Assembly (NCBI GenBank): GCA_002127295.1
Contig: NFUV01000001.1
Location: 1,054,001-1,118,000, forward strand
Direction: 5' to 3'
Length of the DNA stretch: 64,000 nt
Source of the DNA: Chitinophagaceae bacterium IBVUCB2
Lineage (GTDB): Bacteria > Bacteroidota > Bacteroidia > Chitinophagales > Chitinophagaceae
Shown here: one piece after another, positions 1 through 64,000 of the stretch
Layout of the letters: every line of letters starts with the position of its first letter
Numbering within the stretch: the stretch's first letter is position 1
The notes under the pieces: model-generated
Told to the model about the DNA's origin: nothing
Databases searched by the model: none
Seen by the model: only the letters and a program-made list of their open reading frames with translations
Made by a program: the position numbers and the translations under genes

Positions 1-1023
1 CCCCGTGCCATTGGAAGTAATATTGCCTGGAGCATTTGTTACCTGGCTGCCGGTAGCAGCAGAAGAAGGAGTTTCCCGAACAGCATATACTTTCCAGAAA
101 TAATTTGTTGAAGGAACTAATGCTGTTTGAGCAAACGAAGTAGCATTGGCGGCGGTGTAGGTAATAAAATTATAGGTTGCACCGCCATCATCAGAACGAT
201 AAATGGCAAACTTTGCCTCGTCGGAAGAATTATCAGTCCAGTTCAAGGTCATACCTAATGCAGTTATAGCCGTAAAATTCAATCCACTGGGGGCTACCGG
301 TCCATTTGGACCCAGGAAACTGAACATTTTTCTTGAACCATCGGCAACGGATGTAAGGTCAGTTATCGGTGCATTCAAAGTATATTGTTGAGAAGTGAGA
401 GGCCCGGTTGTTGTAAGTGTACTGGTACCGGTAACATAAGTTGCAAACTTATTATTTGTGTTATCTACTGAAAATCCAATATACTGTGCTGCGCCAGCGC
501 TGCTATTCCTGTTCATGTTCCCGTAAACTAATTCGATATTATTGGAAGTTTCATATAGCCGCACCTGGTAAGTTCCGTCGGCACTTGAACCTGGGGAAAT
601 TATTGACATGTTTTTAAATTCAATGACCAATACCCTGTTTGGCGCTAAGCCACTAATCTTGTAATGAACTTTTCCGCTTGCACCCGTACTTAAATTAGAG
701 CCCAATGCTGTAATATATTTACGAATGCTATTACCTAATGTACTCAACAAATTGGATATAGCATTTGATTCCAGTTCTACATATCCATTGGAGTTTACGC
801 TAAACTTGTTAGACCGATTCCCCATAATCCAGAATTCAAACCCGATATTGGTTACTAAGGAAGATACATCATCTGCGGAGGGGCCTATCAATTGAGTTGT
901 TCCGGCACTCATATCAGTAAGTGAAGCTGAAGATGAAGTTATGAATGGGTAATTGGCCGAGCTCTGCGCATTGGCCGTAGCAACAGATATTACCATGGTC
1001 AATAACAAAAATATTTTTTTCAT
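1..1023 (-). CDS. Secreted FN3-domain protein, partial (C-terminus beyond left edge)
   Basis: An open frame of 341 codons runs from ATG at 1023 to the window edge without a stop, so the C-terminus is missing. It begins with a clear signal peptide (MKKIFLLLTMVISVATANAQ). The next 200 or so residues form a beta-rich domain seen in Bacteroidetes surface proteins. Residues of roughly 233-325 look like a fibronectin type III domain (start APSGLNFTAITALGMTLNW, then NYFWKVYAV). Such proteins usually end in a type IX secretion sorting domain, which would lie outside the window. It follows the 766-aa secreted protein on the same strand but a terminator separates them. A 10-bp-arm palindrome lies 25-46 nt upstream of the start. 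The exact role is unknown; adhesion or a surface matrix function is inference. Confidence 0.8.
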   Translation of the reverse strand, partial: MKKIFLLLTMVISVATANAQSSANYPFITSSSASLTDMSAGTTQLIGPSADDVSSLVTNIGFEFWIMGNRSNKFSVNSNGYVELESNAISNLLSTLGNSIRKYITALGSNLSTGASGKVHYKISGLAPNRVLVIEFKNMSIISPGSSADGTYQVRLYETSNNIELVYGNMNRNSSAGAAQYIGFSVDNTNNKFATYVTGTSTLTTTGPLTSQQYTLNAPITDLTSVADGSRKMFSFLGPNGPVAPSGLNFTAITALGMTLNWTDNSSDEAKFAIYRSDDGGATYNFITYTAANATSFAQTALVPSTNYFWKVYAVRETPSSAATGSQVTNAPGNITSNGTG

Positions 1024-1047
1024 AGCTGCAGTTTATTGTCGGTAATG

Positions 1048-1069
1048 AAAAGATTAGAACTAATCTTTT
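1048..1069. promoter_or_regulatory. Perfect inverted repeat upstream of the FN3 protein
   Basis: AAAAGATTAG-AA-CTAATCTTTT has 10-bp arms with a 2-bp centre. It sits 25-46 nt before the start codon of the FN3 protein on the minus strand. It could be an operator, or form an 8-bp stem with a 6-nt loop in the leader. It is distinct from the terminator at 1091-1121. Confidence 0.4.
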
Positions 1070-1090
1070 TAATATTAATTTTTTAAAAGA

Positions 1091-1121
1091 AAGGACAGAC
1101 CGGTTTTATAGGTCTGTCCTT
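1091..1121 (-). terminator. Rho-independent terminator after the Gly-rich secreted protein
   Basis: Arms AAGGACAGACC (1091-1101) and GGTCTGTCCTT (1111-1121) pair perfectly over 11 bp around a 9-nt loop. On the minus strand the stem is followed by a T-rich run. It begins 13 bases after the stop codon of the gene ending at 1134. Confidence 0.75.
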
Positions 1122-1133
1122 TTATATCAGGGG

Positions 1134-3434
1134 TTAATCTGTAAGTTTTATCAATTTTAATTCCCTATGTTCCTTACCCTGGATAATGCGTACATAATAA
1201 ACGCCGGATCTATACATCTCACCAAATTGCATAACTGATCCTGGAATGATATTATTCCTGGTTTCTACTACTCTTCCTTGCTGATCAATTACCTGCATAA
1301 CGATCCTTTGTTTTGTATCGTTTGTTCTTACCACCAGGGTGAAATGCTTTGTGGATGGATTAGGATAAGCATTTAATTCCAATTGATTTACCTCTGTTGT
1401 TAAAGCAGTATTATTGACCGTTGTTTCCTGTGTCTCTATACTGTTGACATTATTCTGGCCGTTGTTATTATGTGGAACAACTACCTGGGTAGTGGCCGTT
1501 ACAGCAGGATTGCATCCATCATTGGTTGTAATTGTAATGGTATAAATTCTACCTGTACCATTGCCAGCTCTTTCAGCTCTTAATCGTATATGATGATTGT
1601 CAATTATTTCCCAGTCAGGACCGGTATCACCATCGCCTGTACCATTCACTGGTTCATTACTGCTCACACTAATTGTTGTATTGGGTACTGTACAATTATC
1701 ATTGATGCCATAACTCACCGTAACATTTCTCATTTTATGATTAGGAGGCCAAAGAATGTTAGGTGATGCACCCAGCCCAGTTATTTGCGGAGGTGTATCA
1801 TCATTAACAGTTATTATTTGTGTACAGTTGACAGAGTTACCGGAAGCATCTGATGCGTTATATGTTCTTGTCAATATAAACCTGTTCGCACAAGTTTGGT
1901 TACTGATAACATCGCTGACATGGGTAACGGTTACAGGGCAATTATCAGTTGCAATAACGCTTGCTATATTAACCGGGGGAATATTTGCCGCACAACTTAC
2001 GGTAATGTTTACCGGGCAAGTAATTAACGGAATAGTGTTATCTACCACAGTTACAACAGCAATACAGCTGCTGACAGCACCTTCCGGATCTGTTACTGTG
2101 AGGGTAACATTATTGAGACCAATATCTCCGCAGGTGAAATTACTTTTACTCAATGCATATGTGAGTGGTGTGCCATCAGGATCGTTACTGCCATTATCTA
2201 CATCTGCAATAACAATAGAAGCTGCACCGGTTGCAGATAAATACACTGTAGCATTTTTACAAATAGCTACCGGTGGTTGGTTTAAACTAACCTGGTATTG
2301 AACAAATCCATCATCAGGTTCAGTATCCGACCCGCCACCTGAAACGTTTCCGGTTTCCCGAATGCCGTTTAAATAGCTACCACCACCGCCACCACCAAAT
2401 AATAAACCGCCGCCACCACCACCGGAGTAACCACCACCACCACCACCTGTACCTATTGCCATGCCGCCTCCGCCGTAACCAAAACCACCATTTCGAAATT
2501 CAAAAATCAACTGCGGCAAAAATTCTCTGGTGCCACCATAACCTCCAAGTTCAGATCCTCCAGATGATCCTGCACCACCTTCACCAACTTCATACTCCTC
2601 GCTTATATTTCCTAGTCCTATATCAACAGGATTAATAAGACCCTGTCCATTAGTAAAACGGCCGCCGCCACCTGCACCAGTTGGAGTTTCACCACTGTAG
2701 CCAAAACTTGCTCCACCGCCATTACCACTTGACCCGCCAACACCATTACCATTAATAATTGCACCACCACCATCGGCTCCATTTTCACTCTCTTCGCCAG
2801 CGCCACCATCATCACCAATAGGTATAGCTGGAGCAAAGACACCCTGATAGGCGCCACCTCCTCCTCCGGCTACAGCAAGCAATGTCCAGACTGTACTTCC
2901 AGGTCTTTTGTAAAGAATAGCTGTACCACCACCGCCACCCCCATAATCCGAACCCGTTCCAGCACCTGTTAACAGACTAATATTATTAACACCGGTTACA
3001 CCTTTTTGTCCAACTATAAAACGAACTGTAGACCCAAGTGGAATTTTGCCTGTTCCGTTACCCACAAGGAAAGTACCATTCACTACGGCACCATTACCAC
3101 CGCCGGAAGAATACCGGAAAGCCTCAATAAAATCAAAAAATACAGTCTGTCCCATACGAAGAATGGCAGCACCCCCATCCCCTCCCGAAAGAGAAAACCG
3201 GATTTTAGTAATCAGTGGATTGTTTGGGATAACAAGATCCTGGAAACCTCCTGTATACGCTACACTATGCTGTTGACCATCAGCATTTATTTGCGCCGAG
3301 GATTTGAGAAATCCTGAGGTTAGAAAAAGCAAAATGAAGAAGGACAAAAGTTTTTCTCTATACAAACAACGAGTTTTTACATGGCCTTCCCTTCTCAAAG
3401 AAATTTGAGGAATAATAAGTAGTTTCTTTTTCAT
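1134..3434 (-). CDS. Secreted Gly-rich protein with HYR-like repeats and T9SS sorting domain
   Basis: I take ATG at 3434 (MKKKLLIIPQ) as the start, because the hydrophobic export signal (LLSFFILLFLTSGFLKSSAQ) follows it; the longer reading adds 21 residues with no signal. The 766-aa protein has a glycine-rich region over about residues 70-370, full of GGGGG runs. Two or three immunoglobulin-like HYR-type modules follow (DNTIPLITCPVNITVSC, DDTPPQITGLGASP). The last 80 residues are a type IX secretion sorting domain (NAYPNPSTKHFTLVV to LKLIKLTD). Known proteins of this build are exported through the outer membrane and attached to the cell surface. The ligand or role cannot be read from the sequence. 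The Gly tract comes from CCACCA-type triplets on the plus strand. Confidence 0.85.
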   Translation of the reverse strand: MKKKLLIIPQISLRREGHVKTRCLYREKLLSFFILLFLTSGFLKSSAQINADGQQHSVAYTGGFQDLVIPNNPLITKIRFSLSGGDGGAAILRMGQTVFFDFIEAFRYSSGGGNGAVVNGTFLVGNGTGKIPLGSTVRFIVGQKGVTGVNNISLLTGAGTGSDYGGGGGGTAILYKRPGSTVWTLLAVAGGGGGAYQGVFAPAIPIGDDGGAGEESENGADGGGAIINGNGVGGSSGNGGGASFGYSGETPTGAGGGGRFTNGQGLINPVDIGLGNISEEYEVGEGGAGSSGGSELGGYGGTREFLPQLIFEFRNGGFGYGGGGMAIGTGGGGGGYSGGGGGGLLFGGGGGGSYLNGIRETGNVSGGGSDTEPDDGFVQYQVSLNQPPVAICKNATVYLSATGAASIVIADVDNGSNDPDGTPLTYALSKSNFTCGDIGLNNVTLTVTDPEGAVSSCIAVVTVVDNTIPLITCPVNITVSCAANIPPVNIASVIATDNCPVTVTHVSDVISNQTCANRFILTRTYNASDASGNSVNCTQIITVNDDTPPQITGLGASPNILWPPNHKMRNVTVSYGINDNCTVPNTTISVSSNEPVNGTGDGDTGPDWEIIDNHHIRLRAERAGNGTGRIYTITITTNDGCNPAVTATTQVVVPHNNNGQNNVNSIETQETTVNNTALTTEVNQLELNAYPNPSTKHFTLVVRTNDTKQRIVMQVIDQQGRVVETRNNIIPGSVMQFGEMYRSGVYYVRIIQGKEHRELKLIKLTD

Positions 3435-3739
3435 ACCTGTTTGTTTTATTTGAAAAAAAGATTTTTTAAAAAATAACCGGGAGGTACTAATCAGCATTCA
3501 ATCCATAAATGTATTCGTCTTCCGGAAACGGTTGAATACGGCTTCACTAACGGTGGAGTTGACTGTTTTTTCGGTGTGCCTTAATAAAACTTTGGCAATT
3601 TCATTTCACCAATGATTGTTATTTCCTGATTTTCTTATTGATGGCCTAAGCATTTAAGCAAAGCCGTTATGCTACTTTTAAAATATTTTTTGCTGTTTAT
3701 AAGTATTAACTTCAATTACACTACGATGAAGCATTTTTT

Positions 3740-6700
3740 ATGCGTACATTTTTTTTCCATAAATGGTTTTTGTTTGTATCATTCATTGCTCTGGCTTTTC
3801 CTGTAACTATACACGGACAGCCACTTTTATTTGAAAATTATTCTTCTGAACAGGGCCTGTCGCAAAACAGTTGCTATGCCATCGCACAGGATGCTGAAGG
3901 TTTTATGTGGTTTGGCACACAGGATGGATTGAATCGTTACGATGGCAAAACGTTTAAATATTATCTCCCTCAAAATAGTATTGGCAACAAGCTTCCTTCT
4001 AATTATATCTCTTCTCTTTTTTTTGACAAGTCAAAAAATCTGTTATGGGTAGGAACATTGCTTGGCACATGTCTTTACGATCCTGCCAGGGATTCGTTGG
4101 TACGGGTACATGAATTATTCCCCTTTGCTACCCGATTGGAAAAAGAAGCTGTTAAAAAAATAGTATCCTTTCAAGCCAATGAATATTGGTTCATTACCTA
4201 TAGCAACGGTCTTTTACTGCTGAACACTGCCACAAAATCCATCACATCCTTTTTTGATGATGCAATCAACAATGACCAGGTAAACAGTATTGTTCAGCAT
4301 AACGGAAAAATTGTTGCTGCTTTGTTACAAAAAATATTTTATTTACTTCCGGATGCTTCCACGTATAAAATACAACCAATACTTACTGAGCACAGTTTCC
4401 CGGAAATAAAAGAGTTATTTTCTTACCGCAATTCTCTATGGATAGGAACGCAGTCAGAAGGTTGTTTTTTTGTTGATGATCTTGATGGACAAAACAGCGT
4501 TATTCATCCTTTTAAAACAAATACTGACGGTATTGGGTGTTTTATCGCTGATGCAACAGGTAAATTATGGATAGGTACAAGAGGTAATGGTATCCTTCAA
4601 TACGATCCTGATAAAGGAACCATACAAACAGCTACGCATGATCGATACGACAGCCGTTCTCCAGGAAAAAACTTTGTTTTATCCTTGTTCAAAGACCGGC
4701 AGGGAATTATTTGGTGTGGTCTAAGTGGAAGCGGTCTTGCAAAATATGACCCATTGAAATACCAGTTTAATGCGATCAGCAATGAACCGTCAAATCCAAA
4801 CTCATTACCGGATAATATGATCTTTGATATTTATAAATCTAGAGATGGCAGTTATTATGTAGGTACCCAAAATCAAGGGATCGCTGAATGGAATATTACT
4901 ACTAACCAGTTTCATACTTACTCTGCTTCTACAAAAATTGGTGTCGTCAACAATACTATTTATGACATGACAGAAGACGATAAAGACAATTTATGGATTG
5001 CCAGCTGGGGCGGATTGATGCAACTTGACCGGAAAAGAAAACATATTTCTTATAAAGAGAATAAAGAGCTCTTAACATCAAAAAAATTATACGGTATTAT
5101 TAAACTGCAAAAAGCAGACAGTTTATTTATTACAGGCGAGAACGGTCCTGCATTTTTTTCGCTTAAAGATCAACGCTGGGTTTCCTTGCCGGCAAATATA
5201 GCCTGGACATCTGCTTACAAGGGGAGGTTTATGTTTGAAGATGAAAATAACATTTTATGGATATGCACGGTAGGAGCCGGATTGGTGAAATATGACTACC
5301 AGAATTCATCCTTCGAAATTATTGAACCGGTAAAAAAATATTCTATTTATGTGAGGCACCTGATGCAGGATGGTGGATTGTTTTGGCTGGCTACTGATAA
5401 TGGAATTGTTCTCTATGATTTTAAAAAGAATGTAGTAATAAAAAATTTACTGCTTAATACAGTTGGCAATTCCAATGTATGCTATGCTGTTCAAAAAGAT
5501 AATGATGGCTATTATTGGGTTAGTACCAATACGGGTATATACAAAATTGATCCCCGTACTTATGCCGTACAAAATTACAATATGGGTAACGGCCTGTCTT
5601 TTCTGGAATACAATACATCCAGTACTTTTAAAGAAACCGATGGCACACTATTATTTGGCGGTGTTGGTGGTATTACAAAGTTTGATCCATCGGCATTAAA
5701 AGAAAATAACTTTAGCCCTTCACCGCTTATTACCGCTATTGTTGTAAATGATGCCCCCTTGCAATCAAATGTTGCTCCCTCCCGCATCACTAATCTTTCC
5801 TTTAATCATAAACAAAATTTCATTACGCTTTACTTTGCAGTAAATAATTTTTCTAATCAAAATAATAACCAGTTTAGTTACAGGTTAGAAGGACTAACCG
5901 ATAACTGGACAAATTGTGGCAATAGAAATTTTGCTACTTACACAAGTTTACCACCCGGAGATTATGTTTTTCAACTTCGCTCAGCAAACAGTGATGGAAA
6001 ATGGAGTGAGGAAATTTCCACATTAACTTTTACTATTCATCCGCCCTGGTGGCAAACCTGGTGGTTCTGGACCGCTGCCATCGCTTTGTTCGCAGGTCTT
6101 ATTACATGGTTTGTAAGAAAAAGGATACAGGTAATTAGACGGGAAGCCACTTTAAAACAGAAAATAGCTGAAACGGAGATGATGGCACTTAGAGCACAAA
6201 TGAACCCACACTTTATTTTCAACAGCCTGAATAGTATTCGTGAAATGATTTTACATAATGAAAATAAAGAAGCCTCCCATTTTCTAAGCAAGTTTGCCCA
6301 ATTGATAAGAATGACCCTCACACAATCAGGACAGTCGTTTATTTCGTTACGTAATACTATTGAATACCTGTACCGCTATGTGGAAATGGAACAGGTTCGA
6401 AATGCTTATTTCACTTGCCGGATACTGGCTGATGATGAACTGGAGCCTGATGAAACCATGCTGCCACCGATGCTTATACAGCCTTTTATTGAAAATGCTA
6501 TCTGGCATGGAACAAGCGGTAGCAACAAAAATATCAACATCACTATTGATTTTAAAAAAGAGGGAACGCAGTTAGTTTGTTATATTGAAGACAATGGAAT
6601 CGGAATTATTAGAGCACTTGAGAATAGAAAAAGAACTGGGAACGAACATCAACCTGTAGGCATTATTAATATTCAGAGTCGCATTAACCTCTTAAATGAA

Positions 6701-6814
6701 AAATACAAGCTGAAAAGTAGTGTTACAGTGGAAGATAAAACTGCTTTACCTGCCTACAACGATACAGGTACACTTGTAACTTTACGATTACCACTTGAAA
6801 TAGTAGAAAGATGA
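3740..6814 (+). CDS. Propeller-type sensor histidine kinase, LytS-like
   Basis: This 1024-aa membrane sensor has a signal peptide (1-26), then about 700 residues of two-component regulator propeller repeats (for example GFMWFGTQDGLNRYDG, GKLWIGTRGNGILQYDP, NILWICTVGAGLVKYD). A Y_Y_Y-type beta domain follows (about 680-768), then one membrane helix (about 772-796). The cytoplasmic part is a LytS/His_kinase domain with the MNPHFIFNSLN motif, predicted phospho-acceptor His824, and an ATPase domain (N-box ENAIWHG near 918, DNGIGI at 951-956). Unlike hybrid two-component systems of this phylum it has no receiver or AraC domain, so it must signal to the partner gene. Its stop overlaps the start of the response regulator by 4 bp (ATGA), which supports translational coupling. 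The ligand is unknown. Confidence 0.92.
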   Translation: MRTFFFHKWFLFVSFIALAFPVTIHGQPLLFENYSSEQGLSQNSCYAIAQDAEGFMWFGTQDGLNRYDGKTFKYYLPQNSIGNKLPSNYISSLFFDKSKNLLWVGTLLGTCLYDPARDSLVRVHELFPFATRLEKEAVKKIVSFQANEYWFITYSNGLLLLNTATKSITSFFDDAINNDQVNSIVQHNGKIVAALLQKIFYLLPDASTYKIQPILTEHSFPEIKELFSYRNSLWIGTQSEGCFFVDDLDGQNSVIHPFKTNTDGIGCFIADATGKLWIGTRGNGILQYDPDKGTIQTATHDRYDSRSPGKNFVLSLFKDRQGIIWCGLSGSGLAKYDPLKYQFNAISNEPSNPNSLPDNMIFDIYKSRDGSYYVGTQNQGIAEWNITTNQFHTYSASTKIGVVNNTIYDMTEDDKDNLWIASWGGLMQLDRKRKHISYKENKELLTSKKLYGIIKLQKADSLFITGENGPAFFSLKDQRWVSLPANIAWTSAYKGRFMFEDENNILWICTVGAGLVKYDYQNSSFEIIEPVKKYSIYVRHLMQDGGLFWLATDNGIVLYDFKKNVVIKNLLLNTVGNSNVCYAVQKDNDGYYWVSTNTGIYKIDPRTYAVQNYNMGNGLSFLEYNTSSTFKETDGTLLFGGVGGITKFDPSALKENNFSPSPLITAIVVNDAPLQSNVAPSRITNLSFNHKQNFITLYFAVNNFSNQNNNQFSYRLEGLTDNWTNCGNRNFATYTSLPPGDYVFQLRSANSDGKWSEEISTLTFTIHPPWWQTWWFWTAAIALFAGLITWFVRKRIQVIRREATLKQKIAETEMMALRAQMNPHFIFNSLNSIREMILHNENKEASHFLSKFAQLIRMTLTQSGQSFISLRNTIEYLYRYVEMEQVRNAYFTCRILADDELEPDETMLPPMLIQPFIENAIWHGTSGSNKNINITIDFKKEGTQLVCYIEDNGIGIIRALENRKRTGNEHQPVGIINIQSRINLLNEKYKLKSSVTVEDKTALPAYNDTGTLVTLRLPLEIVER

Positions 6815-7578
6815 AAAAAGTTCTAACCATACTTGTTGATGATGAACCGAGGGGATTAACATCCCTCCAATCACTTTTGCAAATGAACTGCCCGGAAGTA
6901 GAAATAGTTTCCTTATGTGGCAGCGCTGCCGAAGCCAAAGAGAAAATAGATACCCTGCAGCCCCAATTGGTTTTTTTAGATATTGCAATGCCGGGAAAAA
7001 CCGGCTTTGACCTATTGGGGGAGTTGCCAGAAATAAATTTTGAAATCATTTTTGTAACGGCCTATAACGACTACATGTTGCAGGCCTTTCATTTTAGTGC
7101 GGTCGATTATTTATTAAAGCCTGTCGACGACGAGTTGCTGATGGAAGCGGTAAAAAGGGCTGCAAAAAAAATAGAAGAAAAAACTGGCGGGCAGCATATC
7201 GAAACTTTTCTGCATAATATAGGGCACAAAAAAGGCTCGCAAAAAATGAAACTATGTATTCCATCGCTGAAAGGTTTCCAGGTCATCAATATACATGATA
7301 TAATTTATTGCGAAGCAAATGGCAACTACACTAACTTTCACTTTACCCATCATCCGGTGATATGCGCCTCTAAACCTATTCATGAATACGAAGAATTATT
7401 AGCAGACTGTAATTTTGTACGTATTCATAAATCATTTGTAGTAAACCTGGAACATGTAAAAGAATACATCCGCGGTGAGGGAGGTAGTGTAATTCTTTCC
7501 AACACCCACCAGGTAGAAGTCTCCAGGAGAAAAAAAGATATACTTATGACAAGAATGAAAGAGTATTATAAATTTTAA
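6811..7578 (+). CDS. LytTR-family response regulator
   Basis: This 255-aa regulator has an N-terminal receiver domain with acidic pocket Asp10/Asp11, phospho-acceptor Asp57 (LVFLDIAMPG), the conserved Thr (IIFVTAYND) and Lys (DYLLKPVDD). The C-terminal half is a LytTR DNA-binding domain (YCEANGNYTNFHF, RIHKSFVVNLEHV, VEVSRRKK). It is the cognate partner of the sensor kinase immediately upstream, with a 4-bp overlap. LytTR proteins bind direct repeats, so this regulator is not the obvious reader of the palindromic sites in the caspase island. Its targets are unknown. Confidence 0.93.
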   Translation: MKKVLTILVDDEPRGLTSLQSLLQMNCPEVEIVSLCGSAAEAKEKIDTLQPQLVFLDIAMPGKTGFDLLGELPEINFEIIFVTAYNDYMLQAFHFSAVDYLLKPVDDELLMEAVKRAAKKIEEKTGGQHIETFLHNIGHKKGSQKMKLCIPSLKGFQVINIHDIIYCEANGNYTNFHFTHHPVICASKPIHEYEELLADCNFVRIHKSFVVNLEHVKEYIRGEGGSVILSNTHQVEVSRRKKDILMTRMKEYYKF

Positions 7579-7666
7579 ATACTACCAAAGCATTGTTACA
7601 GTCCCAGCTAAAATGAGATAATGCGGTTTCAATACGCCTTATTGGGAGAAATCATTGACTTAAGCT

Positions 7667-8314
7667 TTAATCTGTCCTTTTATACTTATCCTTCATAAAT
7701 TCAAAATAAACAAAGCCGAAACGCTGGTACCAATCTGGCAGGCCGTATTGTGCTTCACAAGTGCCAATGCCCTGCAATGCCCGTTGTAAAGCTCCCATCA
7801 TGTCTGCATACTTTCTATCATAAGTCTGTTTGAACTTATTGAATTCGGCTACAATTCCTCCCCTTTCATTCTGCCAAGCAATACCTGTTACCGCATGAAT
7901 GCCGCTCATGTTATCACCAAATGCTAAAGCACTTTCATTGAAGTGTTTTGTATTGCTATAAATACAAGCTAACCGTCCCAATTGGCGACGTATAAAATTT
8001 AACTCTCCCACTGCTCTTTCGTAACACTCACTGCAAGCTGCATTTCCTGCACAAGTGGAGGCCATCATAGCTCCGCTACTGGCACTAAAATCAGGAGCAC
8101 AGGCACCGGGTTCAAAATTTTGTATTTCGTTCCATTCATCTCTTCGTTCTTCCAACCAGTCGAGGTAGCCCTGCAAATTTTCGTACGCCTCATTCACTGC
8201 TTCGGCCGGATCATTTTCACCGCCAAGGTCCAAATCATCATCTTGTGCCTGAATAGCAACAATAAAAAACATGGCTGATAAAATCAGTACAATTTTTTTA
8301 AATACTATACTCAT
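7667..8314 (-). CDS. Exported protein of unknown function, Cys-containing
   Basis: I do not recognise this 215-aa protein. It has a signal peptide (MSIVFKKIVLILSAMFFIVAIQAQ) followed by an acidic stretch (DDDLDLGGENDP). A helical region carries a cluster of cysteines (PGACAPDF, STCAGNAACSECYE) with one or two more downstream (LACIYSN, IGTCEAQYG). The cysteines suggest disulfides in the periplasm. Its start overlaps the stop of the upstream gene by 4 bp (ATGA), so the two form an operon and probably work together. Confidence 0.75.
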   Translation of the reverse strand: MSIVFKKIVLILSAMFFIVAIQAQDDDLDLGGENDPAEAVNEAYENLQGYLDWLEERRDEWNEIQNFEPGACAPDFSASSGAMMASTCAGNAACSECYERAVGELNFIRRQLGRLACIYSNTKHFNESALAFGDNMSGIHAVTGIAWQNERGGIVAEFNKFKQTYDRKYADMMGALQRALQGIGTCEAQYGLPDWYQRFGFVYFEFMKDKYKRTD

Positions 8315-8916
8315 GATTTTTTCTTTTTAAGTTTAACTAATAAGAAAGATATTATAAGCAATGCTGCAGCAGCAACTATAATAAGTGTCATGTTTTTTTT
8401 GAACCATCCGCCGCCACTACTTCCTGCTACTCCATCACTTCCTTTAAATACAGTGGGCAATTCTATTTTCATTTCAGCACCAGTCCAAACCATCAATACA
8501 TAATGAGCAGGTTTTTTATTGGCCACTACCATTATTCCAAAATCACCTTCTGTTTTAAAATTATTCTTATAGATGCTCTTCCCTTTAACTTCACCCTGGT
8601 GGTGAAAAATTTTCCAATTTTCTTTACATAAATGCACTTTGATATCTGCAGCAGGGTCTGAGGAATTAAGACTGAAATAGGTTGGAGAGTACATGCTTAG
8701 CCCTTTGATAAAATAATACGCCGTATCAGTATCCTGTGTAAGCTGATTCATACTGATGCGACCATTCGCCTTTTCAGCTCCTTCCTTTTTATACTCTTCA
8801 AAAATTAATTCCTTAGGAACGATTCTTTCTTCCAGATTAAAAGGTTGGGCCAGTCCATTCTGTTGGATTGCCAACAAGAACCCAAAAAGAAAGAAAAGTG
8901 GGATTTTTTTCTTCAT
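8311..8916 (-). CDS. Exported protein with C-terminal membrane anchor, unknown function
   Basis: This 201-aa protein starts with a signal peptide (MKKKIPLFFLFGFLLAIQQNGLAQ). About 140 residues of mixed beta-type sequence follow, then a Gly/Ser linker (GVAGSSGGGWFKK) and a C-terminal hydrophobic helix (LIIVAAAALLIISFLLV) ending in KLKKKKS. The basic tail predicts that the C-terminus stays in the cytoplasm and the body lies in the periplasm. I do not recognise the family. It overlaps the next gene by 4 bp and shares its operon. Confidence 0.72.
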   Translation of the reverse strand: MKKKIPLFFLFGFLLAIQQNGLAQPFNLEERIVPKELIFEEYKKEGAEKANGRISMNQLTQDTDTAYYFIKGLSMYSPTYFSLNSSDPAADIKVHLCKENWKIFHHQGEVKGKSIYKNNFKTEGDFGIMVVANKKPAHYVLMVWTGAEMKIELPTVFKGSDGVAGSSGGGWFKKNMTLIIVAAAALLIISFLLVKLKKKKS

Positions 8917-8970
8917 AGATGATTGGTTTTGGTATAGAAAAAATATTCTGTATCCGAACTTATAAAAATA

Positions 8971-9471
8971 TCAGCATCCTATATTCTCACAATCAATTCC
9001 TTTTATAGGAATTATTTCAATTCTTCTTTTATCCCGGTTAAAAATCCATGCTTTTTTTAAGACGTTCATAAATTCATTGGTAGTTGTTTTGCCCCAAACT
9101 ACTATAAAACTATTCTCAACTTTATTCTGCCTGCAAAAGCTACTGCGTATCTCCCATCCTTTTTGCACTCCGGTAACTTCAAGTACATCGCTGATGAGAT
9201 ATTTATCAGAAGCTGTATCTTCTTTTATGCTAAAAAAAACAAGGACGGTAGTTCCCTTTTGAAAAACATTTACTAAGATCATTTCCGGCTCGTCGAGCTT
9301 ATTTATTACACCGCCTTCCAGTTGCTTCCATCCTTTCAACTGCGGTAATTCCTGAGTTTCTGTATACACTTTGCCAAGCATTGCCTTTTTTGTACCAGCA
9401 TACTTACCAGCTTGTGCAAAAAGCAGTACTCCCGTAAGCTGAAAAACAATAAGAATAAACAGTTTCTTCAT
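8971..9471 (-). CDS. Small exported protein, unknown function
   Basis: This 166-aa protein has a signal peptide (MKKLFILIVFQLTGVLLFAQ). The mature part contains alternating beta-type segments (EMILVNVFQKGTTVLVFFS, NSFIVVWGK) and ends in DCENIGC with two cysteines near the C-terminus. I see no known motif. It lies 54 bp upstream of the two-gene operon of exported proteins on the same strand and may be cotranscribed with it. Confidence 0.68.
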   Translation of the reverse strand: MKKLFILIVFQLTGVLLFAQAGKYAGTKKAMLGKVYTETQELPQLKGWKQLEGGVINKLDEPEMILVNVFQKGTTVLVFFSIKEDTASDKYLISDVLEVTGVQKGWEIRSSFCRQNKVENSFIVVWGKTTTNEFMNVLKKAWIFNRDKRRIEIIPIKGIDCENIGC

Positions 9472-9625
9472 TTTATCATTTTACTAAAGTTACTTTAATT
9501 CTTGATTTCATTTAACCATTCCGTTCAATTTCATTTTTACTCACAAAAATTGTAAAGAAGTAGCTCGTATTATCCCTTTCATTACCTGAAAAATTACAAT
9601 TAATTAATTGAAATATTCTTAAGAC

Positions 9626-9633
9626 TACCTTTG
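9626..9633 (+). promoter_or_regulatory. -7 box TACCTTTG placed 4 nt before a GTG start
   Basis: TACCTTTG matches the Bacteroidetes -7 consensus TAnnTTTG perfectly. Only CAGG separates it from the GTG at 9638, so transcription would begin at or very near the start codon and the mRNA would be leaderless. A TTG lies at 9608-9610, a shorter spacer (15 nt) than usual. Confidence 0.5.
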
Positions 9634-9637
9634 CAGG

Positions 9638-10042
9638 GTGAATACAGAACAGCCCATTGTGCTTTTTGACGGTGTATGTAATTTCTGCAACCGTATGGTA
9701 AACTTTGCGATCCGTAATGATAAAAAGGCTAAGCTGAAATTTGCACCCTTACAATCAGAAACGGGAAAAAAATTACTAACAGAATTTAAAGTATCCCCTT
9801 CCGCTGATACTATTGTATTTATTGATAAAGGCAAAGCATATACTTATGCAAATGCCGGAATACGAATAAGTAAATATCTAGACTGGCCGGCTAAAATGCT
9901 ATATGGTTTTATTATTATTCCTCCATTCATCAGCCAACCTTTCTATAAATGGTTTGCAAAGCGCCGGTATAAATGGTTCGGGGAAAAGGAAGAATGTATG
10001 GTACCAACAGCCGAGGTACGGGAACGTTTTTTAAATGGGTGA
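9638..10042 (+). CDS. DCC-family thiol-disulfide oxidoreductase (DUF393)
   Basis: This 134-aa protein opens with the family hallmark VLFDGVCNFCNRMVNF, with Asp11 and the CxxC pair Cys14/Cys17. The body (FAPLQSETGKKLL, ADTIVFIDKGKAYTYANAGIRI) matches the DUF393/YuxK fold. The family is thought to be thioredoxin-related, though substrates are poorly known. The start is GTG, with a -7 promoter box only 4 nt upstream. It stands alone between divergent and convergent neighbours. The family call is secure; the reaction is not. Confidence 0.88.
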   Translation: MNTEQPIVLFDGVCNFCNRMVNFAIRNDKKAKLKFAPLQSETGKKLLTEFKVSPSADTIVFIDKGKAYTYANAGIRISKYLDWPAKMLYGFIIIPPFISQPFYKWFAKRRYKWFGEKEECMVPTAEVRERFLNG

Positions 10043-10045
10043 TTA

Positions 10046-10471
10046 CTATGAATCAAGATTCCGCAATATGGCTGCCATAGCAGCTGAGCCAGCAAAAAAT
10101 GATAGGAAGACATATCCATTACTCAACAATAAGGAAAACTCAGAAGGGTTGCCCTTAAACTCTCCTCTTGAAAGCATAATAACAGCAAATATAATTGCTA
10201 TCAGAGAAACAACCATGATGGTATTACCTGTAAACTTGGAAGAAAAATTTTCTTTGCCTAAAAAATACTCCGCCCCACTAAAAGCAAACACCGCCCCAAA
10301 AACACCGGTCACAATCCACAATACAATTATATAAGCTGAAGTGGAGGAAAGCCTTGTAATAATATCAAGAAAAACAAATGCAATCTGCAATAGATAATTA
10401 GCAATGCCTACAGCTATTATTGCGCCAATAAAACAAAGAATGGTTATAAATATTTTTTTGCCAAATGACAT
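10046..10471 (-). CDS. Small integral membrane protein, unknown function
   Basis: This 141-aa protein has four likely membrane helices (about 7-35, 46-66, 84-100 and 118-136), joined by short loops such as GKENFSSKFTGN and SRGEFKGNPSE. There is no recognisable catalytic motif. It ends 3 bp from the stop of the convergent DCC gene and begins 9 bp after the PhzF gene, so it probably belongs to the PhzF/TRIC operon. Its function is unknown. Confidence 0.7.
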   Translation of the reverse strand: MSFGKKIFITILCFIGAIIAVGIANYLLQIAFVFLDIITRLSSTSAYIIVLWIVTGVFGAVFAFSGAEYFLGKENFSSKFTGNTIMVVSLIAIIFAVIMLSRGEFKGNPSEFSLLLSNGYVFLSFFAGSAAMAAILRNLDS

Positions 10472-10480
10472 ATATTTATT

Positions 10481-11263
10481 TTATATTTTTATTTCGCCTT
10501 TCATATAAAATACACATTGGCCACCCATAATTACCCTGTCTCCTTTTTGTTCGCAATAAATATCCCCACCTCTTTTTGACAACTGTTTTGCATGCATTTT
10601 CTCTTTTCCCAATTTGTAATTCCAGAAGGGAATCAGTTGTGAATGTGCAGAGCCAGTAACAGGATCTTCATCAATACCGGCACCAGGTGCAAAAAATCGG
10701 GATACAAAATCCACCTCTTTACCGGGAGCAGTTACAATCACCATGGCGCCTGCCTTTCTCATTAATGTAAAGTCAGGCCGGAGTTTTTTTACTGCGTCCT
10801 CATTCATTAATTCAACAAGAAAATCCCGGTTCTTATACACTCCTGCTATTTCAGGATTACCAAGTGAAGTCAATAACTCTTCGGGATAATCGGTTATCCG
10901 ATCCGGCATCCAGGAAGGAAAATCAAGGTTAAGTGTATCGCCACTCTGTGAAATATACAAGGGGCCACTTTTGGAATGAAAAGTAATGACAGGTTTTGTA
11001 CATCCTGACATTTTATATAACACATGTGCAGAAGCCAGTGTGGCATGCCCGCAAAGATCAATTTCCAGCTCGGGTGTAAACCATCTTATCTCATACTCAT
11101 CTCCTTTTGGAACAAAAAAAGCTGTTTCAGCAAGGTTGTTTTCCATTGCAATCTGCTGCATCAGCCCTTCATCAATCCATTTCTCTAATGGAATAACAGC
11201 TGCAGGATTGCCTCCAAACAACTTATTTGTAAACGCATCAACCTGGTAAATAGTTAAGTTCAT
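10481..11263 (-). CDS. PhzF-family isomerase/epimerase-like protein
   Basis: This 260-aa protein has the PhzF two-barrel signature: QVDAFTNKLFGGNPAAV at the N-terminus, the catalytic-glutamate motif NNLAETAFF (Glu46), the conserved DLCGHATLASAHVL, and the C-terminal FFAPGAGIDEDPVTGSAH. Known members are acid/base isomerases such as the phenazine enzyme PhzF, but most genomic copies sit outside phenazine pathways and their substrates are unknown. No phenazine genes are nearby. The start overlaps the stop of the TRIC-like gene by 4 bp, so they share an operon. Confidence 0.9.
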   Translation of the reverse strand: MNLTIYQVDAFTNKLFGGNPAAVIPLEKWIDEGLMQQIAMENNLAETAFFVPKGDEYEIRWFTPELEIDLCGHATLASAHVLYKMSGCTKPVITFHSKSGPLYISQSGDTLNLDFPSWMPDRITDYPEELLTSLGNPEIAGVYKNRDFLVELMNEDAVKKLRPDFTLMRKAGAMVIVTAPGKEVDFVSRFFAPGAGIDEDPVTGSAHSQLIPFWNYKLGKEKMHAKQLSKRGGDIYCEQKGDRVIMGGQCVFYMKGEIKI

Positions 11264-11886
11264 TCTTTTGGTATTGATTTATAAAAGGCTGGAAGAAAAA
11301 GTTTATAACGCACTGCAATAATTCGAATAATAAATATTACTAGAATGCAAATAATAGTCACCACATCGGCGTCCATTTTAAAACTTCTAAGCAAAAAATA
11401 TAAAAGGCCGCCTAAAATACAAGCCAGCGCATAAATCTCTTTTCGAAATAGCAATGGTATATTATTCAGCAACACATCCCTTACTACACCGCCAAAGCAA
11501 GCAGTGATTGTTCCCAATGTAATACATACACCCGGGCTAAACCCTTTTGCGATGCCCAATTTAATACCTACAACGGTAAACAAACCCAGCCCTAACGCAT
11601 CAAACAAAAACAATGTAGTAGTTAGATGCTTAAGGTAGCGGCCAAAAAACATGGTGACAACGGCAGATGCAAAAATCACAATGGTAGCTGTTGCATTGGC
11701 TAACCAGCTTACGGGTAAATTACCGATCATCATATCTCTTAATGTACCGCCACCAATTGCCGTAACGAATGCCAATACCAATACGCCAAATGGATCCAGC
11801 TTTTTCTCCATGGCTAAAAAAGCCCCCGACACAGCAAATGAAAAGGTGCCGAGTATATCAATAATATATAAGAAATCAGTTGGCAT
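11260..11886 (-). CDS. TRIC-type cation channel family protein (YicG/UPF0126)
   Basis: This 208-aa membrane protein has about seven helices and the two internal repeats of the family. Each repeat carries a glycine-rich kink motif (IGGGTLRDMMIGN and FGGVVRDVLLNN). Bacterial members form trimeric cation channels in the inner membrane; physiological roles vary and are not well defined. A -7-like TACATTTG (11894-11901) lies 7 nt before the ATG, so the leader is very short. It is the first gene of an operon with the PhzF-like protein. Confidence 0.88.
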   Translation of the reverse strand: MPTDFLYIIDILGTFSFAVSGAFLAMEKKLDPFGVLVLAFVTAIGGGTLRDMMIGNLPVSWLANATATIVIFASAVVTMFFGRYLKHLTTTLFLFDALGLGLFTVVGIKLGIAKGFSPGVCITLGTITACFGGVVRDVLLNNIPLLFRKEIYALACILGGLLYFLLRSFKMDADVVTIICILVIFIIRIIAVRYKLFLPAFYKSIPKE

Positions 11887-11921
11887 TGGTAATCAAATGT
11901 AGCACTTCATACAAACAAAAA

Positions 11922-11947
11922 TCCCGTTTTACAAAAGCAAAACGGGA
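11922..11947 (-). terminator. Terminator after dodecin
   Basis: Arms TCCCGTTTT (11922-11930) and AAAACGGGA (11939-11947) form a 9-bp stem with an 8-nt loop. On the minus strand the stem is followed by TTTTTGTTTG. It lies 24 bases downstream of the dodecin stop. Confidence 0.75.
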
Positions 11948-11970
11948 CTATACATTTTAATGAGAATAAA

Positions 11971-12192
11971 TTAATCCGTATCGTCTTTGTCTTTATCTAA
12001 CCGGAACGACACTTTGCAGATTACACCGTAGGATTTTATCTTTCCGTCCTTTACATGCACTTTCATATCCTTTACCCATACAGAATCTACATTACGGATA
12101 GTTTTAGATGCTTCTTTAACAGCTTGCTTTACTGCATCGTCAAAACTCTTATCGGATGAAGCAATGAGTTCAATAACTTTTACAATAGACAT
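11971..12192 (-). CDS. Dodecin, flavin-binding storage protein
   Basis: This 73-aa protein has the full dodecin pattern: MSIVKVIELIASSDKSFDDAV, then a long helix, then the aromatic flavin-stacking segment (VDSVWVKDMKVHV) and a last strand (YGVICKVSFRLD). Dodecins assemble as hollow dodecamers that bind riboflavin, FMN or FAD in the cytoplasm and buffer free flavin. The length is normal for the family (about 65-75 aa). It is flanked by its own terminator and stands as a single gene downstream of the E1 dehydrogenase. Confidence 0.92.
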   Translation of the reverse strand: MSIVKVIELIASSDKSFDDAVKQAVKEASKTIRNVDSVWVKDMKVHVKDGKIKSYGVICKVSFRLDKDKDDTD

Positions 12193-12249
12193 AGAAGAAG
12201 ATTTATTTTAATAATTAATTTAGTCAGATAAGATACGACTAATTTGGCA

Positions 12250-14643
12250 TTATTCACTCATCATCTCCTTAATTATAGTAGCAATTTCTTCCGCATTCGG
12301 CTTGCTGAAATAATCGCCATCGCTTCCATAAGCTGGACGATGTGCTTTACCAGTAATGGTTCTCGGTGCAACATCTAAATATTTATACCCGCCTTGTTCT
12401 TCCATCACTTTGTTGAACATAAACGCAGCTGCTCCGCCTGGTACATCTTCGTCTACAAAAACAATCCGGTTAGTTTTCTTAAGCGATTCTAAGATCATGT
12501 GATTAGTATCGAAAGGAAGCAATGTTTGTACATCCACAATTTCGCAACTGGTACCCTGTACTTCTAAGGCATTTACTGCATCTTGTATAATACGTAAGGT
12601 AGAACCATAAGAAACAATTGTTACATCAGTTCCCTCCTTAATGACCTCCGGTACACCTAAAGGCACAGTAAAATCAAGCAGGTTTGATGGCAATTTTTCC
12701 TTCAGGCGGTAGCCATTCAAACATTCCACCACTAATCCGGGGTCATTACTTCTTAATAAAGTGTTGTACATCCCCACGGCTTGTGTCATATTTCTGGGTA
12801 CGCATACATACATTCCACGAAGTGCATTTATAACCATACCCATCGGCGAACCGCTATGCCAGATACCTTCAAGGCGGTGACCCCGTGTACGAACAATAAC
12901 CGGGCAACTCTGCTGACCTGCTGTTCTGTAGTGCAATGTTGATACGTCGTCGCTTAAAGGCTGCAATCCGTATAATAAATAGTCAAGGTATTGAATCTCT
13001 GCAATAGGTCTTAATCCACGCATTGCTAAACCAATTCCTTGCCCCATGATAGTTAATTCCCGAATACCTGTGTCAAAAATTCTGTCGTTGCCATGCTTCT
13101 GTTGCAGACCACTAAAGCCCTGGTTCACATCACCAATATAACCAAGGTCTTCTCCAAATGCCACTACTTTAGGATTGGCAGTAAATAATTCATCAAAGTA
13201 TTTATTCAATACTTCAAAGCCATTGAGCATTGGCGCTTCAGCGGCAAATGCTGGTTTTAACTCCGTTACTTTTAATGCACTTTTGGGCCCATCATTATAT
13301 AAATGCGTATTGTATAATTTCTTGTTTTCTGCCTGTAATTCGCTGTAATAATCTTTTGTCCAATAGGCAGCATCTGCACTGCCTGCTAATGTAAGTGCAG
13401 TGTTCAATGCTTTCAACACATCTCTCCGCAATGGCTCCCGGCTGGCAGACAATTCAACTGCTAATTTTTGCAAGGCTGCTGTTTGTTCAGGTAGTGCATT
13501 GGCCATTGCATGAATTAAATCGGTAGCCCTGCTAACTTGTTTTTTTACAGGTGTAATAAATTTTGCCCAGGCAGCAGCTTTACTTTCTCTTACATGTTCT
13601 TTAGCTCTTTCCGCTATTCCATCGAGTTCTTCTTCTTTGGCTAAAGCATTCGCAATGATCCACTCTTTCATTTTTCTGATACCATCCCATTCTCTTTCCC
13701 ATTCTAATCTTTCCTGCGATTTATATCTCTCATGACTACCCGAAGTAGAGTGGCCCTGCGGTTGGGTTATTTCTTCTACATGAAATAAAACGGGAGTATG
13801 GGTTTCCCTCGCAAAACGTATCCCTTCTTCAAATACTTCGCACATGCCGGCATAATCCCAGCCTTTTACTTTATAAATATTAAAGCCGTTCGTATTCTCC
13901 GTCTTTTGCATTCCACTTAATGCATCCGAAACAGAAGCTTTGGTGGTCTGGAATTTTTTTGGAACAGAAATGCCATAACCATCATCCCATACAAATACAG
14001 CTAATGGCACTTGTAATACACCGGCTGCATTTATAGTTTCCCAAAAATGGCCTTCGCTGGTGGAGGCATCACCAATGGTTGCAAAACAAACTTCGTTTCC
14101 GTTGTTAGATAAATTATTGAATGATTGAAGCTGACTGATATTCCGAAATGCTTTGGATGCGTATGCCAATCCCAGGGCACGGGGCATTTGTCCGGCTGTA
14201 GGTGCTATATCAGCAGAAATATTCTTAAGTCCTGAAAGATTAAGCCAATCTCCATTTTCATTCACCATTTTGGTGGCAAAATGGCAATTCATTTGGCGGC
14301 CAGCGCTAAAGGGTTCATTCTTTATATCAGGGTCTGCATATAATTGAGCAAATATTTGTTCTGCGTTAGTAAGTCCTGCTGCAAGCATAAAAGTCTGATC
14401 CCTGTAATATCCGCTGCGAAAATCGCCTGCCTGGAAAAATTTGGCCATTGCCACCTGGGCTACTTCTTTACCATCCCCAAAAATTCCAAATTTAGCTTTA
14501 CCACCAAGTACTTCCTTGCGGCCTAATAAGCTGGTTTCCCGGCTTATACAAACCATGGTATAGTCCATTAGCACCTCATCCCTGAACTTGTCAAAGGACA
14601 GCTTCTCGTCAGCAGTGTATGTTTCCAGGTTAGTGTTATCCAT
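12250..14643 (-). CDS. 2-oxo acid dehydrogenase E1, alpha and beta fused
   Basis: This 797-aa protein joins E1 alpha (about 1-400) and E1 beta (about 475-797). The thiamine diphosphate motif begins at GDASTSEG (191-198), and its usual NN end is DD here (WDDGYGIS, 219-226). The beta part shows VAFGEDLGYIGDV, the FDTGIREL helix, QYLDYLLYGLQPL and RTRGHRLEG. Such enzymes decarboxylate pyruvate or branched-chain 2-oxo acids and pass the acyl group to an E2 lipoyl protein. The GHSTSGSHERYKS phospholoop-type segment (about residues 315-327) is also typical. The fused form is common in this phylum. E2 and E3 are not encoded nearby. The substrate is not settled. A -7 box lies 4 nt before the ATG. Confidence 0.9.
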   Translation of the reverse strand: MDNTNLETYTADEKLSFDKFRDEVLMDYTMVCISRETSLLGRKEVLGGKAKFGIFGDGKEVAQVAMAKFFQAGDFRSGYYRDQTFMLAAGLTNAEQIFAQLYADPDIKNEPFSAGRQMNCHFATKMVNENGDWLNLSGLKNISADIAPTAGQMPRALGLAYASKAFRNISQLQSFNNLSNNGNEVCFATIGDASTSEGHFWETINAAGVLQVPLAVFVWDDGYGISVPKKFQTTKASVSDALSGMQKTENTNGFNIYKVKGWDYAGMCEVFEEGIRFARETHTPVLFHVEEITQPQGHSTSGSHERYKSQERLEWEREWDGIRKMKEWIIANALAKEEELDGIAERAKEHVRESKAAAWAKFITPVKKQVSRATDLIHAMANALPEQTAALQKLAVELSASREPLRRDVLKALNTALTLAGSADAAYWTKDYYSELQAENKKLYNTHLYNDGPKSALKVTELKPAFAAEAPMLNGFEVLNKYFDELFTANPKVVAFGEDLGYIGDVNQGFSGLQQKHGNDRIFDTGIRELTIMGQGIGLAMRGLRPIAEIQYLDYLLYGLQPLSDDVSTLHYRTAGQQSCPVIVRTRGHRLEGIWHSGSPMGMVINALRGMYVCVPRNMTQAVGMYNTLLRSNDPGLVVECLNGYRLKEKLPSNLLDFTVPLGVPEVIKEGTDVTIVSYGSTLRIIQDAVNALEVQGTSCEIVDVQTLLPFDTNHMILESLKKTNRIVFVDEDVPGGAAAFMFNKVMEEQGGYKYLDVAPRTITGKAHRPAYGSDGDYFSKPNAEEIATIIKEMMSE

Positions 14644-14647
14644 GAGG

Positions 14648-14655
14648 CAAAAATA
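14648..14655 (-). promoter_or_regulatory. -7 box TATTTTTG placed 4 nt before the E1 start
   Basis: On the minus strand TATTTTTG is followed by CCTC and then the ATG at 14643. It matches TAnnTTTG and has the same 4-nt spacing to the start codon seen at 9638 and 16550, which suggests a leaderless mRNA. Confidence 0.5.
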
Positions 14656-14737
14656 GGAAGATTAAATACCCGGCAGAGGCATGTTAAAAAATACCCGCTA
14701 GCCTGCAACTGTTCTATAATATATGGCATCTTTTTTC

Positions 14738-14745
14738 TAAATTTG
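14738..14745 (+). promoter_or_regulatory. -7 box of the DUF1573 pair
   Basis: TAAATTTG fits the Bacteroidetes -7 consensus and lies 18 nt before the ATG at 14764. No clear TTG element is seen at the right distance upstream. Confidence 0.4.
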
Positions 14746-14763
14746 GCATCTTAATCCATTAGC

Positions 14764-15249
14764 ATGAAGACATTATCATTATTCGTCATTAGTTTTTTAG
14801 CAATTTCTGGTTTAAATGCGCAAGCAGGCCATTCTCCTAATGATGGACATAACCACGGAACTGTAGTTACTCAAGCTGCTACAGATGATATACTAAAGCT
14901 GAAAGAAACAGAATTTGACTTTGCTAAGATTCCGCAAGGCAAACCTGTTTACCATACATTCGAAATTATAAATACGGGCAAAACTGCATTGAAATTAGAT
15001 AATGTATCTGCTACTTGTGGATGCACAACACCAGAATGGAGCCGTGAAGAAATTGCTCCTGGTGCTACTGCAAAAATTAAAGTAGGCTACAATGCCGCTG
15101 CAGAAGGAGTTTTCGAAAAATTCATAACAATTACTTACAATACTAATCAAACAAAACAAATCAAGATCAAAGGCACTGTTTGGAAAGCTCCTGAAGGCTC
15201 CGCACCTGCCAATGCTTCTATAGATTTATTAAAAAAACAATCCTTTTAA
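14764..15249 (+). CDS. DUF1573 exported protein, first of a pair
   Basis: This 161-aa protein has a signal peptide (MKTLSLFVISFLAISGLNAQ), a short His-rich segment (HSPNDGHNHG), then the DUF1573 beta-sandwich: EFDFAKIPQGKPVYHTFEIINTGKTAL, the signature SATCGCTTPEW, and the closing IKIKGTVWKAP. The domain resembles ASPM/MSP-type immunoglobulin folds and is very common in exported Bacteroidetes proteins, but no function is established. It is followed 12 bp later by a paralogue; the two form an operon that ends in a strong terminator. Confidence 0.88.
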   Translation: MKTLSLFVISFLAISGLNAQAGHSPNDGHNHGTVVTQAATDDILKLKETEFDFAKIPQGKPVYHTFEIINTGKTALKLDNVSATCGCTTPEWSREEIAPGATAKIKVGYNAAAEGVFEKFITITYNTNQTKQIKIKGTVWKAPEGSAPANASIDLLKKQSF

Positions 15250-15261
15250 ATTTATTTTACC

Positions 15262-15690
15262 ATGAAGAAGATTATTTTACTCGCAACTGCTTTTGTTTTT
15301 ACTCTTGCTGCAATGGCTCAACCGAAAGCCGATGATATTGCAAAATTCACTGTAGAAAAACATGATTTTGGAAAAATTAAGCAAGGTGTACCCGTTAGTT
15401 ATTTTTTTGAGATTAAGAATATCAGTAACAAACCAATTGTTGTTGAAAATTCTTATGCGAGTTGTGGCTGCACTACCCCGGAAAAAATTGTTGATCCCAT
15501 TATGCCAGGTGCAACTGTTAAATTAAAAGTGGATTATAATGCTGCTGCATTGGCAACATTCCATAAAGATGTGTTTGTAAAATTTGCTGGTGTAGATCAG
15601 CCTAAATCTGTACAGATAAGCGGAGAAGTTTTAACTCCTGAAGCATATGAAGCATACCTGAAAGAGAAAGCAAACAAACCTAAAAATTAA
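15262..15690 (+). CDS. DUF1573 exported protein, second of a pair
   Basis: This 142-aa paralogue of the preceding gene has a signal peptide (MKKIILLATAFVFTLAAMAQ) and one DUF1573 domain: KHDFGKIKQGVPVSYFFEIKNIS, the signature YASCGCTTPEK, the PGATVKLKVDYNAAAL turn and the closing VQISGEVL. It lacks the His-rich segment of its neighbour. The shared signature and adjacency point to tandem duplication. The function of the family is unknown. Confidence 0.88.
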   Translation: MKKIILLATAFVFTLAAMAQPKADDIAKFTVEKHDFGKIKQGVPVSYFFEIKNISNKPIVVENSYASCGCTTPEKIVDPIMPGATVKLKVDYNAAALATFHKDVFVKFAGVDQPKSVQISGEVLTPEAYEAYLKEKANKPKN

Positions 15691-16029
15691 TTATAGCTTT
15701 TACCGGCCCCAGATCCCTTCATAGATTTTATGAAGGGATTTTTATTTTATCCCCATGGTGAATTGATCTTTAATAAGTGTTTTTGGAACGATTACCATTC
15801 TAAAACAATTCGGGGAAAAAAATCCCGACTCTGTGAAACAGTCCGTTTCAAATTGGAGCAAATAAATCACCCTCTTATAATTTAATTGAAAAATCATTTT
15901 GATTTTTCGCACAGTTAATACTTCTTTTCCACATTTACAATTGAAGAAATTGATTTTCAACATAGCTATGGCAGCCAGATTCTTTCTGGCATGAATCTTT
16001 AATTAGTTGATGTACTAAAAACGATTGTT
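15691..16029. other. Intergenic region of 339 bp
   Basis: The left end holds the terminator of the DUF1573 operon. The rest is A/T-rich. I see no RNA gene or repeat and no convincing promoter. A 73-codon minus-strand frame over 15742-15963 lacks protein-like composition and was not accepted. Confidence 0.5.
15713..15745 (+). terminator. Terminator of the DUF1573 operon
   Basis: Arms ATCCCTTCATA (15713-15723) and TATGAAGGGAT (15729-15739) pair perfectly over 11 bp with a 5-nt loop, followed by TTTTTATTTTAT. It starts 22 bases after the second DUF1573 stop codon. Confidence 0.85.
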
Positions 16030-16356
16030 ATGGAAAAGTCTACTCCCAACCAGCTAAATGATAACATGCTGACAATTCATGGTTTTCTTAACGACTCCTA
16101 CCAGCAGGCAAAACAACATATTCAGGAAGGTGTATCCTTTTTAAAAACAGAACTGTTCTCTATACATGACAAAAGCACCTGTTATATCAACAGGATGATG
16201 ATGCCGGTTAATAATTTTCTAAAGGACATAACGGAGATAGAGAGTGAACTACAGCAAGAGCTTACAAAAGATGCGAGTCATTGCTTATGCATTGACGGAC
16301 AAATGGTACCTGCTGAAGTAGTACTTATTACTCAACCCATGGAAGAGAATTATTAA
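16030..16356 (+). CDS. Small soluble protein, unknown function
   Basis: This 108-aa protein has no signal peptide or membrane segment. It is mostly helical (SYQQAKQHIQEGVSFLKTELF, NFLKDITEIESELQQELTKD), with a run of methionines (RMMMPVNN) and two cysteines near the end (SHCLCIDGQMV). I do not recognise the family. It stands alone between the DUF1573 operon and the aminotransferase. The coding call rests on a clean ATG frame and plausible composition. Confidence 0.55.
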   Translation: MEKSTPNQLNDNMLTIHGFLNDSYQQAKQHIQEGVSFLKTELFSIHDKSTCYINRMMMPVNNFLKDITEIESELQQELTKDASHCLCIDGQMVPAEVVLITQPMEENY

Positions 16357-16537
16357 TAACTAACTTCAAAAAGTATCAACCTTCTTCATATATTTCATAA
16401 TCAGCGCTGAAATTATTCATTTTCGCAAGTGAATGGATAAAGCGTTACGAAAGAGACGATAATTTTAATTCTTAGCTGGCGCATTAAAATATATCTCCTT
16501 CCGGGGTAAGACAATACATTGATTCCCTTTCACTTCT

Positions 16538-16545
16538 TACCTTTG
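16538..16545 (+). promoter_or_regulatory. -7 box TACCTTTG placed 4 nt before the aminotransferase start
   Basis: TACCTTTG is a perfect TAnnTTTG box. TCGC separates it from the ATG at 16550. A TTG at 16519-16521 gives a 16-nt spacer. The layout predicts a leaderless mRNA. Confidence 0.55.
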
Positions 16546-16549
16546 TCGC

Positions 16550-17776
16550 ATGCTTACAATCTCTAACCGTGGCCAGCAGATGCCGCCTTCTCCAATCAGG
16601 AAATTAGTACCCTTTGCTGAAGCAGCTAAGAAGAAAGGTATTAAAGTTTATCACCTCAATATAGGGCAACCGGATATTGAAACGCCTCCGGCAATTATGG
16701 ATGCGGTGCGGAATGCGGATATCAAAGTATTGGAGTATAGTCATAGTGCCGGCAATGAAAGCTATCGCCGCAAACTTGTACAATATTATAAATCAGTGGG
16801 TATTGATGTAAGTCATGACCAGATTCTAATTACTACAGGCGGAAGTGAAGCAATTATGTTTGGTTTCTTTGCCTGTTTAAATCCGGGAGATGAAGTGATT
16901 ATTCCTGAACCATTTTATGCCAATTATAATGGTTTTGCCTGTGCGGCTGGTGTAACGGTAGTACCGATTACTTCCCGTATTGAAACCGGGTTTGCATTGC
17001 CCCCTATTTCAGATTTTGAAAAAGTAATTACATCTAAAACTAAAGCCATCATCATTTGCAGCCCGAATAACCCGACAGGATATTTATACAGCAGAAAAGA
17101 GATGGAAGCGTTAAAGGAAATTTGTATCCAACACAACTTATACCTGTTTAGCGATGAAGCATACCGTGAGTTTTGCTATGATGGGGACTATGTAAGTGCA
17201 ATGCACCTGGAATGTTTAGAACAGCATGTAGTATTGATGGATACGATTTCAAAAAGATACAGTGCGTGCGGTGCAAGAATTGGTGCTTTTGTTACCAAAA
17301 ACAAAAGGGTATATGATGCAGCAATGAAGTTTGCACAGGCAAGGTTAAGTCCGCCGGGGCTTGCACAAATAATGGGCGAGGCAGCGGTTGATCTGCCAGC
17401 CAGTTATTTTGATGCTCCGAAAGCGGAATACTTATCGAGAAGAAATTTATTGGTAAGCAGATTAAATGCAATGGATGGTGTGTATTGCCCGAACCCGGGT
17501 GGGGCTTTTTATGCTATTGCGAAATTACCAATTGATAATAGCGACAAATTTTGCCAGTGGTTATTGGAGGAGTTTTCTTACAATAATCAAACTGTAATGC
17601 TGGCACCGGCTACAGGTTTTTATGGTACACAAGGTTTGGGTTCTGATGAGGTTCGGTTAGCCTATGTACTAAATCTGGATGCGCTGAATTCAGCAATGGA
17701 TTGTTTGGAAAAAGCATTAGAAGTTTACCCCGGAAGAGTGACCACAGAGAAATTAGTGGCCGCTACAGAAAAATAA
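16550..17776 (+). CDS. PLP-dependent class I/II aminotransferase
   Basis: This 408-aa enzyme has the fold-type I aminotransferase motifs: the substrate-arm segment HLNIGQPDIETP, GGSEAIMFGFFACLNPGDEVIIPEPFYANY, SPNNPTGYLY, SDEAYREF, and the Schiff-base lysine Lys235 in DTISKRYSACGARIGAF. It most resembles aspartate or broad-range amino acid aminotransferases of subgroup I-gamma. Such enzymes exchange amino groups between amino acids and 2-oxo acids in the cytoplasm. The exact substrate cannot be told. It is a single gene convergent with the acetyltransferase; the -7 box lies 4 nt from the start codon. Confidence 0.92.
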   Translation: MLTISNRGQQMPPSPIRKLVPFAEAAKKKGIKVYHLNIGQPDIETPPAIMDAVRNADIKVLEYSHSAGNESYRRKLVQYYKSVGIDVSHDQILITTGGSEAIMFGFFACLNPGDEVIIPEPFYANYNGFACAAGVTVVPITSRIETGFALPPISDFEKVITSKTKAIIICSPNNPTGYLYSRKEMEALKEICIQHNLYLFSDEAYREFCYDGDYVSAMHLECLEQHVVLMDTISKRYSACGARIGAFVTKNKRVYDAAMKFAQARLSPPGLAQIMGEAAVDLPASYFDAPKAEYLSRRNLLVSRLNAMDGVYCPNPGGAFYAIAKLPIDNSDKFCQWLLEEFSYNNQTVMLAPATGFYGTQGLGSDEVRLAYVLNLDALNSAMDCLEKALEVYPGRVTTEKLVAATEK

Positions 17777-17795
17777 ATGTATCCATCAATTCCTT

Positions 17796-18383
17796 TTATG
17801 GTTTAAGCGATTTTGATTTTTCGGCGAATAGTACGGGAAGAAAATCTTTATTTAATTCCAAAAATTTTGTGGGTTCAGCGGGTTCATCGCCATACTCATT
17901 TAATTGCAATTGCCACCAGCCTACATTTTTCCATTGCCCTAACTTATAACCCACTTTTTCATAAGTAGCAAAATAAGTAAATCCAAGACTTTCATGAAAA
18001 GCCACACTCTTTTCATTTGGCAAATTGATTACAGCATACACATTATTAAAACCCTGTCGTTGAAGAATTGCGAATAAAGCAGTGTACAATGCCCTGCCAA
18101 CACCTGCTTTTTGAAAATCATCATGGATATACACCGAACATTCCACACTCCATTGATAAGCTACCCTTTCCCTGTAGCGGGATGCATAGGCATACCCTAC
18201 GATTTTTCCCTCCGATTCGCAAACTAACCAGGGCCAGTTTTCGAGATAATAGTTGATTCGTAGTGCAAATTCTTCTTCTGACGGAACTGTCGTTTCAAAC
18301 GTAAGCGAAGTATTTTCAATATAAGGTGCATATATATTGAGTATGCCGTTGGAATCAGCGGGGGTGGCAAGGCGAAGAAGCAT
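17796..18383 (-). CDS. GNAT N-acetyltransferase, phosphinothricin/Met-sulfoximine type
   Basis: This protein is 195 aa from ATG at 18383; a TTG two codons upstream is less likely. It shows the opening LLRLATPADSNGILNIYAPYIENTSLTFET and the acetyl-CoA loop QKAGVGRALYTAL, then VYAVINLPNEKSVAFHESLGF and a C-terminal WWQLQL. This matches the PAT/MnaT group that acetylates phosphinothricin, methionine sulfoximine or similar small amines. The natural substrate is unknown. It ends 19 bp from the convergent aminotransferase stop. A GAAATTTG box ends 3 nt before the chosen ATG and supports that start. Confidence 0.9.
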   Translation of the reverse strand: MLLRLATPADSNGILNIYAPYIENTSLTFETTVPSEEEFALRINYYLENWPWLVCESEGKIVGYAYASRYRERVAYQWSVECSVYIHDDFQKAGVGRALYTALFAILQRQGFNNVYAVINLPNEKSVAFHESLGFTYFATYEKVGYKLGQWKNVGWWQLQLNEYGDEPAEPTKFLELNKDFLPVLFAEKSKSLKP

Positions 18384-18413
18384 GGTCAAATTTCAGGTTT
18401 AAAAAGCAAAAAA

Positions 18414-18434
18414 GCCCCAAAAAGGGGCCTTTTG
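18414..18434 (-). terminator. Terminator of tRNA-Met
   Basis: GCCCC-AAAAA-GGGGC (18414-18428) forms a hairpin just after the 3' end of the tRNA. On the minus strand it is preceded by AAAAG and followed by TTTTTTGC. A short T-run on the other side means it could also work weakly in the plus direction. Confidence 0.7.
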
Positions 18435-18508
18435 TACGGGAGAGCAGACTTGAACTGCCGACCTTCGGGTTATGAATCCGATGCTCTAACCAGCTGAGCT
18501 ACCCCCGC
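18435..18508 (-). tRNA. tRNA-Met (CAT anticodon)
   Basis: The minus strand folds into a full 74-nt cloverleaf. The acceptor stem GCGGGGG pairs with CTCCCGT (with two G-U pairs), the D arm is GCTCAGCTGGTTAGAGC, the anticodon loop is TTCATAA, and the T arm is GGCAG-TTCAAGT-CTGCT. The discriminator is A and no CCA is encoded. The anticodon stem (TCGGA with CCCGA) has an A-C mismatch next to the loop. The first pair G-U argues against an initiator tRNA; elongator Met is most likely, though a CAT tRNA could also be the Ile type with modified C34. Confidence 0.9.
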
Positions 18509-18596
18509 AATTGGGCGGCAAAAATAGCCATTTTAGACAAAAGAGTAAAACGAGTTTTGATCTATTTACCGCTTATTATCCCCCAAAAAATAAAAA

Positions 18597-18614
18597 GCAG
18601 GCTAAAAAGCCTGC
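18597..18614 (-). terminator. Terminator of the 131-aa secreted protein
   Basis: GCAGGC-TAAAAA-GCCTGC forms a 6-bp stem (extended by A-T pairs), followed on the minus strand by TTTTTATTTTTT. It lies 27 bases after the stop codon at 18641. Confidence 0.75.
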
Positions 18615-18640
18615 TTTTATATAAACTAGGAAAGATCTAA

Positions 18641-19036
18641 TTAGTAGAGTGAGTAGGTATACCTGCCTGTGCAGTTACCCGTCGCTGTCCAATCTCTTGT
18701 ACCTCCGGTTGAAATACAATAGATCTCTGTGTAACCATCAGCAACGTTTACAGTAAATGAACCATAAGGAGACAACGTACCACGATAGTAACCATCCACA
18801 TATACTTTTACATATAAACCAGAATAGTTATCAAAGAAAACGCTACAAGTTCCTCTTGATTTTGTTTCTACTACATCCGTAGTGGGAGCTTCCCCTTTAA
18901 TTTTAGATGCGCTACGGTTGGATTCTACAGCACTTGACTGTAATTTAACGGCAATTTTTTTCTGCGCAGAGACGGTGGTGGTAAATGCAAGCATCATACA
19001 AGTGATAGCAAACATTCCAATCAGTGTTTTTTTCAT
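18641..19036 (-). CDS. Small secreted protein with Cys/aromatic C-terminal half, caspase-island operator
   Basis: This 131-aa protein starts with a signal peptide (MKKTLIGMFAITCMMLAFTTTVSAQ). A basic, disordered-looking stretch follows (26-60), then Ser60-Arg61-Gly-Thr-Cys64 and a beta-rich, Tyr/Gly-rich tail with two more cysteines (CISTG, NCTGRYTYSLY). I do not recognise the family. It lies downstream of the 746-aa caspase on the same strand but has its own copy of the island operator (19120-19135) and -7 box. The SRGTC site resembles SRAGLC in the other small secreted protein of the island. I infer, without proof, that it is a target or partner of the proteases. Confidence 0.7.
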   Translation of the reverse strand: MKKTLIGMFAITCMMLAFTTTVSAQKKIAVKLQSSAVESNRSASKIKGEAPTTDVVETKSRGTCSVFFDNYSGLYVKVYVDGYYRGTLSPYGSFTVNVADGYTEIYCISTGGTRDWTATGNCTGRYTYSLY

Positions 19037-19088
19037 GTTTATTTTTTTTAAAGGTAATACGAAGGTTGTTTTAAAATTTTTATTGAGA

Positions 19089-19135
19089 GCAAGTTAATAT
19101 TGAGAATTACCTGCGCCAATACCCATTAATAGGTA
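19089..19135 (-). promoter_or_regulatory. Island operator S1 and promoter of the 131-aa secreted protein
   Basis: On the minus strand TACCTATTAATGGGTA (19135-19120) is a 16-bp 7-2-7 inverted repeat. TTG follows at once (19119-19117), then exactly 20 nt, then the -7-like box TAACTTGC (19096-19089). The leader to the ATG at 19036 is about 45-50 nt. Placement overlapping the -33 element suggests activator-type control. Confidence 0.7.
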
Positions 19136-19137
19136 TT

Positions 19138-21378
19138 TTAATATTTTGATTTTACAGGCATTTTAATAAGATTCCAGTTAGATACCGATTTTTTAAATGA
19201 CCTCGTTCCCCCCTCATTACCCATGTTCAGCAAGTCGCCTAATGGGCTCTCAACTCCTCTTGCTGATCTCACACCTTCCTGGTTAAATACCATGGCATAA
19301 TTAGGAATTGCTTCATCAGCAGCTAATACGTAATAATTATCTGTTCCAATCGGCTCTGATACTTCTCCTTCAAAAAGAAACACTTTCTTCACCAGGTTAA
19401 AGTTTTCATATTTAGGAAACTGGTTCCCAACATTCCCATCACTTTCGCCAGGATAAACCAAAGTCATATTACCATCTTTATCAATCAGGAAAACATATAC
19501 AAATCGTTTTACCCTGTTGGCACCGGTGTAACCTTCGTTAGCAACCAGATTAAACGCAACATTTTCACCCACTTTATATTCCTGGTTATTTATAACTGCA
19601 CCAGTTCCTTTATTTACGAGTTCCAGGTGAAAAGGAAAATTACTTTCGCCATCTTTTGGTCCGGATAACTGAACCCATCCTCTTATTTTAGAAAGCCGCA
19701 TCGCATACTCATATAAGTTATCCGCTACAGAAGTGCCAGCTTCATTCCCCCCATCTTCCAGCACAAAACTTTTTGTTTGTACAGGCATTGATTCAAGGCT
19801 ATCTCTGGATGATGTTTGTGCACGGCGAAATCCGTAAGCTGGTTTTCCATTCTCATCAATTGTTCCGTAAAGTACATAGTGCGCATCAGAAGAATTATCA
19901 ACAATCATAATACTCCGGTTGGTTCGCAATTTTCCTTTTACTGCATCTGCCAATGCTTTGGATGGTGGTAGTTCAAAATAGAAAGATGAATCCTGTTTAC
20001 CCAACTGTAAAAGGTTGGCAGCAGTAATGGTGGATGGCGCAGGTACATCTTTACCATCTACATTCACCTTGTATTTATTACCATCATAAAAAATAGTAGT
20101 GTAAGGATCAGCTTTCTCCAATTTATTTATCCAGTTTATTTTTTTAGATTGTCTCAATTCATTGTTAACTGCCGCCAGTTTTGCAATATCATCATATAGC
20201 ATATTTACAGATGGAACATATACTTTTAAAAGTGGCGCAGCAGAAGATACCCAGTTGGTTACTTCCAGCAGGTTACCAGCTTTTAGATCTTTAATATTAC
20301 CTTTCACTACCCTGGCTCTTGATTTATTGACACCCATTACAGAATCTATTTCCACTTTTACCAGTGTGTCGGTCCCATTAAATTTTACCAGTTCGTTTTC
20401 TTTATTCAATCCCAATGCAAAACCGCCCTGTAAAAAAACTTTACCATTTTCAAAACCGGAAATAGCTATTAAAGATTTATCCGGGAGGCTTCCTTTTTCA
20501 ATTCCGAACAAGGTTTGTTGCTGTCTTTCAGATTTACCTGCTAATACGGGTTCTTGTTTCTTTCCATTACTTTTTAAAATGGCCCGGAGACTTGTAAATA
20601 GATTTATTACTGATGCATTTACAGATTGTTGTTCCAGGGCCTGGCATAAAGCAATAGTAAAAGCACCGTGGGGAATATTATTTTCATCCCGCTGCTCTTG
20701 TGCAAATTCATTATCCTGGGCTGCTGAAATAATAAGAAAGTTTCCTTCTGATCTTGTCTCTGGTGGTACAGGTTGTGAAGCATCTTTTGCATCATAATTT
20801 GCATCGGCAATAAATCTTGATTTGCCGGGGGCATTGGGACCACGGGAAAGTGATCCGCTATGACAACAATCCATGATCACCGTTAATTTTACGCCTTTAT
20901 CTAAAAAGGCATTAAAAACTTTTGCCAGTTCTTTATCCCTGATATCCTCCACTCCTTCTTTATATGTATCACTGGGCACCATTGATTCATCTTTCTTATC
21001 TGTTTCCTTCGCCAAACTGTTAGGCACCTGGCTACCGTGCCCGGCATAATAGATAAAAGCAATATCATTGGCTTTACTTTTATCCAGTAAATCGTTCATT
21101 GATTTAAGAATGGCCGCCCTGTTAGCAGCATCATTATACAATGTGTCTACTTTGCCTGCATCAAATTGAAACTTAGAAACGATAACAGATTGAATAGAAC
21201 GACCATCATTTACGCAACCATCCAAATTTCTAAAAACAGACCTTGCAGTACTGGCCGGTTTATATGTGGAGGGTGGCTCATATTGGTCAATAGCAATAAT
21301 AAGAGCTCTTTTTTCTTGCGCCATGATAAGGCTGGTGATAATGAGAGCTAATGTGGTGATAAAGAAATGCTTGGACAT
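19138..21378 (-). CDS. Exported caspase-family (C14) protease with DUF4384-like tail
   Basis: This 746-aa protein has a signal peptide (1-20, MSKHFFITTLALIITSLIMA) and a caspase p20-like domain over about 23-300. It opens with KRALIIAIDQYE and carries catalytic His114 in YYAGHGSQ and Cys172 in IMDCCHSGS. The middle region (about 305-570) is of unknown fold. The C-terminus (about 575-730) resembles DUF4384, as in SGPKDGESNFPFHLEL and FVYVFLIDKDGNMTLVYP. C14 proteins of this kind are cysteine proteases; bacterial members mostly cut after Arg or Lys. It is one of six in the island and has operator S2 with a leader of about 235 nt. Its substrate is unknown. Confidence 0.9.
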   Translation of the reverse strand: MSKHFFITTLALIITSLIMAQEKRALIIAIDQYEPPSTYKPASTARSVFRNLDGCVNDGRSIQSVIVSKFQFDAGKVDTLYNDAANRAAILKSMNDLLDKSKANDIAFIYYAGHGSQVPNSLAKETDKKDESMVPSDTYKEGVEDIRDKELAKVFNAFLDKGVKLTVIMDCCHSGSLSRGPNAPGKSRFIADANYDAKDASQPVPPETRSEGNFLIISAAQDNEFAQEQRDENNIPHGAFTIALCQALEQQSVNASVINLFTSLRAILKSNGKKQEPVLAGKSERQQQTLFGIEKGSLPDKSLIAISGFENGKVFLQGGFALGLNKENELVKFNGTDTLVKVEIDSVMGVNKSRARVVKGNIKDLKAGNLLEVTNWVSSAAPLLKVYVPSVNMLYDDIAKLAAVNNELRQSKKINWINKLEKADPYTTIFYDGNKYKVNVDGKDVPAPSTITAANLLQLGKQDSSFYFELPPSKALADAVKGKLRTNRSIMIVDNSSDAHYVLYGTIDENGKPAYGFRRAQTSSRDSLESMPVQTKSFVLEDGGNEAGTSVADNLYEYAMRLSKIRGWVQLSGPKDGESNFPFHLELVNKGTGAVINNQEYKVGENVAFNLVANEGYTGANRVKRFVYVFLIDKDGNMTLVYPGESDGNVGNQFPKYENFNLVKKVFLFEGEVSEPIGTDNYYVLAADEAIPNYAMVFNQEGVRSARGVESPLGDLLNMGNEGGTRSFKKSVSNWNLIKMPVKSKY

Positions 21379-21688
21379 AACCTTTAATTTTGGATTTGGT
21401 GGTGCTATTTGAAGATTTTAATGTATTTATTACGAAAATATATCTGGCTAACTGGTAGACTACTAATATAAAGTGTTTTGAGTACAACATCCAACCTAAT
21501 ACCACTAACCGTAAGCATTGAGTTGATTGGAAGCTGAAAAGTTGTATGCCCTGAAAAAAAAGCAATATTACTTTTCGTATTAAATAAGTTTGATGTTTTA
21601 GAAGGTCTCATTATAAACACAATTTAGTAGCATAATTCTCCTGAAACTATACCCAGTTATGGGTATTTCATAGTAAGTGGCTCTTGGC
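21379..21688. other. Intergenic region of 310 bp holding the 746-aa caspase promoter
   Basis: The right part carries operator S2 and its -7 box. The remaining 230 nt form an unusually long, A/T-rich leader for the caspase gene. Short frames on the minus strand here have no protein-like character, and I see no convincing RNA structure. Confidence 0.5.
21619..21665 (-). promoter_or_regulatory. Island operator S2 and promoter of the 746-aa caspase
   Basis: TACCCAGTTATGGGTA (21650-21665) is a near-perfect 7-2-7 inverted repeat. Read on the minus strand, GGGTA is followed by TAG in place of TTG, exactly 20 nt, and then TAAATTGT (21626-21619), a TAnnTTTG-like box. Confidence 0.7.
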
Positions 21689-22876
21689 CTAATCTGTAAA
21701 TCCCCAAGTTACTTTCAGCATATCCTTATATTCTGCAGGAATTTCTACAGCTTGATAAGCTTTTAGAGCATATATTTTTGCCTCGGCAATGTCGCCAATA
21801 GTAGTATAGCAACTCATTTGAATAAGGTATAAACAGTACTCTTTTCCCTCATCACTTTCCTGTAGCTCATAACGGGCAAGCTTATTAATTAGGCGTTGGG
21901 CATTCTCTTTGTCAATGACCGCTGAAAATTCCTCAAACCACCCTGCAATGGCTTCAATACTGGTGGTGCTTTTTCTATCGTCAAGATATTCTAATAATAA
22001 TCCCGTTGCTTTACTGATATTTTTATCGGCCCGGAGTGCTTCTTTGAACAATAAGTCTTTTACAGCATACTCATAATTAGTAGGAATATATTTCTTTATG
22101 ACACTTGAAAAAGAGTCTATTTGCTGATTGCTTCTTTGATACACAACCATAGCCTGGTTAAATATTCTTTTGTACAAAAGAGAAGTTATTTGTTCGGTAG
22201 TAAGATTAAATAACTCTCCGATCCTGGCAGGATTATTACTTAAATAACTCAATTGTATTTCGGTAAGTTCGGGAGCCTGGAGCAATGCTGTAATGGCCAC
22301 ATCTTTATTGCTAAGAATATCTTTTTTTCCTGCCAGGTAGGCTCTAATAATTGCTCCTTTATCTACATCTTGTAATCTATCTGCCTGGAAAGCCCATTTA
22401 GCAAATGCAGCATCCGTCAGCAGTAAGCCGGCAGCTTGCTCTTTCATCATTATATATTGCTTAGCAGGATCTGCTGCATTTTCGCCAAGGCTGATAAAAC
22501 CTGTCACATCAGTTGCACCTATATATTTATGTACAAGTTTACCATCAGCAGAAAAGAACAGTAACGTAGGATAAGAATCTATGGAGAATTCTTTAGCCAG
22601 TTCTATACCTTCCCCCTTTTCCATATCAAACTTTACGCTGATATAGTGATGGTTGTAATAAGCGGCTACCCCTGCATCAGTATAAACATTTTTTTCAAGG
22701 TATTTACAGGGACCGCACCAGGCAGTATAAGCATCGAAGAATATCATCTTATTTTCCCGTTTTGCTTTTGCTTTTACTTCTGCCCAGGTGGCATTTTTTT
22801 CAAATGCAATCTCATCGGCGAAGCTTACAGAAAAAGAAAGGAAAAATACAAGCAAAAGTGAAGTATAACGTTTCAT
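21689..22876 (-). CDS. Exported thioredoxin-fold protein within the caspase island
   Basis: This 395-aa protein has a signal peptide (MKRYTSLLLVFFLSFSVSFA) and an N-terminal thioredoxin-like domain (about 22-150) with active site AWCGPCKYL, Cys54 and Cys57. The segment KRENKMIFFDAYTAWCGPC is typical of thioredoxin_7-type proteins that act in the periplasm. The remaining 240 residues are helical and contain no motif I know. It lies between two caspase genes on the same strand, but no island operator is seen upstream of it. It may receive transcription from the 820-aa caspase 115 bp upstream. A role in keeping the catalytic cysteines reduced is only an inference. Confidence 0.85.
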   Translation of the reverse strand: MKRYTSLLLVFFLSFSVSFADEIAFEKNATWAEVKAKAKRENKMIFFDAYTAWCGPCKYLEKNVYTDAGVAAYYNHHYISVKFDMEKGEGIELAKEFSIDSYPTLLFFSADGKLVHKYIGATDVTGFISLGENAADPAKQYIMMKEQAAGLLLTDAAFAKWAFQADRLQDVDKGAIIRAYLAGKKDILSNKDVAITALLQAPELTEIQLSYLSNNPARIGELFNLTTEQITSLLYKRIFNQAMVVYQRSNQQIDSFSSVIKKYIPTNYEYAVKDLLFKEALRADKNISKATGLLLEYLDDRKSTTSIEAIAGWFEEFSAVIDKENAQRLINKLARYELQESDEGKEYCLYLIQMSCYTTIGDIAEAKIYALKAYQAVEIPAEYKDMLKVTWGFTD

Positions 22877-22991
22877 AACAGTGTTTTTGGTGTGTATTAT
22901 TTAAAAGTAGATACTGTTGCCCCAACAATTACACTGGTGATGCAGTTAAATAAACCTTAATGAAATAAATGAGGATAAGCGTACGCCTCAC

Positions 22992-25454
22992 TTAATTTGA
23001 TCCAGCAGATTCGTTAGGGAAATATTTCCTGATGAGATTTTTGAATTCCGGAGTAGAACGAATAAAGGAAAGATCTTTATCATATAGCAGCGTAAAATAA
23101 TTACCGTAGCCAAGCCGTAATGCATTATCAAGACTTGCTAAAGCTGCCTCCTTATCTTTTATTAACGATTTATAACAAGCATGGTGATACCAGGTGTAAA
23201 CATCATGCTGCTTATATACAAATACCTGGTCAAAGAAATATTGCACCCCGGTCCCTTTATTCAACAATGCAGAATCCCTTATATATCCATACAATATCGA
23301 TAAGTAGGACAAATACTGCATATTAAATATATACTGCGTTTCCTTAAACTGCTTATACTCTTTTCCGTCTGTAACGGTATATGTTTTGCCAAAATATAGC
23401 TGAAGATTGTTTACATAACCCTCCATAAATGCAGGAGCATACACTGCCGATTTAACGAAGGACTGAAACGCCTTACCAATATCTCCTTCCAAAACCTCAA
23501 TTGTACCCATATTGAAATTAGCAAACACATTTAAGCTGTCAGCCGCCAATAATTTTCTAAAATATTTTTTTGCAGAATCAAGTTTGTTGTTGACAAAATA
23601 GTTATGCCCAATGTTATTATCACATATATCACAAGCCCCCATTTCTTTTTTAGCAAGATTATAATAATAGATAGCACTGTCATGCATACTGCTTCGTGAA
23701 AAATATACACCCTTAAAGAAATACCCATTCCCCTTGTATAAAGCAGAGGTATCTATTATGGAATTAATAATGGCTAAGGATTTAGCTGGCTTTTTATTAT
23801 TAAGGTACACATCTGATAATTTTATCCCTACGTCCAGCCAGCCTGGATTTTCTTTTAATAGCTCCTCAAATATTTTTTCTGCATTATCAAACATTTTTAA
23901 GTTTGAATATGTAATACCCAGAGAATAACGAGCCGTTAAATCGTTAGGTCTCAAATCAAGATATTTTTGAAAGGCTTTAGTGGCCTTATCAAAATCATAC
24001 AAAAAAGTATAACGAACTCCCAATGCGTCCAGTGTATAGGCTGCATTAGGCTCAAGTTGTTCAGATTGTTCTAATAGCTTAATAGAAGTTTCTACCGCAG
24101 GCTTCATATAAGCATTGTATTCATTTTCCGATAACGCCCAGGTTAGCGCCATGGACTCCATAAATAGTTTACGGGCCTTTATATTAGTATACATATAATG
24201 TTGATTGCCCAGGAGCTGCAAACAACTATCTAACTCTATTGCCACCAAGCCGCATGATTCCCTTGAAGAATAACTTCTTTGCCCTTTGAGGAGAGGTGAT
24301 ACAATGTCGTTGAATTTTTCGTTTAATACAGCACCCAGATTTCTTCGCATGAGTGCAATAAGTGGATTGTTTGGATATTTTCTTTCAAACAGGCGATAGT
24401 CCCTGAATGCATTAGTATCTGCCGGCATTACTAATTTCTTTTCAGCAATGTTATTTTTAAAAGAAGCATAGAGCTTCTTGCCTGCTTCATCCAGCGAGTC
24501 TGCATATTTTTCGTCGTTACCTTTTGTATTGGCAGATGCCAGCACAGGATAGCTTTTAGCTTTTTCCTGTTTTAAAGCTGCCAGTATGGTTGGGTTTACA
24601 ATACTGATTGTCTTACTCAAATCGCCACTTACCAACGGTATCTGTTTTCCTTCACTATATTTTGCCACATTGGTCTGGATATAACTTTGTAATTCAAACA
24701 TGCTGACTGTGCCATTATTATCATTATCGGCCAAGCCCTTCAACCCCTCCTCCAGTTGCAATGAAAAGAGGCCTCTTCCTCCACCCCACTCTGCACTCTC
24801 TAACGAAAGCTGGTTAGGTTGGCAGGAAAGTATTTTATATTCTTTGCCCCAGGCGGCAGTAAGAGCAGAGGCAGTTTGCTGCACGCCTTCAACTCCACCT
24901 TTTAAATTTCCGGAGTGACAGGCATCCACAATAAATATCATTTCAATTCCACGTTGTGCTAATGGAGATAAATATCTCTTTAAGTCCAAAATTTCCAGTA
25001 CATCATCATTCATTCCAAAATAATTTCCATTGGGACTATTGTGCAACAGCAGCAAACCGTTTTCAATTTGAGTAAGGTCTTCCATATCGCCATGCCCGGC
25101 AAAAAAGAAATACACCCGGTCACCGGGTTTAGCCTTACGGGCTAGTACTGAAATCGCATCCCCTACATTAGTACGGGTAGCGTTTCCGTTTACGAAAGTT
25201 TCAATATTGGCGACAGGCACTTTGCCTCCCCCTTCACTCAATAAAAAACTTTCAAATGCTTGTGCATCTTTATGTGCATATTGTAGATCCGGCACTAATT
25301 TATAATCGCTGATACCTACGATAATAGCATACACATTACCTTTTAGCGTTGCAGTATCGCCAGCCTTTTTAAAACCCCTTTCATCGGGCTGGGCAATTGC
25401 CTGTAAAAAACAGGCAAGCGACAATAGTAATATGAAATTGCGTTTCAGTTTCAT
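22992..25454 (-). CDS. Exported caspase-family protease with EF-hand-like loop and TPRs
   Basis: This 820-aa protein has a signal peptide (MKLKRNFILLLSLACFLQAIA) and a caspase domain over about 40-290: YAIIVGISDYK, His121 in FFFAGHGD, and Cys179 in FIVDACHSGN. Residues 243-254 (DNDNNGTVSMFE) match a canonical 12-residue EF-hand loop, fitting the calcium dependence known for metacaspases. The C-terminal half (about 470-700) consists of tetratricopeptide repeats, for example AYTLDALGVRYTFLYDFDKA and ARYSLGITYSNLKMFDNAE, likely a protein-binding arm. It is divergent from the 734-aa caspase; the pair shares operator S3. Confidence 0.9.
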   Translation of the reverse strand: MKLKRNFILLLSLACFLQAIAQPDERGFKKAGDTATLKGNVYAIIVGISDYKLVPDLQYAHKDAQAFESFLLSEGGGKVPVANIETFVNGNATRTNVGDAISVLARKAKPGDRVYFFFAGHGDMEDLTQIENGLLLLHNSPNGNYFGMNDDVLEILDLKRYLSPLAQRGIEMIFIVDACHSGNLKGGVEGVQQTASALTAAWGKEYKILSCQPNQLSLESAEWGGGRGLFSLQLEEGLKGLADNDNNGTVSMFELQSYIQTNVAKYSEGKQIPLVSGDLSKTISIVNPTILAALKQEKAKSYPVLASANTKGNDEKYADSLDEAGKKLYASFKNNIAEKKLVMPADTNAFRDYRLFERKYPNNPLIALMRRNLGAVLNEKFNDIVSPLLKGQRSYSSRESCGLVAIELDSCLQLLGNQHYMYTNIKARKLFMESMALTWALSENEYNAYMKPAVETSIKLLEQSEQLEPNAAYTLDALGVRYTFLYDFDKATKAFQKYLDLRPNDLTARYSLGITYSNLKMFDNAEKIFEELLKENPGWLDVGIKLSDVYLNNKKPAKSLAIINSIIDTSALYKGNGYFFKGVYFSRSSMHDSAIYYYNLAKKEMGACDICDNNIGHNYFVNNKLDSAKKYFRKLLAADSLNVFANFNMGTIEVLEGDIGKAFQSFVKSAVYAPAFMEGYVNNLQLYFGKTYTVTDGKEYKQFKETQYIFNMQYLSYLSILYGYIRDSALLNKGTGVQYFFDQVFVYKQHDVYTWYHHACYKSLIKDKEAALASLDNALRLGYGNYFTLLYDKDLSFIRSTPEFKNLIRKYFPNESAGSN

Positions 25455-25517
25455 TGTGAAAATACCTGACTCAGAGAAGATACGTCTAAAAGAAATTGAC
25501 TAACTCTCTTATTCACC

Positions 25518-25594
25518 TAAAGATAATATAGTTTGCAGAAGATAATCTACCCACTGACGGGTATTGTAATCTTGAATTGATAGTAATACCTTTC
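25518..25594. promoter_or_regulatory. Island operator S3, shared by two divergent caspase genes
   Basis: TACCCACTGACGGGTA (25548-25563) sits between the divergent genes. To the right, TTG (25564-25566), exactly 20 nt and TACCTTTC (25587-25594) lead to the ATG at 25612. To the left, the minus strand has TATCTTTA (25525-25518), with a 19-nt spacer counted the same way, leading to the ATG at 25454. One bound dimer could control both. Confidence 0.7.
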
Positions 25595-25611
25595 TTAAAT
25601 ATTTACCAGTT

Positions 25612-27816
25612 ATGAACAGTAGTTTTTTTATAAAATTTTCATTTGCTTTTCTACTCCTTGCAGGAATGCTTGTTAGCAAAAATTCCTCTGCAACACCGGG
25701 CATTGGTGAGCAGAAGGTATTTGTTCTGGATAAAAGTCAGTTTCCCCAATCTTTAAAAAAACACAATCCTGCAGCTATATATATGCTGTATTACGGCACT
25801 CCGTTTTTGTCAAAGTTTGAAGGGCTGATTTTCCGTGGTGATACAATTACTAATTATAAAAAATTCACTGATTCATTGGGTTATACACAGAGAGGGTTTA
25901 GATTGATTTTTGGCAGCAATGAAAAGATCGACAGTGTATGGCAAACCAATAATAAGTATGTAATTACAGACAAAGCTTATAATATAGGCGAAGGAATATT
26001 GAGAATATTAGCTTATAACGATACAGGGGGGATTGTTGACGAATTTGTTTTTGACTATCTGCGTAAATACTCCATAACTGAAAGAACAATTGCAGCTAAG
26101 ATGCTTCCCATACTATTGAGGCAATATGATGTTTATGATCAGACTGACAGAAACATTTATTCTGTAAAAGCAGTGTGGTCTCTTTCAGTAGGAATTGATA
26201 AATACCAGGGAAACAATAACCTAAAGTTTGATGCCTGTGAGTCTGATGCTATATCTTATAATAATTTTTTTAGCAATCAATATTCACGGTTTCTCGGGAT
26301 GAATGAAAAAGTTGTTTCTTATCATGGATATTTATTAACAGGCGCAAATGCAACAAAAGAGGCGATACTTAATGCACTAAAAGATATTTCACTAAAAGCT
26401 TCCGCAAATGATTATTTCATTTTCAATTTTAGCGGTTATAGCGATGTATTTTCTTTAGATTCTTCTAATTTTTCAACCTATTTCTTTCCTTATGACAATG
26501 AGGGCTATCCAAAAGAGGCAATACAGTCTAAGAAAAATTTGGCACCAGAAACCGCTAAAAAATTGATCTCACTGAAAACTTTACAGGAATACATCCAGCT
26601 TATACCAGCCCGTAATCAACTTTTTATTACAGAGGCGGGGCCTTCGGATAAATTCCGTCCTGAATTTATCCGGACATTAATGCAAAGTTCCCCATTAGTA
26701 GCAACCCTTCTTAACAAAAACCGTATAATAATAGTGCCTAATAAAATAGGACAAGAAAAACGTTTCGATGATAAATTGAAAGGGTTAATAAATCATTTCA
26801 TTACTTCAATTGATACTTCTATAAATATCTACAATATATTTTCCGAAGACATCAAGCAGGATGAAGTGACTTATGCGATCGAAAACAATAAAGACAATCG
26901 TAAATATTTTGATATTTTCTTTGAAAAGCAATTCCTGAAATTGTACCGTGATATATTCGGCGATTCCGAAGACGCAACCCGTGGTTTAAAAACAAGACCA
27001 AAGGAATTACAACAAACAATCAATGATTTAACAGCAAAAAAATATGCCCTGGTGGTAGGAACTGATAATTATAACGGCAAAGGCTGGAATAAACTCAGTA
27101 ATCCCATTAAAGATGCCCGTGCAGTAGCAGATGAATTATCCAACTCCTACGGATTTGAAGTGCAATTGCTAGAAGATAAGCCTATGGACAGTGTTTACAA
27201 AGCTATCCGGGAATACTATCGCATTGCACAACCCAATGACCAACTCGTCGTGTATTTTGCCGGTCACGGAGATGTAGATAATGAATTGCTGGATGATGGT
27301 TTTATAGTTTGTGCGGATTCCAAATCGATTGATGATGATCCCGTTCGCAATAGTTATATCCCCTATGCCAAGCTGCAAAAAATGCTGAACAATATACCTG
27401 CACGGCAAGTACTTGTATTGCTGGATGTTTGCCATGGCGGCACTTTTGATGCAAAAGCTTTTGATAATGTAAAACGGGAAACAAACACTACCAGTATAAG
27501 CAATAAAAATGTGCTGCAATTTTTAAAAGATAAATTACCGTTGCGTACCCGAAAATTCTTATCCTCGGTAGGCAGCGAACCTGCTTTTGATGGTAAAGCC
27601 GGCCGTCATTCCCCATTTGCCAACCTTTTATTGCAAGTGCTACGGGCCAAAGGAGAAGGCTCTAATGGCATTGTTACTTTAGGCGATATTAATGCGGTAT
27701 TACAAACCGCCAGCTTAAATGAAACCGCCACCTTAAAAATATCGCCCCATATGGCCGATTTTGGAAATACAGATGCCTTTAGTGAGTTTATTTTCATCCC
27801 TATAAAAGACAAATAG
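25612..27816 (+). CDS. Exported tandem pseudo-caspase and caspase protein
   Basis: This 734-aa protein has a signal peptide (about 1-27) and two caspase-like domains. The second (about 477-730) looks active: KYALVVGTDNYNGKG, His552 in VVYFAGHGD, and Cys607 in VLLDVCHGG. The first (about 188-411) shows the same order of segments, WSLSVGIDKYQG, FIFNFSGYSD and IPARNQLFITEAG, but Tyr276 replaces the His and Gly343 replaces the Cys, so it should be catalytically dead. The repeated IPAR segment (331-334 and 595-598) supports internal duplication. Pairing of a dead and a live domain recalls regulatory pseudo-caspases of eukaryotes, which is analogy only. Promoter S3 lies just upstream. Confidence 0.9.
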   Translation: MNSSFFIKFSFAFLLLAGMLVSKNSSATPGIGEQKVFVLDKSQFPQSLKKHNPAAIYMLYYGTPFLSKFEGLIFRGDTITNYKKFTDSLGYTQRGFRLIFGSNEKIDSVWQTNNKYVITDKAYNIGEGILRILAYNDTGGIVDEFVFDYLRKYSITERTIAAKMLPILLRQYDVYDQTDRNIYSVKAVWSLSVGIDKYQGNNNLKFDACESDAISYNNFFSNQYSRFLGMNEKVVSYHGYLLTGANATKEAILNALKDISLKASANDYFIFNFSGYSDVFSLDSSNFSTYFFPYDNEGYPKEAIQSKKNLAPETAKKLISLKTLQEYIQLIPARNQLFITEAGPSDKFRPEFIRTLMQSSPLVATLLNKNRIIIVPNKIGQEKRFDDKLKGLINHFITSIDTSINIYNIFSEDIKQDEVTYAIENNKDNRKYFDIFFEKQFLKLYRDIFGDSEDATRGLKTRPKELQQTINDLTAKKYALVVGTDNYNGKGWNKLSNPIKDARAVADELSNSYGFEVQLLEDKPMDSVYKAIREYYRIAQPNDQLVVYFAGHGDVDNELLDDGFIVCADSKSIDDDPVRNSYIPYAKLQKMLNNIPARQVLVLLDVCHGGTFDAKAFDNVKRETNTTSISNKNVLQFLKDKLPLRTRKFLSSVGSEPAFDGKAGRHSPFANLLLQVLRAKGEGSNGIVTLGDINAVLQTASLNETATLKISPHMADFGNTDAFSEFIFIPIKDK

Positions 27817-27835
27817 TTTTCATCAGCCCTATAAA

Positions 27836-27882
27836 TACCAGCTATTGGGTATTGAAACCAGGTTGTTGTTCGTCTAACTTTA
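27836..27882 (+). promoter_or_regulatory. Island operator S4 and promoter of the 127-aa secreted protein
   Basis: TACCAGCTATTGGGTA (27836-27851) is a 16-bp 7-2-7 inverted repeat. TTG follows (27852-27854), then exactly 20 nt, then TAACTTTA (27875-27882), which matches TAnnTTTG in seven of eight places. The leader to the ATG at 27996 is about 108 nt. Confidence 0.7.
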
Positions 27883-27995
27883 CTACAACAATTGAAGCGA
27901 TAGCCACCCAGATATAGTTATAAAGGCCAATTTTTTTTCTCCAAAAAAGCATATATTTAAAAACCATCAAATTTTATCACCTACAAAACACAACA

Positions 27996-28379
27996 ATGAA
28001 AAAGATTAAAATCTTATTCTCCGCCTCTCTCCTGCTGATGGCATCAGTGGTATTTGGGCAATCAGAAAAAACAGTATCTGCTTTAAAAGCAGGCACTACG
28101 TTAACAGACAGTGACATCGGCTTTTTAAGTATGGTGTCTAATGCAAGTCTTGATGCAAACCGTGGCGGCAGCCCGGAAGCAACAGTTGGCGGAACAACTT
28201 ACAAGGCCGGACAAACACTTACAGCTGCTAATGCAAAATCACTTTCTGCTGCAGTAAAAGCCTTTCAAAAAAAGTATAAAGCTCCGGAAGCATCCCGTGC
28301 CGGACTTTGCTACTATTGGTATTACTATTGCGATGGTTATGGCTATTGCTACTGGTACAAATATTGGTACTACTGTTAA
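27996..28379 (+). CDS. Small secreted protein with Tyr/Trp/Cys-rich tail, caspase-island operator
   Basis: This 127-aa protein has a signal peptide (MKKIKILFSASLLLMASVVFG), a 75-residue polar, Ala/Thr-rich middle, and an extraordinary tail at 105-127. Of those 23 residues, 12 are Tyr, 3 Trp and 4 Cys (Cys105, 112, 118, 127). Ser100-Arg101-Ala-Gly-Leu-Cys105 marks the border and would be a natural cut site for an Arg-specific caspase; the other small secreted protein of the island has SRGTC in the same place. The tail could be a disulfide-linked or tyrosine-crosslinked peptide. A strong terminator follows the stop. No known family. The precursor idea is inference. Confidence 0.75.
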   Translation: MKKIKILFSASLLLMASVVFGQSEKTVSALKAGTTLTDSDIGFLSMVSNASLDANRGGSPEATVGGTTYKAGQTLTAANAKSLSAAVKAFQKKYKAPEASRAGLCYYWYYYCDGYGYCYWYKYWYYC

Positions 28380-28394
28380 TCGAATTACCATACA

Positions 28395-28419
28395 AACCGG
28401 CTTTGGAGCCGGTTTTTTT
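28395..28419 (+). terminator. Terminator of the 127-aa secreted protein
   Basis: AACCGGCT (28395-28402) and AGCCGGTT (28407-28414) make an 8-bp G/C-rich stem with a 4-nt loop, followed by seven T in total. The next caspase has its own operator downstream, so the small gene is likely a separate unit. Confidence 0.85.
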
Positions 28420-28445
28420 ATGCCTGAGCTAACCCCTGATTAAAG

Positions 28446-28492
28446 TACCCTGCTCATGGTATTGGAAAAGCTTGTTAATAGTGGTAATTTTT
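28446..28492 (+). promoter_or_regulatory. Island operator S5 and promoter of the 1264-aa WD40-caspase
   Basis: TACCCTGCTCATGGTA (28446-28461) is a 7-2-7 inverted repeat followed by TTG (28462-28464), exactly 20 nt, and TAATTTTT (28485-28492). It overlaps an upstream in-frame ATG at 28456, which therefore lies before the transcription start; the real start codon must be 28501 or later. Confidence 0.65.
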
Positions 28493-28500
28493 CAAAAAAA

Positions 28501-31500
28501 ATGCTGATGCGCTGTTTGAAGTTTATTGGCCTGTTTTATGGTTGCCTGTGTATATCTAAAATATTCGCACAACAACCCGAACTGATATTGCCTAGTGCTA
28601 ATAGTAATCAGATGAAAGCAGTGGCCATTAGTCCAAATGAAAAACTATATGCATCAGGAGATTTGGATGGCAAAATAAAGATCTGGGAAGCCGCTACAGG
28701 AAAATTGCTGGCAAGCCTGAACCGGGGACATCCCACTGCTCTGGCATTTACAAAAGATAACAAAGCCTTGATCATTACTGGTTTTACTCCAGCTGAGGCG
28801 TATATCATTCAAACAGGCAAATCTATTTCTTTAGCTGGCTATGATTTTTCTGGGGGCCTTGCTACAAGCCCTGATGGTAAATGGATAGCAATCAGTGGAC
28901 AATATTATAGTGAAAAAGGTAGTGCCGGAATACGGATTTTGGATGCATCAACTTTTCACCTCGTTGATTCGATTCCGGAAAAATTTTATAATGAAGAAAT
29001 AAAGTTTAGTAATGATAGTAAGAGCCTTGCTTTGTATGGAGGCAAAGAGACAGAGCTTTGGGATATTGAAAAAAGAAAGGTTACGGCTTCTTTTGAAGGT
29101 CATAGTAGCCGTATTACTAATTTAGAATTTTCTGAGAACGACTCCCAAATTTTAACAACAGCAGATGATTCAACGGCAAGACTTTGGGAAACACAAACTG
29201 GTAAGCCCATAATTGTTTTTAAAGGTCATACAGGAACAGTCTGGGAAGCAAAATTTCATCCCGACGGACAAAAAATAATTACTGTCTCAAGTGATAATAC
29301 AGCAAAGATTTGGAATAAATTAACCGGGGAAATTGTACAAACAATGACCAATGCAAATGGTTGGATTTACCGGGTACAAATAGCACCTGATAAAAAAACA
29401 TTTGCCCTGGGCGATTACAGTGGTTTTTGTAGTGTTTGGAATGCTGTAACTAACAAAAAAATATATTACTTCAGAGCTGGCAAAGAATCACTTTATTTTC
29501 TGAACTATCTTAAAAAAACTAACAGCATTGTAACCGGAAATTATGATCCGGTATTAAGCCGATGGAATATAGCTACAGGAAAAAAAGAAATGACCTATGG
29601 TTCCCATAATGAAAGATTTATTGCACTACAACTTTCTAATGATGAAAAATTTCTGTTGACATCATCCCGGGATGGAGTAGTTCGAAAAATAGAAGTATCA
29701 ACGGGCAAAATACTTTTTTATAAAAAATTGTTTAATAACGAATGGGCAACAAGTGTAGATTTTAGTAAAAATGACAGTCTTTTTGTAGTAGCTGGCGGAA
29801 AAGCAGGCAGCGTTGTATTTAACTCAGTTGGTGGTGATGAAACAATATTAAACGATGTATCCAGGTCGTATGAGTCATTTAGCAAGTTTAGTCCAAATGG
29901 AAAATATGTATTGCATGACGATAATTCAACTGTTCAACTGATAAGATTATCAGACAATAAACTTTTATTAACAATAGACAGTATAAGCTCATTTACAGAA
30001 CAATGTTTTAGCCCCGATGGTGCATATATTATTACGGGGGGAAGTAATAAAGTAAAGATTTGGTCGGTTGCCACACAAGAACTTGTACAATCTGTTACTG
30101 TTGCAACCGCTTATCCGCATACGATAGAAATGAGCTTCGACTCAAAATATTTTTTATGCTTTGATAATAGTGGCTCTTTATTACAGGTTTGGGAAACGGC
30201 TACCGGAAAGTTAGTTACAACGCTGAACGATATCAATTATGCTGGTTTTCTACCAAATAAAAACGAACTCAAACTAGTTTATTCGAACGGTAAAATAGTT
30301 ACAACTCCTGTTGCAGATGTAAAGGAAACCATCCTTGCCAAACTAAAAGAGCCGGGAAAAGGCATAGCATTTCATTTTGTAAGCAATGAGATCCTGGTCA
30401 TACATTCTGGCGGCAACATAAGCATACACAACTTATTATCAGGAGCAACGGTACTTAAACTTAGAGGCAACGAAGTTACCTATGGAAAATCCGGTAAATA
30501 TCTCTATGTGCTCACAGATGATGCATTGGAAGTATATACACTACCGCAAGTGAAACTTGCTTACAAACATTTTGTTACCGGCACTACAGATTTTTTAGTA
30601 CAAGATAATTTTGGACGATTTGATGGTACGGAAGCTGCCCGAAAAATGCTCTACTTTGTTTGTGGTGAAGAAGTGATAGAGCTGGACCAGGCCAAAAATC
30701 AATTGTGGGTACCTAATCTTGTAGAAAGGATTACAACAGGTGATAGCATTAATGCAAAAACCCTGAACCAATTAAATATTTGTGGCCTTACACCCGAAAT
30801 AGAAGATGCCAGCAGCAAAACCGATGAATATCATTTTAAGATCATCCCCCGCCGCGGAGGATTGGGAGAAACAATTCTTTCCATTAATGGAAATCCAACC
30901 AAAACCTATAAACCGGCTCAACTAAAAAAGAATGGCCAACTATATGAGTTGGTTATAAAAAAATCAGAATTCGGCCCTTATTTTATTGCCGGTGCCGAAA
31001 ACCAGGTAACACTAAAAGCATTTACGGCAGACAATACCATATCATCCCGTGGATTTAAAGTAAATGAAGACAAGACCAGGCAAGCTGCTACTCCACCCAA
31101 TTTATATGCTGTAATGGTGGGTGTTAGCGATTATAAAGGAGATGAACTCGATTTAAAATATGCAGCCAAAGATGCTAGTGATATTTCTACTGCTGTTTCT
31201 AATGCTGCAAAAAAGTTATTAAACACCGATGGCAAAGAACATGTGTTTATGTATAACTTAACCACCGCTAAAGAGAGATACCAGCTGCCAGAAAAAAATA
31301 GTATTAAAAAAACTCTGGAAGAAATTGGGAAAAAAGCAACTGCCAATGATATACTATTGATATTTTTTGCAGGTCACGGTGTAATGGAAGGTGTACAAAA
31401 ACAATTTTACTTTCTTACAGCTGATGCCTCTTCATTAACTGCGGGCAGTGCTATCGCTGATGTTGGTATCAGCACCGCTGAACTTACGGAATGGATGAAG

Positions 31501-32295
31501 CCCCAAAATATAAAAGCTCAAAAACGTATTTTAATTTTTGATGCCTGCAATAGCGGGCAGGCTATAAACGATTTTGTGAAAATGGGTGCAGATGAACAAA
31601 ATTATATGGCCGCTAGAAATGATAACGAAGCTCAACAAGTAAAAGCAATCGATAAACTAAATGAAAAATCCGGCCTTTTCATTCTCTCCGCTTCAGCCAG
31701 TAATCAAAGTGCTTATGAAATGGGAAGATATTCCCAGGGATTGCTTACCTATTCCTTGCTAAAAGCAATTAAACAGCAACCGGATATTCTGGAAGATGGG
31801 AAATACCTGAATGTAAGCCGTTGGTTTAATGCCGCGGAAAAAACAGTTACTGAACTATCAAAAGAAAACGGAGCAAGACAGGAGCCGCAAGTTGTTACCA
31901 ACACAAACTTTAATATTGGTCTGGTAGATGAAGATGTAATAGCTAAAATAATTTTGCCGCAAGAAAAACCCTTGTTTGCAGCAAGTAATTTTCAAAATAG
32001 CGATGAAGCAATTGCTGACGATGATTTAGAACTTAGCCGGATGGTCAATCTACAATTAAATGAGTTAGCCACCAGGGGTACAGACAGTAAGATTGTATAT
32101 GTTACAGCTACCAATTCACCTGATGCTTATTCGCTAAGTGGCCGTTATACATTAAAAGGGAATAGCATTACTATAACAGTAAATGTGAAGCAGAATAAAA
32201 CCATAAAAACCAAGTTCGAAATCAACGGTACAAAAGATAAACTGAATCAACTAACTAAATCTGTAGTAGACAAAGCAACAGAACTTGTAAAGTAA
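28501..32295 (+). CDS. Exported WD40-repeat caspase-family protease
   Basis: I choose ATG 28501, giving 1264 aa, because the ATG at 28456 lies inside operator S5 and because the signal peptide (MLMRCLKFIGLFYGCLCISKIFAQ) begins here. About residues 25-640 form WD40-type propellers (SPNEKLYASGDLDGKIKIWEAATG, DDSTARLWETQTGKPI). The caspase domain spans about 867-1160 with NLYAVMVGVSDYKG, His959 in IFFAGHGVM and Cys1016 in IFDACNSGQ, where Asn replaces the usual His after Cys. The C-terminus (about 1170-1264) is a separate beta-rich module. WD40 plus protease suggests a sensor fused to an effector. The next WD40-caspase gene starts 30 bp later, probably in the same operon. Confidence 0.9.
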   Translation: MLMRCLKFIGLFYGCLCISKIFAQQPELILPSANSNQMKAVAISPNEKLYASGDLDGKIKIWEAATGKLLASLNRGHPTALAFTKDNKALIITGFTPAEAYIIQTGKSISLAGYDFSGGLATSPDGKWIAISGQYYSEKGSAGIRILDASTFHLVDSIPEKFYNEEIKFSNDSKSLALYGGKETELWDIEKRKVTASFEGHSSRITNLEFSENDSQILTTADDSTARLWETQTGKPIIVFKGHTGTVWEAKFHPDGQKIITVSSDNTAKIWNKLTGEIVQTMTNANGWIYRVQIAPDKKTFALGDYSGFCSVWNAVTNKKIYYFRAGKESLYFLNYLKKTNSIVTGNYDPVLSRWNIATGKKEMTYGSHNERFIALQLSNDEKFLLTSSRDGVVRKIEVSTGKILFYKKLFNNEWATSVDFSKNDSLFVVAGGKAGSVVFNSVGGDETILNDVSRSYESFSKFSPNGKYVLHDDNSTVQLIRLSDNKLLLTIDSISSFTEQCFSPDGAYIITGGSNKVKIWSVATQELVQSVTVATAYPHTIEMSFDSKYFLCFDNSGSLLQVWETATGKLVTTLNDINYAGFLPNKNELKLVYSNGKIVTTPVADVKETILAKLKEPGKGIAFHFVSNEILVIHSGGNISIHNLLSGATVLKLRGNEVTYGKSGKYLYVLTDDALEVYTLPQVKLAYKHFVTGTTDFLVQDNFGRFDGTEAARKMLYFVCGEEVIELDQAKNQLWVPNLVERITTGDSINAKTLNQLNICGLTPEIEDASSKTDEYHFKIIPRRGGLGETILSINGNPTKTYKPAQLKKNGQLYELVIKKSEFGPYFIAGAENQVTLKAFTADNTISSRGFKVNEDKTRQAATPPNLYAVMVGVSDYKGDELDLKYAAKDASDISTAVSNAAKKLLNTDGKEHVFMYNLTTAKERYQLPEKNSIKKTLEEIGKKATANDILLIFFAGHGVMEGVQKQFYFLTADASSLTAGSAIADVGISTAELTEWMKPQNIKAQKRILIFDACNSGQAINDFVKMGADEQNYMAARNDNEAQQVKAIDKLNEKSGLFILSASASNQSAYEMGRYSQGLLTYSLLKAIKQQPDILEDGKYLNVSRWFNAAEKTVTELSKENGARQEPQVVTNTNFNIGLVDEDVIAKIILPQEKPLFAASNFQNSDEAIADDDLELSRMVNLQLNELATRGTDSKIVYVTATNSPDAYSLSGRYTLKGNSITITVNVKQNKTIKTKFEINGTKDKLNQLTKSVVDKATELVK

Positions 32296-32325
32296 GGCAA
32301 ATCTAAATCTTTAATAAAATTTAGT

Positions 32326-35300
32326 ATGAAACCTAACTATCGTTTCTTCCACTTCAATAAAATTTTTATTGCAAATTTTATTATCCTGCTACTAAATGCC
32401 GGGACAAATATTTTTGGGCAGCAAAAGAAACCTGTTCTTAAAGTACCGATGGGGCACCAGCAGATCATCAATTCAATAGCCTTTTCTACCGATGGAAAGC
32501 TGTTAGCCACCGCAAGTGCAGACAATACATTTATCATTTGGGATACTAAAACGGGTTTTGAACTTCGAAAAATAAAAATAGGTCAGCCTGTACACCAAAT
32601 ATTTTTTTCACCAGACGCCTCCTTCGTTGTTACTGTTAGCGGGCAAAATACAGCAGGCCTTACTAATGAGAAATTAGATGTAAAAAGCTGGGATACTAAA
32701 ACTGGCAAGCTGCTTAATCAATACCAATATTCCGGCTTACCAACACAATTGATAATTCCTGCCTCAGAGAATATTCTGGTAGCTGAAAATTCGGCTGACA
32801 TGCAAAAAATTGCTACCGCTGCCGGAAATATGAATTTTACTGACCCTACTAATATAAACAACTATACTTCCACTATTAATTATGATTCCATTGGAAAAGC
32901 TGCGGCAAAGCATGGCGAAGATTTGGTAAAAAAAATGGGAAGTATTGACATAAACGACCCTAAAGCAGTAGAAGAGTTACGAAAAAACATGATGAAAGAG
33001 ATAATGGGAAATGTTAATGCATTTAACCCGCTACAAAAAAATTTTATACAGTTAGACCCCAGGACACTTAAACCAACAGGCCAACTGTCTATTGGCTTTG
33101 AAAATGCAAATTATATAAGATATGATAATATAGACTACTTCATTTCACTGGAAAAAGAAACAGATTACTCCACCCGGAAAACAATTCACACTATAAATAT
33201 TTGGGAGTTGGATAAATTAAAAAAATCTCAACCTACAAAAGCTTTACCTGTAAAAAAGATACCACTTAGTTCCCAGGTTTATTCCATTGCCACCTCTCCT
33301 GCCAAAGGTTTTTTTACCACACTATCAAGAAGGAATGCCAGTATCCATTTATGGAAAATAAATGAACCTGCACTTTTGAAAGAATTTAGCATTAAAGGTA
33401 AATCACTTATTGGAACTGAATTTTCCAGGGATGGAAATAAACTTTATACCTATAGCTCCACCTATCCTGAAACCTACATAGAAGTCTGGAACACTACTAC
33501 CTACCAACAAGAGAACCTGATACAATTACCACTAAAATATTTTACGGGACGAATTATTTCTGAACCATCAGGTGAGTCTTTTCTGCTAGCATACATGTGG
33601 AACCTGGTAAGAATTAACAACGCAGGAGACAGTACAGGAGAGTTTAGAGGACGTTCCAGTTCGCCCAGCTATTATGGCTTTACTCCAAATGAACGAGAGG
33701 TTTATATCAACTATTATGGCTTTCCCGATATGAGAGATTATTTGTTAGTCTCTACGGAAGCAGGAGTTGAATATGAAGCATATAGAACCGGCAAAATCCT
33801 AACTAAGGAAGAGAAAGAAAAACTTGTGAAGCAACAAATGCAATTATTACCTCCAGCAACATCCCAATCATACAACGGTTATAACCTGATCTGGGATCTC
33901 ACTCATGGAGGGGCTATAGTTTCCAAGGCTAATGCTTTTTCTACCGGGCACAAAACAATTAGTGACGATAAAAAGTATCATTTAGAAAATGAAAAGTTTG
34001 AGTCGGGAAACCGGATTGGTAATCCCCATATGAAAGAGCTACTTCAACGACCTGTTGAAGGCATCTCCAAAGAAACAGCGGAGAAACTAAAAAAATACAA
34101 AGACCCAAACGGTATTTATTATAAACTAATGTTTGCTGATTACCTGAATAGTCCAGTAACATTACTTATAAACAAAAAAACAAATGATTCAATTTCTCTT
34201 ATTAAGATCGACTCGCTGGATTGGATCATGACGTTAAAAAACAACTATTACATGACATCTAAAAACGGGGCCAAAGCACTTAGCTATGTTTCCGGAATAC
34301 AAGTATATCCGTTTGAACAATTTGATTTAAAATACAACCGGCCAGATAAAGTGCTTAAAGCTATTGGTCTTGCAGAACCTGCTCTACTAGAAGCCTACAG
34401 GATGGCTTATATCAAAAGAATAAAAAAAGCAGGTATTGACACCCTCCAATTCAAAGACGAATTTGAATTGCCGGAAGCAGATATCAATAACCGAAATCAA
34501 ATCAGCAATACAACTAAAACCCAAAATCTAAAACTGGACATCATAGCCTCCGACAAAAATTCAAACCTTGATAGGTATAATATTTGGGTGAATGAGGTTC
34601 CTTTATTTGGCAAGAACGGCAAAAGCCTAAAATCACTGAACTCAAAAAAACTAAATACTACTGTCAATATAATTTTATCTAAAGGAACTAATAAAATTGA
34701 AACGTCTGTAACGAATATTGCTGGTGTTGAAAGTTATCGTATTCCTCTTTTGGTAAACTTTACACCCGACCAGGATATCAAAGAAACACTTCATTTTATC
34801 GGAATTGGTATCGACAAATTTGCAGATAGCAAATACAACCTTCAATACAGTGCTAAGGACATTCGGGATTTAAGTAAAAAATTAAAAGAAAAATATGGCA
34901 GTAATATTATTATTGATACTTTCTTAAATGAAGATGTAACCGTTGCTGCCATAAAATCATTAAAACAAAAATTGCTTAAAACAAATGAAAACGACAAAGT
35001 AGTAATTGCATATTCGGGCCACGGACTACTTAGTAAAGAATATGACTATTACCTTTCAACATATTCCATCAATTTCGAAAAACCCGAGGAAGGAGGCTTA
35101 TCCTATGATGATTTAGAGAACTTACTGGATAGCATTCCTGCCCGTAAAAAACTAATGCTGATTGATGCCTGCCACAGCGGCGAAGTTGACAAGGAGGATT
35201 TAGTTGCCCTTAATGCCAGTTCCGATTCGTTAATTAAAGGATTAAAACCGGTTGCTTATAAAAAGGAGAATCAATTGGGACTGAAGAATAGTTTTGAATT

Positions 35301-35568
35301 AATGCAAAGCCTTTTTGTGAATGTGGGAAAAAGCACCGGCGCCACTATTATTTCTGCCGCTGCAGGTACCCAGTTTGCGCTGGAAAGAAATGATTTGAAA
35401 AATGGTGTATTTACTTTTAGCATACTGGAAGCCATGAAACAATACTCTACAATGAAAATTAGTCAACTAAAAAAAATAGTGGGTGAACGAGTAGAGCAAC
35501 TTACCAAAGGAATGCAAAAGCCAACTTCCCGCAATGAAACTATCGCTGTTGATTGGAGTATGTGGTAA
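32326..35568 (+). CDS. Exported WD40-repeat caspase-family protease
   Basis: This 1080-aa protein has a signal peptide (about 1-34, FIANFIILLLNAGTNIFGQ). An N-terminal WD40 region follows (STDGKLLATASADNTFIIWD, and further blades to about 480), then a module before the protease (YPFEQFDLKYNRPDKVLK) that is also present in the 1583-aa paralogue. The caspase domain covers about 823-1080 with HFIGIGIDKFAD, His899 in IAYSGHGLL and Cys949 in LIDACHSGE. The protein ends in VDWSMW. No operator of its own is seen in the 30-bp gap, so it is probably cotranscribed with the WD40-caspase upstream. The shared pre-protease module points to duplication from a common ancestor with the next gene. Confidence 0.9.
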   Translation: MKPNYRFFHFNKIFIANFIILLLNAGTNIFGQQKKPVLKVPMGHQQIINSIAFSTDGKLLATASADNTFIIWDTKTGFELRKIKIGQPVHQIFFSPDASFVVTVSGQNTAGLTNEKLDVKSWDTKTGKLLNQYQYSGLPTQLIIPASENILVAENSADMQKIATAAGNMNFTDPTNINNYTSTINYDSIGKAAAKHGEDLVKKMGSIDINDPKAVEELRKNMMKEIMGNVNAFNPLQKNFIQLDPRTLKPTGQLSIGFENANYIRYDNIDYFISLEKETDYSTRKTIHTINIWELDKLKKSQPTKALPVKKIPLSSQVYSIATSPAKGFFTTLSRRNASIHLWKINEPALLKEFSIKGKSLIGTEFSRDGNKLYTYSSTYPETYIEVWNTTTYQQENLIQLPLKYFTGRIISEPSGESFLLAYMWNLVRINNAGDSTGEFRGRSSSPSYYGFTPNEREVYINYYGFPDMRDYLLVSTEAGVEYEAYRTGKILTKEEKEKLVKQQMQLLPPATSQSYNGYNLIWDLTHGGAIVSKANAFSTGHKTISDDKKYHLENEKFESGNRIGNPHMKELLQRPVEGISKETAEKLKKYKDPNGIYYKLMFADYLNSPVTLLINKKTNDSISLIKIDSLDWIMTLKNNYYMTSKNGAKALSYVSGIQVYPFEQFDLKYNRPDKVLKAIGLAEPALLEAYRMAYIKRIKKAGIDTLQFKDEFELPEADINNRNQISNTTKTQNLKLDIIASDKNSNLDRYNIWVNEVPLFGKNGKSLKSLNSKKLNTTVNIILSKGTNKIETSVTNIAGVESYRIPLLVNFTPDQDIKETLHFIGIGIDKFADSKYNLQYSAKDIRDLSKKLKEKYGSNIIIDTFLNEDVTVAAIKSLKQKLLKTNENDKVVIAYSGHGLLSKEYDYYLSTYSINFEKPEEGGLSYDDLENLLDSIPARKKLMLIDACHSGEVDKEDLVALNASSDSLIKGLKPVAYKKENQLGLKNSFELMQSLFVNVGKSTGATIISAAAGTQFALERNDLKNGVFTFSILEAMKQYSTMKISQLKKIVGERVEQLTKGMQKPTSRNETIAVDWSMW

Positions 35569-35598
35569 TTAGATAATATGTAATTTCGAGACAGTTGC

Positions 35599-35644
35599 TA
35601 CCCTACTCCGGGTATTGGCAATACCCTTTAACATTCGTACTTTC
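35599..35644 (+). promoter_or_regulatory. Island operator S6 and promoter of the 1583-aa TPR/WD40-caspase
   Basis: TACCCTACTCCGGGTA (35599-35614) is a 7-2-7 inverted repeat. TTG (35615-35617), exactly 20 nt and a weaker -7 box TACTTTC (35638-35644) follow. A third half-site lies just downstream, making a second palindrome GGGTATTG-GC-AATACCC at 35610-35626. Four half-sites or two overlapping dimers are possible. Confidence 0.65.
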
Positions 35645-35657
35645 AAAACAAAAACTG

Positions 35658-38600
35658 ATGCGCCCGGGCGGAATAATCCTACTCTTATTGTTTTTAGCAT
35701 CTTTTTTTCAAAAGGTTTCTGCACAAGAATATAAGCAGCTGGACTCGTTAGTTTCAAGAGCTGATTCCTTTTACTCCGCTAAGAACTACGATTCATCACT
35801 TGCAAATAATCTGAAAGCATTACAATGGATTCGCAATAGCAAGCAGGGTAATTATACATACCTGCTATCTGCACAGGTTATGTTGAACATTGGCCGTTGT
35901 TACAAAAAAAGAAACGAGCCAGAAAATGCTCATCGCTTTTTAACTTTTGCATTGCGCCAGTCCCGTGCAAATAAAATAAACGTTGATATTGAAACAGCTT
36001 TTGTTGAACTCAACGACTTACACCGTTCTATCAGTATAAACAATCAACTGTTCAATTATCCTGCAATTGAGGCCACAGAAGAAACATCAATGTATTTTCC
36101 GATCACCAAAGTGGAAGTTATTTCTAAAGATTCCATAAGAATTACCATACAGGGTGGCAAGTATGATGGGATAACGGACTCCGTACGCCGAGGTGGCATT
36201 TACTCAAAATATGAAGCTAAAGATAAAGAACGGCCAATTGGGCTTGTCAACTGCTACCCCAGAGAAGTGGGCAATAATTATACTATTGCACATGCTACCA
36301 ACGATACGTTGCTGCAAGTATTCCCTGGAGATTTAGTTGAACTAAAAACAAGGGTTCCCGTAAGCTGGAAAAATCTTGCCATTTATGTATCAGCAATTCG
36401 TTACATTAATTTTCAAAATAATTATAAAGAACCGATTTATAATTCCCGCTACTTGTATTACTATGCGGACAGTATGACTAATGATGATATTGCAAGAATA
36501 ATGAAAAGCCAGGTTGACGAAGTAGCACAAATGCTTGCGGAGGATACCACCGCAGGCGGATACAACGAAGTAAAAGGTATTAAAGGAATTTTTGCCGGCG
36601 AAACCCTCGTAAAAGCAATGGCGAATACTACAGATGAGCATTTAAAACTTTTTTTAGACTTTGTAAATGCTTTCCCAAGAAAATATATGGGCACACCCTA
36701 TAAATTTTCTGAAACATATGCAACCTGGGTCATAAGTAATACACCGATGGATCCAGCAGTAGTTAGTTCCTTTCTTATTAAACAACCTACTTCTATAGCA
36801 AGAAAAAAAATGGCCGGCAATCTTTCAAAGGATATAACCGATAACGAACTTATTGTAAAATGGTTTAACGAAGGAATGCTGATGGCCAATGCAGATAATA
36901 TAGACTCTGCACAGTATATGGCAAAGTTGATACAGGATGCTAGCACTGCATTAAATGATAAAACGAATGAAGGATGGGCTACTTATCTCTCTGGGTTTAT
37001 TGAAAAAAAATTAGGCAACTATAAAATTGCAGATAGTTCTTTTAAAAAATCCATTGCCCAGTTTAAACAATCGGGCAATAAAGAAGGTGAAGACTGGGCC
37101 ATTAGTGCTGTAGCAAATCTTCGAAGCAGTGAACAAATTAAAGTATCTGTGCAAACAGGGCATTTATTCCCTTACATCATTGCTATTTCCCCTAACTCAA
37201 GATTTATGGCTACCGGGGGCACTTATGATAAATTTATTAAGATATGGGATGTGACTTTGGGTAGGGAAATCGCAACTTTTACTGCACATACCAGTGATAT
37301 TAATGCCTTGCAATACAGCCCCAATGGCCGCTATCTTGTAAGCACTGCATACGATTCTACAATTAAAATTTGGAATGCTTATGATTACTCATTGATAAAA
37401 ACCATAAAAACCAAAAGGCCCGAGCTGGCAGTAATATTTACTCCTGATAGCAAACAATTAGTGGCAGGAGGAAGAGACTCTTTAGTTAAATTTTATGATA
37501 TCAGTACTGGTGCAGTTGTAAAAACATTAAAGCAGGTACATAAGGCATCAGTAACAGGTTTGGCTTTTTCTCCTGCAAACAGCGATGTACTTTTTTCTTG
37601 TGGTTCAGACAGCATGTTATATAAATGGGATTTGAGTACAGGTGATTGGGATCGCTGGTATAAAGAAAAAGGAAGAATAATGGTAGTATGGGTTAGCAAC
37701 AATGGGAGGTATATGTGTAGCCTGTCTTCCGACAGCATGGCGAATGTGTGGGATTTGGAAAATAAAAAAAGATACTTTAGAATTAAAGTACATGCAAAAA
37801 GCAATGGATACTGGGGAACATTTGCGGGACCGGCATTTAGCCCGGATAGTAAAACACTTGCTTTAGCATTAGCTGCCGACACCCTTTGCATTGTCAATTT
37901 GGCAACTCTCAAAGAGAGAAATTATCTTTTTAGTTCAACCGAAGGATATGGGCTTTTTGATGTGACATTTAGCCCGGATGGCAATTACCTGGCTGGCCGT
38001 TTAGATATTGGCGGCCCTATTCGTATTTTCAATTTTGCTAATTGGGATTTTGAATCTAACTCTTCGCTTAGCCATAAGGATATAAAAACTTATTACACAT
38101 TACCATTAAGCATTCAATTTACAAAAGACGATAATGAACTTGCCATTGTACATGATGGCATCTCAAAAGTGAATTTAAAAAATGGGAGCACTTCGTTTCT
38201 TTACTATGGTGCTTTATCTTTTCAAAACAACTATATACTCCTTAACAAGGAGAATATCGGAATCTATACTGATACGGAACTTCCATCTCTTAAATTTTTC
38301 GATTATATCAATAAGGAATTTATAGGTAAAGTCAGTCTGCCGGACTCAACAGAAAAGCTTACACACTTTGAATTAACTGCCGACAATAAATATGTTTTCC
38401 TGGGTGGAGACAAAGGCACAATTGCAGGATTTGAACTTAAATCGTATAAAAAAATATTCAGCAATATCTATAACCATAGCAGCAGTTCAAGCCTAAAAGG
38501 CTTTACTGCATTGCGATATGACAGTACCCGGCAACGACTTTTCGCAAGGGAAATGCTGAACCGAATACTTGTTATTGATATAAAAAACGGAAGTGTTCTT

Positions 38601-40409
38601 GACAGCATTATGATAGAAAGTGCAATGACACTACAGGTGACACCAAAATTTGTCTATATACCATCGGCAGGTGGCCAGGTATATAAATATGACGCCGCCA
38701 CATTTAAATTGCTGAAAAAAATTAAAATTCAAAATAGTAAAGAACTCGGTTACAACTCAGTTATGTCATATGATTATCGTTACCTCGTTGTGCAAATAGC
38801 AGATAAATTCATTACACTCGATACCAAAACAGATAAGGTACTTTATGAGAAATACGACCATGACTATGAAAATGGAATGATGGCCATTAGCCATAATAAT
38901 AAAATGTTAGCGACCGGAGGCTTTGATTGTAAAGTAAATATGTACGACCTAGCAACCGGCAATAAAATAGCAACCATTTTTACACCAAGAGGGAAAGATT
39001 TTATGATTGCCGATAGCAAAGGTAATTATCTGGCTCCCAAGAATACATTAGATGCAGTTACCTTTAATTATAATAATAACAGCTATGGATTTGAGCAGTT
39101 TGATACCCGCTTCAATAGACCTGATTTAGTGTTGAAACAACTTGGCAGAGCGGATAGCAGCCTCATAACATCATACTATGCTGCTTATAAAAAAAGGTTG
39201 AAGAAATTAAATATCAATGAAAGCACATTAGGCAGCGATGTGCATTTGCCGGTAGTCAGGCTGAAAGACCGGTTTACTGTAAAGCCTGCAACATCATTAA
39301 GTGAATATGAAATGGAAATAGAATGTTATGATGCAAAGTATCCGCTACAATCGCTCCAGGTACTGGTAAACAACAGTCCGGTTTTTGGAACAACAGGGAA
39401 AACGATTTCCGGCAATGTAAACAGAACTACACTGAAAGTAAAAGTGCCTCTTTCTACAGATAAAAATTTGGTGAAAGTTTATTGCACTAATAGTAAGGGC
39501 GCCACTTCCTTAACAGAAACAATAGAAATAAGTAGCAGTTACAAACCTGCTACTCCATCTAAAACCTATTTCATCGGAATTGCTGTTTCTAACTATAAAG
39601 ACACATCGATGAATCTTCGGTTTGCAGCAAAAGATGTTCGGGACCTTGCTGCTTCTTTTGGGAAAATGTATAAAACAAATTTTGAAGCAGACACATTGAT
39701 TGATAGCCGGGCCACTAAAGAAAACATACTGGCACTTCGGGATAAACTAATGAAGACCACCGTAAATGACAAAGTAATTATTTCTGTGAACGGACATGGT
39801 TTGCTAAGTGATAGTCTTGATTTTTACTACGCTACGCATGATATTGATTTTAAAAAGCCTACAGAAAAAGGTTTAAAGTATGAAGATCTGGAAGCATTAC
39901 TGGATGGAATTCCTGCCAGGAAGAAATTATTACTTATTGATGCTTGCCACTCCGGTGCTCTGGATAAGGAAGAAATGCTGGCACAACAAAAACAAGTAAC
40001 AACTATAAAAGATACAGCCACTGATAATGGATCGGTTTCGGGATTTGCATCAAGAGGTCTTATTGTAAAGGATAAAAAAGGAGCCGTAGATGCCAACAGT
40101 TCGTATGAAGTAATGCAGAATTTATTTGCAGATATTTCTTCGGGCAATGGCGCAGTAGTAATTTCTGCTGCCGGCGGAATGGAATATGCTTTTGAATCTG
40201 AAAAATGGAACAATGGAGTATTTACTTACTGTATACGAAAAGGAATAGAAGAAGATATGGCAGATAAAGAGGGTGGGAATGCTGACAGACGGGTAGATGT
40301 TGTAGAGTTAAAAAATTATGTAAGTAAAAAAGTAAGCGAATTAACCAAAGGCAAACAACGACCGGTATCAAGAAGAGAGAATATAGAATTTAACTGGGTT
40401 GTTTGGTAA
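35658..40409 (+). CDS. Exported TPR/WD40-repeat caspase-family protease
   Basis: I choose ATG 35658 (MRPGGIILLLLFLASFFQKVSAQ), giving 1583 aa. A TTG 63 nt upstream would overlap operator S6 and adds no signal. Residues of about 22-130 and 440-480 are TPR-like helices; WD40 blades follow (SPNSRFMATGGTYDKFIKIWD, YDSTIKIWNAYDYSLIKT and others, about 500-1130). A module shared with the 1080-aa paralogue (YGFEQFDTRFNRPDLVLKQL) precedes the caspase domain (about 1302-1583), with TYFIGIAVSNYKDT, His1380 in ISVNGHGLL and Cys1430 in LIDACHSGA. NGHG is an unusual variant of AGHG. It ends FNWVVW, like the paralogue. It is the last and largest protease of the island. Confidence 0.9.
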   Translation: MRPGGIILLLLFLASFFQKVSAQEYKQLDSLVSRADSFYSAKNYDSSLANNLKALQWIRNSKQGNYTYLLSAQVMLNIGRCYKKRNEPENAHRFLTFALRQSRANKINVDIETAFVELNDLHRSISINNQLFNYPAIEATEETSMYFPITKVEVISKDSIRITIQGGKYDGITDSVRRGGIYSKYEAKDKERPIGLVNCYPREVGNNYTIAHATNDTLLQVFPGDLVELKTRVPVSWKNLAIYVSAIRYINFQNNYKEPIYNSRYLYYYADSMTNDDIARIMKSQVDEVAQMLAEDTTAGGYNEVKGIKGIFAGETLVKAMANTTDEHLKLFLDFVNAFPRKYMGTPYKFSETYATWVISNTPMDPAVVSSFLIKQPTSIARKKMAGNLSKDITDNELIVKWFNEGMLMANADNIDSAQYMAKLIQDASTALNDKTNEGWATYLSGFIEKKLGNYKIADSSFKKSIAQFKQSGNKEGEDWAISAVANLRSSEQIKVSVQTGHLFPYIIAISPNSRFMATGGTYDKFIKIWDVTLGREIATFTAHTSDINALQYSPNGRYLVSTAYDSTIKIWNAYDYSLIKTIKTKRPELAVIFTPDSKQLVAGGRDSLVKFYDISTGAVVKTLKQVHKASVTGLAFSPANSDVLFSCGSDSMLYKWDLSTGDWDRWYKEKGRIMVVWVSNNGRYMCSLSSDSMANVWDLENKKRYFRIKVHAKSNGYWGTFAGPAFSPDSKTLALALAADTLCIVNLATLKERNYLFSSTEGYGLFDVTFSPDGNYLAGRLDIGGPIRIFNFANWDFESNSSLSHKDIKTYYTLPLSIQFTKDDNELAIVHDGISKVNLKNGSTSFLYYGALSFQNNYILLNKENIGIYTDTELPSLKFFDYINKEFIGKVSLPDSTEKLTHFELTADNKYVFLGGDKGTIAGFELKSYKKIFSNIYNHSSSSSLKGFTALRYDSTRQRLFAREMLNRILVIDIKNGSVLDSIMIESAMTLQVTPKFVYIPSAGGQVYKYDAATFKLLKKIKIQNSKELGYNSVMSYDYRYLVVQIADKFITLDTKTDKVLYEKYDHDYENGMMAISHNNKMLATGGFDCKVNMYDLATGNKIATIFTPRGKDFMIADSKGNYLAPKNTLDAVTFNYNNNSYGFEQFDTRFNRPDLVLKQLGRADSSLITSYYAAYKKRLKKLNINESTLGSDVHLPVVRLKDRFTVKPATSLSEYEMEIECYDAKYPLQSLQVLVNNSPVFGTTGKTISGNVNRTTLKVKVPLSTDKNLVKVYCTNSKGATSLTETIEISSSYKPATPSKTYFIGIAVSNYKDTSMNLRFAAKDVRDLAASFGKMYKTNFEADTLIDSRATKENILALRDKLMKTTVNDKVIISVNGHGLLSDSLDFYYATHDIDFKKPTEKGLKYEDLEALLDGIPARKKLLLIDACHSGALDKEEMLAQQKQVTTIKDTATDNGSVSGFASRGLIVKDKKGAVDANSSYEVMQNLFADISSGNGAVVISAAGGMEYAFESEKWNNGVFTYCIRKGIEEDMADKEGGNADRRVDVVELKNYVSKKVSELTKGKQRPVSRRENIEFNWVVW

Positions 40410-40410
40410 C

Positions 40411-40439
40411 AAAAAAAGCCCCTTCAACAGAGAAGGGGC
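40411..40439 (-). terminator. Terminator of the DUF4136 lipoprotein gene
   Basis: GCCCCTTC (40418-40425) and GAAGGGGC (40432-40439) form an 8-bp stem with a 6-nt loop. On the minus strand seven T follow. It also closes the caspase island on the plus strand, though it lacks a T-run in that direction. Confidence 0.75.
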
Positions 40440-40467
40440 CATTGTCCGAAACCGTCCGTACCGAAAA

Positions 40468-41046
40468 TTAGTTTTTCGCAATATCAAATTTTCTGAAAAT
40501 TGATTTAACGCTAGTCTGAATTTCCTTGCTGGTAAGATTTCTGTTTCTTACTTCATCAGTAGTCCATCCCTGCCAAACCGTTTTATCTGTTTTAGCATCG
40601 ATCATTGAAATGGTTACTGTTCCTTCTTTTACTTCCCGCTGATCTCTGTCATAGCCAAGAAATTGAGAAGGGTAATAAACACTAACATACCGACGAGTTC
40701 TTGGGTTATAAAAAACCCGTGTGGTAGGATTAGAATAAACAGGATTGTTATCTTGTCTTACACTTCTTTCTACCAACACATCATAACTAAGTAATACATC
40801 CGGACGGTTTTTTACTTCCCGCCAGCCTGATGTTTTTTCCAACTCTTTGTTAACAGCATCCCTCATTTTCTGTTCTGTCAGGTCGCTGCCTCTTTTGCCG
40901 TTCTCATCTTTATCCACCCAGGCAAAAGTTTTGTAACGTGAAAAATCTGTATTATCGTCTTTTTCGATGTGAGCCGTAGAGCCGCAACTTGCAAGCAAGA
41001 AGACGAATGCCGAAATTCCACTCCACAGTTTCAGGTTCATTTTCAT
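40468..41046 (-). CDS. DUF4136 lipoprotein
   Basis: This 192-aa protein has a lipoprotein signal ending in LLASC with lipidated Cys21. The mature part has the DUF4136 pattern: DFSRYKTFAWVDKDE, a helix with MRDAVNKELEKTSGW, KNRPDVLLSYDVLVE and a closing TVSMIDAKTDKTVWQGW-like strand. The family occurs in the outer membrane or periplasm of many bacteria with no proven function. A single gene with its own terminator; it is convergent with the last caspase gene. Confidence 0.85.
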   Translation of the reverse strand: MKMNLKLWSGISAFVFLLASCGSTAHIEKDDNTDFSRYKTFAWVDKDENGKRGSDLTEQKMRDAVNKELEKTSGWREVKNRPDVLLSYDVLVERSVRQDNNPVYSNPTTRVFYNPRTRRYVSVYYPSQFLGYDRDQREVKEGTVTISMIDAKTDKTVWQGWTTDEVRNRNLTSKEIQTSVKSIFRKFDIAKN

Positions 41047-41195
41047 AGTTTCTCCTTTTTTTTAAGTGAATTACAAACCTGCACTATAAACGACAAAAAC
41101 TATGCAGCGTTTATTAAGGAGATGTGAAAATTTTCTTCCGCTCAATTGTAGTGGAGAAATATTCCGGTATTGCGGATATAAATGCTCGTAATTAT

Positions 41196-42599
41196 TTAAG
41201 TAAGTCCTATTTCATAATGTTGAGCAGGAATCTCCACCTCGAGAAAGCCTTTTTTAACAAGTCTTTTCTTAAAATCCTGTTGCACTTCAAACTCTCCATG
41301 CACCAGGAAAATCTTTTTTACTTGTTTGGCATCCTGGCAAGACAACCACTGGCTCATATCTTCATAATCACCATGTGCACTCATACTCCGGATTGAACCG
41401 ATTTCGGCATGCACTTCATGTTTGACACCATAAATACCTACTTCTTTATCACCTGCCAACAACCTGCCGCCTAAAGAACGTGGCTCACAATAGCCGGTAA
41501 ACAAGATGGTATTGCGGCTGTTTTCAACATTGTTACTAATATGGTGCTTTACCCGGCCACCATCTGCCATGCCGCTGGCGGATATGATAACAAAAGGACC
41601 GTTTTGGAAATTGAGTTGCTTGGATTGATCCACCGTTTGTATATATCGGATTCCTTTAAAAGCAAAAGGATCTTTATCGGTCTTCATTATTTTCTGAATC
41701 GTACGATTGAAATATTCCGGGTAATTTTTTATGATCATAGTGGCCTCAATACTTAAAGGGCTATCTACATAATAATCTAAATCGGGCAACCTGTTTTCTA
41801 ATTCAAGCTGGTTTAAGGCATATAATAATTCTTGTGTTCGGCCTACGCTGAATGCAGGCATGATCAACTTTCCTTTCTTCTGTAAACAAGCTTTCTCAAT
41901 CCAGGCAAGTACCATATCGGGAGTGGTAACATGTGTATCATGCAAACTGTTTCCGTAGGTTGACTCCATCAAAATATAATCTGCCTGGGGGAAAGTATCC
42001 GGGGATTTTAATATTGCATCCCGGTATCTGCCAATATCTCCGCTGAATGTAATACTTGTCGTTTTACCATTCTCCGTAATTTTTAAATGTACACAGGCAC
42101 TTCCAATAATATGACCTGCATCTGTAAACATCACCTCCACTCCCTCTATTGCAGTAAACCATTCATTATAATGCTGCACATCAAACCTATCAGAAGCCCG
42201 TCTTGCATCTTCGATAGTATATAATGCTTGTAAAAAAGGCAAGCCTTCTGCAGCTCTCCGTTTGTTACTATACTTAACTTCACCCTCTTGTATTTCTGCA
42301 GAATCCTCTAATAAAACCGTGGTTAGATCCTTGGTGGCAGGTGTACAAAATATTCTTCCTCTGAAGCCAAATTGTACTAACCTCGGTATAAGTCCGCTAT
42401 GATCAATATGTGCATGAGAAAGAATCATAACATCCACATCAGCCGGGTCAAAACCAAAATCCCTATTCAAACTATCCGTTTCCTGTCCCAAACCCTGGAA
42501 CATACCACAGTCTAATAATACTTTTGTTCCATTCTTTAAGGTTAGTAAATGCTTCGAGCCTGTTACTGTCCTGGCTGCGCCGTGAAATGCAATTTTCAT
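41196..42599 (-). CDS. MBL-fold beta-CASP protein, RNA-nuclease type
   Basis: This 467-aa protein has the metallo-beta-lactamase metal site ILSHAHIDHSG (His62, His64, Asp66, His67), then EIQEGEV and FTDAGHIIGSAC. A beta-CASP cap follows (SVGRTQELLYALNQL) and a C-terminal RMMBL segment (HAEIGSIRSMSAHGDYEDM). Members of the CPSF73/Ysh1-like group are zinc-dependent ribonucleases of the cytoplasm. The sequence fits an active enzyme, but the RNA target is unknown. It is a single gene separated by a 120-bp repeat-bearing gap from the thioesterase-like gene. Confidence 0.92.
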   Translation of the reverse strand: MKIAFHGAARTVTGSKHLLTLKNGTKVLLDCGMFQGLGQETDSLNRDFGFDPADVDVMILSHAHIDHSGLIPRLVQFGFRGRIFCTPATKDLTTVLLEDSAEIQEGEVKYSNKRRAAEGLPFLQALYTIEDARRASDRFDVQHYNEWFTAIEGVEVMFTDAGHIIGSACVHLKITENGKTTSITFSGDIGRYRDAILKSPDTFPQADYILMESTYGNSLHDTHVTTPDMVLAWIEKACLQKKGKLIMPAFSVGRTQELLYALNQLELENRLPDLDYYVDSPLSIEATMIIKNYPEYFNRTIQKIMKTDKDPFAFKGIRYIQTVDQSKQLNFQNGPFVIISASGMADGGRVKHHISNNVENSRNTILFTGYCEPRSLGGRLLAGDKEVGIYGVKHEVHAEIGSIRSMSAHGDYEDMSQWLSCQDAKQVKKIFLVHGEFEVQQDFKKRLVKKGFLEVEIPAQHYEIGLT

Positions 42600-42605
42600 A
42601 ATATA

Positions 42606-42727
42606 TAATTTGCAGATTAGCCAACATGCTGATGTGCTAATGCTGTATTTTAAAAAATCTTTGCTGCTATTTAAAAGTTGCTATTCGAATCTTCAGCTAT
42701 CAAATTAGCTAATCAGCACATCAACTA
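42606..42727. repeat. Intergenic inverted repeat with GCACATCA arms
   Basis: TGATGTGCTAAT (42630-42641) and ATCAGCACATCA (42712-42723) are near-perfect inverted arms about 70 nt apart. Words such as TTAGCTAAT and CAAATTAGC around them recall dispersed intergenic repeats of this phylum. It might act as a transcription stop after the thioesterase-like gene. No gene is seen here. Confidence 0.4.
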
Positions 42728-43212
42728 ATTTTTTTTGCTTTAAATGACCAGGTAATGTAAAACTCTGCTACTACTTCACCTTCTTTATTTTTGCCAATTG
42801 ATTTAGCTCTTACCGTTCTTGCTTCACCAGTAGCGATAGTTTCTTCAATAGCTTTGTCAAAAAGCCCGCCATCTTCGCATACAAATGTTGTTCTGCCTGT
42901 TGCTTTTTTAAAATACTCAGATTCTACTTTTACAACGAGCATTGAAACCGGCGGATTTATCTTGTACAAATGAGCCATAGCCAATGCGCCGGTACTCATT
43001 TCAGCCGCCATACTAAGACAGGCAAAATAAGTTGAGCGAAAAGGATTTTGTGAAAGCCATTTATAGGGAACTGTAACTATACATCGGTGTTCATCCGCTT
43101 CCCGAACTCTTACTCCTGCAAAAAAAGCAGCTGGAAGCTTTGTAAAAAGAAACATCCTGAACTTAAAGGGATGTTTTAATATTTTGATAAAAGCAGGTGT
43201 GCTGGGGTTCAT
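42721..43212 (-). CDS. DUF4442 hotdog-fold protein, thioesterase-like
   Basis: This 163-aa protein shows the DUF4442/PaaI-like hotdog pattern: AGVRVREADEHRCIVTVPYKWLSQNPFRSTYFACLSMAAEMSTG, then VVKVESEYFKKA. The NPFRSTYFACLSMAAE segment is the helix that carries active residues in related acyl-CoA thioesterases. The substrate is unknown. Its start touches the stop of the thioredoxin gene (no intergenic base), so the two form an operon. Confidence 0.85.
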   Translation of the reverse strand: MNPSTPAFIKILKHPFKFRMFLFTKLPAAFFAGVRVREADEHRCIVTVPYKWLSQNPFRSTYFACLSMAAEMSTGALAMAHLYKINPPVSMLVVKVESEYFKKATGRTTFVCEDGGLFDKAIEETIATGEARTVRAKSIGKNKEGEVVAEFYITWSFKAKKIS

Positions 43213-43710
43213 TTATTCTTCTTTGTATTGTGCAGGATCGAATGCTTTCTTCCCCCAATCGTTGAAAAAAGCCGTCACTTTTTCTTTGTCATAACCTTTT
43301 CCGGCTTCTAAATACCAGGAAGTTTGTGTATGCAATAAGTCTCCTTTCTCGTTCAACACCAAAAACACAGGGAAGCCGAAGCGTTGAGGAAATTCATACT
43401 TAGCCAATAGTTCGCTGTTTTTATTTTCCTTACTATAGTTAAGATGGTATGTAACATAATTTGCCTTGACCAATGAGTCGAGTGATGAATCCTTGGTTAC
43501 AAAATCATTAAACCTTGCACACCAAACACACCAATTGCCGCCAATTTGAATCAAAACATGCTTACCTGCATCTTTAGCTTCTTTTGTTACTCTTTCAATA
43601 TCTTTTTTAGCATTCGCTTCAGGATTGTACAATTTGAACTTTGTCATATCCTGCGAGAAAGTGATTGTACAAAAAAGTATACCTGCCAGTACTAAAATAT
43701 TTTTTATCAT
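43213..43710 (-). CDS. Exported thioredoxin-fold protein
   Basis: This 165-aa protein has a signal peptide (MIKNILVLAGILFCTITFSQ) and a thioredoxin_7-type domain with NWCVWCARF (Cys61, Cys64). The conserved cis-Pro region reads FGFPVFLVLNEKGDLLHTQ. Such proteins act as disulfide reductases or isomerases in the periplasm. It is upstream of the DUF4442 gene in one operon and downstream of the papain-family protease on the same strand (50-bp gap). Confidence 0.88.
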   Translation of the reverse strand: MIKNILVLAGILFCTITFSQDMTKFKLYNPEANAKKDIERVTKEAKDAGKHVLIQIGGNWCVWCARFNDFVTKDSSLDSLVKANYVTYHLNYSKENKNSELLAKYEFPQRFGFPVFLVLNEKGDLLHTQTSWYLEAGKGYDKEKVTAFFNDWGKKAFDPAQYKEE

Positions 43711-43760
43711 TTCTACTTATAAAATTTAAGAATGCAAGTTGCACTGCGAGCCATAAATCA

Positions 43761-45347
43761 CTATTGCTTATCAATAGCTACAACGCAAGCTACTGCTTTG
43801 TTACTATTAGCATCTACTTTAAAATAAATAGTACCATCATTGGTATTATTAAACCTGGCAGTGCGAATCATAATACTTTGCAAAGCTTCGTTCACTTTAC
43901 CCAAGTAATCTGCCTGACGGCTATTGCTTATCGCTGCATTCAATGCATTATAATCTAACTCGTCTTTACTTACTACGATCGCAATCTGGTCGCTATTACC
44001 AATATTATCTGCTTCAAATGATTGTGCTTTCGGAAAAAGCCTGTAACCAGTAATGCCACAATACGGTGAATGTTTAGAAACGGTTTCTCCCGGTTTTAAA
44101 TAGGGGAATAAAACAAAGCTTGTATTATTAGTATCTCTGCCAAAAACATAGATGTAACATTCCGTTACATTATTTATCGACATCTTAAACCGGGTACCAA
44201 TCTTTATCGGCGAAACAGTTTGAAAAATATTTGCACCTGCAATTCTTAATGGAATATTTTTCCCGCCGTCATTATTCACTAATCCAATGGTACATTCTAA
44301 TGGAATATTAGCTACTTCACTTCTCTTTGGCAATGGATCAATACCATAAGCCTCTCTTACATAAGTTTTGAAATCGCCATAGCGTACCCAGCCAATGCCG
44401 TTTTTACCCCATTCAGGACCCCAGCTATTCATTATCTGGAATGCTCCGCCAAATTTTCTATCATCATATCCAATTACAGTCATTGCATGGCCTCCCATAC
44501 CCATCTGCGAACCATCCATGCCTTGCGGCGTCCAAAGTTCTTTCCCTATCATATCCTGCATAAAACTCTGACCCACCATCATACCAATAGCCACAGGTGC
44601 ATTCTTGTTTAAATGTTCCTTAATACCTCTAACACTTATCTCGTTGATATTATCTCCGTTTGTAATGCGGGTAAATCCATGAATTACATTTTGGCGACCA
44701 GCTTGTAAATCCGTTGAACTTGGTTCATTTGAACAATCCTGGTCGGTATATGGATATTGGCTGAGTGGGACACCCCCATTACGGGTCATGCTTTCCATGG
44801 CTCTTTGTATGTATGAACCCTGGCAACCTTCTAAGCGTATCTGGTTGTATAAATAGGAAGGACTAAATACAATTTGATTGGGATCTTGCCCGGTAGCGGC
44901 TGCTTTCAATATAGTTTGAGCACTATAAGCGCAACTCCACGCCACACAGCTTCCTTGTTGTCCCTGGTTTCCTCTGTCGGGTGCATATTTCAATAAAGAA
45001 ACTGCTTCCGGTAACGGATTTTTTCCGGCATCATCTTCCAAACCTTCATACACTGAAGCTTTGTTAAATTCAGCAGGATTAAAATTGTAACCACTTTGTG
45101 AGAAATTTTTAACCACATCGGCAACATTGCAGCCGCCTCCTTTTCCAAGCAGAAAATAGGCTCCCACACCAAGCAAAAGCAAAATAAAAATTCCTTTTCC
45201 TTTAAATAACCCCAATAACATTGGCAATAACGACATCAGGCCGCCGCCACCTCCTCCACCTGGAAAATTTGGCCTGCCGCCACCCCCACCGCCGTCATCA
45301 TTAGATTGATTCGGATCTACCGGGTCATCAGTCATTCTTATTGGCAT
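43761..45347 (-). CDS. Membrane-anchored papain-family (C1) cysteine protease
   Basis: I take ATG 45347 (MPIRMTDDP), giving 528 aa; a TTG 10 codons upstream is weaker. A Gly-rich acidic N-terminus (about 18-38) leads into one membrane helix (about 52-68), then the C1 domain (about 120-330). Catalytic residues are Gln128 and Cys134 in NQGQQGSCVAWS, His286 in GGHAMTVIGYDD and Asn306 in IMNSWGPEWG. The last 190 residues form an extra beta-rich domain with no recognised motif. There is no pro-domain of the usual plant/animal type. The protease domain should face the periplasm. It may share a transcript with the thioredoxin gene downstream. Its substrates are unknown. Confidence 0.9.
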   Translation of the reverse strand: MPIRMTDDPVDPNQSNDDGGGGGGRPNFPGGGGGGGLMSLLPMLLGLFKGKGIFILLLLGVGAYFLLGKGGGCNVADVVKNFSQSGYNFNPAEFNKASVYEGLEDDAGKNPLPEAVSLLKYAPDRGNQGQQGSCVAWSCAYSAQTILKAAATGQDPNQIVFSPSYLYNQIRLEGCQGSYIQRAMESMTRNGGVPLSQYPYTDQDCSNEPSSTDLQAGRQNVIHGFTRITNGDNINEISVRGIKEHLNKNAPVAIGMMVGQSFMQDMIGKELWTPQGMDGSQMGMGGHAMTVIGYDDRKFGGAFQIMNSWGPEWGKNGIGWVRYGDFKTYVREAYGIDPLPKRSEVANIPLECTIGLVNNDGGKNIPLRIAGANIFQTVSPIKIGTRFKMSINNVTECYIYVFGRDTNNTSFVLFPYLKPGETVSKHSPYCGITGYRLFPKAQSFEADNIGNSDQIAIVVSKDELDYNALNAAISNSRQADYLGKVNEALQSIMIRTARFNNTNDGTIYFKVDANSNKAVACVVAIDKQ

Positions 45348-45518
45348 AGTAAAAAATTTTAGCCTGTCTTCCGACAAGCAGGTTAAAAAAGGTTACTTAA
45401 AATTAGGAAGTAAACAGCAATAAAAGATTGTTATAAAAAACAGTATAGTAATATTTTTCCACTTTCTGCAACGATTGTGGCAGGGAATCGTCAACTTTGA
45501 ACATAACTTAAAAACAGC

Positions 45519-46394
45519 ATGAAATCCCTCATTATATTATTTTCATTTCTCGCATTTGCAGACGTAGCATTTAGTCAAAAAGTAACAAGCAATTTAAAAT
45601 TTGAACAAGGCCAGGTTTTTCAAATTGAAATGAAAACCAATACCACTATTGCCCAGCAGGCTATGGGCCAGGCTATCGACTTTAAAGTGGATGCGAATGC
45701 CAACCATTCTTATACAGTAACTAATTCCACAGCTGATAATACCACGTTGAAACACCTTATTGAACAAATAAGTTTTTCGTTTGATGGGATGGGACAAAAA
45801 AGAAAAGTAGATTCCAAGGAAGAAAAAGATCTGAATGGCCAATTTGGGAAACCCATAAAAGATTTACTCGATAAAAAATATGATATTGTAATTGACCCGG
45901 CAGGCAAAGTACTAATGGCTATACCTGAAAAAATTCAATTGGCAGAAACTGATAGCCGCATGGCTATCATCACCACCATGTTGAAAGATGTAACAGACCT
46001 GGTTCAGCCTCCGCAAAAAGGGACAGGAAGTTTTTTTAAAATTCTACCTGATACAGAAACAGGGAAAGGGGAGCCATGGACTAATTCATATGTTAATCAA
46101 AGTGGTAAGTTTGATGAAGCTTACACTATTTCAGATATCAATGATTCAACTATAGTTGTTGATTTTGTTACAAGTTCTATCACTGTTAGCAAAGCAGAAA
46201 TGATGGGTAGTGAAACAACGACTACCATGAATAATAAATCAACTGGAAAAATTATTATTGACAGAGTGACTGGCATTATGAAGGAAAAAACAGCTACTAC
46301 CGAATCAAACGGTAATACAGAAGCATCTTTTGGAACATTACCGGTTACTTCCAAGACTACTGTTATAATTAAAATAAAGCCGGTAAGTAATTAG
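45519..46394 (+). CDS. DUF6263-like exported protein
   Basis: This 291-aa protein has a signal peptide (MKSLIILFSFLAFADVAFSQ). The mature part is beta-rich with a hydrophobic-ligand-like pattern: LKFEQGQVFQIEMKTNTTIAQQAMGQ, ISFSFDGMGQKRKVDS and GKIIIDRVTGIMKEKTA near the end. It resembles the DUF6263 family found in Bacteroidetes; I am only moderately sure of the name and no function is known. Its stop codon overlaps the stop of the convergent lysA by 4 bp. Confidence 0.7.
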   Translation: MKSLIILFSFLAFADVAFSQKVTSNLKFEQGQVFQIEMKTNTTIAQQAMGQAIDFKVDANANHSYTVTNSTADNTTLKHLIEQISFSFDGMGQKRKVDSKEEKDLNGQFGKPIKDLLDKKYDIVIDPAGKVLMAIPEKIQLAETDSRMAIITTMLKDVTDLVQPPQKGTGSFFKILPDTETGKGEPWTNSYVNQSGKFDEAYTISDINDSTIVVDFVTSSITVSKAEMMGSETTTTMNNKSTGKIIIDRVTGIMKEKTATTESNGNTEASFGTLPVTSKTTVIIKIKPVSN

Positions 46395-47605
46395 TCTAAT
46401 TCAACCTGGCTTTTCAATAAATCTTTCATATCATCTCTTTTGCGGATAAGACGGGATTTATTATTTCTTACCAATACTTCTGCCGGTTTAAATCTTGAAT
46501 TGTAATTAGATGCCATTTCAAAACCATAGGCGCCTGCGTTAAGAAAAGCAAGATAATCTCCCTCTCTTATTTCATGGAGTTCCCGGTTGGCAGCGAAAGT
46601 GTCTGTTTCGCAGATATTCCCTGTTACAGTATATGCTTTCATTTCTCCAGAAGGGTTAGAAATATTATTGATGTGATGATATGCATCATACATCATCGGT
46701 CGTATTAAATGGTTAAGACCGGTATCAACCGCAGCAAATATTGTTGATGCAGTTTCTTTTAATACCGTAACCTCTGCGAGCAAATAACCACATTCACTCA
46801 CTAAAAATTTTCCGGGTTCAAACCACAACTGAAATTTCTTATTATCAGCCGTAGGATGATTATCGAAAGATTCCTTAATTTTTTGTGCCAGTAAATTAAT
46901 ATCCGTTTCCTTTTCGCCGGGTATATATGGCACTTTGAATCCACCTCCCAGGTCTATTACTTCCAATTCAGGGAAATGTGGGATCAATTCAAACAACACT
47001 TCAATTCCTTTTACAAATACATCCACATCTTTTATATCACTACCTGTATGAATGTGTAAAGTGCGGATGAAAATATTATAGGTTTTAACTACTTCTTCAA
47101 TCTTATCAAGTTGCTCAACCGGTATTCCAAATTTACTTCCTTCATGCCCGGTAGAAATTTTAATATTTCCCCCTGCCATAATGTTTGGCCGCATCCGTAT
47201 ACCAACGGGATAGCTATGCCCATATTTTTTTCCAAACTTTTCTAAATTGGAAAGGCTGTCAATATTAATATGAACACCTGCCGATACGGCTTCTTCAATT
47301 TCACTAAAGGCAATACCATTGGATGTGTATAAAATGTTTTGCGGTTCAAAGCCCGCATGTAAAGCCAGTTTTACTTCGTTAATAGAACTACAATCCACAT
47401 TACATCCAATTTCTTTTATATATCGCAGGATGTTGATATTGGTCAATGCTTTGCTAGCATAAAAAAATTTAGTGTCTAGTATAGAGAATCCATCTACCAA
47501 TTTTAGATACTGTTCCTTTATCTTCTCCGCATGATATACATACAAAGGTGTTCCAAACTCTTTGGCTGCTCCTATTAATTGTTCGTTGGATAATTGTTCT
47601 GCCAT
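46391..47605 (-). CDS. lysA: Diaminopimelate decarboxylase
   Basis: This 404-aa enzyme removes CO2 from meso-diaminopimelate to give L-lysine, the last step of lysine synthesis, in the cytoplasm. It has the fold-type III barrel: FFYASKALTN with PLP-binding Lys52, LHIHTGSDIKD, DLGGGFKVPY, FEPGKFLVSECG and VTGNICETDTFA (the active-site Cys motif), and AYGFEMASNYNSRFKPAEVLV near the end. Length is normal. A TATCTTCG box (47611-47618) lies 5 nt before the ATG. No other lysine genes lie nearby. Confidence 0.93.
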   Translation of the reverse strand: MAEQLSNEQLIGAAKEFGTPLYVYHAEKIKEQYLKLVDGFSILDTKFFYASKALTNINILRYIKEIGCNVDCSSINEVKLALHAGFEPQNILYTSNGIAFSEIEEAVSAGVHINIDSLSNLEKFGKKYGHSYPVGIRMRPNIMAGGNIKISTGHEGSKFGIPVEQLDKIEEVVKTYNIFIRTLHIHTGSDIKDVDVFVKGIEVLFELIPHFPELEVIDLGGGFKVPYIPGEKETDINLLAQKIKESFDNHPTADNKKFQLWFEPGKFLVSECGYLLAEVTVLKETASTIFAAVDTGLNHLIRPMMYDAYHHINNISNPSGEMKAYTVTGNICETDTFAANRELHEIREGDYLAFLNAGAYGFEMASNYNSRFKPAEVLVRNNKSRLIRKRDDMKDLLKSQVELD

Positions 47606-47696
47606 AGTTGCGAAGATATTAAAGGGATAACAAAAAATGCAGGAACATTGATGATGCTTCTCAAGGAGATCGATATGATTTTATTTCTAAAAAAAT

Positions 47697-47712
47697 CCGC
47701 AGGTTTTTGCGG
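47697..47712 (-). terminator. Short terminator after scpB
   Basis: CCGCA-GGTTTT-TGCGG forms a 5-bp stem with a 6-nt loop. On the minus strand it is followed by ATTTTTTTA. It is weak but correctly placed, 70 bases after the scpB stop. Confidence 0.45.
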
Positions 47713-47781
47713 GTAGAAAAATGGGGGCAAAAAAAAGGTGCAGTATAAAACCACACCATAATTATATTCTACTATATTGAA

Positions 47782-48480
47782 TTAGCTTTCTTCGCCTTCT
47801 CCTTGTTCATTATTTACGATCAACTCTCCACTGTCTGTAACAACCAATGCTTCTGTATCTGTATCATCAGCATCTTCTGCTTTTGCATCTTCCGCATGTA
47901 CATCTTTCATTACAGTTGGCTCTACTAATTGCTCTGCCAATACTTCTTTTATCTTCGGCAATTCATCAGCGGAGTTAATGCCGAAATAATCCATGAAGCT
48001 TTTAGAAGTGGAATATAATAACGGCTGGCCAACTGCTTTTTCATTTCTGCCGCTAATAATGATCAATTCTTTCTCTAATAGTTTTTGAACAGCGTAGTCA
48101 GAACTTACACCACGGATGGCTTCAATTTCTCCCTTTGTTACCGGTTGCTTATATGCAATGATGGCCAATGTTTCCAATGCAGCTGCAGACAATCTTTTTA
48201 AAAACTTATCGCCATTTAATTGAGCTATTGTTTTATGAAATTCTTTGCGGGTCAAAAATTGCCAGCCACCACCGCTTTGCTTTACTTCAAATGGATAAAA
48301 ATCGGCGCTGTATTTTTCAGTAATACCTTCCAAAGCTGCTTCTACCTGGTCCAATGAAATTTTATCATCCATATAACCAAGGGCATTATTCACCATCTCA
48401 GTAATTTCAAGAGTCGTAAGTCCTTTATCACTGGCGAAAATCAAAGCTTCTATATGCGGTATAAGATTAGTTATTTCCAT
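47782..48480 (-). CDS. scpB: Chromosome segregation and condensation protein ScpB
   Basis: This 232-aa protein has two winged-helix domains with the ScpB signature: IPHIEALIFASDKGLT, then GGWQFLTRKEF, RLSAAALETLAIIAYKQPVTKGEIEAIRGVSSDYAVQKLLEK and GQPLLYSTSKSFMDYFGI. The last 50 residues are acidic and low in complexity (DAKAEDADDTDTEALVV). ScpB joins SMC and ScpA in the ring complex that compacts DNA. ScpA is not in this window. It is a single gene with a weak terminator. Confidence 0.92.
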   Translation of the reverse strand: MEITNLIPHIEALIFASDKGLTTLEITEMVNNALGYMDDKISLDQVEAALEGITEKYSADFYPFEVKQSGGGWQFLTRKEFHKTIAQLNGDKFLKRLSAAALETLAIIAYKQPVTKGEIEAIRGVSSDYAVQKLLEKELIIISGRNEKAVGQPLLYSTSKSFMDYFGINSADELPKIKEVLAEQLVEPTVMKDVHAEDAKAEDADDTDTEALVVTDSGELIVNNEQGEGEES

Positions 48481-48617
48481 GGTTGTTATCTCAAAACGAT
48501 TTGAACGAAATTAATATTACTGACAGGAAGACGAAAACACACTTATTAACAATTGCATTGCGCCATTGTTAGAAAGAAACAAATCCTTTACCTAAGTTTC
48601 CCACTGGAAATAGGGTT

Positions 48618-49499
48618 TTACCCTTGTAAAGCCGCCGCTCCACTAACAATCTCCGTCAATTCCGTAGTAATGGCAGCTTGTCTTGCCCTGTTATAAGAAA
48701 TCTTCAGGCTGCGAAGCATTTCATTGGCATTTTCGCTGGCTTTATCCATAGCTGTCATTCTTGCTCCATGTTCAGAAGCATTAGAATCCAAAACAGCTTT
48801 ATATAATTGAGTGTTTAGAATTTTGGGCATTAGTTCCGCAATCAACAATTCTTTTGAAGGATCGTAAATAAAGTCCGCTTTGGTAGCTCCAGCCTTTTTC
48901 TCCACTTTAGGAATTGGCAAGAAACGTTCAACTTCAAATTTCTGTGTAGCAGCATTTTTAAACTGGCTGTAAACCACTTCTACTACATCAAATTGTTTTT
49001 CTTCAAATGCTGTCATTGCTGCTTTAGAAGCTGCCTGCACATTTTCAAAATTCAGGTTCAGGAAAATATCTTTGAAAGTAGCATCTGCTTTATAATTATT
49101 CTTGGCAAAATGTTCGTACCCTTTTTTACCAATATTCCAGATTGTAACATTGCCTTTTTTGTATTGATCGGAATATTTTTCAGCAATAGTTGCTTTGGTT
49201 AATTTAATCGTGTTGGCATTGAAGGCACCGGCTAATCCACGGTCGCTGGTAATAACAATAAACAATATTTTCTCAATCGGCCGTTCAGCAGCCAGGCTCA
49301 TTCCTGCCTCTCCTTCGCTATTACTTACAATATTGCTCAGCATTTCCTGCAATTTCTGCGCATAAGGACGCATTTGTATAATTGCATCCTGTGCTCGGCG
49401 CAGTTTTGCCGCACTCACCATTTTCATGGCTTTTGTGATCTGCTGTGTACTTTGTACCGATTTGATGCGATTTCTTACCTCTTTTAATTGGCCTGCCAT
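48618..49499 (-). CDS. atpG: F1F0 ATP synthase gamma subunit
   Basis: I choose ATG 49499 (MAGQLKEVRNRIKSVQ, 293 aa) over a TTG 8 codons upstream. It has the full gamma-subunit pattern: a coiled-coil N-terminus ending in STQQITKAMKMVSAAKLRRAQ, ITSDRGLAGAFNANTIK, and a C-terminal helix SYNRARQAAITTELTEIVSGAAAL. Gamma is the rotor shaft in the F1 part. The gene is alone here, with no atpA, atpH or atpD beside it, so it has been separated from the rest of the ATP synthase genes. The box TACTTTTG (49521-49528) fits a -7 element upstream. Confidence 0.95.
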   Translation of the reverse strand: MAGQLKEVRNRIKSVQSTQQITKAMKMVSAAKLRRAQDAIIQMRPYAQKLQEMLSNIVSNSEGEAGMSLAAERPIEKILFIVITSDRGLAGAFNANTIKLTKATIAEKYSDQYKKGNVTIWNIGKKGYEHFAKNNYKADATFKDIFLNLNFENVQAASKAAMTAFEEKQFDVVEVVYSQFKNAATQKFEVERFLPIPKVEKKAGATKADFIYDPSKELLIAELMPKILNTQLYKAVLDSNASEHGARMTAMDKASENANEMLRSLKISYNRARQAAITTELTEIVSGAAALQG

Positions 49500-49520
49500 A
49501 TACCTGCTTTGAATTGGCCG

Positions 49521-49528
49521 CAAAAGTA
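49521..49528 (-). promoter_or_regulatory. -7 box of atpG
   Basis: On the minus strand TACTTTTG matches TAnnTTTG. It lies 21 nt before the ATG at 49499, and inside the longer TTG reading of the gene, which supports the shorter start. Confidence 0.5.
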
Positions 49529-49621
49529 CGGTGTAGAAGCTAAATTTCCATTGACAAATGAAAATAATGACCCCAACTTTTCTAGGTTGTTATTTAGATG
49601 TGTAAATCTCTCTTTTTCAGG

Positions 49622-50335
49622 CTAATCTTTCAGAAAAAACTCCCGCCCGAGGCTATAAGTAATCAGCCACCTGCCACCCCGGTTTGTACTTGTTTTTGTT
49701 GGCTTTTCTAATTCCCGGAAAAACAAAAGCTGTATAGGACCGCTGTCAAGATTTTCAAAGTCTTCCTTTGTTATGATTAAACGACCATTTTTTAATGTGT
49801 CTACCCTGTTAATGCCATCATTGACAATAGAAGTATCAAGTATCAAAACCCGCAGGTAATCTTCCGGTTCCAACCCTTGAAACTCAAGAACCAGTTCATC
49901 CCGGGTTAATGTATCTGGAATCGGTGTTATTAATTCAACCCGTTCAAAAGTAAAATCCTCTTTATACTCTTCATTATCCCCACCTGCTAACGTAATAATA
50001 TGTTTCCCCGAAAAATTAGCGGCTGGCTTATGAGCTTCATAAAAAAAACCTGTTCGTTTAGTGCTATCCCCGGCTAATATCTCTCCATCCAATGTTACTT
50101 TACCCCATTCAGCAACGGATATTGCATCCCCTTCCTCCCCTCCATCTCTAAATTGTAATAAAACGGTAAGATTGTCATCTGTTTCCCTGCCGCTGATCTT
50201 ATAGTCAAAGAAAATATTTTCGGGATCGAAACTAGTGCTGGCAGACTTGTCTTTACCACTACAGCCAGCAAGTAAACATGCTGTTGCACCAATTAGAAAA
50301 ATTCCCTTCCAATTGTTTTCTTTGAGTCTATACAT
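49622..50335 (-). CDS. Lipoprotein of unknown function
   Basis: This 237-aa protein has a lipoprotein signal peptide ending in LLAGC (lipidated Cys25), then a Ser/Lys-rich linker. The mature part is beta-rich and acidic (ENIFFDYKISGRETDDNLTVLLQFRD, HIITLAGGDNEEYKEDFTF, RDELVLEFQGLEPEDYLRVLILD). I do not recognise a family. It is on the same strand as atpG but separated from it by 122 bp. Confidence 0.7.
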   Translation of the reverse strand: MYRLKENNWKGIFLIGATACLLAGCSGKDKSASTSFDPENIFFDYKISGRETDDNLTVLLQFRDGGEEGDAISVAEWGKVTLDGEILAGDSTKRTGFFYEAHKPAANFSGKHIITLAGGDNEEYKEDFTFERVELITPIPDTLTRDELVLEFQGLEPEDYLRVLILDTSIVNDGINRVDTLKNGRLIITKEDFENLDSGPIQLLFFRELEKPTKTSTNRGGRWLITYSLGREFFLKD

Positions 50336-50435
50336 GGCCGCAAATTATACCAAAGTAGAATTAAAAAATGATGGAGTTAATTAAAGTGAAATTAATTCAA
50401 TTCAGCAGATAAACTATCCAGCGAAAATTACAGTT

Positions 50436-51074
50436 TCATTTTATTGCAGCCATCTCTTTCAAGCGGTTGTATTCATGCACTATTTCCTGGAATCCTTTAT
50501 TCGATTTTCGATATTTGAAGTCTTTGAGTTGGCTGGCACTATTACTAAGCAACTCTAACATTTTCTTTTTATTGAAAAAGGGAATCACTGTATTTTCCTT
50601 CTCAATACCCTGCCTGTGCAGATAGTAAGAGGTATAAATGCCTCTGCCGTCAGATGCATAGCGAATGTACAATGTGGCATATTTTCCTTCAATTAATCTG
50701 GATAAAAAAATCCAGTCCTCATTATCAGACGCTCCACTTTCTTCAACATTTGTTCGCCTTTTTTGACCAGCCGTAACAATTTGTTTCGATTCAAAAAATC
50801 CATCGCACAATAGCTTTTTGCCATGTTCCTTCCGGCTGTATCCTTTTACTTCACCGGCTTTTATAATGCGGACCGAGTCATAACCGAAAACTGTTACGAT
50901 TTTCTCATACCCATCCTCATATTTCCAGGCAGGTTTTAATCCCGTTTTTTTTATGTTGCCGGGTAATTTGCAGATAATTGTATCATTTTGCCAGTTAATG
51001 ATATAATCTTGCCCGTTGGCTTTCTGCCCAAACATTAAACCCGAAATCAGCAACCATAAGGTATATTTTTTCAT
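50436..51074 (-). CDS. Exported protein, unknown function
   Basis: I choose ATG 51074 (MKKYTLWLLISGLMFGQKANGQ, 212 aa) over a TTG four codons upstream. After the signal peptide comes DYIINWQNDTIICKLPGNIKKTG, then VTVFGYDSVRIIKAGEVKGYSRKEHGKKLLCDGFF, and a helical C-terminus. The opening resembles exported Bacteroidetes proteins that begin with a GDTI-like motif, but no family or function is clear. It is divergent from secA. Confidence 0.68.
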   Translation of the reverse strand: MKKYTLWLLISGLMFGQKANGQDYIINWQNDTIICKLPGNIKKTGLKPAWKYEDGYEKIVTVFGYDSVRIIKAGEVKGYSRKEHGKKLLCDGFFESKQIVTAGQKRRTNVEESGASDNEDWIFLSRLIEGKYATLYIRYASDGRGIYTSYYLHRQGIEKENTVIPFFNKKKMLELLSNSASQLKDFKYRKSNKGFQEIVHEYNRLKEMAAIK

Positions 51075-51128
51075 AAATTCCTTCAAAAGGTTAGCATTCA
51101 GAAGCTACAGCCGCAAGCTCAATTACAT

Positions 51129-51136
51129 TATCTTTG
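51129..51136 (+). promoter_or_regulatory. Candidate -7 box of secA with long leader
   Basis: TATCTTTG fits TAnnTTTG and lies 125 nt before the secA ATG. If real, the leader is about 120 nt and carries a small hairpin (CCCC-GATAAAT-GGGG, 51141-51155). No -33 element is clear. Confidence 0.35.
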
Positions 51137-51260
51137 CCAGCCCCGATAAATGGGGAATTAATTGCTGTCAAATTGGCTCAATAATACTTGTAGCACTTTT
51201 TTTGACACTTTAAATTCTATTAAATTTTTCAATCGAAGAATACCCAATAACACTCATTTT

Positions 51261-54200
51261 ATGCTTGGTTTTATTTCAAAAATTTTTGGTGGCAGTAAAT
51301 CAGAGAAAGACGTAAAAAAGATTGAGCCCTATGTTGGTAAGATCAATGATTTTTTTACTGCTTATCAATCCCTCAGCAACGACCAGCTTCGCAATAAAAC
51401 ACAGGAGTTTCGTCAGCGTATTAAAGAACACTTGTCTGAAATTGACACAGAAATTGCAGAAAGAAATGCTGCGGCTGATGCGCTTCCTTTCAACGACCTG
51501 ATGGGAAAAGATGCTATCTACCAGGAAGTAGATAAATTGAAAAAAGACAGGAATAAAGAAATTGAAGTAATACTGGAAAAACTTCTACCCGAGGCATTTG
51601 CAGTTGTAAAAGAAACATCACGCCGTTTTAAGGAGAATACAGATCTTGTATCTACGGCAACAGAATTAGATAGAGAATTAAGTATCAAAAAGAATTATAT
51701 CAGTATTGAGGGAAACACTTCCACATTCAAGAACACCTGGACTGCCGCCGGCGGACAAGTAACCTGGAATATGGTGCATTATGATGTTCAGTTGATTGGT
51801 GGTGCCGTTTTACACTCCGGAAAAATCGCAGAGATGGCTACGGGTGAAGGAAAAACATTGGTATCAACCTTACCTGCATACCTGAACGCATTACCTGGTG
51901 AGGGTGTTCATATTGTAACGGTAAATGATTACCTGGCCCGTCGTGACCAGGAATGGAACGGAACTATTTTTGAATGGCTGGGAATTACGGTTGATTGTAT
52001 TGATAAACATCAACCCAATACGGAAGAAAGAAGAAAAGCATATCTCGCCGATATTACTTATGGAACCAATAATGAATTTGGTTTCGACTATCTGCGTGAC
52101 AACATGGTTCACACACCCGATGAAATGGTACAACGCAAACACCACTTCGCAATGGTGGATGAAGTTGACTCCGTGTTGATTGATGATGCAAGAACACCAT
52201 TAATTATTTCTGGTCCCGTTGCAAAAGGAGACGATCAACAGTACCATATTCATAAACCAAGGATTTTACAATTAGTACAAGAGCAGGAACGTATTGTTCG
52301 TAACTGTTTGAACGAAGCAAAAAAACGTTTTGCCGAAGGTGATGATGATGCAAAAGGTGGTGGCTTATATTTATTCAGGGCACACCGCGGATTACCTAAA
52401 TATGGGCCGGTAATTAAATTTTTAAGTGAGCCTGGCATCCGGGTAAAAATGCAAAAAACAGAAAACTATTACCTGCAAGACCAGATGCGGAATATGCATA
52501 TAGTAGATGAAGAATTACTTTTTCATATTGATGAAAAGAATAATTCTGTTGATCTGACTGAGAAAGGACTGAACATGATCACCAAAACGGGTGAAGATTC
52601 AGAATTCTTTGTACTTCCGGATATTGGTGTAAAACTAGCGGATGTAGAAAAGAGTGAAATCAGCGCTGATGAAAAATTACACCAGAAAGAATCCATATTA
52701 AATGACTACGCCCAGAAAGCGGACCGTATACATACTGTGCAACAATTATTGAAAGCCTACACCATGTTTGCAAAAGATGTGGAGTATGTAATTATTGATG
52801 GCGCTATTAAGATTGTAGACGAGCAAACAGGTCGTATAATGGAAGGCCGCCGATATAGTGATGGTTTACACCAGGCATTAGAAGCAAAAGAAAATGTAAA
52901 GATCGAAGCAGCAACACAAACGTATGCGACTATCACTCTGCAAAACTATTTCCGTATGTATCACAAACTTTGTGGTATGACGGGTACTGCAGAAACAGAA
53001 GCAGCAGAATTGTGGAGTATTTATAAATTAGATGTAGTAAACGTTCCTACCAATTTGAAAATGGTAAGAAACGATAAACAAGATTTAGTTTATAAAACAA
53101 AGAGAGAGAAATACAAAGCTGTAATTGACGAGATAGAGATTTTAAGAAATGCTGGTCGTCCTTGCCTGGTTGGTACCACATCGGTTGAAGTAAGTGAGTT
53201 GTTGGGAAGAATGTTGCAACAGAAGAAAATTCCGCACAATGTATTGAATGCAAAACAACATGCCCGGGAAGCACAGGTAGTTGCTGAAGCTGGTTTACCC
53301 GGCGCAGTTACTATTGCTACCAATATGGCGGGTCGTGGTACGGATATTAAACTGGGGCCAGGTGTAAAAGAAGCAGGTGGATTAGCAATTATTGGTACTG
53401 AAAGGCATGAAAGCCGTCGTGTAGACAGGCAGTTGCGTGGCCGTGCCGGTCGCCAGGGAGACCCCGGATCTTCCCAGTTCTATGTTTCACTGGAAGATGA
53501 CCTGATGCGTATGTTCGGTAGCGAACGTATTGCTTCATTAATGGATAAATTAGGATACAAAGAAGGTGATGTTATTCAACATAGCATGATCAGTAACAGT
53601 ATACAACGGGCACAAAAGAAAGTAGAAGAAAATAACTTCGGTATCCGTAAGCGTTTGCTGGAGTATGATGATGTAATGAATAAACAACGTAATGCTGTTT
53701 ATGAAAAACGTAACCATGCCTTATTTGGCGAACGTTTGGCATTAGATATCGATACCTCCTTCTCTGCAGTAGCAGGAAGCCTTATTGATTCCTTCCGGGA
53801 ACAGGAAGATTTCGAAGGATTTAAAATGGCCTGCATTGTAAACTTTGGTTTGGATACAAAGATTGAAGAAGAAACATTTAAGAAAGCAGATGTAAACGGG
53901 TTGATTGACAGGTTGTATAATGAAGCAACAGAAAAATATAACTTACACAAAGCAGAGTTACAAAAACAAGCTATCCCCGTATTTAAAAACATCCGTCTTA
54001 CACAAGGCAGCCATATTGAGAACGTAGTCGTTCCATTTAGTGATGGCCGCAAAGGATTAAATGTATTAGCTAACCTGGATAAAACACTTAACTCGAGTGG
54101 TGCGGAATTAGCCAACTCATTAGAGAAAACGATTACACTGGCCGTTATTGATGATGCCTGGAAAGAACATCTGCGGGCAATGGATGATTTGAAGCAAAGT

Positions 54201-54590
54201 GTGCAGACAGCCTATCTGGAGCAAAAAGATCCGCTTATTATTTATAAAATGGAGGCGTATAACCAGTTCAGCAATATGAATACGGAGGTGAATAAGGACA
54301 TTGTTTCTTTCCTTTGCCATTCCTCTATTCCTGTTCAGCAGGAAAATGCTCCATTAAAAGAAGGACGCCAGCAAAAAACGGATATGAGTAAAATGCGGGC
54401 TAATAAAGATGAAGTGGATAATGCCGGGCAAGACTATGCCGCCAATGAAAAGGATAAGTTTGAACCGGGCGGACCTGGCGTTGAAGTAAAGCATGAGCCG
54501 ATAAAAGTAGCTCCCAAGATTGGCAGGAATGACGCCTGCCCATGTGGTAGCGGCAAGAAATACAAACAGTGTCATGGTAAAGACGTTTAA
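51261..54590 (+). CDS. secA: Preprotein translocase ATPase SecA
   Basis: I choose ATG 51261 ([11 protein letters not shown], 1109 aa) over an upstream TTG reading. SecA drives unfolded proteins through SecYEG using ATP at the inner membrane. Walker A is at 195-199 (GEGKT in [21 protein letters not shown]); the DEAD-box-like element is [21 protein letters not shown]. The second motor domain shows [51 protein letters not shown]. The C-terminus carries the zinc-binding SEC-C motif ([17 protein letters not shown]). The extended length is usual for this phylum. It ends in a strong terminator. Confidence 0.96.
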   Translation: [1109 protein letters not shown]

Positions 54591-54610
54591 TTAAACACTT
54601 TATAGAAAAA

Positions 54611-54636
54611 GGCTGCAAGTTTTTGCAGCCTTTTTT
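54611..54636 (+). terminator. Terminator of secA
   Basis: GGCTGCAA (54611-54618) and TTGCAGCC (54623-54630) form an 8-bp stem with a 4-nt loop, followed by six T. It lies 20 bases after the secA stop. Confidence 0.9.
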
Positions 54637-54739
54637 ATTTGGACTTGATGTGAATAATCAATTTTTAAAACTCTCACACAATATCAAAAAAAACAATACG
54701 TTTGTTGTCATTATTCATTAAACCAAAATCAAAAAAAAC

Positions 54740-55141
54740 ATGAAAAAATTACTTTTTGTAGTTGCCATTGCCGGCCTTATGACATCTTGCAAAGACAAGA
54801 AAGATGAGAAAAAAGCGGATGAAACTACAACTACCACAACGACTGAACCTACAACCACTACTGAACCAACCACAACTACAACCACAACCGCCTCTACAGG
54901 TGTTCCAACTTTCTCTGATCCTGATGTACAAAAATTTGCGAATGAATATGCAGCCTTCATAGGTGAGTACAAAGCAGGAATGAAAGACCCGGCTAAATTA
55001 GCTGACCTTACTAAAAAAATGCAGGATTGGTCTTCAAAATCTACAGAAGTAGGAATGAAATTAGCTAAAACACCAGATGAAGCAAAAAAATGGGCTGACT
55101 GGATAATGGTAATTAGCAAAGAGTTAATGCCACAACAATAA
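54740..55141 (+). CDS. Small Thr-rich lipoprotein
   Basis: This 133-aa protein has a lipoprotein signal ending in LMTSC (lipidated Cys17), a Lys/Asp-rich stretch, then an unstructured tract of Thr with spaced Glu-Pro (about residues 29-50), coded by ACAACCACT-type repeats. The C-terminal 80 residues are helical (PDVQKFANEYAAFIGEYKAGM, LADLTKKMQDWSSK, EAKKWADWIMVI). The Thr/Pro linker probably holds a small helical domain away from the membrane. Family unknown. It stands alone with a terminator after it. Confidence 0.7.
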   Translation: MKKLLFVVAIAGLMTSCKDKKDEKKADETTTTTTTEPTTTTEPTTTTTTTASTGVPTFSDPDVQKFANEYAAFIGEYKAGMKDPAKLADLTKKMQDWSSKSTEVGMKLAKTPDEAKKWADWIMVISKELMPQQ

Positions 55142-55165
55142 TTAATATTATTGAGCAATAAAAAA

Positions 55166-55195
55166 ACTCCCGTCTTATTTGGACGGGAGTTTTTT
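55166..55195. terminator. Bidirectional terminator
   Basis: ACTCCCGTC (55166-55174) and GACGGGAGT (55182-55190) form a 9-bp stem, with T-runs on both sides (AAAAAA before, TTTTTT after). It serves the lipoprotein gene on the plus strand and the amidohydrolase gene ending at 55219 on the minus strand. Confidence 0.85.
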
Positions 55196-55218
55196 ATTAG
55201 TACAATTATTTATTTTAT

Positions 55219-56553
55219 TTAAAATCCTTTCTTTTTCAAATCATACTTGATTTCATATCTGTCATTCAATTGCTTTTGCTTATCGTCAAGGTTTATTTTA
55301 CGTCCTTTAATGAAAGCATCAGTAACATTGCTGGTACTCATATCTAATATATCACCAGAGCTGATGATGATATTTGCTTCTTTACCAACTTCGATACTAC
55401 CTGTTTTATCAGCTACTCCCATAATCTTCGCTGAGTTCAACGATATTGCTGCCAATGCTTCTTCTTTTGTCAACCCAAACGCCACTGCAGTACCGGCATT
55501 AAAAGGAAGATTACGGCCACGGGTTTGTGAATCATCATCCGAAATAGCAAACAAAACACCTGCTTTTTGAAGTATAGCTGCTGTTTTATAAGGCTGGTCC
55601 ACATCATCATCAGTTGTAGTAGGGAGGCTATGCATTTGCTGAAGAATTACTGAAACATTATGCTCCTTTAGCAAATTGGCAATTTGCCAGCTTTCGCTGC
55701 CACCAACAATTACCATATCCACCCCAAACTCTTTTACAAAATCTAATGCAGCCAACATTTGTTTTGCAGTGCTGGCATGCACATATAATTTTTGTTTTTT
55801 CGCTAACAGGTCTTTCACTGCTTCATATTTCAGATTTGTCTCGTCGTGTGTAGTAGCAGCATTATATGCTTTTGCTTCACGAAAAAAAGCTTTCAGTGTT
55901 TCGATCTTTTCAAAGCCATCTTTCACCGGGTCTGTTTGTGCACCACCAGCATTTGGACCGCCACCACCAAATCCACCTCTTCCTCCACCCGGACGAGCCA
56001 TTAACAAAGGCATATACAAATGCATTCCACCATCAGCTTTAACTGCTGCATCTTCCCAATTCCATGCATCTAATTGTACTACCGATGATGTACCGGCGAG
56101 AAAACTTCCTTGCGGAACTACATTCGCTGCCAATATTCCATTGGAACGAAGTGTATTGATAACTTTTGAATCTGAATTATACGCTACAATAGAACGAATG
56201 TTAGGATTCAGATCACCAATTTCACGGGTATCATTGGATGCACGGATAGAACTTGTTTCAACAAGTCCTAATGTGCTTGTTGGCAAAATAAGTCCCGGAT
56301 AAACATGTTTACCTTGTGCATCAACTACAGTTGCCCCATCAGCAGGCACTACTACATCTTTTCCTACTTTTTCAATTTTACCATCTCTTATCTGGATCGT
56401 TCCATTTTCAATAACGGTTCCGTTACCTACATGGATAGTTGCGTTTTTAATAAACAGCAATCCTTTTTGGGGAGGCGCCGGCAATACATTCGATTGCGAA
56501 TGAACAGTAACCGTCAATGCCATAATGATTGTTAGAAAAAATATCTTTCTCAT
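55219..56553 (-). CDS. Exported amidohydrolase-like protein lacking the HxH metal motif
   Basis: This 444-aa protein has a signal peptide (MRKIFFLTIIMALTVTVHS) and the amidohydrolase outline: FIKNATIHVGNGTVIENGTIQIRDGKIEKVG, then GKHVYPGLILPTSTLGLV where the metal-binding HxH should be, VLFAISDDDSQTRGRN, KEEALAAISLNSAKIMGVADKTGSIEVGKEANIII. A Gly/Pro-rich loop lies near residue 195. The missing HxH suggests that it does not bind metal in the usual way. It is 11 bp downstream of the two-domain paralogue, so they share an operon and may form a complex. Confidence 0.82.
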   Translation of the reverse strand: MRKIFFLTIIMALTVTVHSQSNVLPAPPQKGLLFIKNATIHVGNGTVIENGTIQIRDGKIEKVGKDVVVPADGATVVDAQGKHVYPGLILPTSTLGLVETSSIRASNDTREIGDLNPNIRSIVAYNSDSKVINTLRSNGILAANVVPQGSFLAGTSSVVQLDAWNWEDAAVKADGGMHLYMPLLMARPGGGRGGFGGGGPNAGGAQTDPVKDGFEKIETLKAFFREAKAYNAATTHDETNLKYEAVKDLLAKKQKLYVHASTAKQMLAALDFVKEFGVDMVIVGGSESWQIANLLKEHNVSVILQQMHSLPTTTDDDVDQPYKTAAILQKAGVLFAISDDDSQTRGRNLPFNAGTAVAFGLTKEEALAAISLNSAKIMGVADKTGSIEVGKEANIIISSGDILDMSTSNVTDAFIKGRKINLDDKQKQLNDRYEIKYDLKKKGF

Positions 56554-56564
56554 ATCTAATTTTT

Positions 56565-59500
56565 TTATTGGTTTTCAAATTCGTCAGCATCAATTACCAG
56601 CAATCCATGACTATGTCCATGGTCCATGCAGGAATGCATTATCTGGTAAGAAGGTGTTGCAGGCGCCATTGGCATACCACTTCTTTTTTCGCCATTCAAC
56701 TTTTTAACCAGCCTTGCTCTTTCTGCATCCACTTCTTTTTGTTTCTGCTCATCCTTTACCCTGTCAAAATAAATGGTACCATCTACGATAGTGTATAAAG
56801 GTTTTGCATAAATGCTCAGTGGATTATCTGACCAAATTACCACATCTGCATCTTTACCTACTTTCAAACTTCCAATCTTATCATCTACATGCAACATCTT
56901 TGCAGGATTAAGCGTAACAAATTTTAATGCCTCTTCTGCAGATATACCACCATACTTCATTGTTTTTGCTGCTTCCTGGTTCAAACGTCTGGCCATTTCC
57001 GCATCATCAGAATTAATAGCCACAACTAAACCTGTTTTGTGCATGATAGCAGCATTATAAGGAATAGCATCTTCAACTTCAACTTTATAGGCCCACCAAT
57101 CAGAGAAGGTAGAAACAAAAGAACCATGAGCTTTCATTTTGTCAGCTACTTTATATCCTTCCAAAATGTGAGTGAATGTATTTACTGTGTAACCCATTTC
57201 TTCAGCAACTTTCATTGCCATATTGATCTCACTTTGAACATAAGAGTGACAAGTGATAAATCTTTTCTTATCTAATATTTCAACTAATGCTTCTAACTCA
57301 AGGTCACGACGGGGAGCATTTAAGCCGGTCACCGATTTTTTAGCTTTAACCAATTTATCTTTTTCACCATTATAGGTTTCCCATGCTTTCTTATAATCTT
57401 TTGCACGGGTAAAAGCATCTACTAATACCTGCTCCACTCCCATTCTTGTATCGGGATAACGGTTGTTACCTTGTGTAGCAGCCGAACGTTTTACATTCTC
57501 TCCCAATGCAAATTTTATCTGGCCTGTCCATCCTTTATACTTCAGATCTTCTGCATTAGCTCCCCAGCGAAGTTTGATCAATTGGGTTTGACCACCAATT
57601 ACGTTGGCTGAGCCATGAAGAATATGAGAAGAAGTAACACCGCCGCTTAACTGGCGATAGATATTTATATCATCCGGGTTCAGGTTGTCCGCAATTCTTA
57701 CTTCTGATGTTACTGACTGTGCGCCTTCATTAATAGAAGCAGCGGCAATATGTGAGTGCTCATCAATAATACCGGGAGAAACATGCTTGCCGGTACCATC
57801 AATTACCTTGGCACCTGATTCATTCAAATTTTTACCGATAGCAGCAATTTTTCCATTCTTTAATAATACGTCTGTATTCTGCAACACCCCTTCGCCTTCA
57901 CTGGTCCATACGGTTGCATTTTTGATCAACATGGTTTCTTGCTTTGGTATTTCGTCCTGGCTATTACCAAATGGAAGAAACGGATAACTTACTTTTCCTA
58001 CAACAGGAATATCTTTTTTCCTGGTGGTGTCAGCTTTTATTTCAGCAGCTTTTACAAATACAGCGGTCCATGTAAGTGAGTTGCCTGAAGAATCAACACC
58101 AGTTCCATTCCATTCTGTACCATTGCTGATACCACCTAGTCTTGTAGCTGTAGCAGGTAATGCTGGTGCTTGTCCGCCACCAAAACCACCTGGCCTTGCT
58201 TGTGTCGGATCGCCGCCTGGTCCGCCTGCTGGTCTTTGTCTTCTTGTCATTGGTGCATAGCTCAGTTTAACTTGCTTACCATCAAAACTAAATTTAGTAT
58301 TCATAGTGTCTTTACCGAACATACTTAGAGAACTGGTGCTTTTTACATCCAATGTATATTTTTCAACACCCGTTGGTGTAGTAATGCTAAGATTATAAGT
58401 ACCCGCAATATTCGAATCATCTTTTACATTGTACTTGATGCCCTGTACATAGTTGTAAAGGATATTTGTTTTTTCGTTGAAAACAGGTCCGTTTGTAATT
58501 AAAAAATTAGCCAGTTTACCTGCTTCAAGACTTCCTACTTTATCATACACACCTAAAATAGTAGCGGGAGTTTTAGTAAGAGCTTCCATCGCTTTCGTTT
58601 CGCTTAATCCGTATTCCATGGCCTTACGAAGACTTGACCAGAATGTAGCTACACTTCTAAGATCAGCGGTAGTAAGACAAAAAGGAATACCTGCCTTTTC
58701 AAAAGCAGCAGCGTTGGTGGGTGCCAGTTCCCAATGCTTCATATCTTCTAACGAAACAAATTTTGCATCATTCGGATCTTCTACATCTTGTCCTTGCGGA
58801 AAGTTTAAAGGAAGAATAAATGTTGCATTAGTAGATTTCATTTCATTGATGCGCTGGTACTCGTTTTGCCCGGCTTTAATAATGTATTGCACACCGAACT
58901 CATCCCCTATCCTGTCAGCTCTCATGTTATCCCACTTATCGTTTGCTTCAAAAATTTGCGGAAGATTTTGATTTTCATTCCATGATTGAAGCGTAAGATT
59001 AAAACCTTCTTCGTAAGGCTTGTTCTTATACCAGGCAGCATCTAAGAAAGTCTGGCGGATCAACGAGATATAACCCATTTTAGAAGAAGGATAAGCCTGT
59101 GTAGAAGTCCCTTTATTAAAGGAGTAATGAGCGGATGCTTTCTCTTTTATGATAGTAAGATTTTCTTTTTCGTTTGCTAAAGTAACAACTGCGCCTGTTC
59201 CTCTTGCTATACCATCTTTAACATGGGTAAGCACTGTACCAAAACCAGCTTCCCGCATTGGTTTGGCAGCTGCATCATTCACCCCAAAAACTTTAAAAAC
59301 GTCAACATCAGATTTTACAGCCTGGTTCCAGCCATAAGGTCCTTTTACAGATGTTTCAAATTGTTGCTGCGCAAAAAAATTGAACCCACCGCCTTGTTGT
59401 TGCGGACGAACGGGAGTTCCATAATCCGTGTAGATATCAATAAACGACGGATAAATGAACTTGCCTTTGCAATCTACTTCTACTGCACCTGCGGGAACCG

Positions 59501-59729
59501 ATAGTCCGGTACCAACCGCAACAATCTTTCCATCTTTAATAACCAATGTAGCATTGGCAATGGTGGTGTTTGCATCTTTTACAATAGTAGCATTAGTGAA
59601 AGCATAATGTCCGTGCCTTGGATCGGAAATCCCGTTTTCGGGAAATGTAGCCTGTGCCATTACTTGTACTGTTCCCATCAACAGAACAGTCAGTAACGCC
59701 AGTTTTTCTAGTAACCTGGTTTTTCTCAT
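56565..59729 (-). CDS. Exported amidohydrolase with two tandem domains
   Basis: This 1054-aa protein has a signal peptide (about 1-26) and two amidohydrolase-like domains joined by a beta-rich middle. The first (about 40-420) has GKFIYPSFIDIYTDYG, with no HxH. The second (about 600-1010) has GKHVSPGIIDEHSHIAAASINEG with the HxH pair, RFITCHSYVQSEINMAMKVAEEMG and VVAINSDDAEMARRLNQEAA, so it looks active. The family cleaves amide or cyclic C-N bonds; similar large exported forms are common in this phylum and may act on peptides, though the substrate is not known. The C-terminal 35 residues contain a His-rich MHSCMDHGHSHG segment. It is first in an operon with the 444-aa paralogue. Confidence 0.87.
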   Translation of the reverse strand: MRKTRLLEKLALLTVLLMGTVQVMAQATFPENGISDPRHGHYAFTNATIVKDANTTIANATLVIKDGKIVAVGTGLSVPAGAVEVDCKGKFIYPSFIDIYTDYGTPVRPQQQGGGFNFFAQQQFETSVKGPYGWNQAVKSDVDVFKVFGVNDAAAKPMREAGFGTVLTHVKDGIARGTGAVVTLANEKENLTIIKEKASAHYSFNKGTSTQAYPSSKMGYISLIRQTFLDAAWYKNKPYEEGFNLTLQSWNENQNLPQIFEANDKWDNMRADRIGDEFGVQYIIKAGQNEYQRINEMKSTNATFILPLNFPQGQDVEDPNDAKFVSLEDMKHWELAPTNAAAFEKAGIPFCLTTADLRSVATFWSSLRKAMEYGLSETKAMEALTKTPATILGVYDKVGSLEAGKLANFLITNGPVFNEKTNILYNYVQGIKYNVKDDSNIAGTYNLSITTPTGVEKYTLDVKSTSSLSMFGKDTMNTKFSFDGKQVKLSYAPMTRRQRPAGGPGGDPTQARPGGFGGGQAPALPATATRLGGISNGTEWNGTGVDSSGNSLTWTAVFVKAAEIKADTTRKKDIPVVGKVSYPFLPFGNSQDEIPKQETMLIKNATVWTSEGEGVLQNTDVLLKNGKIAAIGKNLNESGAKVIDGTGKHVSPGIIDEHSHIAAASINEGAQSVTSEVRIADNLNPDDINIYRQLSGGVTSSHILHGSANVIGGQTQLIKLRWGANAEDLKYKGWTGQIKFALGENVKRSAATQGNNRYPDTRMGVEQVLVDAFTRAKDYKKAWETYNGEKDKLVKAKKSVTGLNAPRRDLELEALVEILDKKRFITCHSYVQSEINMAMKVAEEMGYTVNTFTHILEGYKVADKMKAHGSFVSTFSDWWAYKVEVEDAIPYNAAIMHKTGLVVAINSDDAEMARRLNQEAAKTMKYGGISAEEALKFVTLNPAKMLHVDDKIGSLKVGKDADVVIWSDNPLSIYAKPLYTIVDGTIYFDRVKDEQKQKEVDAERARLVKKLNGEKRSGMPMAPATPSYQIMHSCMDHGHSHGLLVIDADEFENQ

Positions 59730-59914
59730 TGCTGTAAGTTTTTTTATTAGATGATTTTTATCAGAGAACCTTGCGCTAAATCAGAACTCCGAATGTAAAT
59801 CAATTAGCGCAAACTAAAACAGGCACTTTATAAGAGGTAATCGTATTATAAAAGTTTGTGGTACAACGGTTTTCCATGCTCACAGTGGCCCGGCTTTTAG
59901 CACAAAGATTTGAT

Positions 59915-59922
59915 TACCTTTG
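59915..59922 (+). promoter_or_regulatory. -7 box of deoC
   Basis: TACCTTTG is a perfect TAnnTTTG box, 20 nt before the ATG at 59943. No clear -33 element is seen. Confidence 0.45.
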
Positions 59923-59942
59923 AAATCCAAATATTTTGATAT

Positions 59943-60863
59943 ATGGCGATTGCCAAATCCTCACAACTAATTCATGATTTTGCCCTATCACCCCGGATAG
60001 ACCAGGTAGGTGTGGAAGAAAGAGCTTCCCGTTTTACCAAACGCAGCATTAAAAATGAAGCGAAAGAGAACGGATTGAAGCTGGTCTTGAATATGATAGA
60101 CCTAACTACGCTGGAAGGAAAAGACACCGATGGAAAAGTAAAACAGCTTTGTTATAAGGCAATGCATCCGCATGATGCGTTGGCGGATATTCCAACCGTG
60201 GCAGCTATTTGTGTGTATCCATCCATGGTAAAAGTGGCAAAAAAGGCGTTAGGTGATTCAGGAATAAAAGTAGCATCTGTTGCTACAGCTTTCCCCAGCG
60301 GACAAGCACCAAAAGAGATTAAAATAAGAGATACAAAATACGCCGTGAATGAAGGTGCTGATGAAGTGGACATGGTCATCAGCCGTGGAAAATTTCATAC
60401 AGGTGAATATAATTTTGTGTTTGATGAAATAGCTGCTATTAAAGAAGCCTGCGGTGATGCAAGATTAAAAGTGATTTTAGAAACCGGTGAACTCGGCACT
60501 TATGATAAAGTCCGCCGTGCAAGTGATATAGCCATGCATGCCGGTGCTGATTTTATTAAAACATCAACCGGAAAAATTCAACCAGCGGCAACGATGCCTG
60601 TAACATTGGTAATGCTGGAAGCTATTCGTGACTTTTATTATAAAACAGGAAAGATGATTGGAATGAAACCTGCGGGTGGTATTTCAAAATCAAAACTGGC
60701 TTTGCATTATTTAGTAATGGTAAAAGAAGTGTTGGGAGAAGATTGGCTGAACAATGAATGGTTTCGTTTTGGTGCCAGCAGTCTGGCGAATGATGTGTTG
60801 ATGCAGTTAGTAAAATTGAAGACGGGGCAATATCAATCAGCGAACTATTTTAGCGTGGATTAA
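59943..60863 (+). CDS. deoC: Deoxyribose-phosphate aldolase
   Basis: This 306-aa class I aldolase splits 2-deoxyribose 5-phosphate into glyceraldehyde 3-phosphate and acetaldehyde. Motifs: TTLEGKDTDGKVKQLCYKA, VYPSMVKVAKKAL, ADEVDMVISRGKF, KVILETGELG, and GADFIKTSTGK with Schiff-base Lys206, then GMKPAGGISK. It is longer than the E. coli-type enzyme (about 250 aa), with an N-terminal extension of about 40 residues. Two aldehyde dehydrogenase-family genes follow, likely to oxidise the acetaldehyde released. Confidence 0.94.
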   Translation: MAIAKSSQLIHDFALSPRIDQVGVEERASRFTKRSIKNEAKENGLKLVLNMIDLTTLEGKDTDGKVKQLCYKAMHPHDALADIPTVAAICVYPSMVKVAKKALGDSGIKVASVATAFPSGQAPKEIKIRDTKYAVNEGADEVDMVISRGKFHTGEYNFVFDEIAAIKEACGDARLKVILETGELGTYDKVRRASDIAMHAGADFIKTSTGKIQPAATMPVTLVMLEAIRDFYYKTGKMIGMKPAGGISKSKLALHYLVMVKEVLGEDWLNNEWFRFGASSLANDVLMQLVKLKTGQYQSANYFSVD

Positions 60864-60870
60864 ATAAATT

Positions 60871-60934
60871 CAAAAATCAAAAGTAAAAAACGCCTTTGTG
60901 TAATGGCCTTTTGAATTTTTACTTTTGCTTTTTG
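60871..60934. repeat. A/T-rich inverted repeat after deoC
   Basis: CAAAAATCAAAAGTAAAAA (60871-60889) and TTTTTACTTTTGCTTTTTG (60916-60934) pair at 18 of 19 positions around a 26-nt loop. Similar arms occur at 62455-62520, so this is likely a dispersed intergenic repeat of the genome. Confidence 0.65.
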
Positions 60935-60951
60935 CCCTAATAAAAGAAATT

Positions 60952-62451
60952 ATGGCGGTTACAAAAAAGAAAGTTGCAAGTAAAAAAAGCAACACAATCA
61001 AATTAAAATTTGATACTTCATGGGACTATGCTCCTGCACCCGAAAGTAAAAGTGCAGCAACCATTAATAAGCAATACGATTTGTTTATTAATGGTGAATG
61101 GCAGAAACCCGCATCGAAGAAATATTTTGATACCATCAATCCGGCAACAGAAGAAAAGCTGAGTGAAGTAGCAAATGCAAACGAAGCTGATGTAGATAAA
61201 GCAGTAAAGTCAGCAAGAAACGCTTATGATAAAGTATGGAAGAAAATGCCAGCGAAAGAAAGAGCAAAATATATTTTTCGCATTGCCCGTATCATGCAGG
61301 AAAAAGCAAGAGAGCTGGCGATTGTAGAAACACTCGATGGTGGCAAACCCATTAAAGAAAGCCGTGATTTTGACGTACCAACTGCAGCCAATCATTTATT
61401 TTACTATGCTGGCTGGGCAGATAAATTGGAATATGCATTTCCAAATAAAAGAACAGAACCATTAGGTGTAGCCGGGCAAATTACTCCGTGGAATTTTCCA
61501 TTACTCATGGCAGCCTGGAAAATTGCACCGGCATTAGCTACAGGAAATACGGTTGTATTAAAACCTGCTGAAACAACTCCATTAACTACATTAAAGTTGG
61601 CAGAGATAATACAAGAAGCTGACTTGCCTCCTGGTGTAGTGAATATAATTACAGGTGCCGGTGATACAGGTGCTGCTATTGTTAATCATGCGGATGTAAA
61701 TAAAATTGCATTCACAGGTTCTACCAATGTTGGTAAAATAATTCAACGGGCTATTGCTGGTACTAATAAAAAAGCAACATTAGAATTGGGAGGTAAAGCT
61801 GCGAATATCATTTTTGAAGATGCACCAATTGACCAGGCGGTGGAAGGTGTTGTTAATGCAATCTTTTTTAACCAGGGGCATGTATGCTGTGCCGGTTCCA
61901 GATTGTATGTGCAGGAATCGGTGGCGAAAGAAGTGATACGAAAATTGCGGGATCGTATGCAATCTTTAATCGTTGGTGACCCGATGGATAAGAATACTGA
62001 CATTGGTGCTATCAATTCAAGAGAGCAATTAAATATCATTCAGAAATATATTGCAATCGGTAAAAAAGAAGGTGCGGAAATGTATGAAAGCAGTTGTGCC
62101 TTACCCTCGAAAGGATTTTGGTGCAGGCCAACCATCTTTAGCAATGTGGCGCAAAGCAATCGTATAGCACAGGAAGAAATTTTTGGGCCAGTGTTATCTA
62201 TTCTCACATTCCGTACAGATGATGAAGTAATTGAAAAAGCTAACAACTCACCTTATGGACTAAGTGCTGGTGTGTGGACGGATAAAGGTTCTAAGATTTT
62301 CAATATGACAAAAAGAATGAGAGCCGGTGTAGTATGGGCAAATACATTCAACAAGTTCGATCCCTCTTCTCCATTCGGTGGCTATAAAGAAAGTGGGTTT
62401 GGAAGAGAAGGTGGCTTGCATGGGTTGTCGGCGTATGTGAATATTGTTTAA
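60952..62451 (+). CDS. NAD(P)-dependent aldehyde dehydrogenase (ALDH16-type catalytic partner)
   Basis: I choose ATG 60952 (MAVTKKKVASKK, 499 aa) over a TTG nine codons earlier. It oxidises aldehydes to acids. Motifs: GQITPWNFPLLMAAWKIAPALATGN, IAFTGSTNVGK, the base Glu278 in LELGGKAANI, catalytic Cys312 in NQGHVCCAGSR, EEIFGPVLSI and PFGGYKESGFGREGG. A Lys-rich N-terminal extension of about 40 residues precedes the domain. Position after deoC suggests acetaldehyde as substrate. The next gene is a dehydrogenase-like domain without catalytic residues; together they look like a split ALDH16. Confidence 0.92.
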   Translation: MAVTKKKVASKKSNTIKLKFDTSWDYAPAPESKSAATINKQYDLFINGEWQKPASKKYFDTINPATEEKLSEVANANEADVDKAVKSARNAYDKVWKKMPAKERAKYIFRIARIMQEKARELAIVETLDGGKPIKESRDFDVPTAANHLFYYAGWADKLEYAFPNKRTEPLGVAGQITPWNFPLLMAAWKIAPALATGNTVVLKPAETTPLTTLKLAEIIQEADLPPGVVNIITGAGDTGAAIVNHADVNKIAFTGSTNVGKIIQRAIAGTNKKATLELGGKAANIIFEDAPIDQAVEGVVNAIFFNQGHVCCAGSRLYVQESVAKEVIRKLRDRMQSLIVGDPMDKNTDIGAINSREQLNIIQKYIAIGKKEGAEMYESSCALPSKGFWCRPTIFSNVAQSNRIAQEEIFGPVLSILTFRTDDEVIEKANNSPYGLSAGVWTDKGSKIFNMTKRMRAGVVWANTFNKFDPSSPFGGYKESGFGREGGLHGLSAYVNIV

Positions 62452-62454
62452 GTA

Positions 62455-62520
62455 AAAAATCAAAAGTCAAAATTAAAAACACGCAGCTTTTGAATTTTGA
62501 CTTTTAACTTTTGAATTTTT
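62455..62520. repeat. A/T-rich inverted repeat between the two aldehyde dehydrogenase genes
   Basis: Arms at 62455-62479 and 62489-62520 are built from CAAAAGTCAAAATT-type words and pair imperfectly around a short loop. It is the same type as 60871-60934 and lies in the gap of 73 bp between two genes of one apparent operon. Confidence 0.6.
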
Positions 62521-62524
62521 AATT

Positions 62525-63475
62525 ATGGATAAAACAATTAAAAAATCTTCACTTAAAGTAAGTGAGAACGGTTTGGAGAAAACCAGTTCTCCAAAACGGC
62601 TTGAAGTATTGAAGACCTATAAGATTTATATCGGCGGTCAGTTTCCAAGAACTGAATCAGGAAGATATTATCAACCTACCAATGCAGCAGGAAAAACGTT
62701 AGCAAATGTATGCCTCAGTTCAAGAAAAGATTTTCGGGATGCTGTGGTAAGTGCTCGAGGTGCGGTAAGTGGGTGGAGTGGCCGTGCAGCTTTCAATCGC
62801 AGCCAGATATTATACAGAATGGCAGAAATGCTGGAAGGAAGAAAAGCACAATTCATTGATGAGTTGATGCAACAAGATGCTACCAAAGCAAAAGCAGAGA
62901 AAGAAGTGAATCTTGCTATCGATCGCCTGATATATTATGCCGGCTGGTGCGATAAATTTCAGCAAATTTTTAGTGCTGTAAATCCTGTAGCTTCTTCCCA
63001 TTTTAATTTTTCTGTTCCTGAGCCAACCGGAGTTGTTTCTATCATTGCACCGCAAGGCGATTCATTATTAGGATTGGTTTCCGTTATTGCACCCGTGATT
63101 GCAGGCGGTAACACATGTATCGTTTTAGCTTCTGAAACTAGGCCACTTTGTGCTGTTACTTTTGCGGAGGTATTGAACTCATCGGACCTTCCGGGAGGAG
63201 TTGTTAATATTTTAACAGGTAAGCCTGCAGAATTAGCCAGTTGGTTTGTAGATCATATGGACGTAAATGCAACCATTTATTGCGAAAACAATTCTGAGAT
63301 CAAGAAAATGATGCAGGAAAAATCGGCTTCAAACTTAAAACGCATCACCTTCTATGACAAGGTAAACTGGTACAATGAAGAAGGACAATCACCCTATTTT
63401 ATCATGGATACGCAGGAAGTAAAAACGACCTGGCATCCGGTGGAGAATATTGCTGGGGCAGGCGGAGGATATTAA
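62525..63475 (+). CDS. Non-catalytic aldehyde dehydrogenase-like protein (ALDH16 C-terminal-type)
   Basis: This 316-aa protein covers mainly the nucleotide-binding part of the dehydrogenase fold: YKIYIGGQFPRTESGRYY, YYAGWCDKFQQIF, PTGVVSIIAPQGDSLLGLVSVIAPVIAGGNTCIVLASE, LNSSDLPGGVVNILTG. The GxGxxG-like turn and the catalytic Glu and Cys are absent, and after about residue 245 the sequence does not follow the usual catalytic domain. It has a single ATG frame and clean ends, so it is a real short form and not a frameshifted pseudogene. It matches the noncatalytic C-terminal half of two-domain ALDH16 enzymes, here as a separate gene. A structural role is inferred. Confidence 0.82.
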   Translation: MDKTIKKSSLKVSENGLEKTSSPKRLEVLKTYKIYIGGQFPRTESGRYYQPTNAAGKTLANVCLSSRKDFRDAVVSARGAVSGWSGRAAFNRSQILYRMAEMLEGRKAQFIDELMQQDATKAKAEKEVNLAIDRLIYYAGWCDKFQQIFSAVNPVASSHFNFSVPEPTGVVSIIAPQGDSLLGLVSVIAPVIAGGNTCIVLASETRPLCAVTFAEVLNSSDLPGGVVNILTGKPAELASWFVDHMDVNATIYCENNSEIKKMMQEKSASNLKRITFYDKVNWYNEEGQSPYFIMDTQEVKTTWHPVENIAGAGGGY

Positions 63476-63535
63476 AAAGACCTTTCTCTAAAAGAGAGTA
63501 AACTTTTGGTAAGATTTTTGAACCTTATACGATAT

Positions 63536-63994
63536 ATGAAATTCATTATTATACTCACATTTTTAGTTATTTCAACTAACTGTTTTGCGCAAAGTGATAC
63601 AACTTATACTCCGGCTGACAGCAACTCAGTTATTGTTCATAAAGACCCCCGCCTTGAATTGCTCGTAAAAAAACAGGCTCAAATTAATGAAGAAACAAGC
63701 CGGGATGGAAGAAGAACTGATAAAGGCTATCGCTTAATGATCATTAGTACTAATAACCGGGATGAGGCATTAGCAGCAAAAACGAAAGTATATACTTATT
63801 TTCCAGACCTGAAAGCATATATGTGGTACCAGTCGCCGTACTTTAAAGTAAAAGCCGGCAACTTTAAAGACAGAAAAGATGCGGAAGCTTTTCAAAAAAG
63901 ATTGAACAGTTATTTTCCGAAAGGAGTTTTCATCATGAAAGATGTGATTGAAGTGAAGTTGGGCAAAGGCATCGATGATGAAATAAATCCATAA
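63536..63994 (+). CDS. Exported SPOR-domain protein
   Basis: I choose ATG 63536 (MKFIIILTFLVISTNCFAQ, 152 aa) over a TTG ten codons upstream. After the signal peptide and a 45-residue polar region, a SPOR domain spans about 62-145: TDKGYRLMIISTNNRDEALAAKTKVYTYFPDL, SPYFKVKAGNFKDRKDAEAFQKRLN. SPOR domains bind denuded glycan strands of peptidoglycan, often at division sites. Here the domain is at the C-terminal end of a small periplasmic protein. Its stop is 6 bases before the window edge. Confidence 0.9.
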   Translation: MKFIIILTFLVISTNCFAQSDTTYTPADSNSVIVHKDPRLELLVKKQAQINEETSRDGRRTDKGYRLMIISTNNRDEALAAKTKVYTYFPDLKAYMWYQSPYFKVKAGNFKDRKDAEAFQKRLNSYFPKGVFIMKDVIEVKLGKGIDDEINP

Positions 63995-64000
63995 AGCATT

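What the first reader, a model, noticed from the sequence alone, without database searches (positions are those of the whole stretch)
18641..40409. Island of six exported caspase-family proteases with small secreted partners
Six C14 proteins (746, 820, 734, 1264, 1080 and 1583 aa) lie within 22 kb with no unrelated gene except a thioredoxin-fold protein. All six begin with signal peptides and all keep the His and Cys of an active caspase domain. Around the protease they carry different parts: DUF4384-like tail, EF-hand loop plus TPRs, pseudo-caspase, or WD40 propellers. Two small secreted proteins are interleaved, and common operators precede the units. Genomic caspases are known, but this density, diversity and shared control point to one dedicated extracytoplasmic proteolytic system that I do not know as described.
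Basis: partly seen in the sequence, partly recalled or inferred. Interest (0 to 1): 0.93.

Follow-up and report, generated by a model that had tools for sequence, protein, structure and literature searches.

The report
Exported caspases with predicted small substrates
A bacterium carries six exported relatives of caspases in one gene island, next to small secreted proteins that look like their targets, which would make it testable what bacterial caspases naturally cut.

Summary
Six C14 genes, a thioredoxin-fold gene and two small secreted proteins (smA, smB) fill 18641-40409, and a palindrome TACCC-N6-GGGTA precedes most units. The genome has 13 C14 genes; eight carry the site within 320 bp upstream, three of them outside the island. 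The site is enriched in eight C14-rich genomes of the genus (66 against 11 for the reversed pattern), not in five C14-less ones (9 against 10). It also precedes other genes, so the regulon is wider than caspases.

The new point is that smA looks like a substrate. Of 18 clear smA genes, the window's included, 17 lie within 300 bp of a C14 gene. Arg61, in a disordered linker just before a beta domain, is the only linker residue kept in 18 of 18. smB, with an unrelated C-terminal part, keeps two such Arg sites in 9 of 9 sequences, the second just before a 4-Cys aromatic tail. All proteases aligned keep the two Asp that select basic P1 residues in metacaspases.

Best explanation (0.55): Arg-specific exported orthocaspases mature small proproteins encoded beside them. 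Cleavage is untested; the regulator and final role are unknown.

The parts
18641..19036 (-). smA, 131 aa: signal peptide, disordered linker ending in KSRG (Arg61), C-terminal beta domain
   Evidence: Arg61 kept in 18 of 18 sequences; model ordered from residue 63
19120..19135 (.). operator (1 mismatch), 83 bp before smA
19138..21378 (-). C1: exported C14 protease, 746 aa, DUF4384-like C-terminus; neighbour of smA
21650..21665 (.). operator (perfect), 271 bp before C1
21689..22876 (-). exported thioredoxin-fold protein, 395 aa, WCGPC; its reading frame is split in G059 and G062
22992..25454 (-). C2: exported C14 protease with EF-hand-like loop and TPRs, 820 aa
25548..25563 (.). operator (perfect) between divergent C2 and C3
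25612..27816 (+). C3: exported, N-terminal pseudo-caspase plus C14 domain with His and Cys, 734 aa
27836..27851 (.). operator (1 mismatch), 144 bp before smB
27996..28379 (+). smB, 127 aa: signal peptide, two Arg sites (R56, R101), then 4-Cys aromatic tail of about 25 residues
28396..28419 (+). terminator-like hairpin and T run behind smB (read by eye)
   Evidence: sequence
28446..28461 (.). operator (1 mismatch), 39 bp before C4
28501..32295 (+). C4: exported WD40-C14 protease, 1264 aa (longer ORF from 28456)
32326..35568 (+). C5: exported WD40-C14 protease, 1080 aa, no own operator, 30 bp behind C4
35599..35614 (.). operator (perfect), 43 bp before C6
35658..40409 (+). C6: exported WD40-C14 protease, 1583 aa (longer ORF from 35595)

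Best explanation
A co-regulated, extracytoplasmic proprotein-processing set. The C14 proteins are exported orthocaspase-type cysteine proteases that cut after Arg. smA and smB are exported proproteins. The protease encoded beside them cuts after the conserved Arg in the linker and frees a folded C-terminal product: a roughly 70-residue beta domain from smA, and a roughly 25-residue peptide with four Cys, probably disulfide-bonded, from smB. The oldest core is a pair of smA and a C14 protease, usually of the C1 kind (C14 domain first, about 660-790 residues); around it the genus has added further C14 architectures and smB. A DNA-binding regulator that recognises TACCC-N6-GGGTA drives these units and other genes, among them TPR-CHAT proteins. 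Shown: gene content, linkage, operator, Arg conservation, kept catalytic and specificity residues. Inferred: export, cleavage, Arg specificity of these enzymes, disulfides, existence and identity of the regulator. The job of the freed products is unknown; my guess is a surface or envelope function.
For: Linkage: of 8 smA genes in all 42 genomes of the genus, 8 lie within 300 bp of a C14 gene (the G029 neighbour confirmed as C14). In 396 genomes of the order there are 10 further strong relatives outside the genus (E 6.1e-20 or better); 9 of 10 lie within 115 bp of a C14 gene. Those 10 genomes hold 53 C14 hits in all, and three of them only 2 each, so chance adjacency is unlikely. Gene order and orientation vary while linkage persists. 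Site: of 37 linker positions Arg61 is the only one invariant in 18 of 18; the next residue is Gly in 17 and Ser in 1. It sits at the edge of a stretch with pLDDT under 50, just before the ordered beta domain. smB has both Arg sites in 9 of 9, and in the window's smB these two are its only Arg. Specificity: the two Asp that hold basic P1 residues in metacaspase (PMC6426788, passages) are present in 14 of 14 C14 domains aligned from this genome and in 12 of 12 C1-kind proteases aligned from smA loci. Co-control. Selection: dN/dS 0.015-0.081 for smA and smB, 0.045-0.139 for the proteases.
Against: No cleavage, expression or localisation data exist. G068 has smA with no C14 gene within 7 kb, though it has seven C14 hits elsewhere, one of the same size class. 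One smB copy (G031) has no C14 gene on its 14-kb contig and another (G029 C78) lies 1.9 kb from one with two genes between. The six g40 genomes are one clade, so the support outside the genus amounts to about three independent lineages. In the distant loci the operator is perfect once, has one mismatch in the g40 loci, and is missing near smA in the three f8 loci. A conserved Arg-Gly before a domain could serve recognition rather than cleavage. Other Lys and Arg exist in the linkers, so site choice is not unique. The smB internal repeat that would strengthen the case is significant only in the window copy (4 of 1000 shuffles) and not in three others tested. The thioredoxin-like frame is split in two of the closest relatives, against an essential role.
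Confidence: 0.55

Rival explanations
1. smA and smB are cognate inhibitors or chaperones that keep the exported C14 proteases latent; the conserved Arg is a bait residue held in the active site, in the manner of the staphostatin inhibitors encoded beside staphopains (recalled).
For: A small beta protein encoded within 300 bp of a C14 gene in 17 of 18 cases; often co-directional; conserved Arg fits the S1 pocket.
Against: In the window both small proteins have their own operator site and smB has its own terminator-like hairpin; in G033 and G031 smA is convergent to or divergent from the neighbouring protease. The Arg lies at the end of a disordered linker, not in a structured loop. smB and smA share the site but not the domain that follows, which fits a shared cut site better than a shared inhibitory fold.
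Confidence: 0.2
2. The C14 proteins are general extracellular or periplasmic digestive or quality-control proteases; the small proteins are unrelated envelope proteins of the same regulon.
For: The operator precedes many other genes, a good part of them with hydrophobic, signal-like starts; PMC4933709 speculates on extracellular protein degradation by metacaspases of some bacteria (passages).
Against: Regulon membership does not explain why smA stays beside a C14 gene in other genera and families, where the operator is weaker or absent, nor the single invariant linker Arg.
Confidence: 0.17
3. A death or defence module: the caspases act on the cell itself when triggered, as proposed for other prokaryotic caspase homologs.
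For: All six match the PADLOC 'caspase' domain model; prokaryotic caspase homologs are discussed mainly as cell-death proteases (PMC7475262, passages).
Against: All six carry signal-peptide-like starts, so they should not meet cytoplasmic targets. No complete defence system was recognised in the island; the matches cover only the caspase part and, in C4 and C6, the WD40 part.
Confidence: 0.06

Closest known systems
Prokaryotic caspase homologs / orthocaspases and metacaspases (MEROPS C14B)
   Same: C14 domain with His-Cys dyad and both acidic S1 residues; nearest solved sequences to C1 are metacaspases-9, -1, -4 and MCA2; DUF4384 and WD40 partners are known in cyanobacterial orthocaspases (PMC7475262, passage).
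   Different: Six genes in one 22-kb island; the 2012 survey, with operon data for 200 genomes, found at most three in one predicted operon (PMC3501461, passage; an operon is not the same unit as an island). All look exported, most share an operator, and they are paired with small secreted proteins that carry a conserved Arg site.
Clan CD Arg-specific processing proteases with a dedicated proprotein substrate: gingipain R with fimbrillin, fragipain with its protoxin (recalled)
   Same: Exported clan CD cysteine protease in Bacteroidota predicted to mature a secreted precursor after a defined Arg.
   Different: Families C25 and C11, not C14; here protease and candidate substrate are encoded side by side and the precursors match no Pfam family.
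RiPP and leader-peptide systems
   Same: smB ends in a short, strongly conserved Cys- and aromatic-rich peptide behind a long leader.
   Different: It has a Sec-type signal peptide, and no modification enzyme lies in the island. A review of RiPP leader proteases has no occurrence of 'caspase' or 'C14' (PMC10885120, term search only).
Staphostatin-staphopain type protease-inhibitor pairs (recalled)
   Same: Small protein encoded beside a secreted cysteine protease.
   Different: smA has a signal peptide; its conserved Arg ends a disordered linker; orientation relative to the protease varies.

Membership tests
Orthocaspase / C14B caspase homolog | C14 domain over the curated family cut-off | tested here: met
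   6 of 6 window proteins over 21.4 bits
Orthocaspase / C14B caspase homolog | catalytic His and Cys present | tested here: met
   6 of 6 in the window; in the genome 14 of 14 domains keep His and 13 of 14 keep Cys, one has Ser
Orthocaspase / C14B caspase homolog | two acidic S1 residues that hold a basic P1 | tested here: met
   14 of 14 domains aligned; 12 of 12 C1-kind proteases from smA loci; feature from PMC6426788 (passages)
Orthocaspase / C14B caspase homolog | cleavage after Arg or Lys and not Asp | not testable with these tools
   needs enzyme assay
Orthocaspase / C14B caspase homolog | absence of a separate p10 domain (orthocaspase) versus presence (metacaspase) | not tested
   no p10 analysis was run
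Gingipain/fragipain-like processing protease (C25, C11) | belongs to peptidase family C25 or C11 | tested here: not met
   the only peptidase family shown by Pfam for the six is C14 (for C4 and C6 the best 25 families are shown)
RiPP cluster | modification enzyme beside the precursor | tested here: not met
   island genes are C14 proteins, one thioredoxin-fold protein and the two small proteins
Known anti-phage defence system | complete described system in the locus | tested here: inconclusive
   only the caspase domain model matches all six; C4 and C6 also match HEAT-ARM_XIII through their WD40 part
Protease inhibitor (staphostatin-like) | small protein binds and blocks the neighbouring protease | not testable with these tools
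   needs assay
smA fold families in the PDB | clear structural relative | tested here: inconclusive

The most novel reading that the evidence does not exclude
Bacterial orthocaspases have dedicated, genetically linked native substrates. In Chitinophagaceae and at least one other family of its order an exported C14 protease and a small secreted proprotein form an old protease-substrate pair. One genus has expanded this into a caspase-clan regulon under one palindromic operator that releases a beta-domain protein and a disulfide-rich aromatic peptide outside the cytoplasm, a protein-maturation role rather than cell death.
Probability: 0.5. Interest if true: 0.82.

Novelty: new variant of a known kind. 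Interest (0 to 1): 0.68.

Why it matters
What bacterial caspase homologs cut in nature is, to my knowledge, a largely open question, usually discussed as cell death. Here the genome offers candidate substrates with an exact predicted cut site, next to the protease, conserved across genera, and small enough to test in one experiment. It also gives an operator that marks a regulon containing many of the exported caspase-clan proteins of the genome.

Tried and rejected
Regulator: the operator resembles a NarL half-site arrangement (recalled consensus), so LuxR/GerE genes were counted in 18 genomes; there are 20 in this genome and 2 to 28 in the others, too many to single one out. The inner positions of 48 sites show no NarL-like preference. 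A CRP-like regulator would fit 5-6-5 spacing but was not searched. The regulator stays unidentified.

Caspase-only regulon: rejected. In this genome 6 of 9 perfect sites precede C14 genes, but in eight relatives only 12 of 63 examined do, plus 1 CHAT gene and 1 smA; 32 lie near starts of other genes and 17 deep inside genes. A gene in L057 that I first took for CHAT-like by BLAST shows only TPR and ankyrin repeats in the part fetched and is not counted.

smB as an internal repeat with an Arg at each end: tested on four copies, significant only in the window copy.

smB fold: Foldseek against PDB gave no match with E under 0.84. smA: a common beta sandwich, no functional clue. The top Foldseek hit, titled RtkS and PpkA, was followed to PMC6082577 (passages): no occurrence of DUF4384 or caspase; dropped.

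Weak smA hits G185 and G237 (E 1.2e-5 and 9.4e-4) look like different proteins and their genomes have no C14 hit; they were left out of the 18. The smB hit in G032 is only a tail remnant and was left out of the 9.

Literature: the searches listed nothing that describes this island or pairing (listings, plus passages of six papers: PMC3501461, PMC4933709, PMC6426788, PMC7475262, PMC10885120, PMC6082577); 'Chitinophagaceae' with 'metacaspase' gave 0 papers. One search was too broad to help, and one search gave background listings only.
Full report
The finding. Window 18641-40409 was re-read with tools. I call them C1 (19138-21378), C2 (22992-25454), C3 (25612-27816), C4 (28501-32295), C5 (32326-35568) and C6 (35658-40409). 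The small proteins are smA (18641-19036) and smB (27996-28379). The only other sizeable gene is an exported thioredoxin-fold protein (21689-22876). Every C14 domain passes the Pfam cut-off, and all six keep His and Cys. C3 carries a second, dead caspase domain at its N-terminus (hhalign E 3e-12 against the other C14 domains; Cys position Gly in 9 of 9 sequences, His replaced in 8 of 9).

Density. The genome (4.0 Mb) has 14 C14 hits, which are 13 genes because one gene has two domains. Six of the 13 lie in this 22 kb. In the 2012 survey, with operon predictions for 200 genomes, no operon had more than three (PMC3501461, passage). In the 58 genomes, 14 of the 35 of the genus (own included) have no C14 hit, and all 14 are 2.1 Mb or smaller; the 21 with C14 are 2.6 Mb or larger.

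Does it stay together? Yes, with variation. G059 and G062 have nearly the same island. G027 has smA, C1, the thioredoxin-like gene, a further C14 gene, two smB copies, C2, C3 and a C6-like gene. G029 has C6 (in two frames), C2, C3, C1, smB, the thioredoxin-like gene, smA and a further C14 gene. G033 has C2, a C6-like gene, C1 and smA. G009, G025, G028 and G019 have only the divergent C1-C3 pair. So the C1-C3 pair is common and the rest accretes.

Shared control. TACCCN6GGGTA is found at 19120, 21650, 25548, 27836, 28446 and 35599. Over the whole window, the number of matches with up to two mismatches (16) equals chance (mean 14.6); what is not chance is the position and quality. Within 320 bp upstream of start codons, 7 of 13 C14 genes of the genome have a perfect site (0 of 300 shuffles of each region; C2 and C3 share one site) and C4 has one mismatch (3 of 300); C5, behind C4, and four others have none; smA (1 of 300) and smB (3 of 300) have one-mismatch sites; the thioredoxin-like gene has none. 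Of nine perfect sites in the genome, six precede C14 genes. One one-mismatch site outside, C2:1128455, precedes a TPR-CHAT protein (CHAT domain E 1.1e-50), which is also of the caspase clan (recalled). Across 16 relatives, perfect sites number 66 against 11 for the reversed control in eight C14-rich genomes, 9 against 10 in five C14-less ones, and 6 against 3 in three others with C14. Of the 66, I examined 63 (three of G009 were not listed): 12 precede C14 genes, 1 a TPR-CHAT gene, 1 smA, 32 lie near starts of other genes, among them VWA/YfbK, ankyrin and astacin-like proteins, and 17 lie deep inside genes. Of the 9 sites in C14-less genomes I examined 6: 2 near starts, 3 inside genes, 1 elsewhere. 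Of the 6 sites in the three other genomes only one was fetched, and it lies inside a gene. The regulon is therefore real but wider than caspases, and a quarter of the sites may be chance.

The small proteins. smA relatives were sought with a profile in all 42 genomes of the genus (8 genomes, own included) and in 396 genomes of the order (13 genomes incl. own; 10 strong and 2 weak outside the genus). All eight in the genus lie within 300 bp of a C14 gene. Nine of ten strong ones outside lie within 115 bp of one. The tenth, G068, has none within 7 kb but seven C14 hits elsewhere. Six of the ten belong to one genus-level group (g40), so the independent lineages outside are about three. The neighbour is usually of the C1 kind; in G020 it is a C2 relative and in G029 a 1061-aa protein with DUF4384 and a C-terminal C14 domain. 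DUF4384 shows in four of six C1-kind proteins scanned from other smA loci, each below the cut-off of 27 bits. smB is found in 6 of 42 genomes with 8 copies; six copies lie in C14 islands, one 1.9 kb from a C14 gene, one on a 14-kb contig without any. A ninth, cut by a contig end, is in MAG Chersky_580. A scan of the genome collection for smB found seven loci, all in MAGs labelled Chitinophagaceae or, once, Bacteroidia; six of them are from genomes already in hand.

The predicted cut site. smA is a signal peptide, a variable linker and a beta domain. Across 18 sequences the linker (positions 26-62 of the window's smA) has one invariant position, Arg61; Gly62 and Pro51 follow at 17 of 18. The prediction is disordered at 48-60 and ordered from 63 (mean pLDDT 72.8). 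smB has two Arg sites in 9 of 9 sequences, and in the window copy they are the only Arg residues; contexts such as LDANRG, LDASRG and EASRAG resemble smA's VDASRG and TKSRG. In one smB copy (G029 C42) the second site was matched by motif, since the automatic alignment places it elsewhere. What follows the second site in smB is unrelated to smA: a tail with four invariant Cys, identical in four genomes at the protein level while synonymous sites change. Metacaspases and orthocaspases hold a basic P1 residue with two Asp (PMC6426788, passages); both are present in all 14 aligned domains of this genome and in the 12 C1-kind proteases aligned from smA loci (three of the six g40 proteins were aligned). 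Proteases predicted from sequence to cut after Arg thus sit beside proteins whose only invariant linker residue is an Arg.

Selection. Against G059 and G062, dN/dS is 0.015-0.043 for smA, 0.045-0.081 for smB and 0.045-0.139 for the proteases. The small proteins are about as constrained as the enzymes, which does not suggest an arms race.

How it most likely works. The set is made together, exported, and the proteases release C-terminal products from small precursors. The steps of export, cleavage and release are inferred. The thioredoxin-like protein could serve the four Cys of smB, and the five islands with smB all have it, but its frame is split in G059 and G062, so I do not make it an essential part. 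Rivals, in order: smA and smB as inhibitors; independent members of an envelope regulon; a death or defence module.

Known or new. The enzymes are known kinds; WD40 and DUF4384 fusions are known kinds. I found no account of such an island, its operator, or linked small proteins in the searches, which cover open-licence papers only. I file it as a new variant of a known kind.

Noticed in passing
L028 (G000:C2:864000-874000), L066, L060, L089, L097: A perfect operator lies between a VWA/YfbK-type exported protein and a divergent sigma-factor gene in five genomes of the genus (G000, G059, G019, G028, G027).
   Followed up: partly
L029:4456-7613: A one-mismatch operator precedes an exported TPR-CHAT protein (980 aa); in G059 (L065) a perfect site precedes another TPR-CHAT gene, and in G029 (L057) one precedes an ankyrin-TPR protein.
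   Followed up: partly
G032:C2:10158-10211 (in L041): G032 keeps only about the last 18 residues of the smB tail without the rest of the gene, which looks like a remnant of a lost smB.
   Followed up: partly
L038:3303-4547 and L108:3575-4796: The thioredoxin-like gene of the island is split into two reading frames in both closest relatives.
   Followed up: no
L035:6680-11291: The C6 homolog of G029 is split into two overlapping reading frames (WD40 part and C14 part).
   Followed up: no
L019:6813-10253: A 1146-aa protein with two C14 domains, one with Ser in place of the catalytic Cys, without the operator.
   Followed up: no
G000:C1:2099592 and 2102154: Variant palindromes TACCTACTTATAGGTA and TACCTATTAGTAGGTA lie beside two LuxR-type matches, a possible related operator.
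   Followed up: no
genus, 35 genomes: All 14 genomes without any C14 hit are small (2.1 Mb or less).
   Followed up: partly
window 40468-41046: A small lipoprotein-like gene that I labelled DUF4136 from memory (no NCBIfam hit) lies convergent to C6 and stays there in G062 (L108).
   Followed up: no
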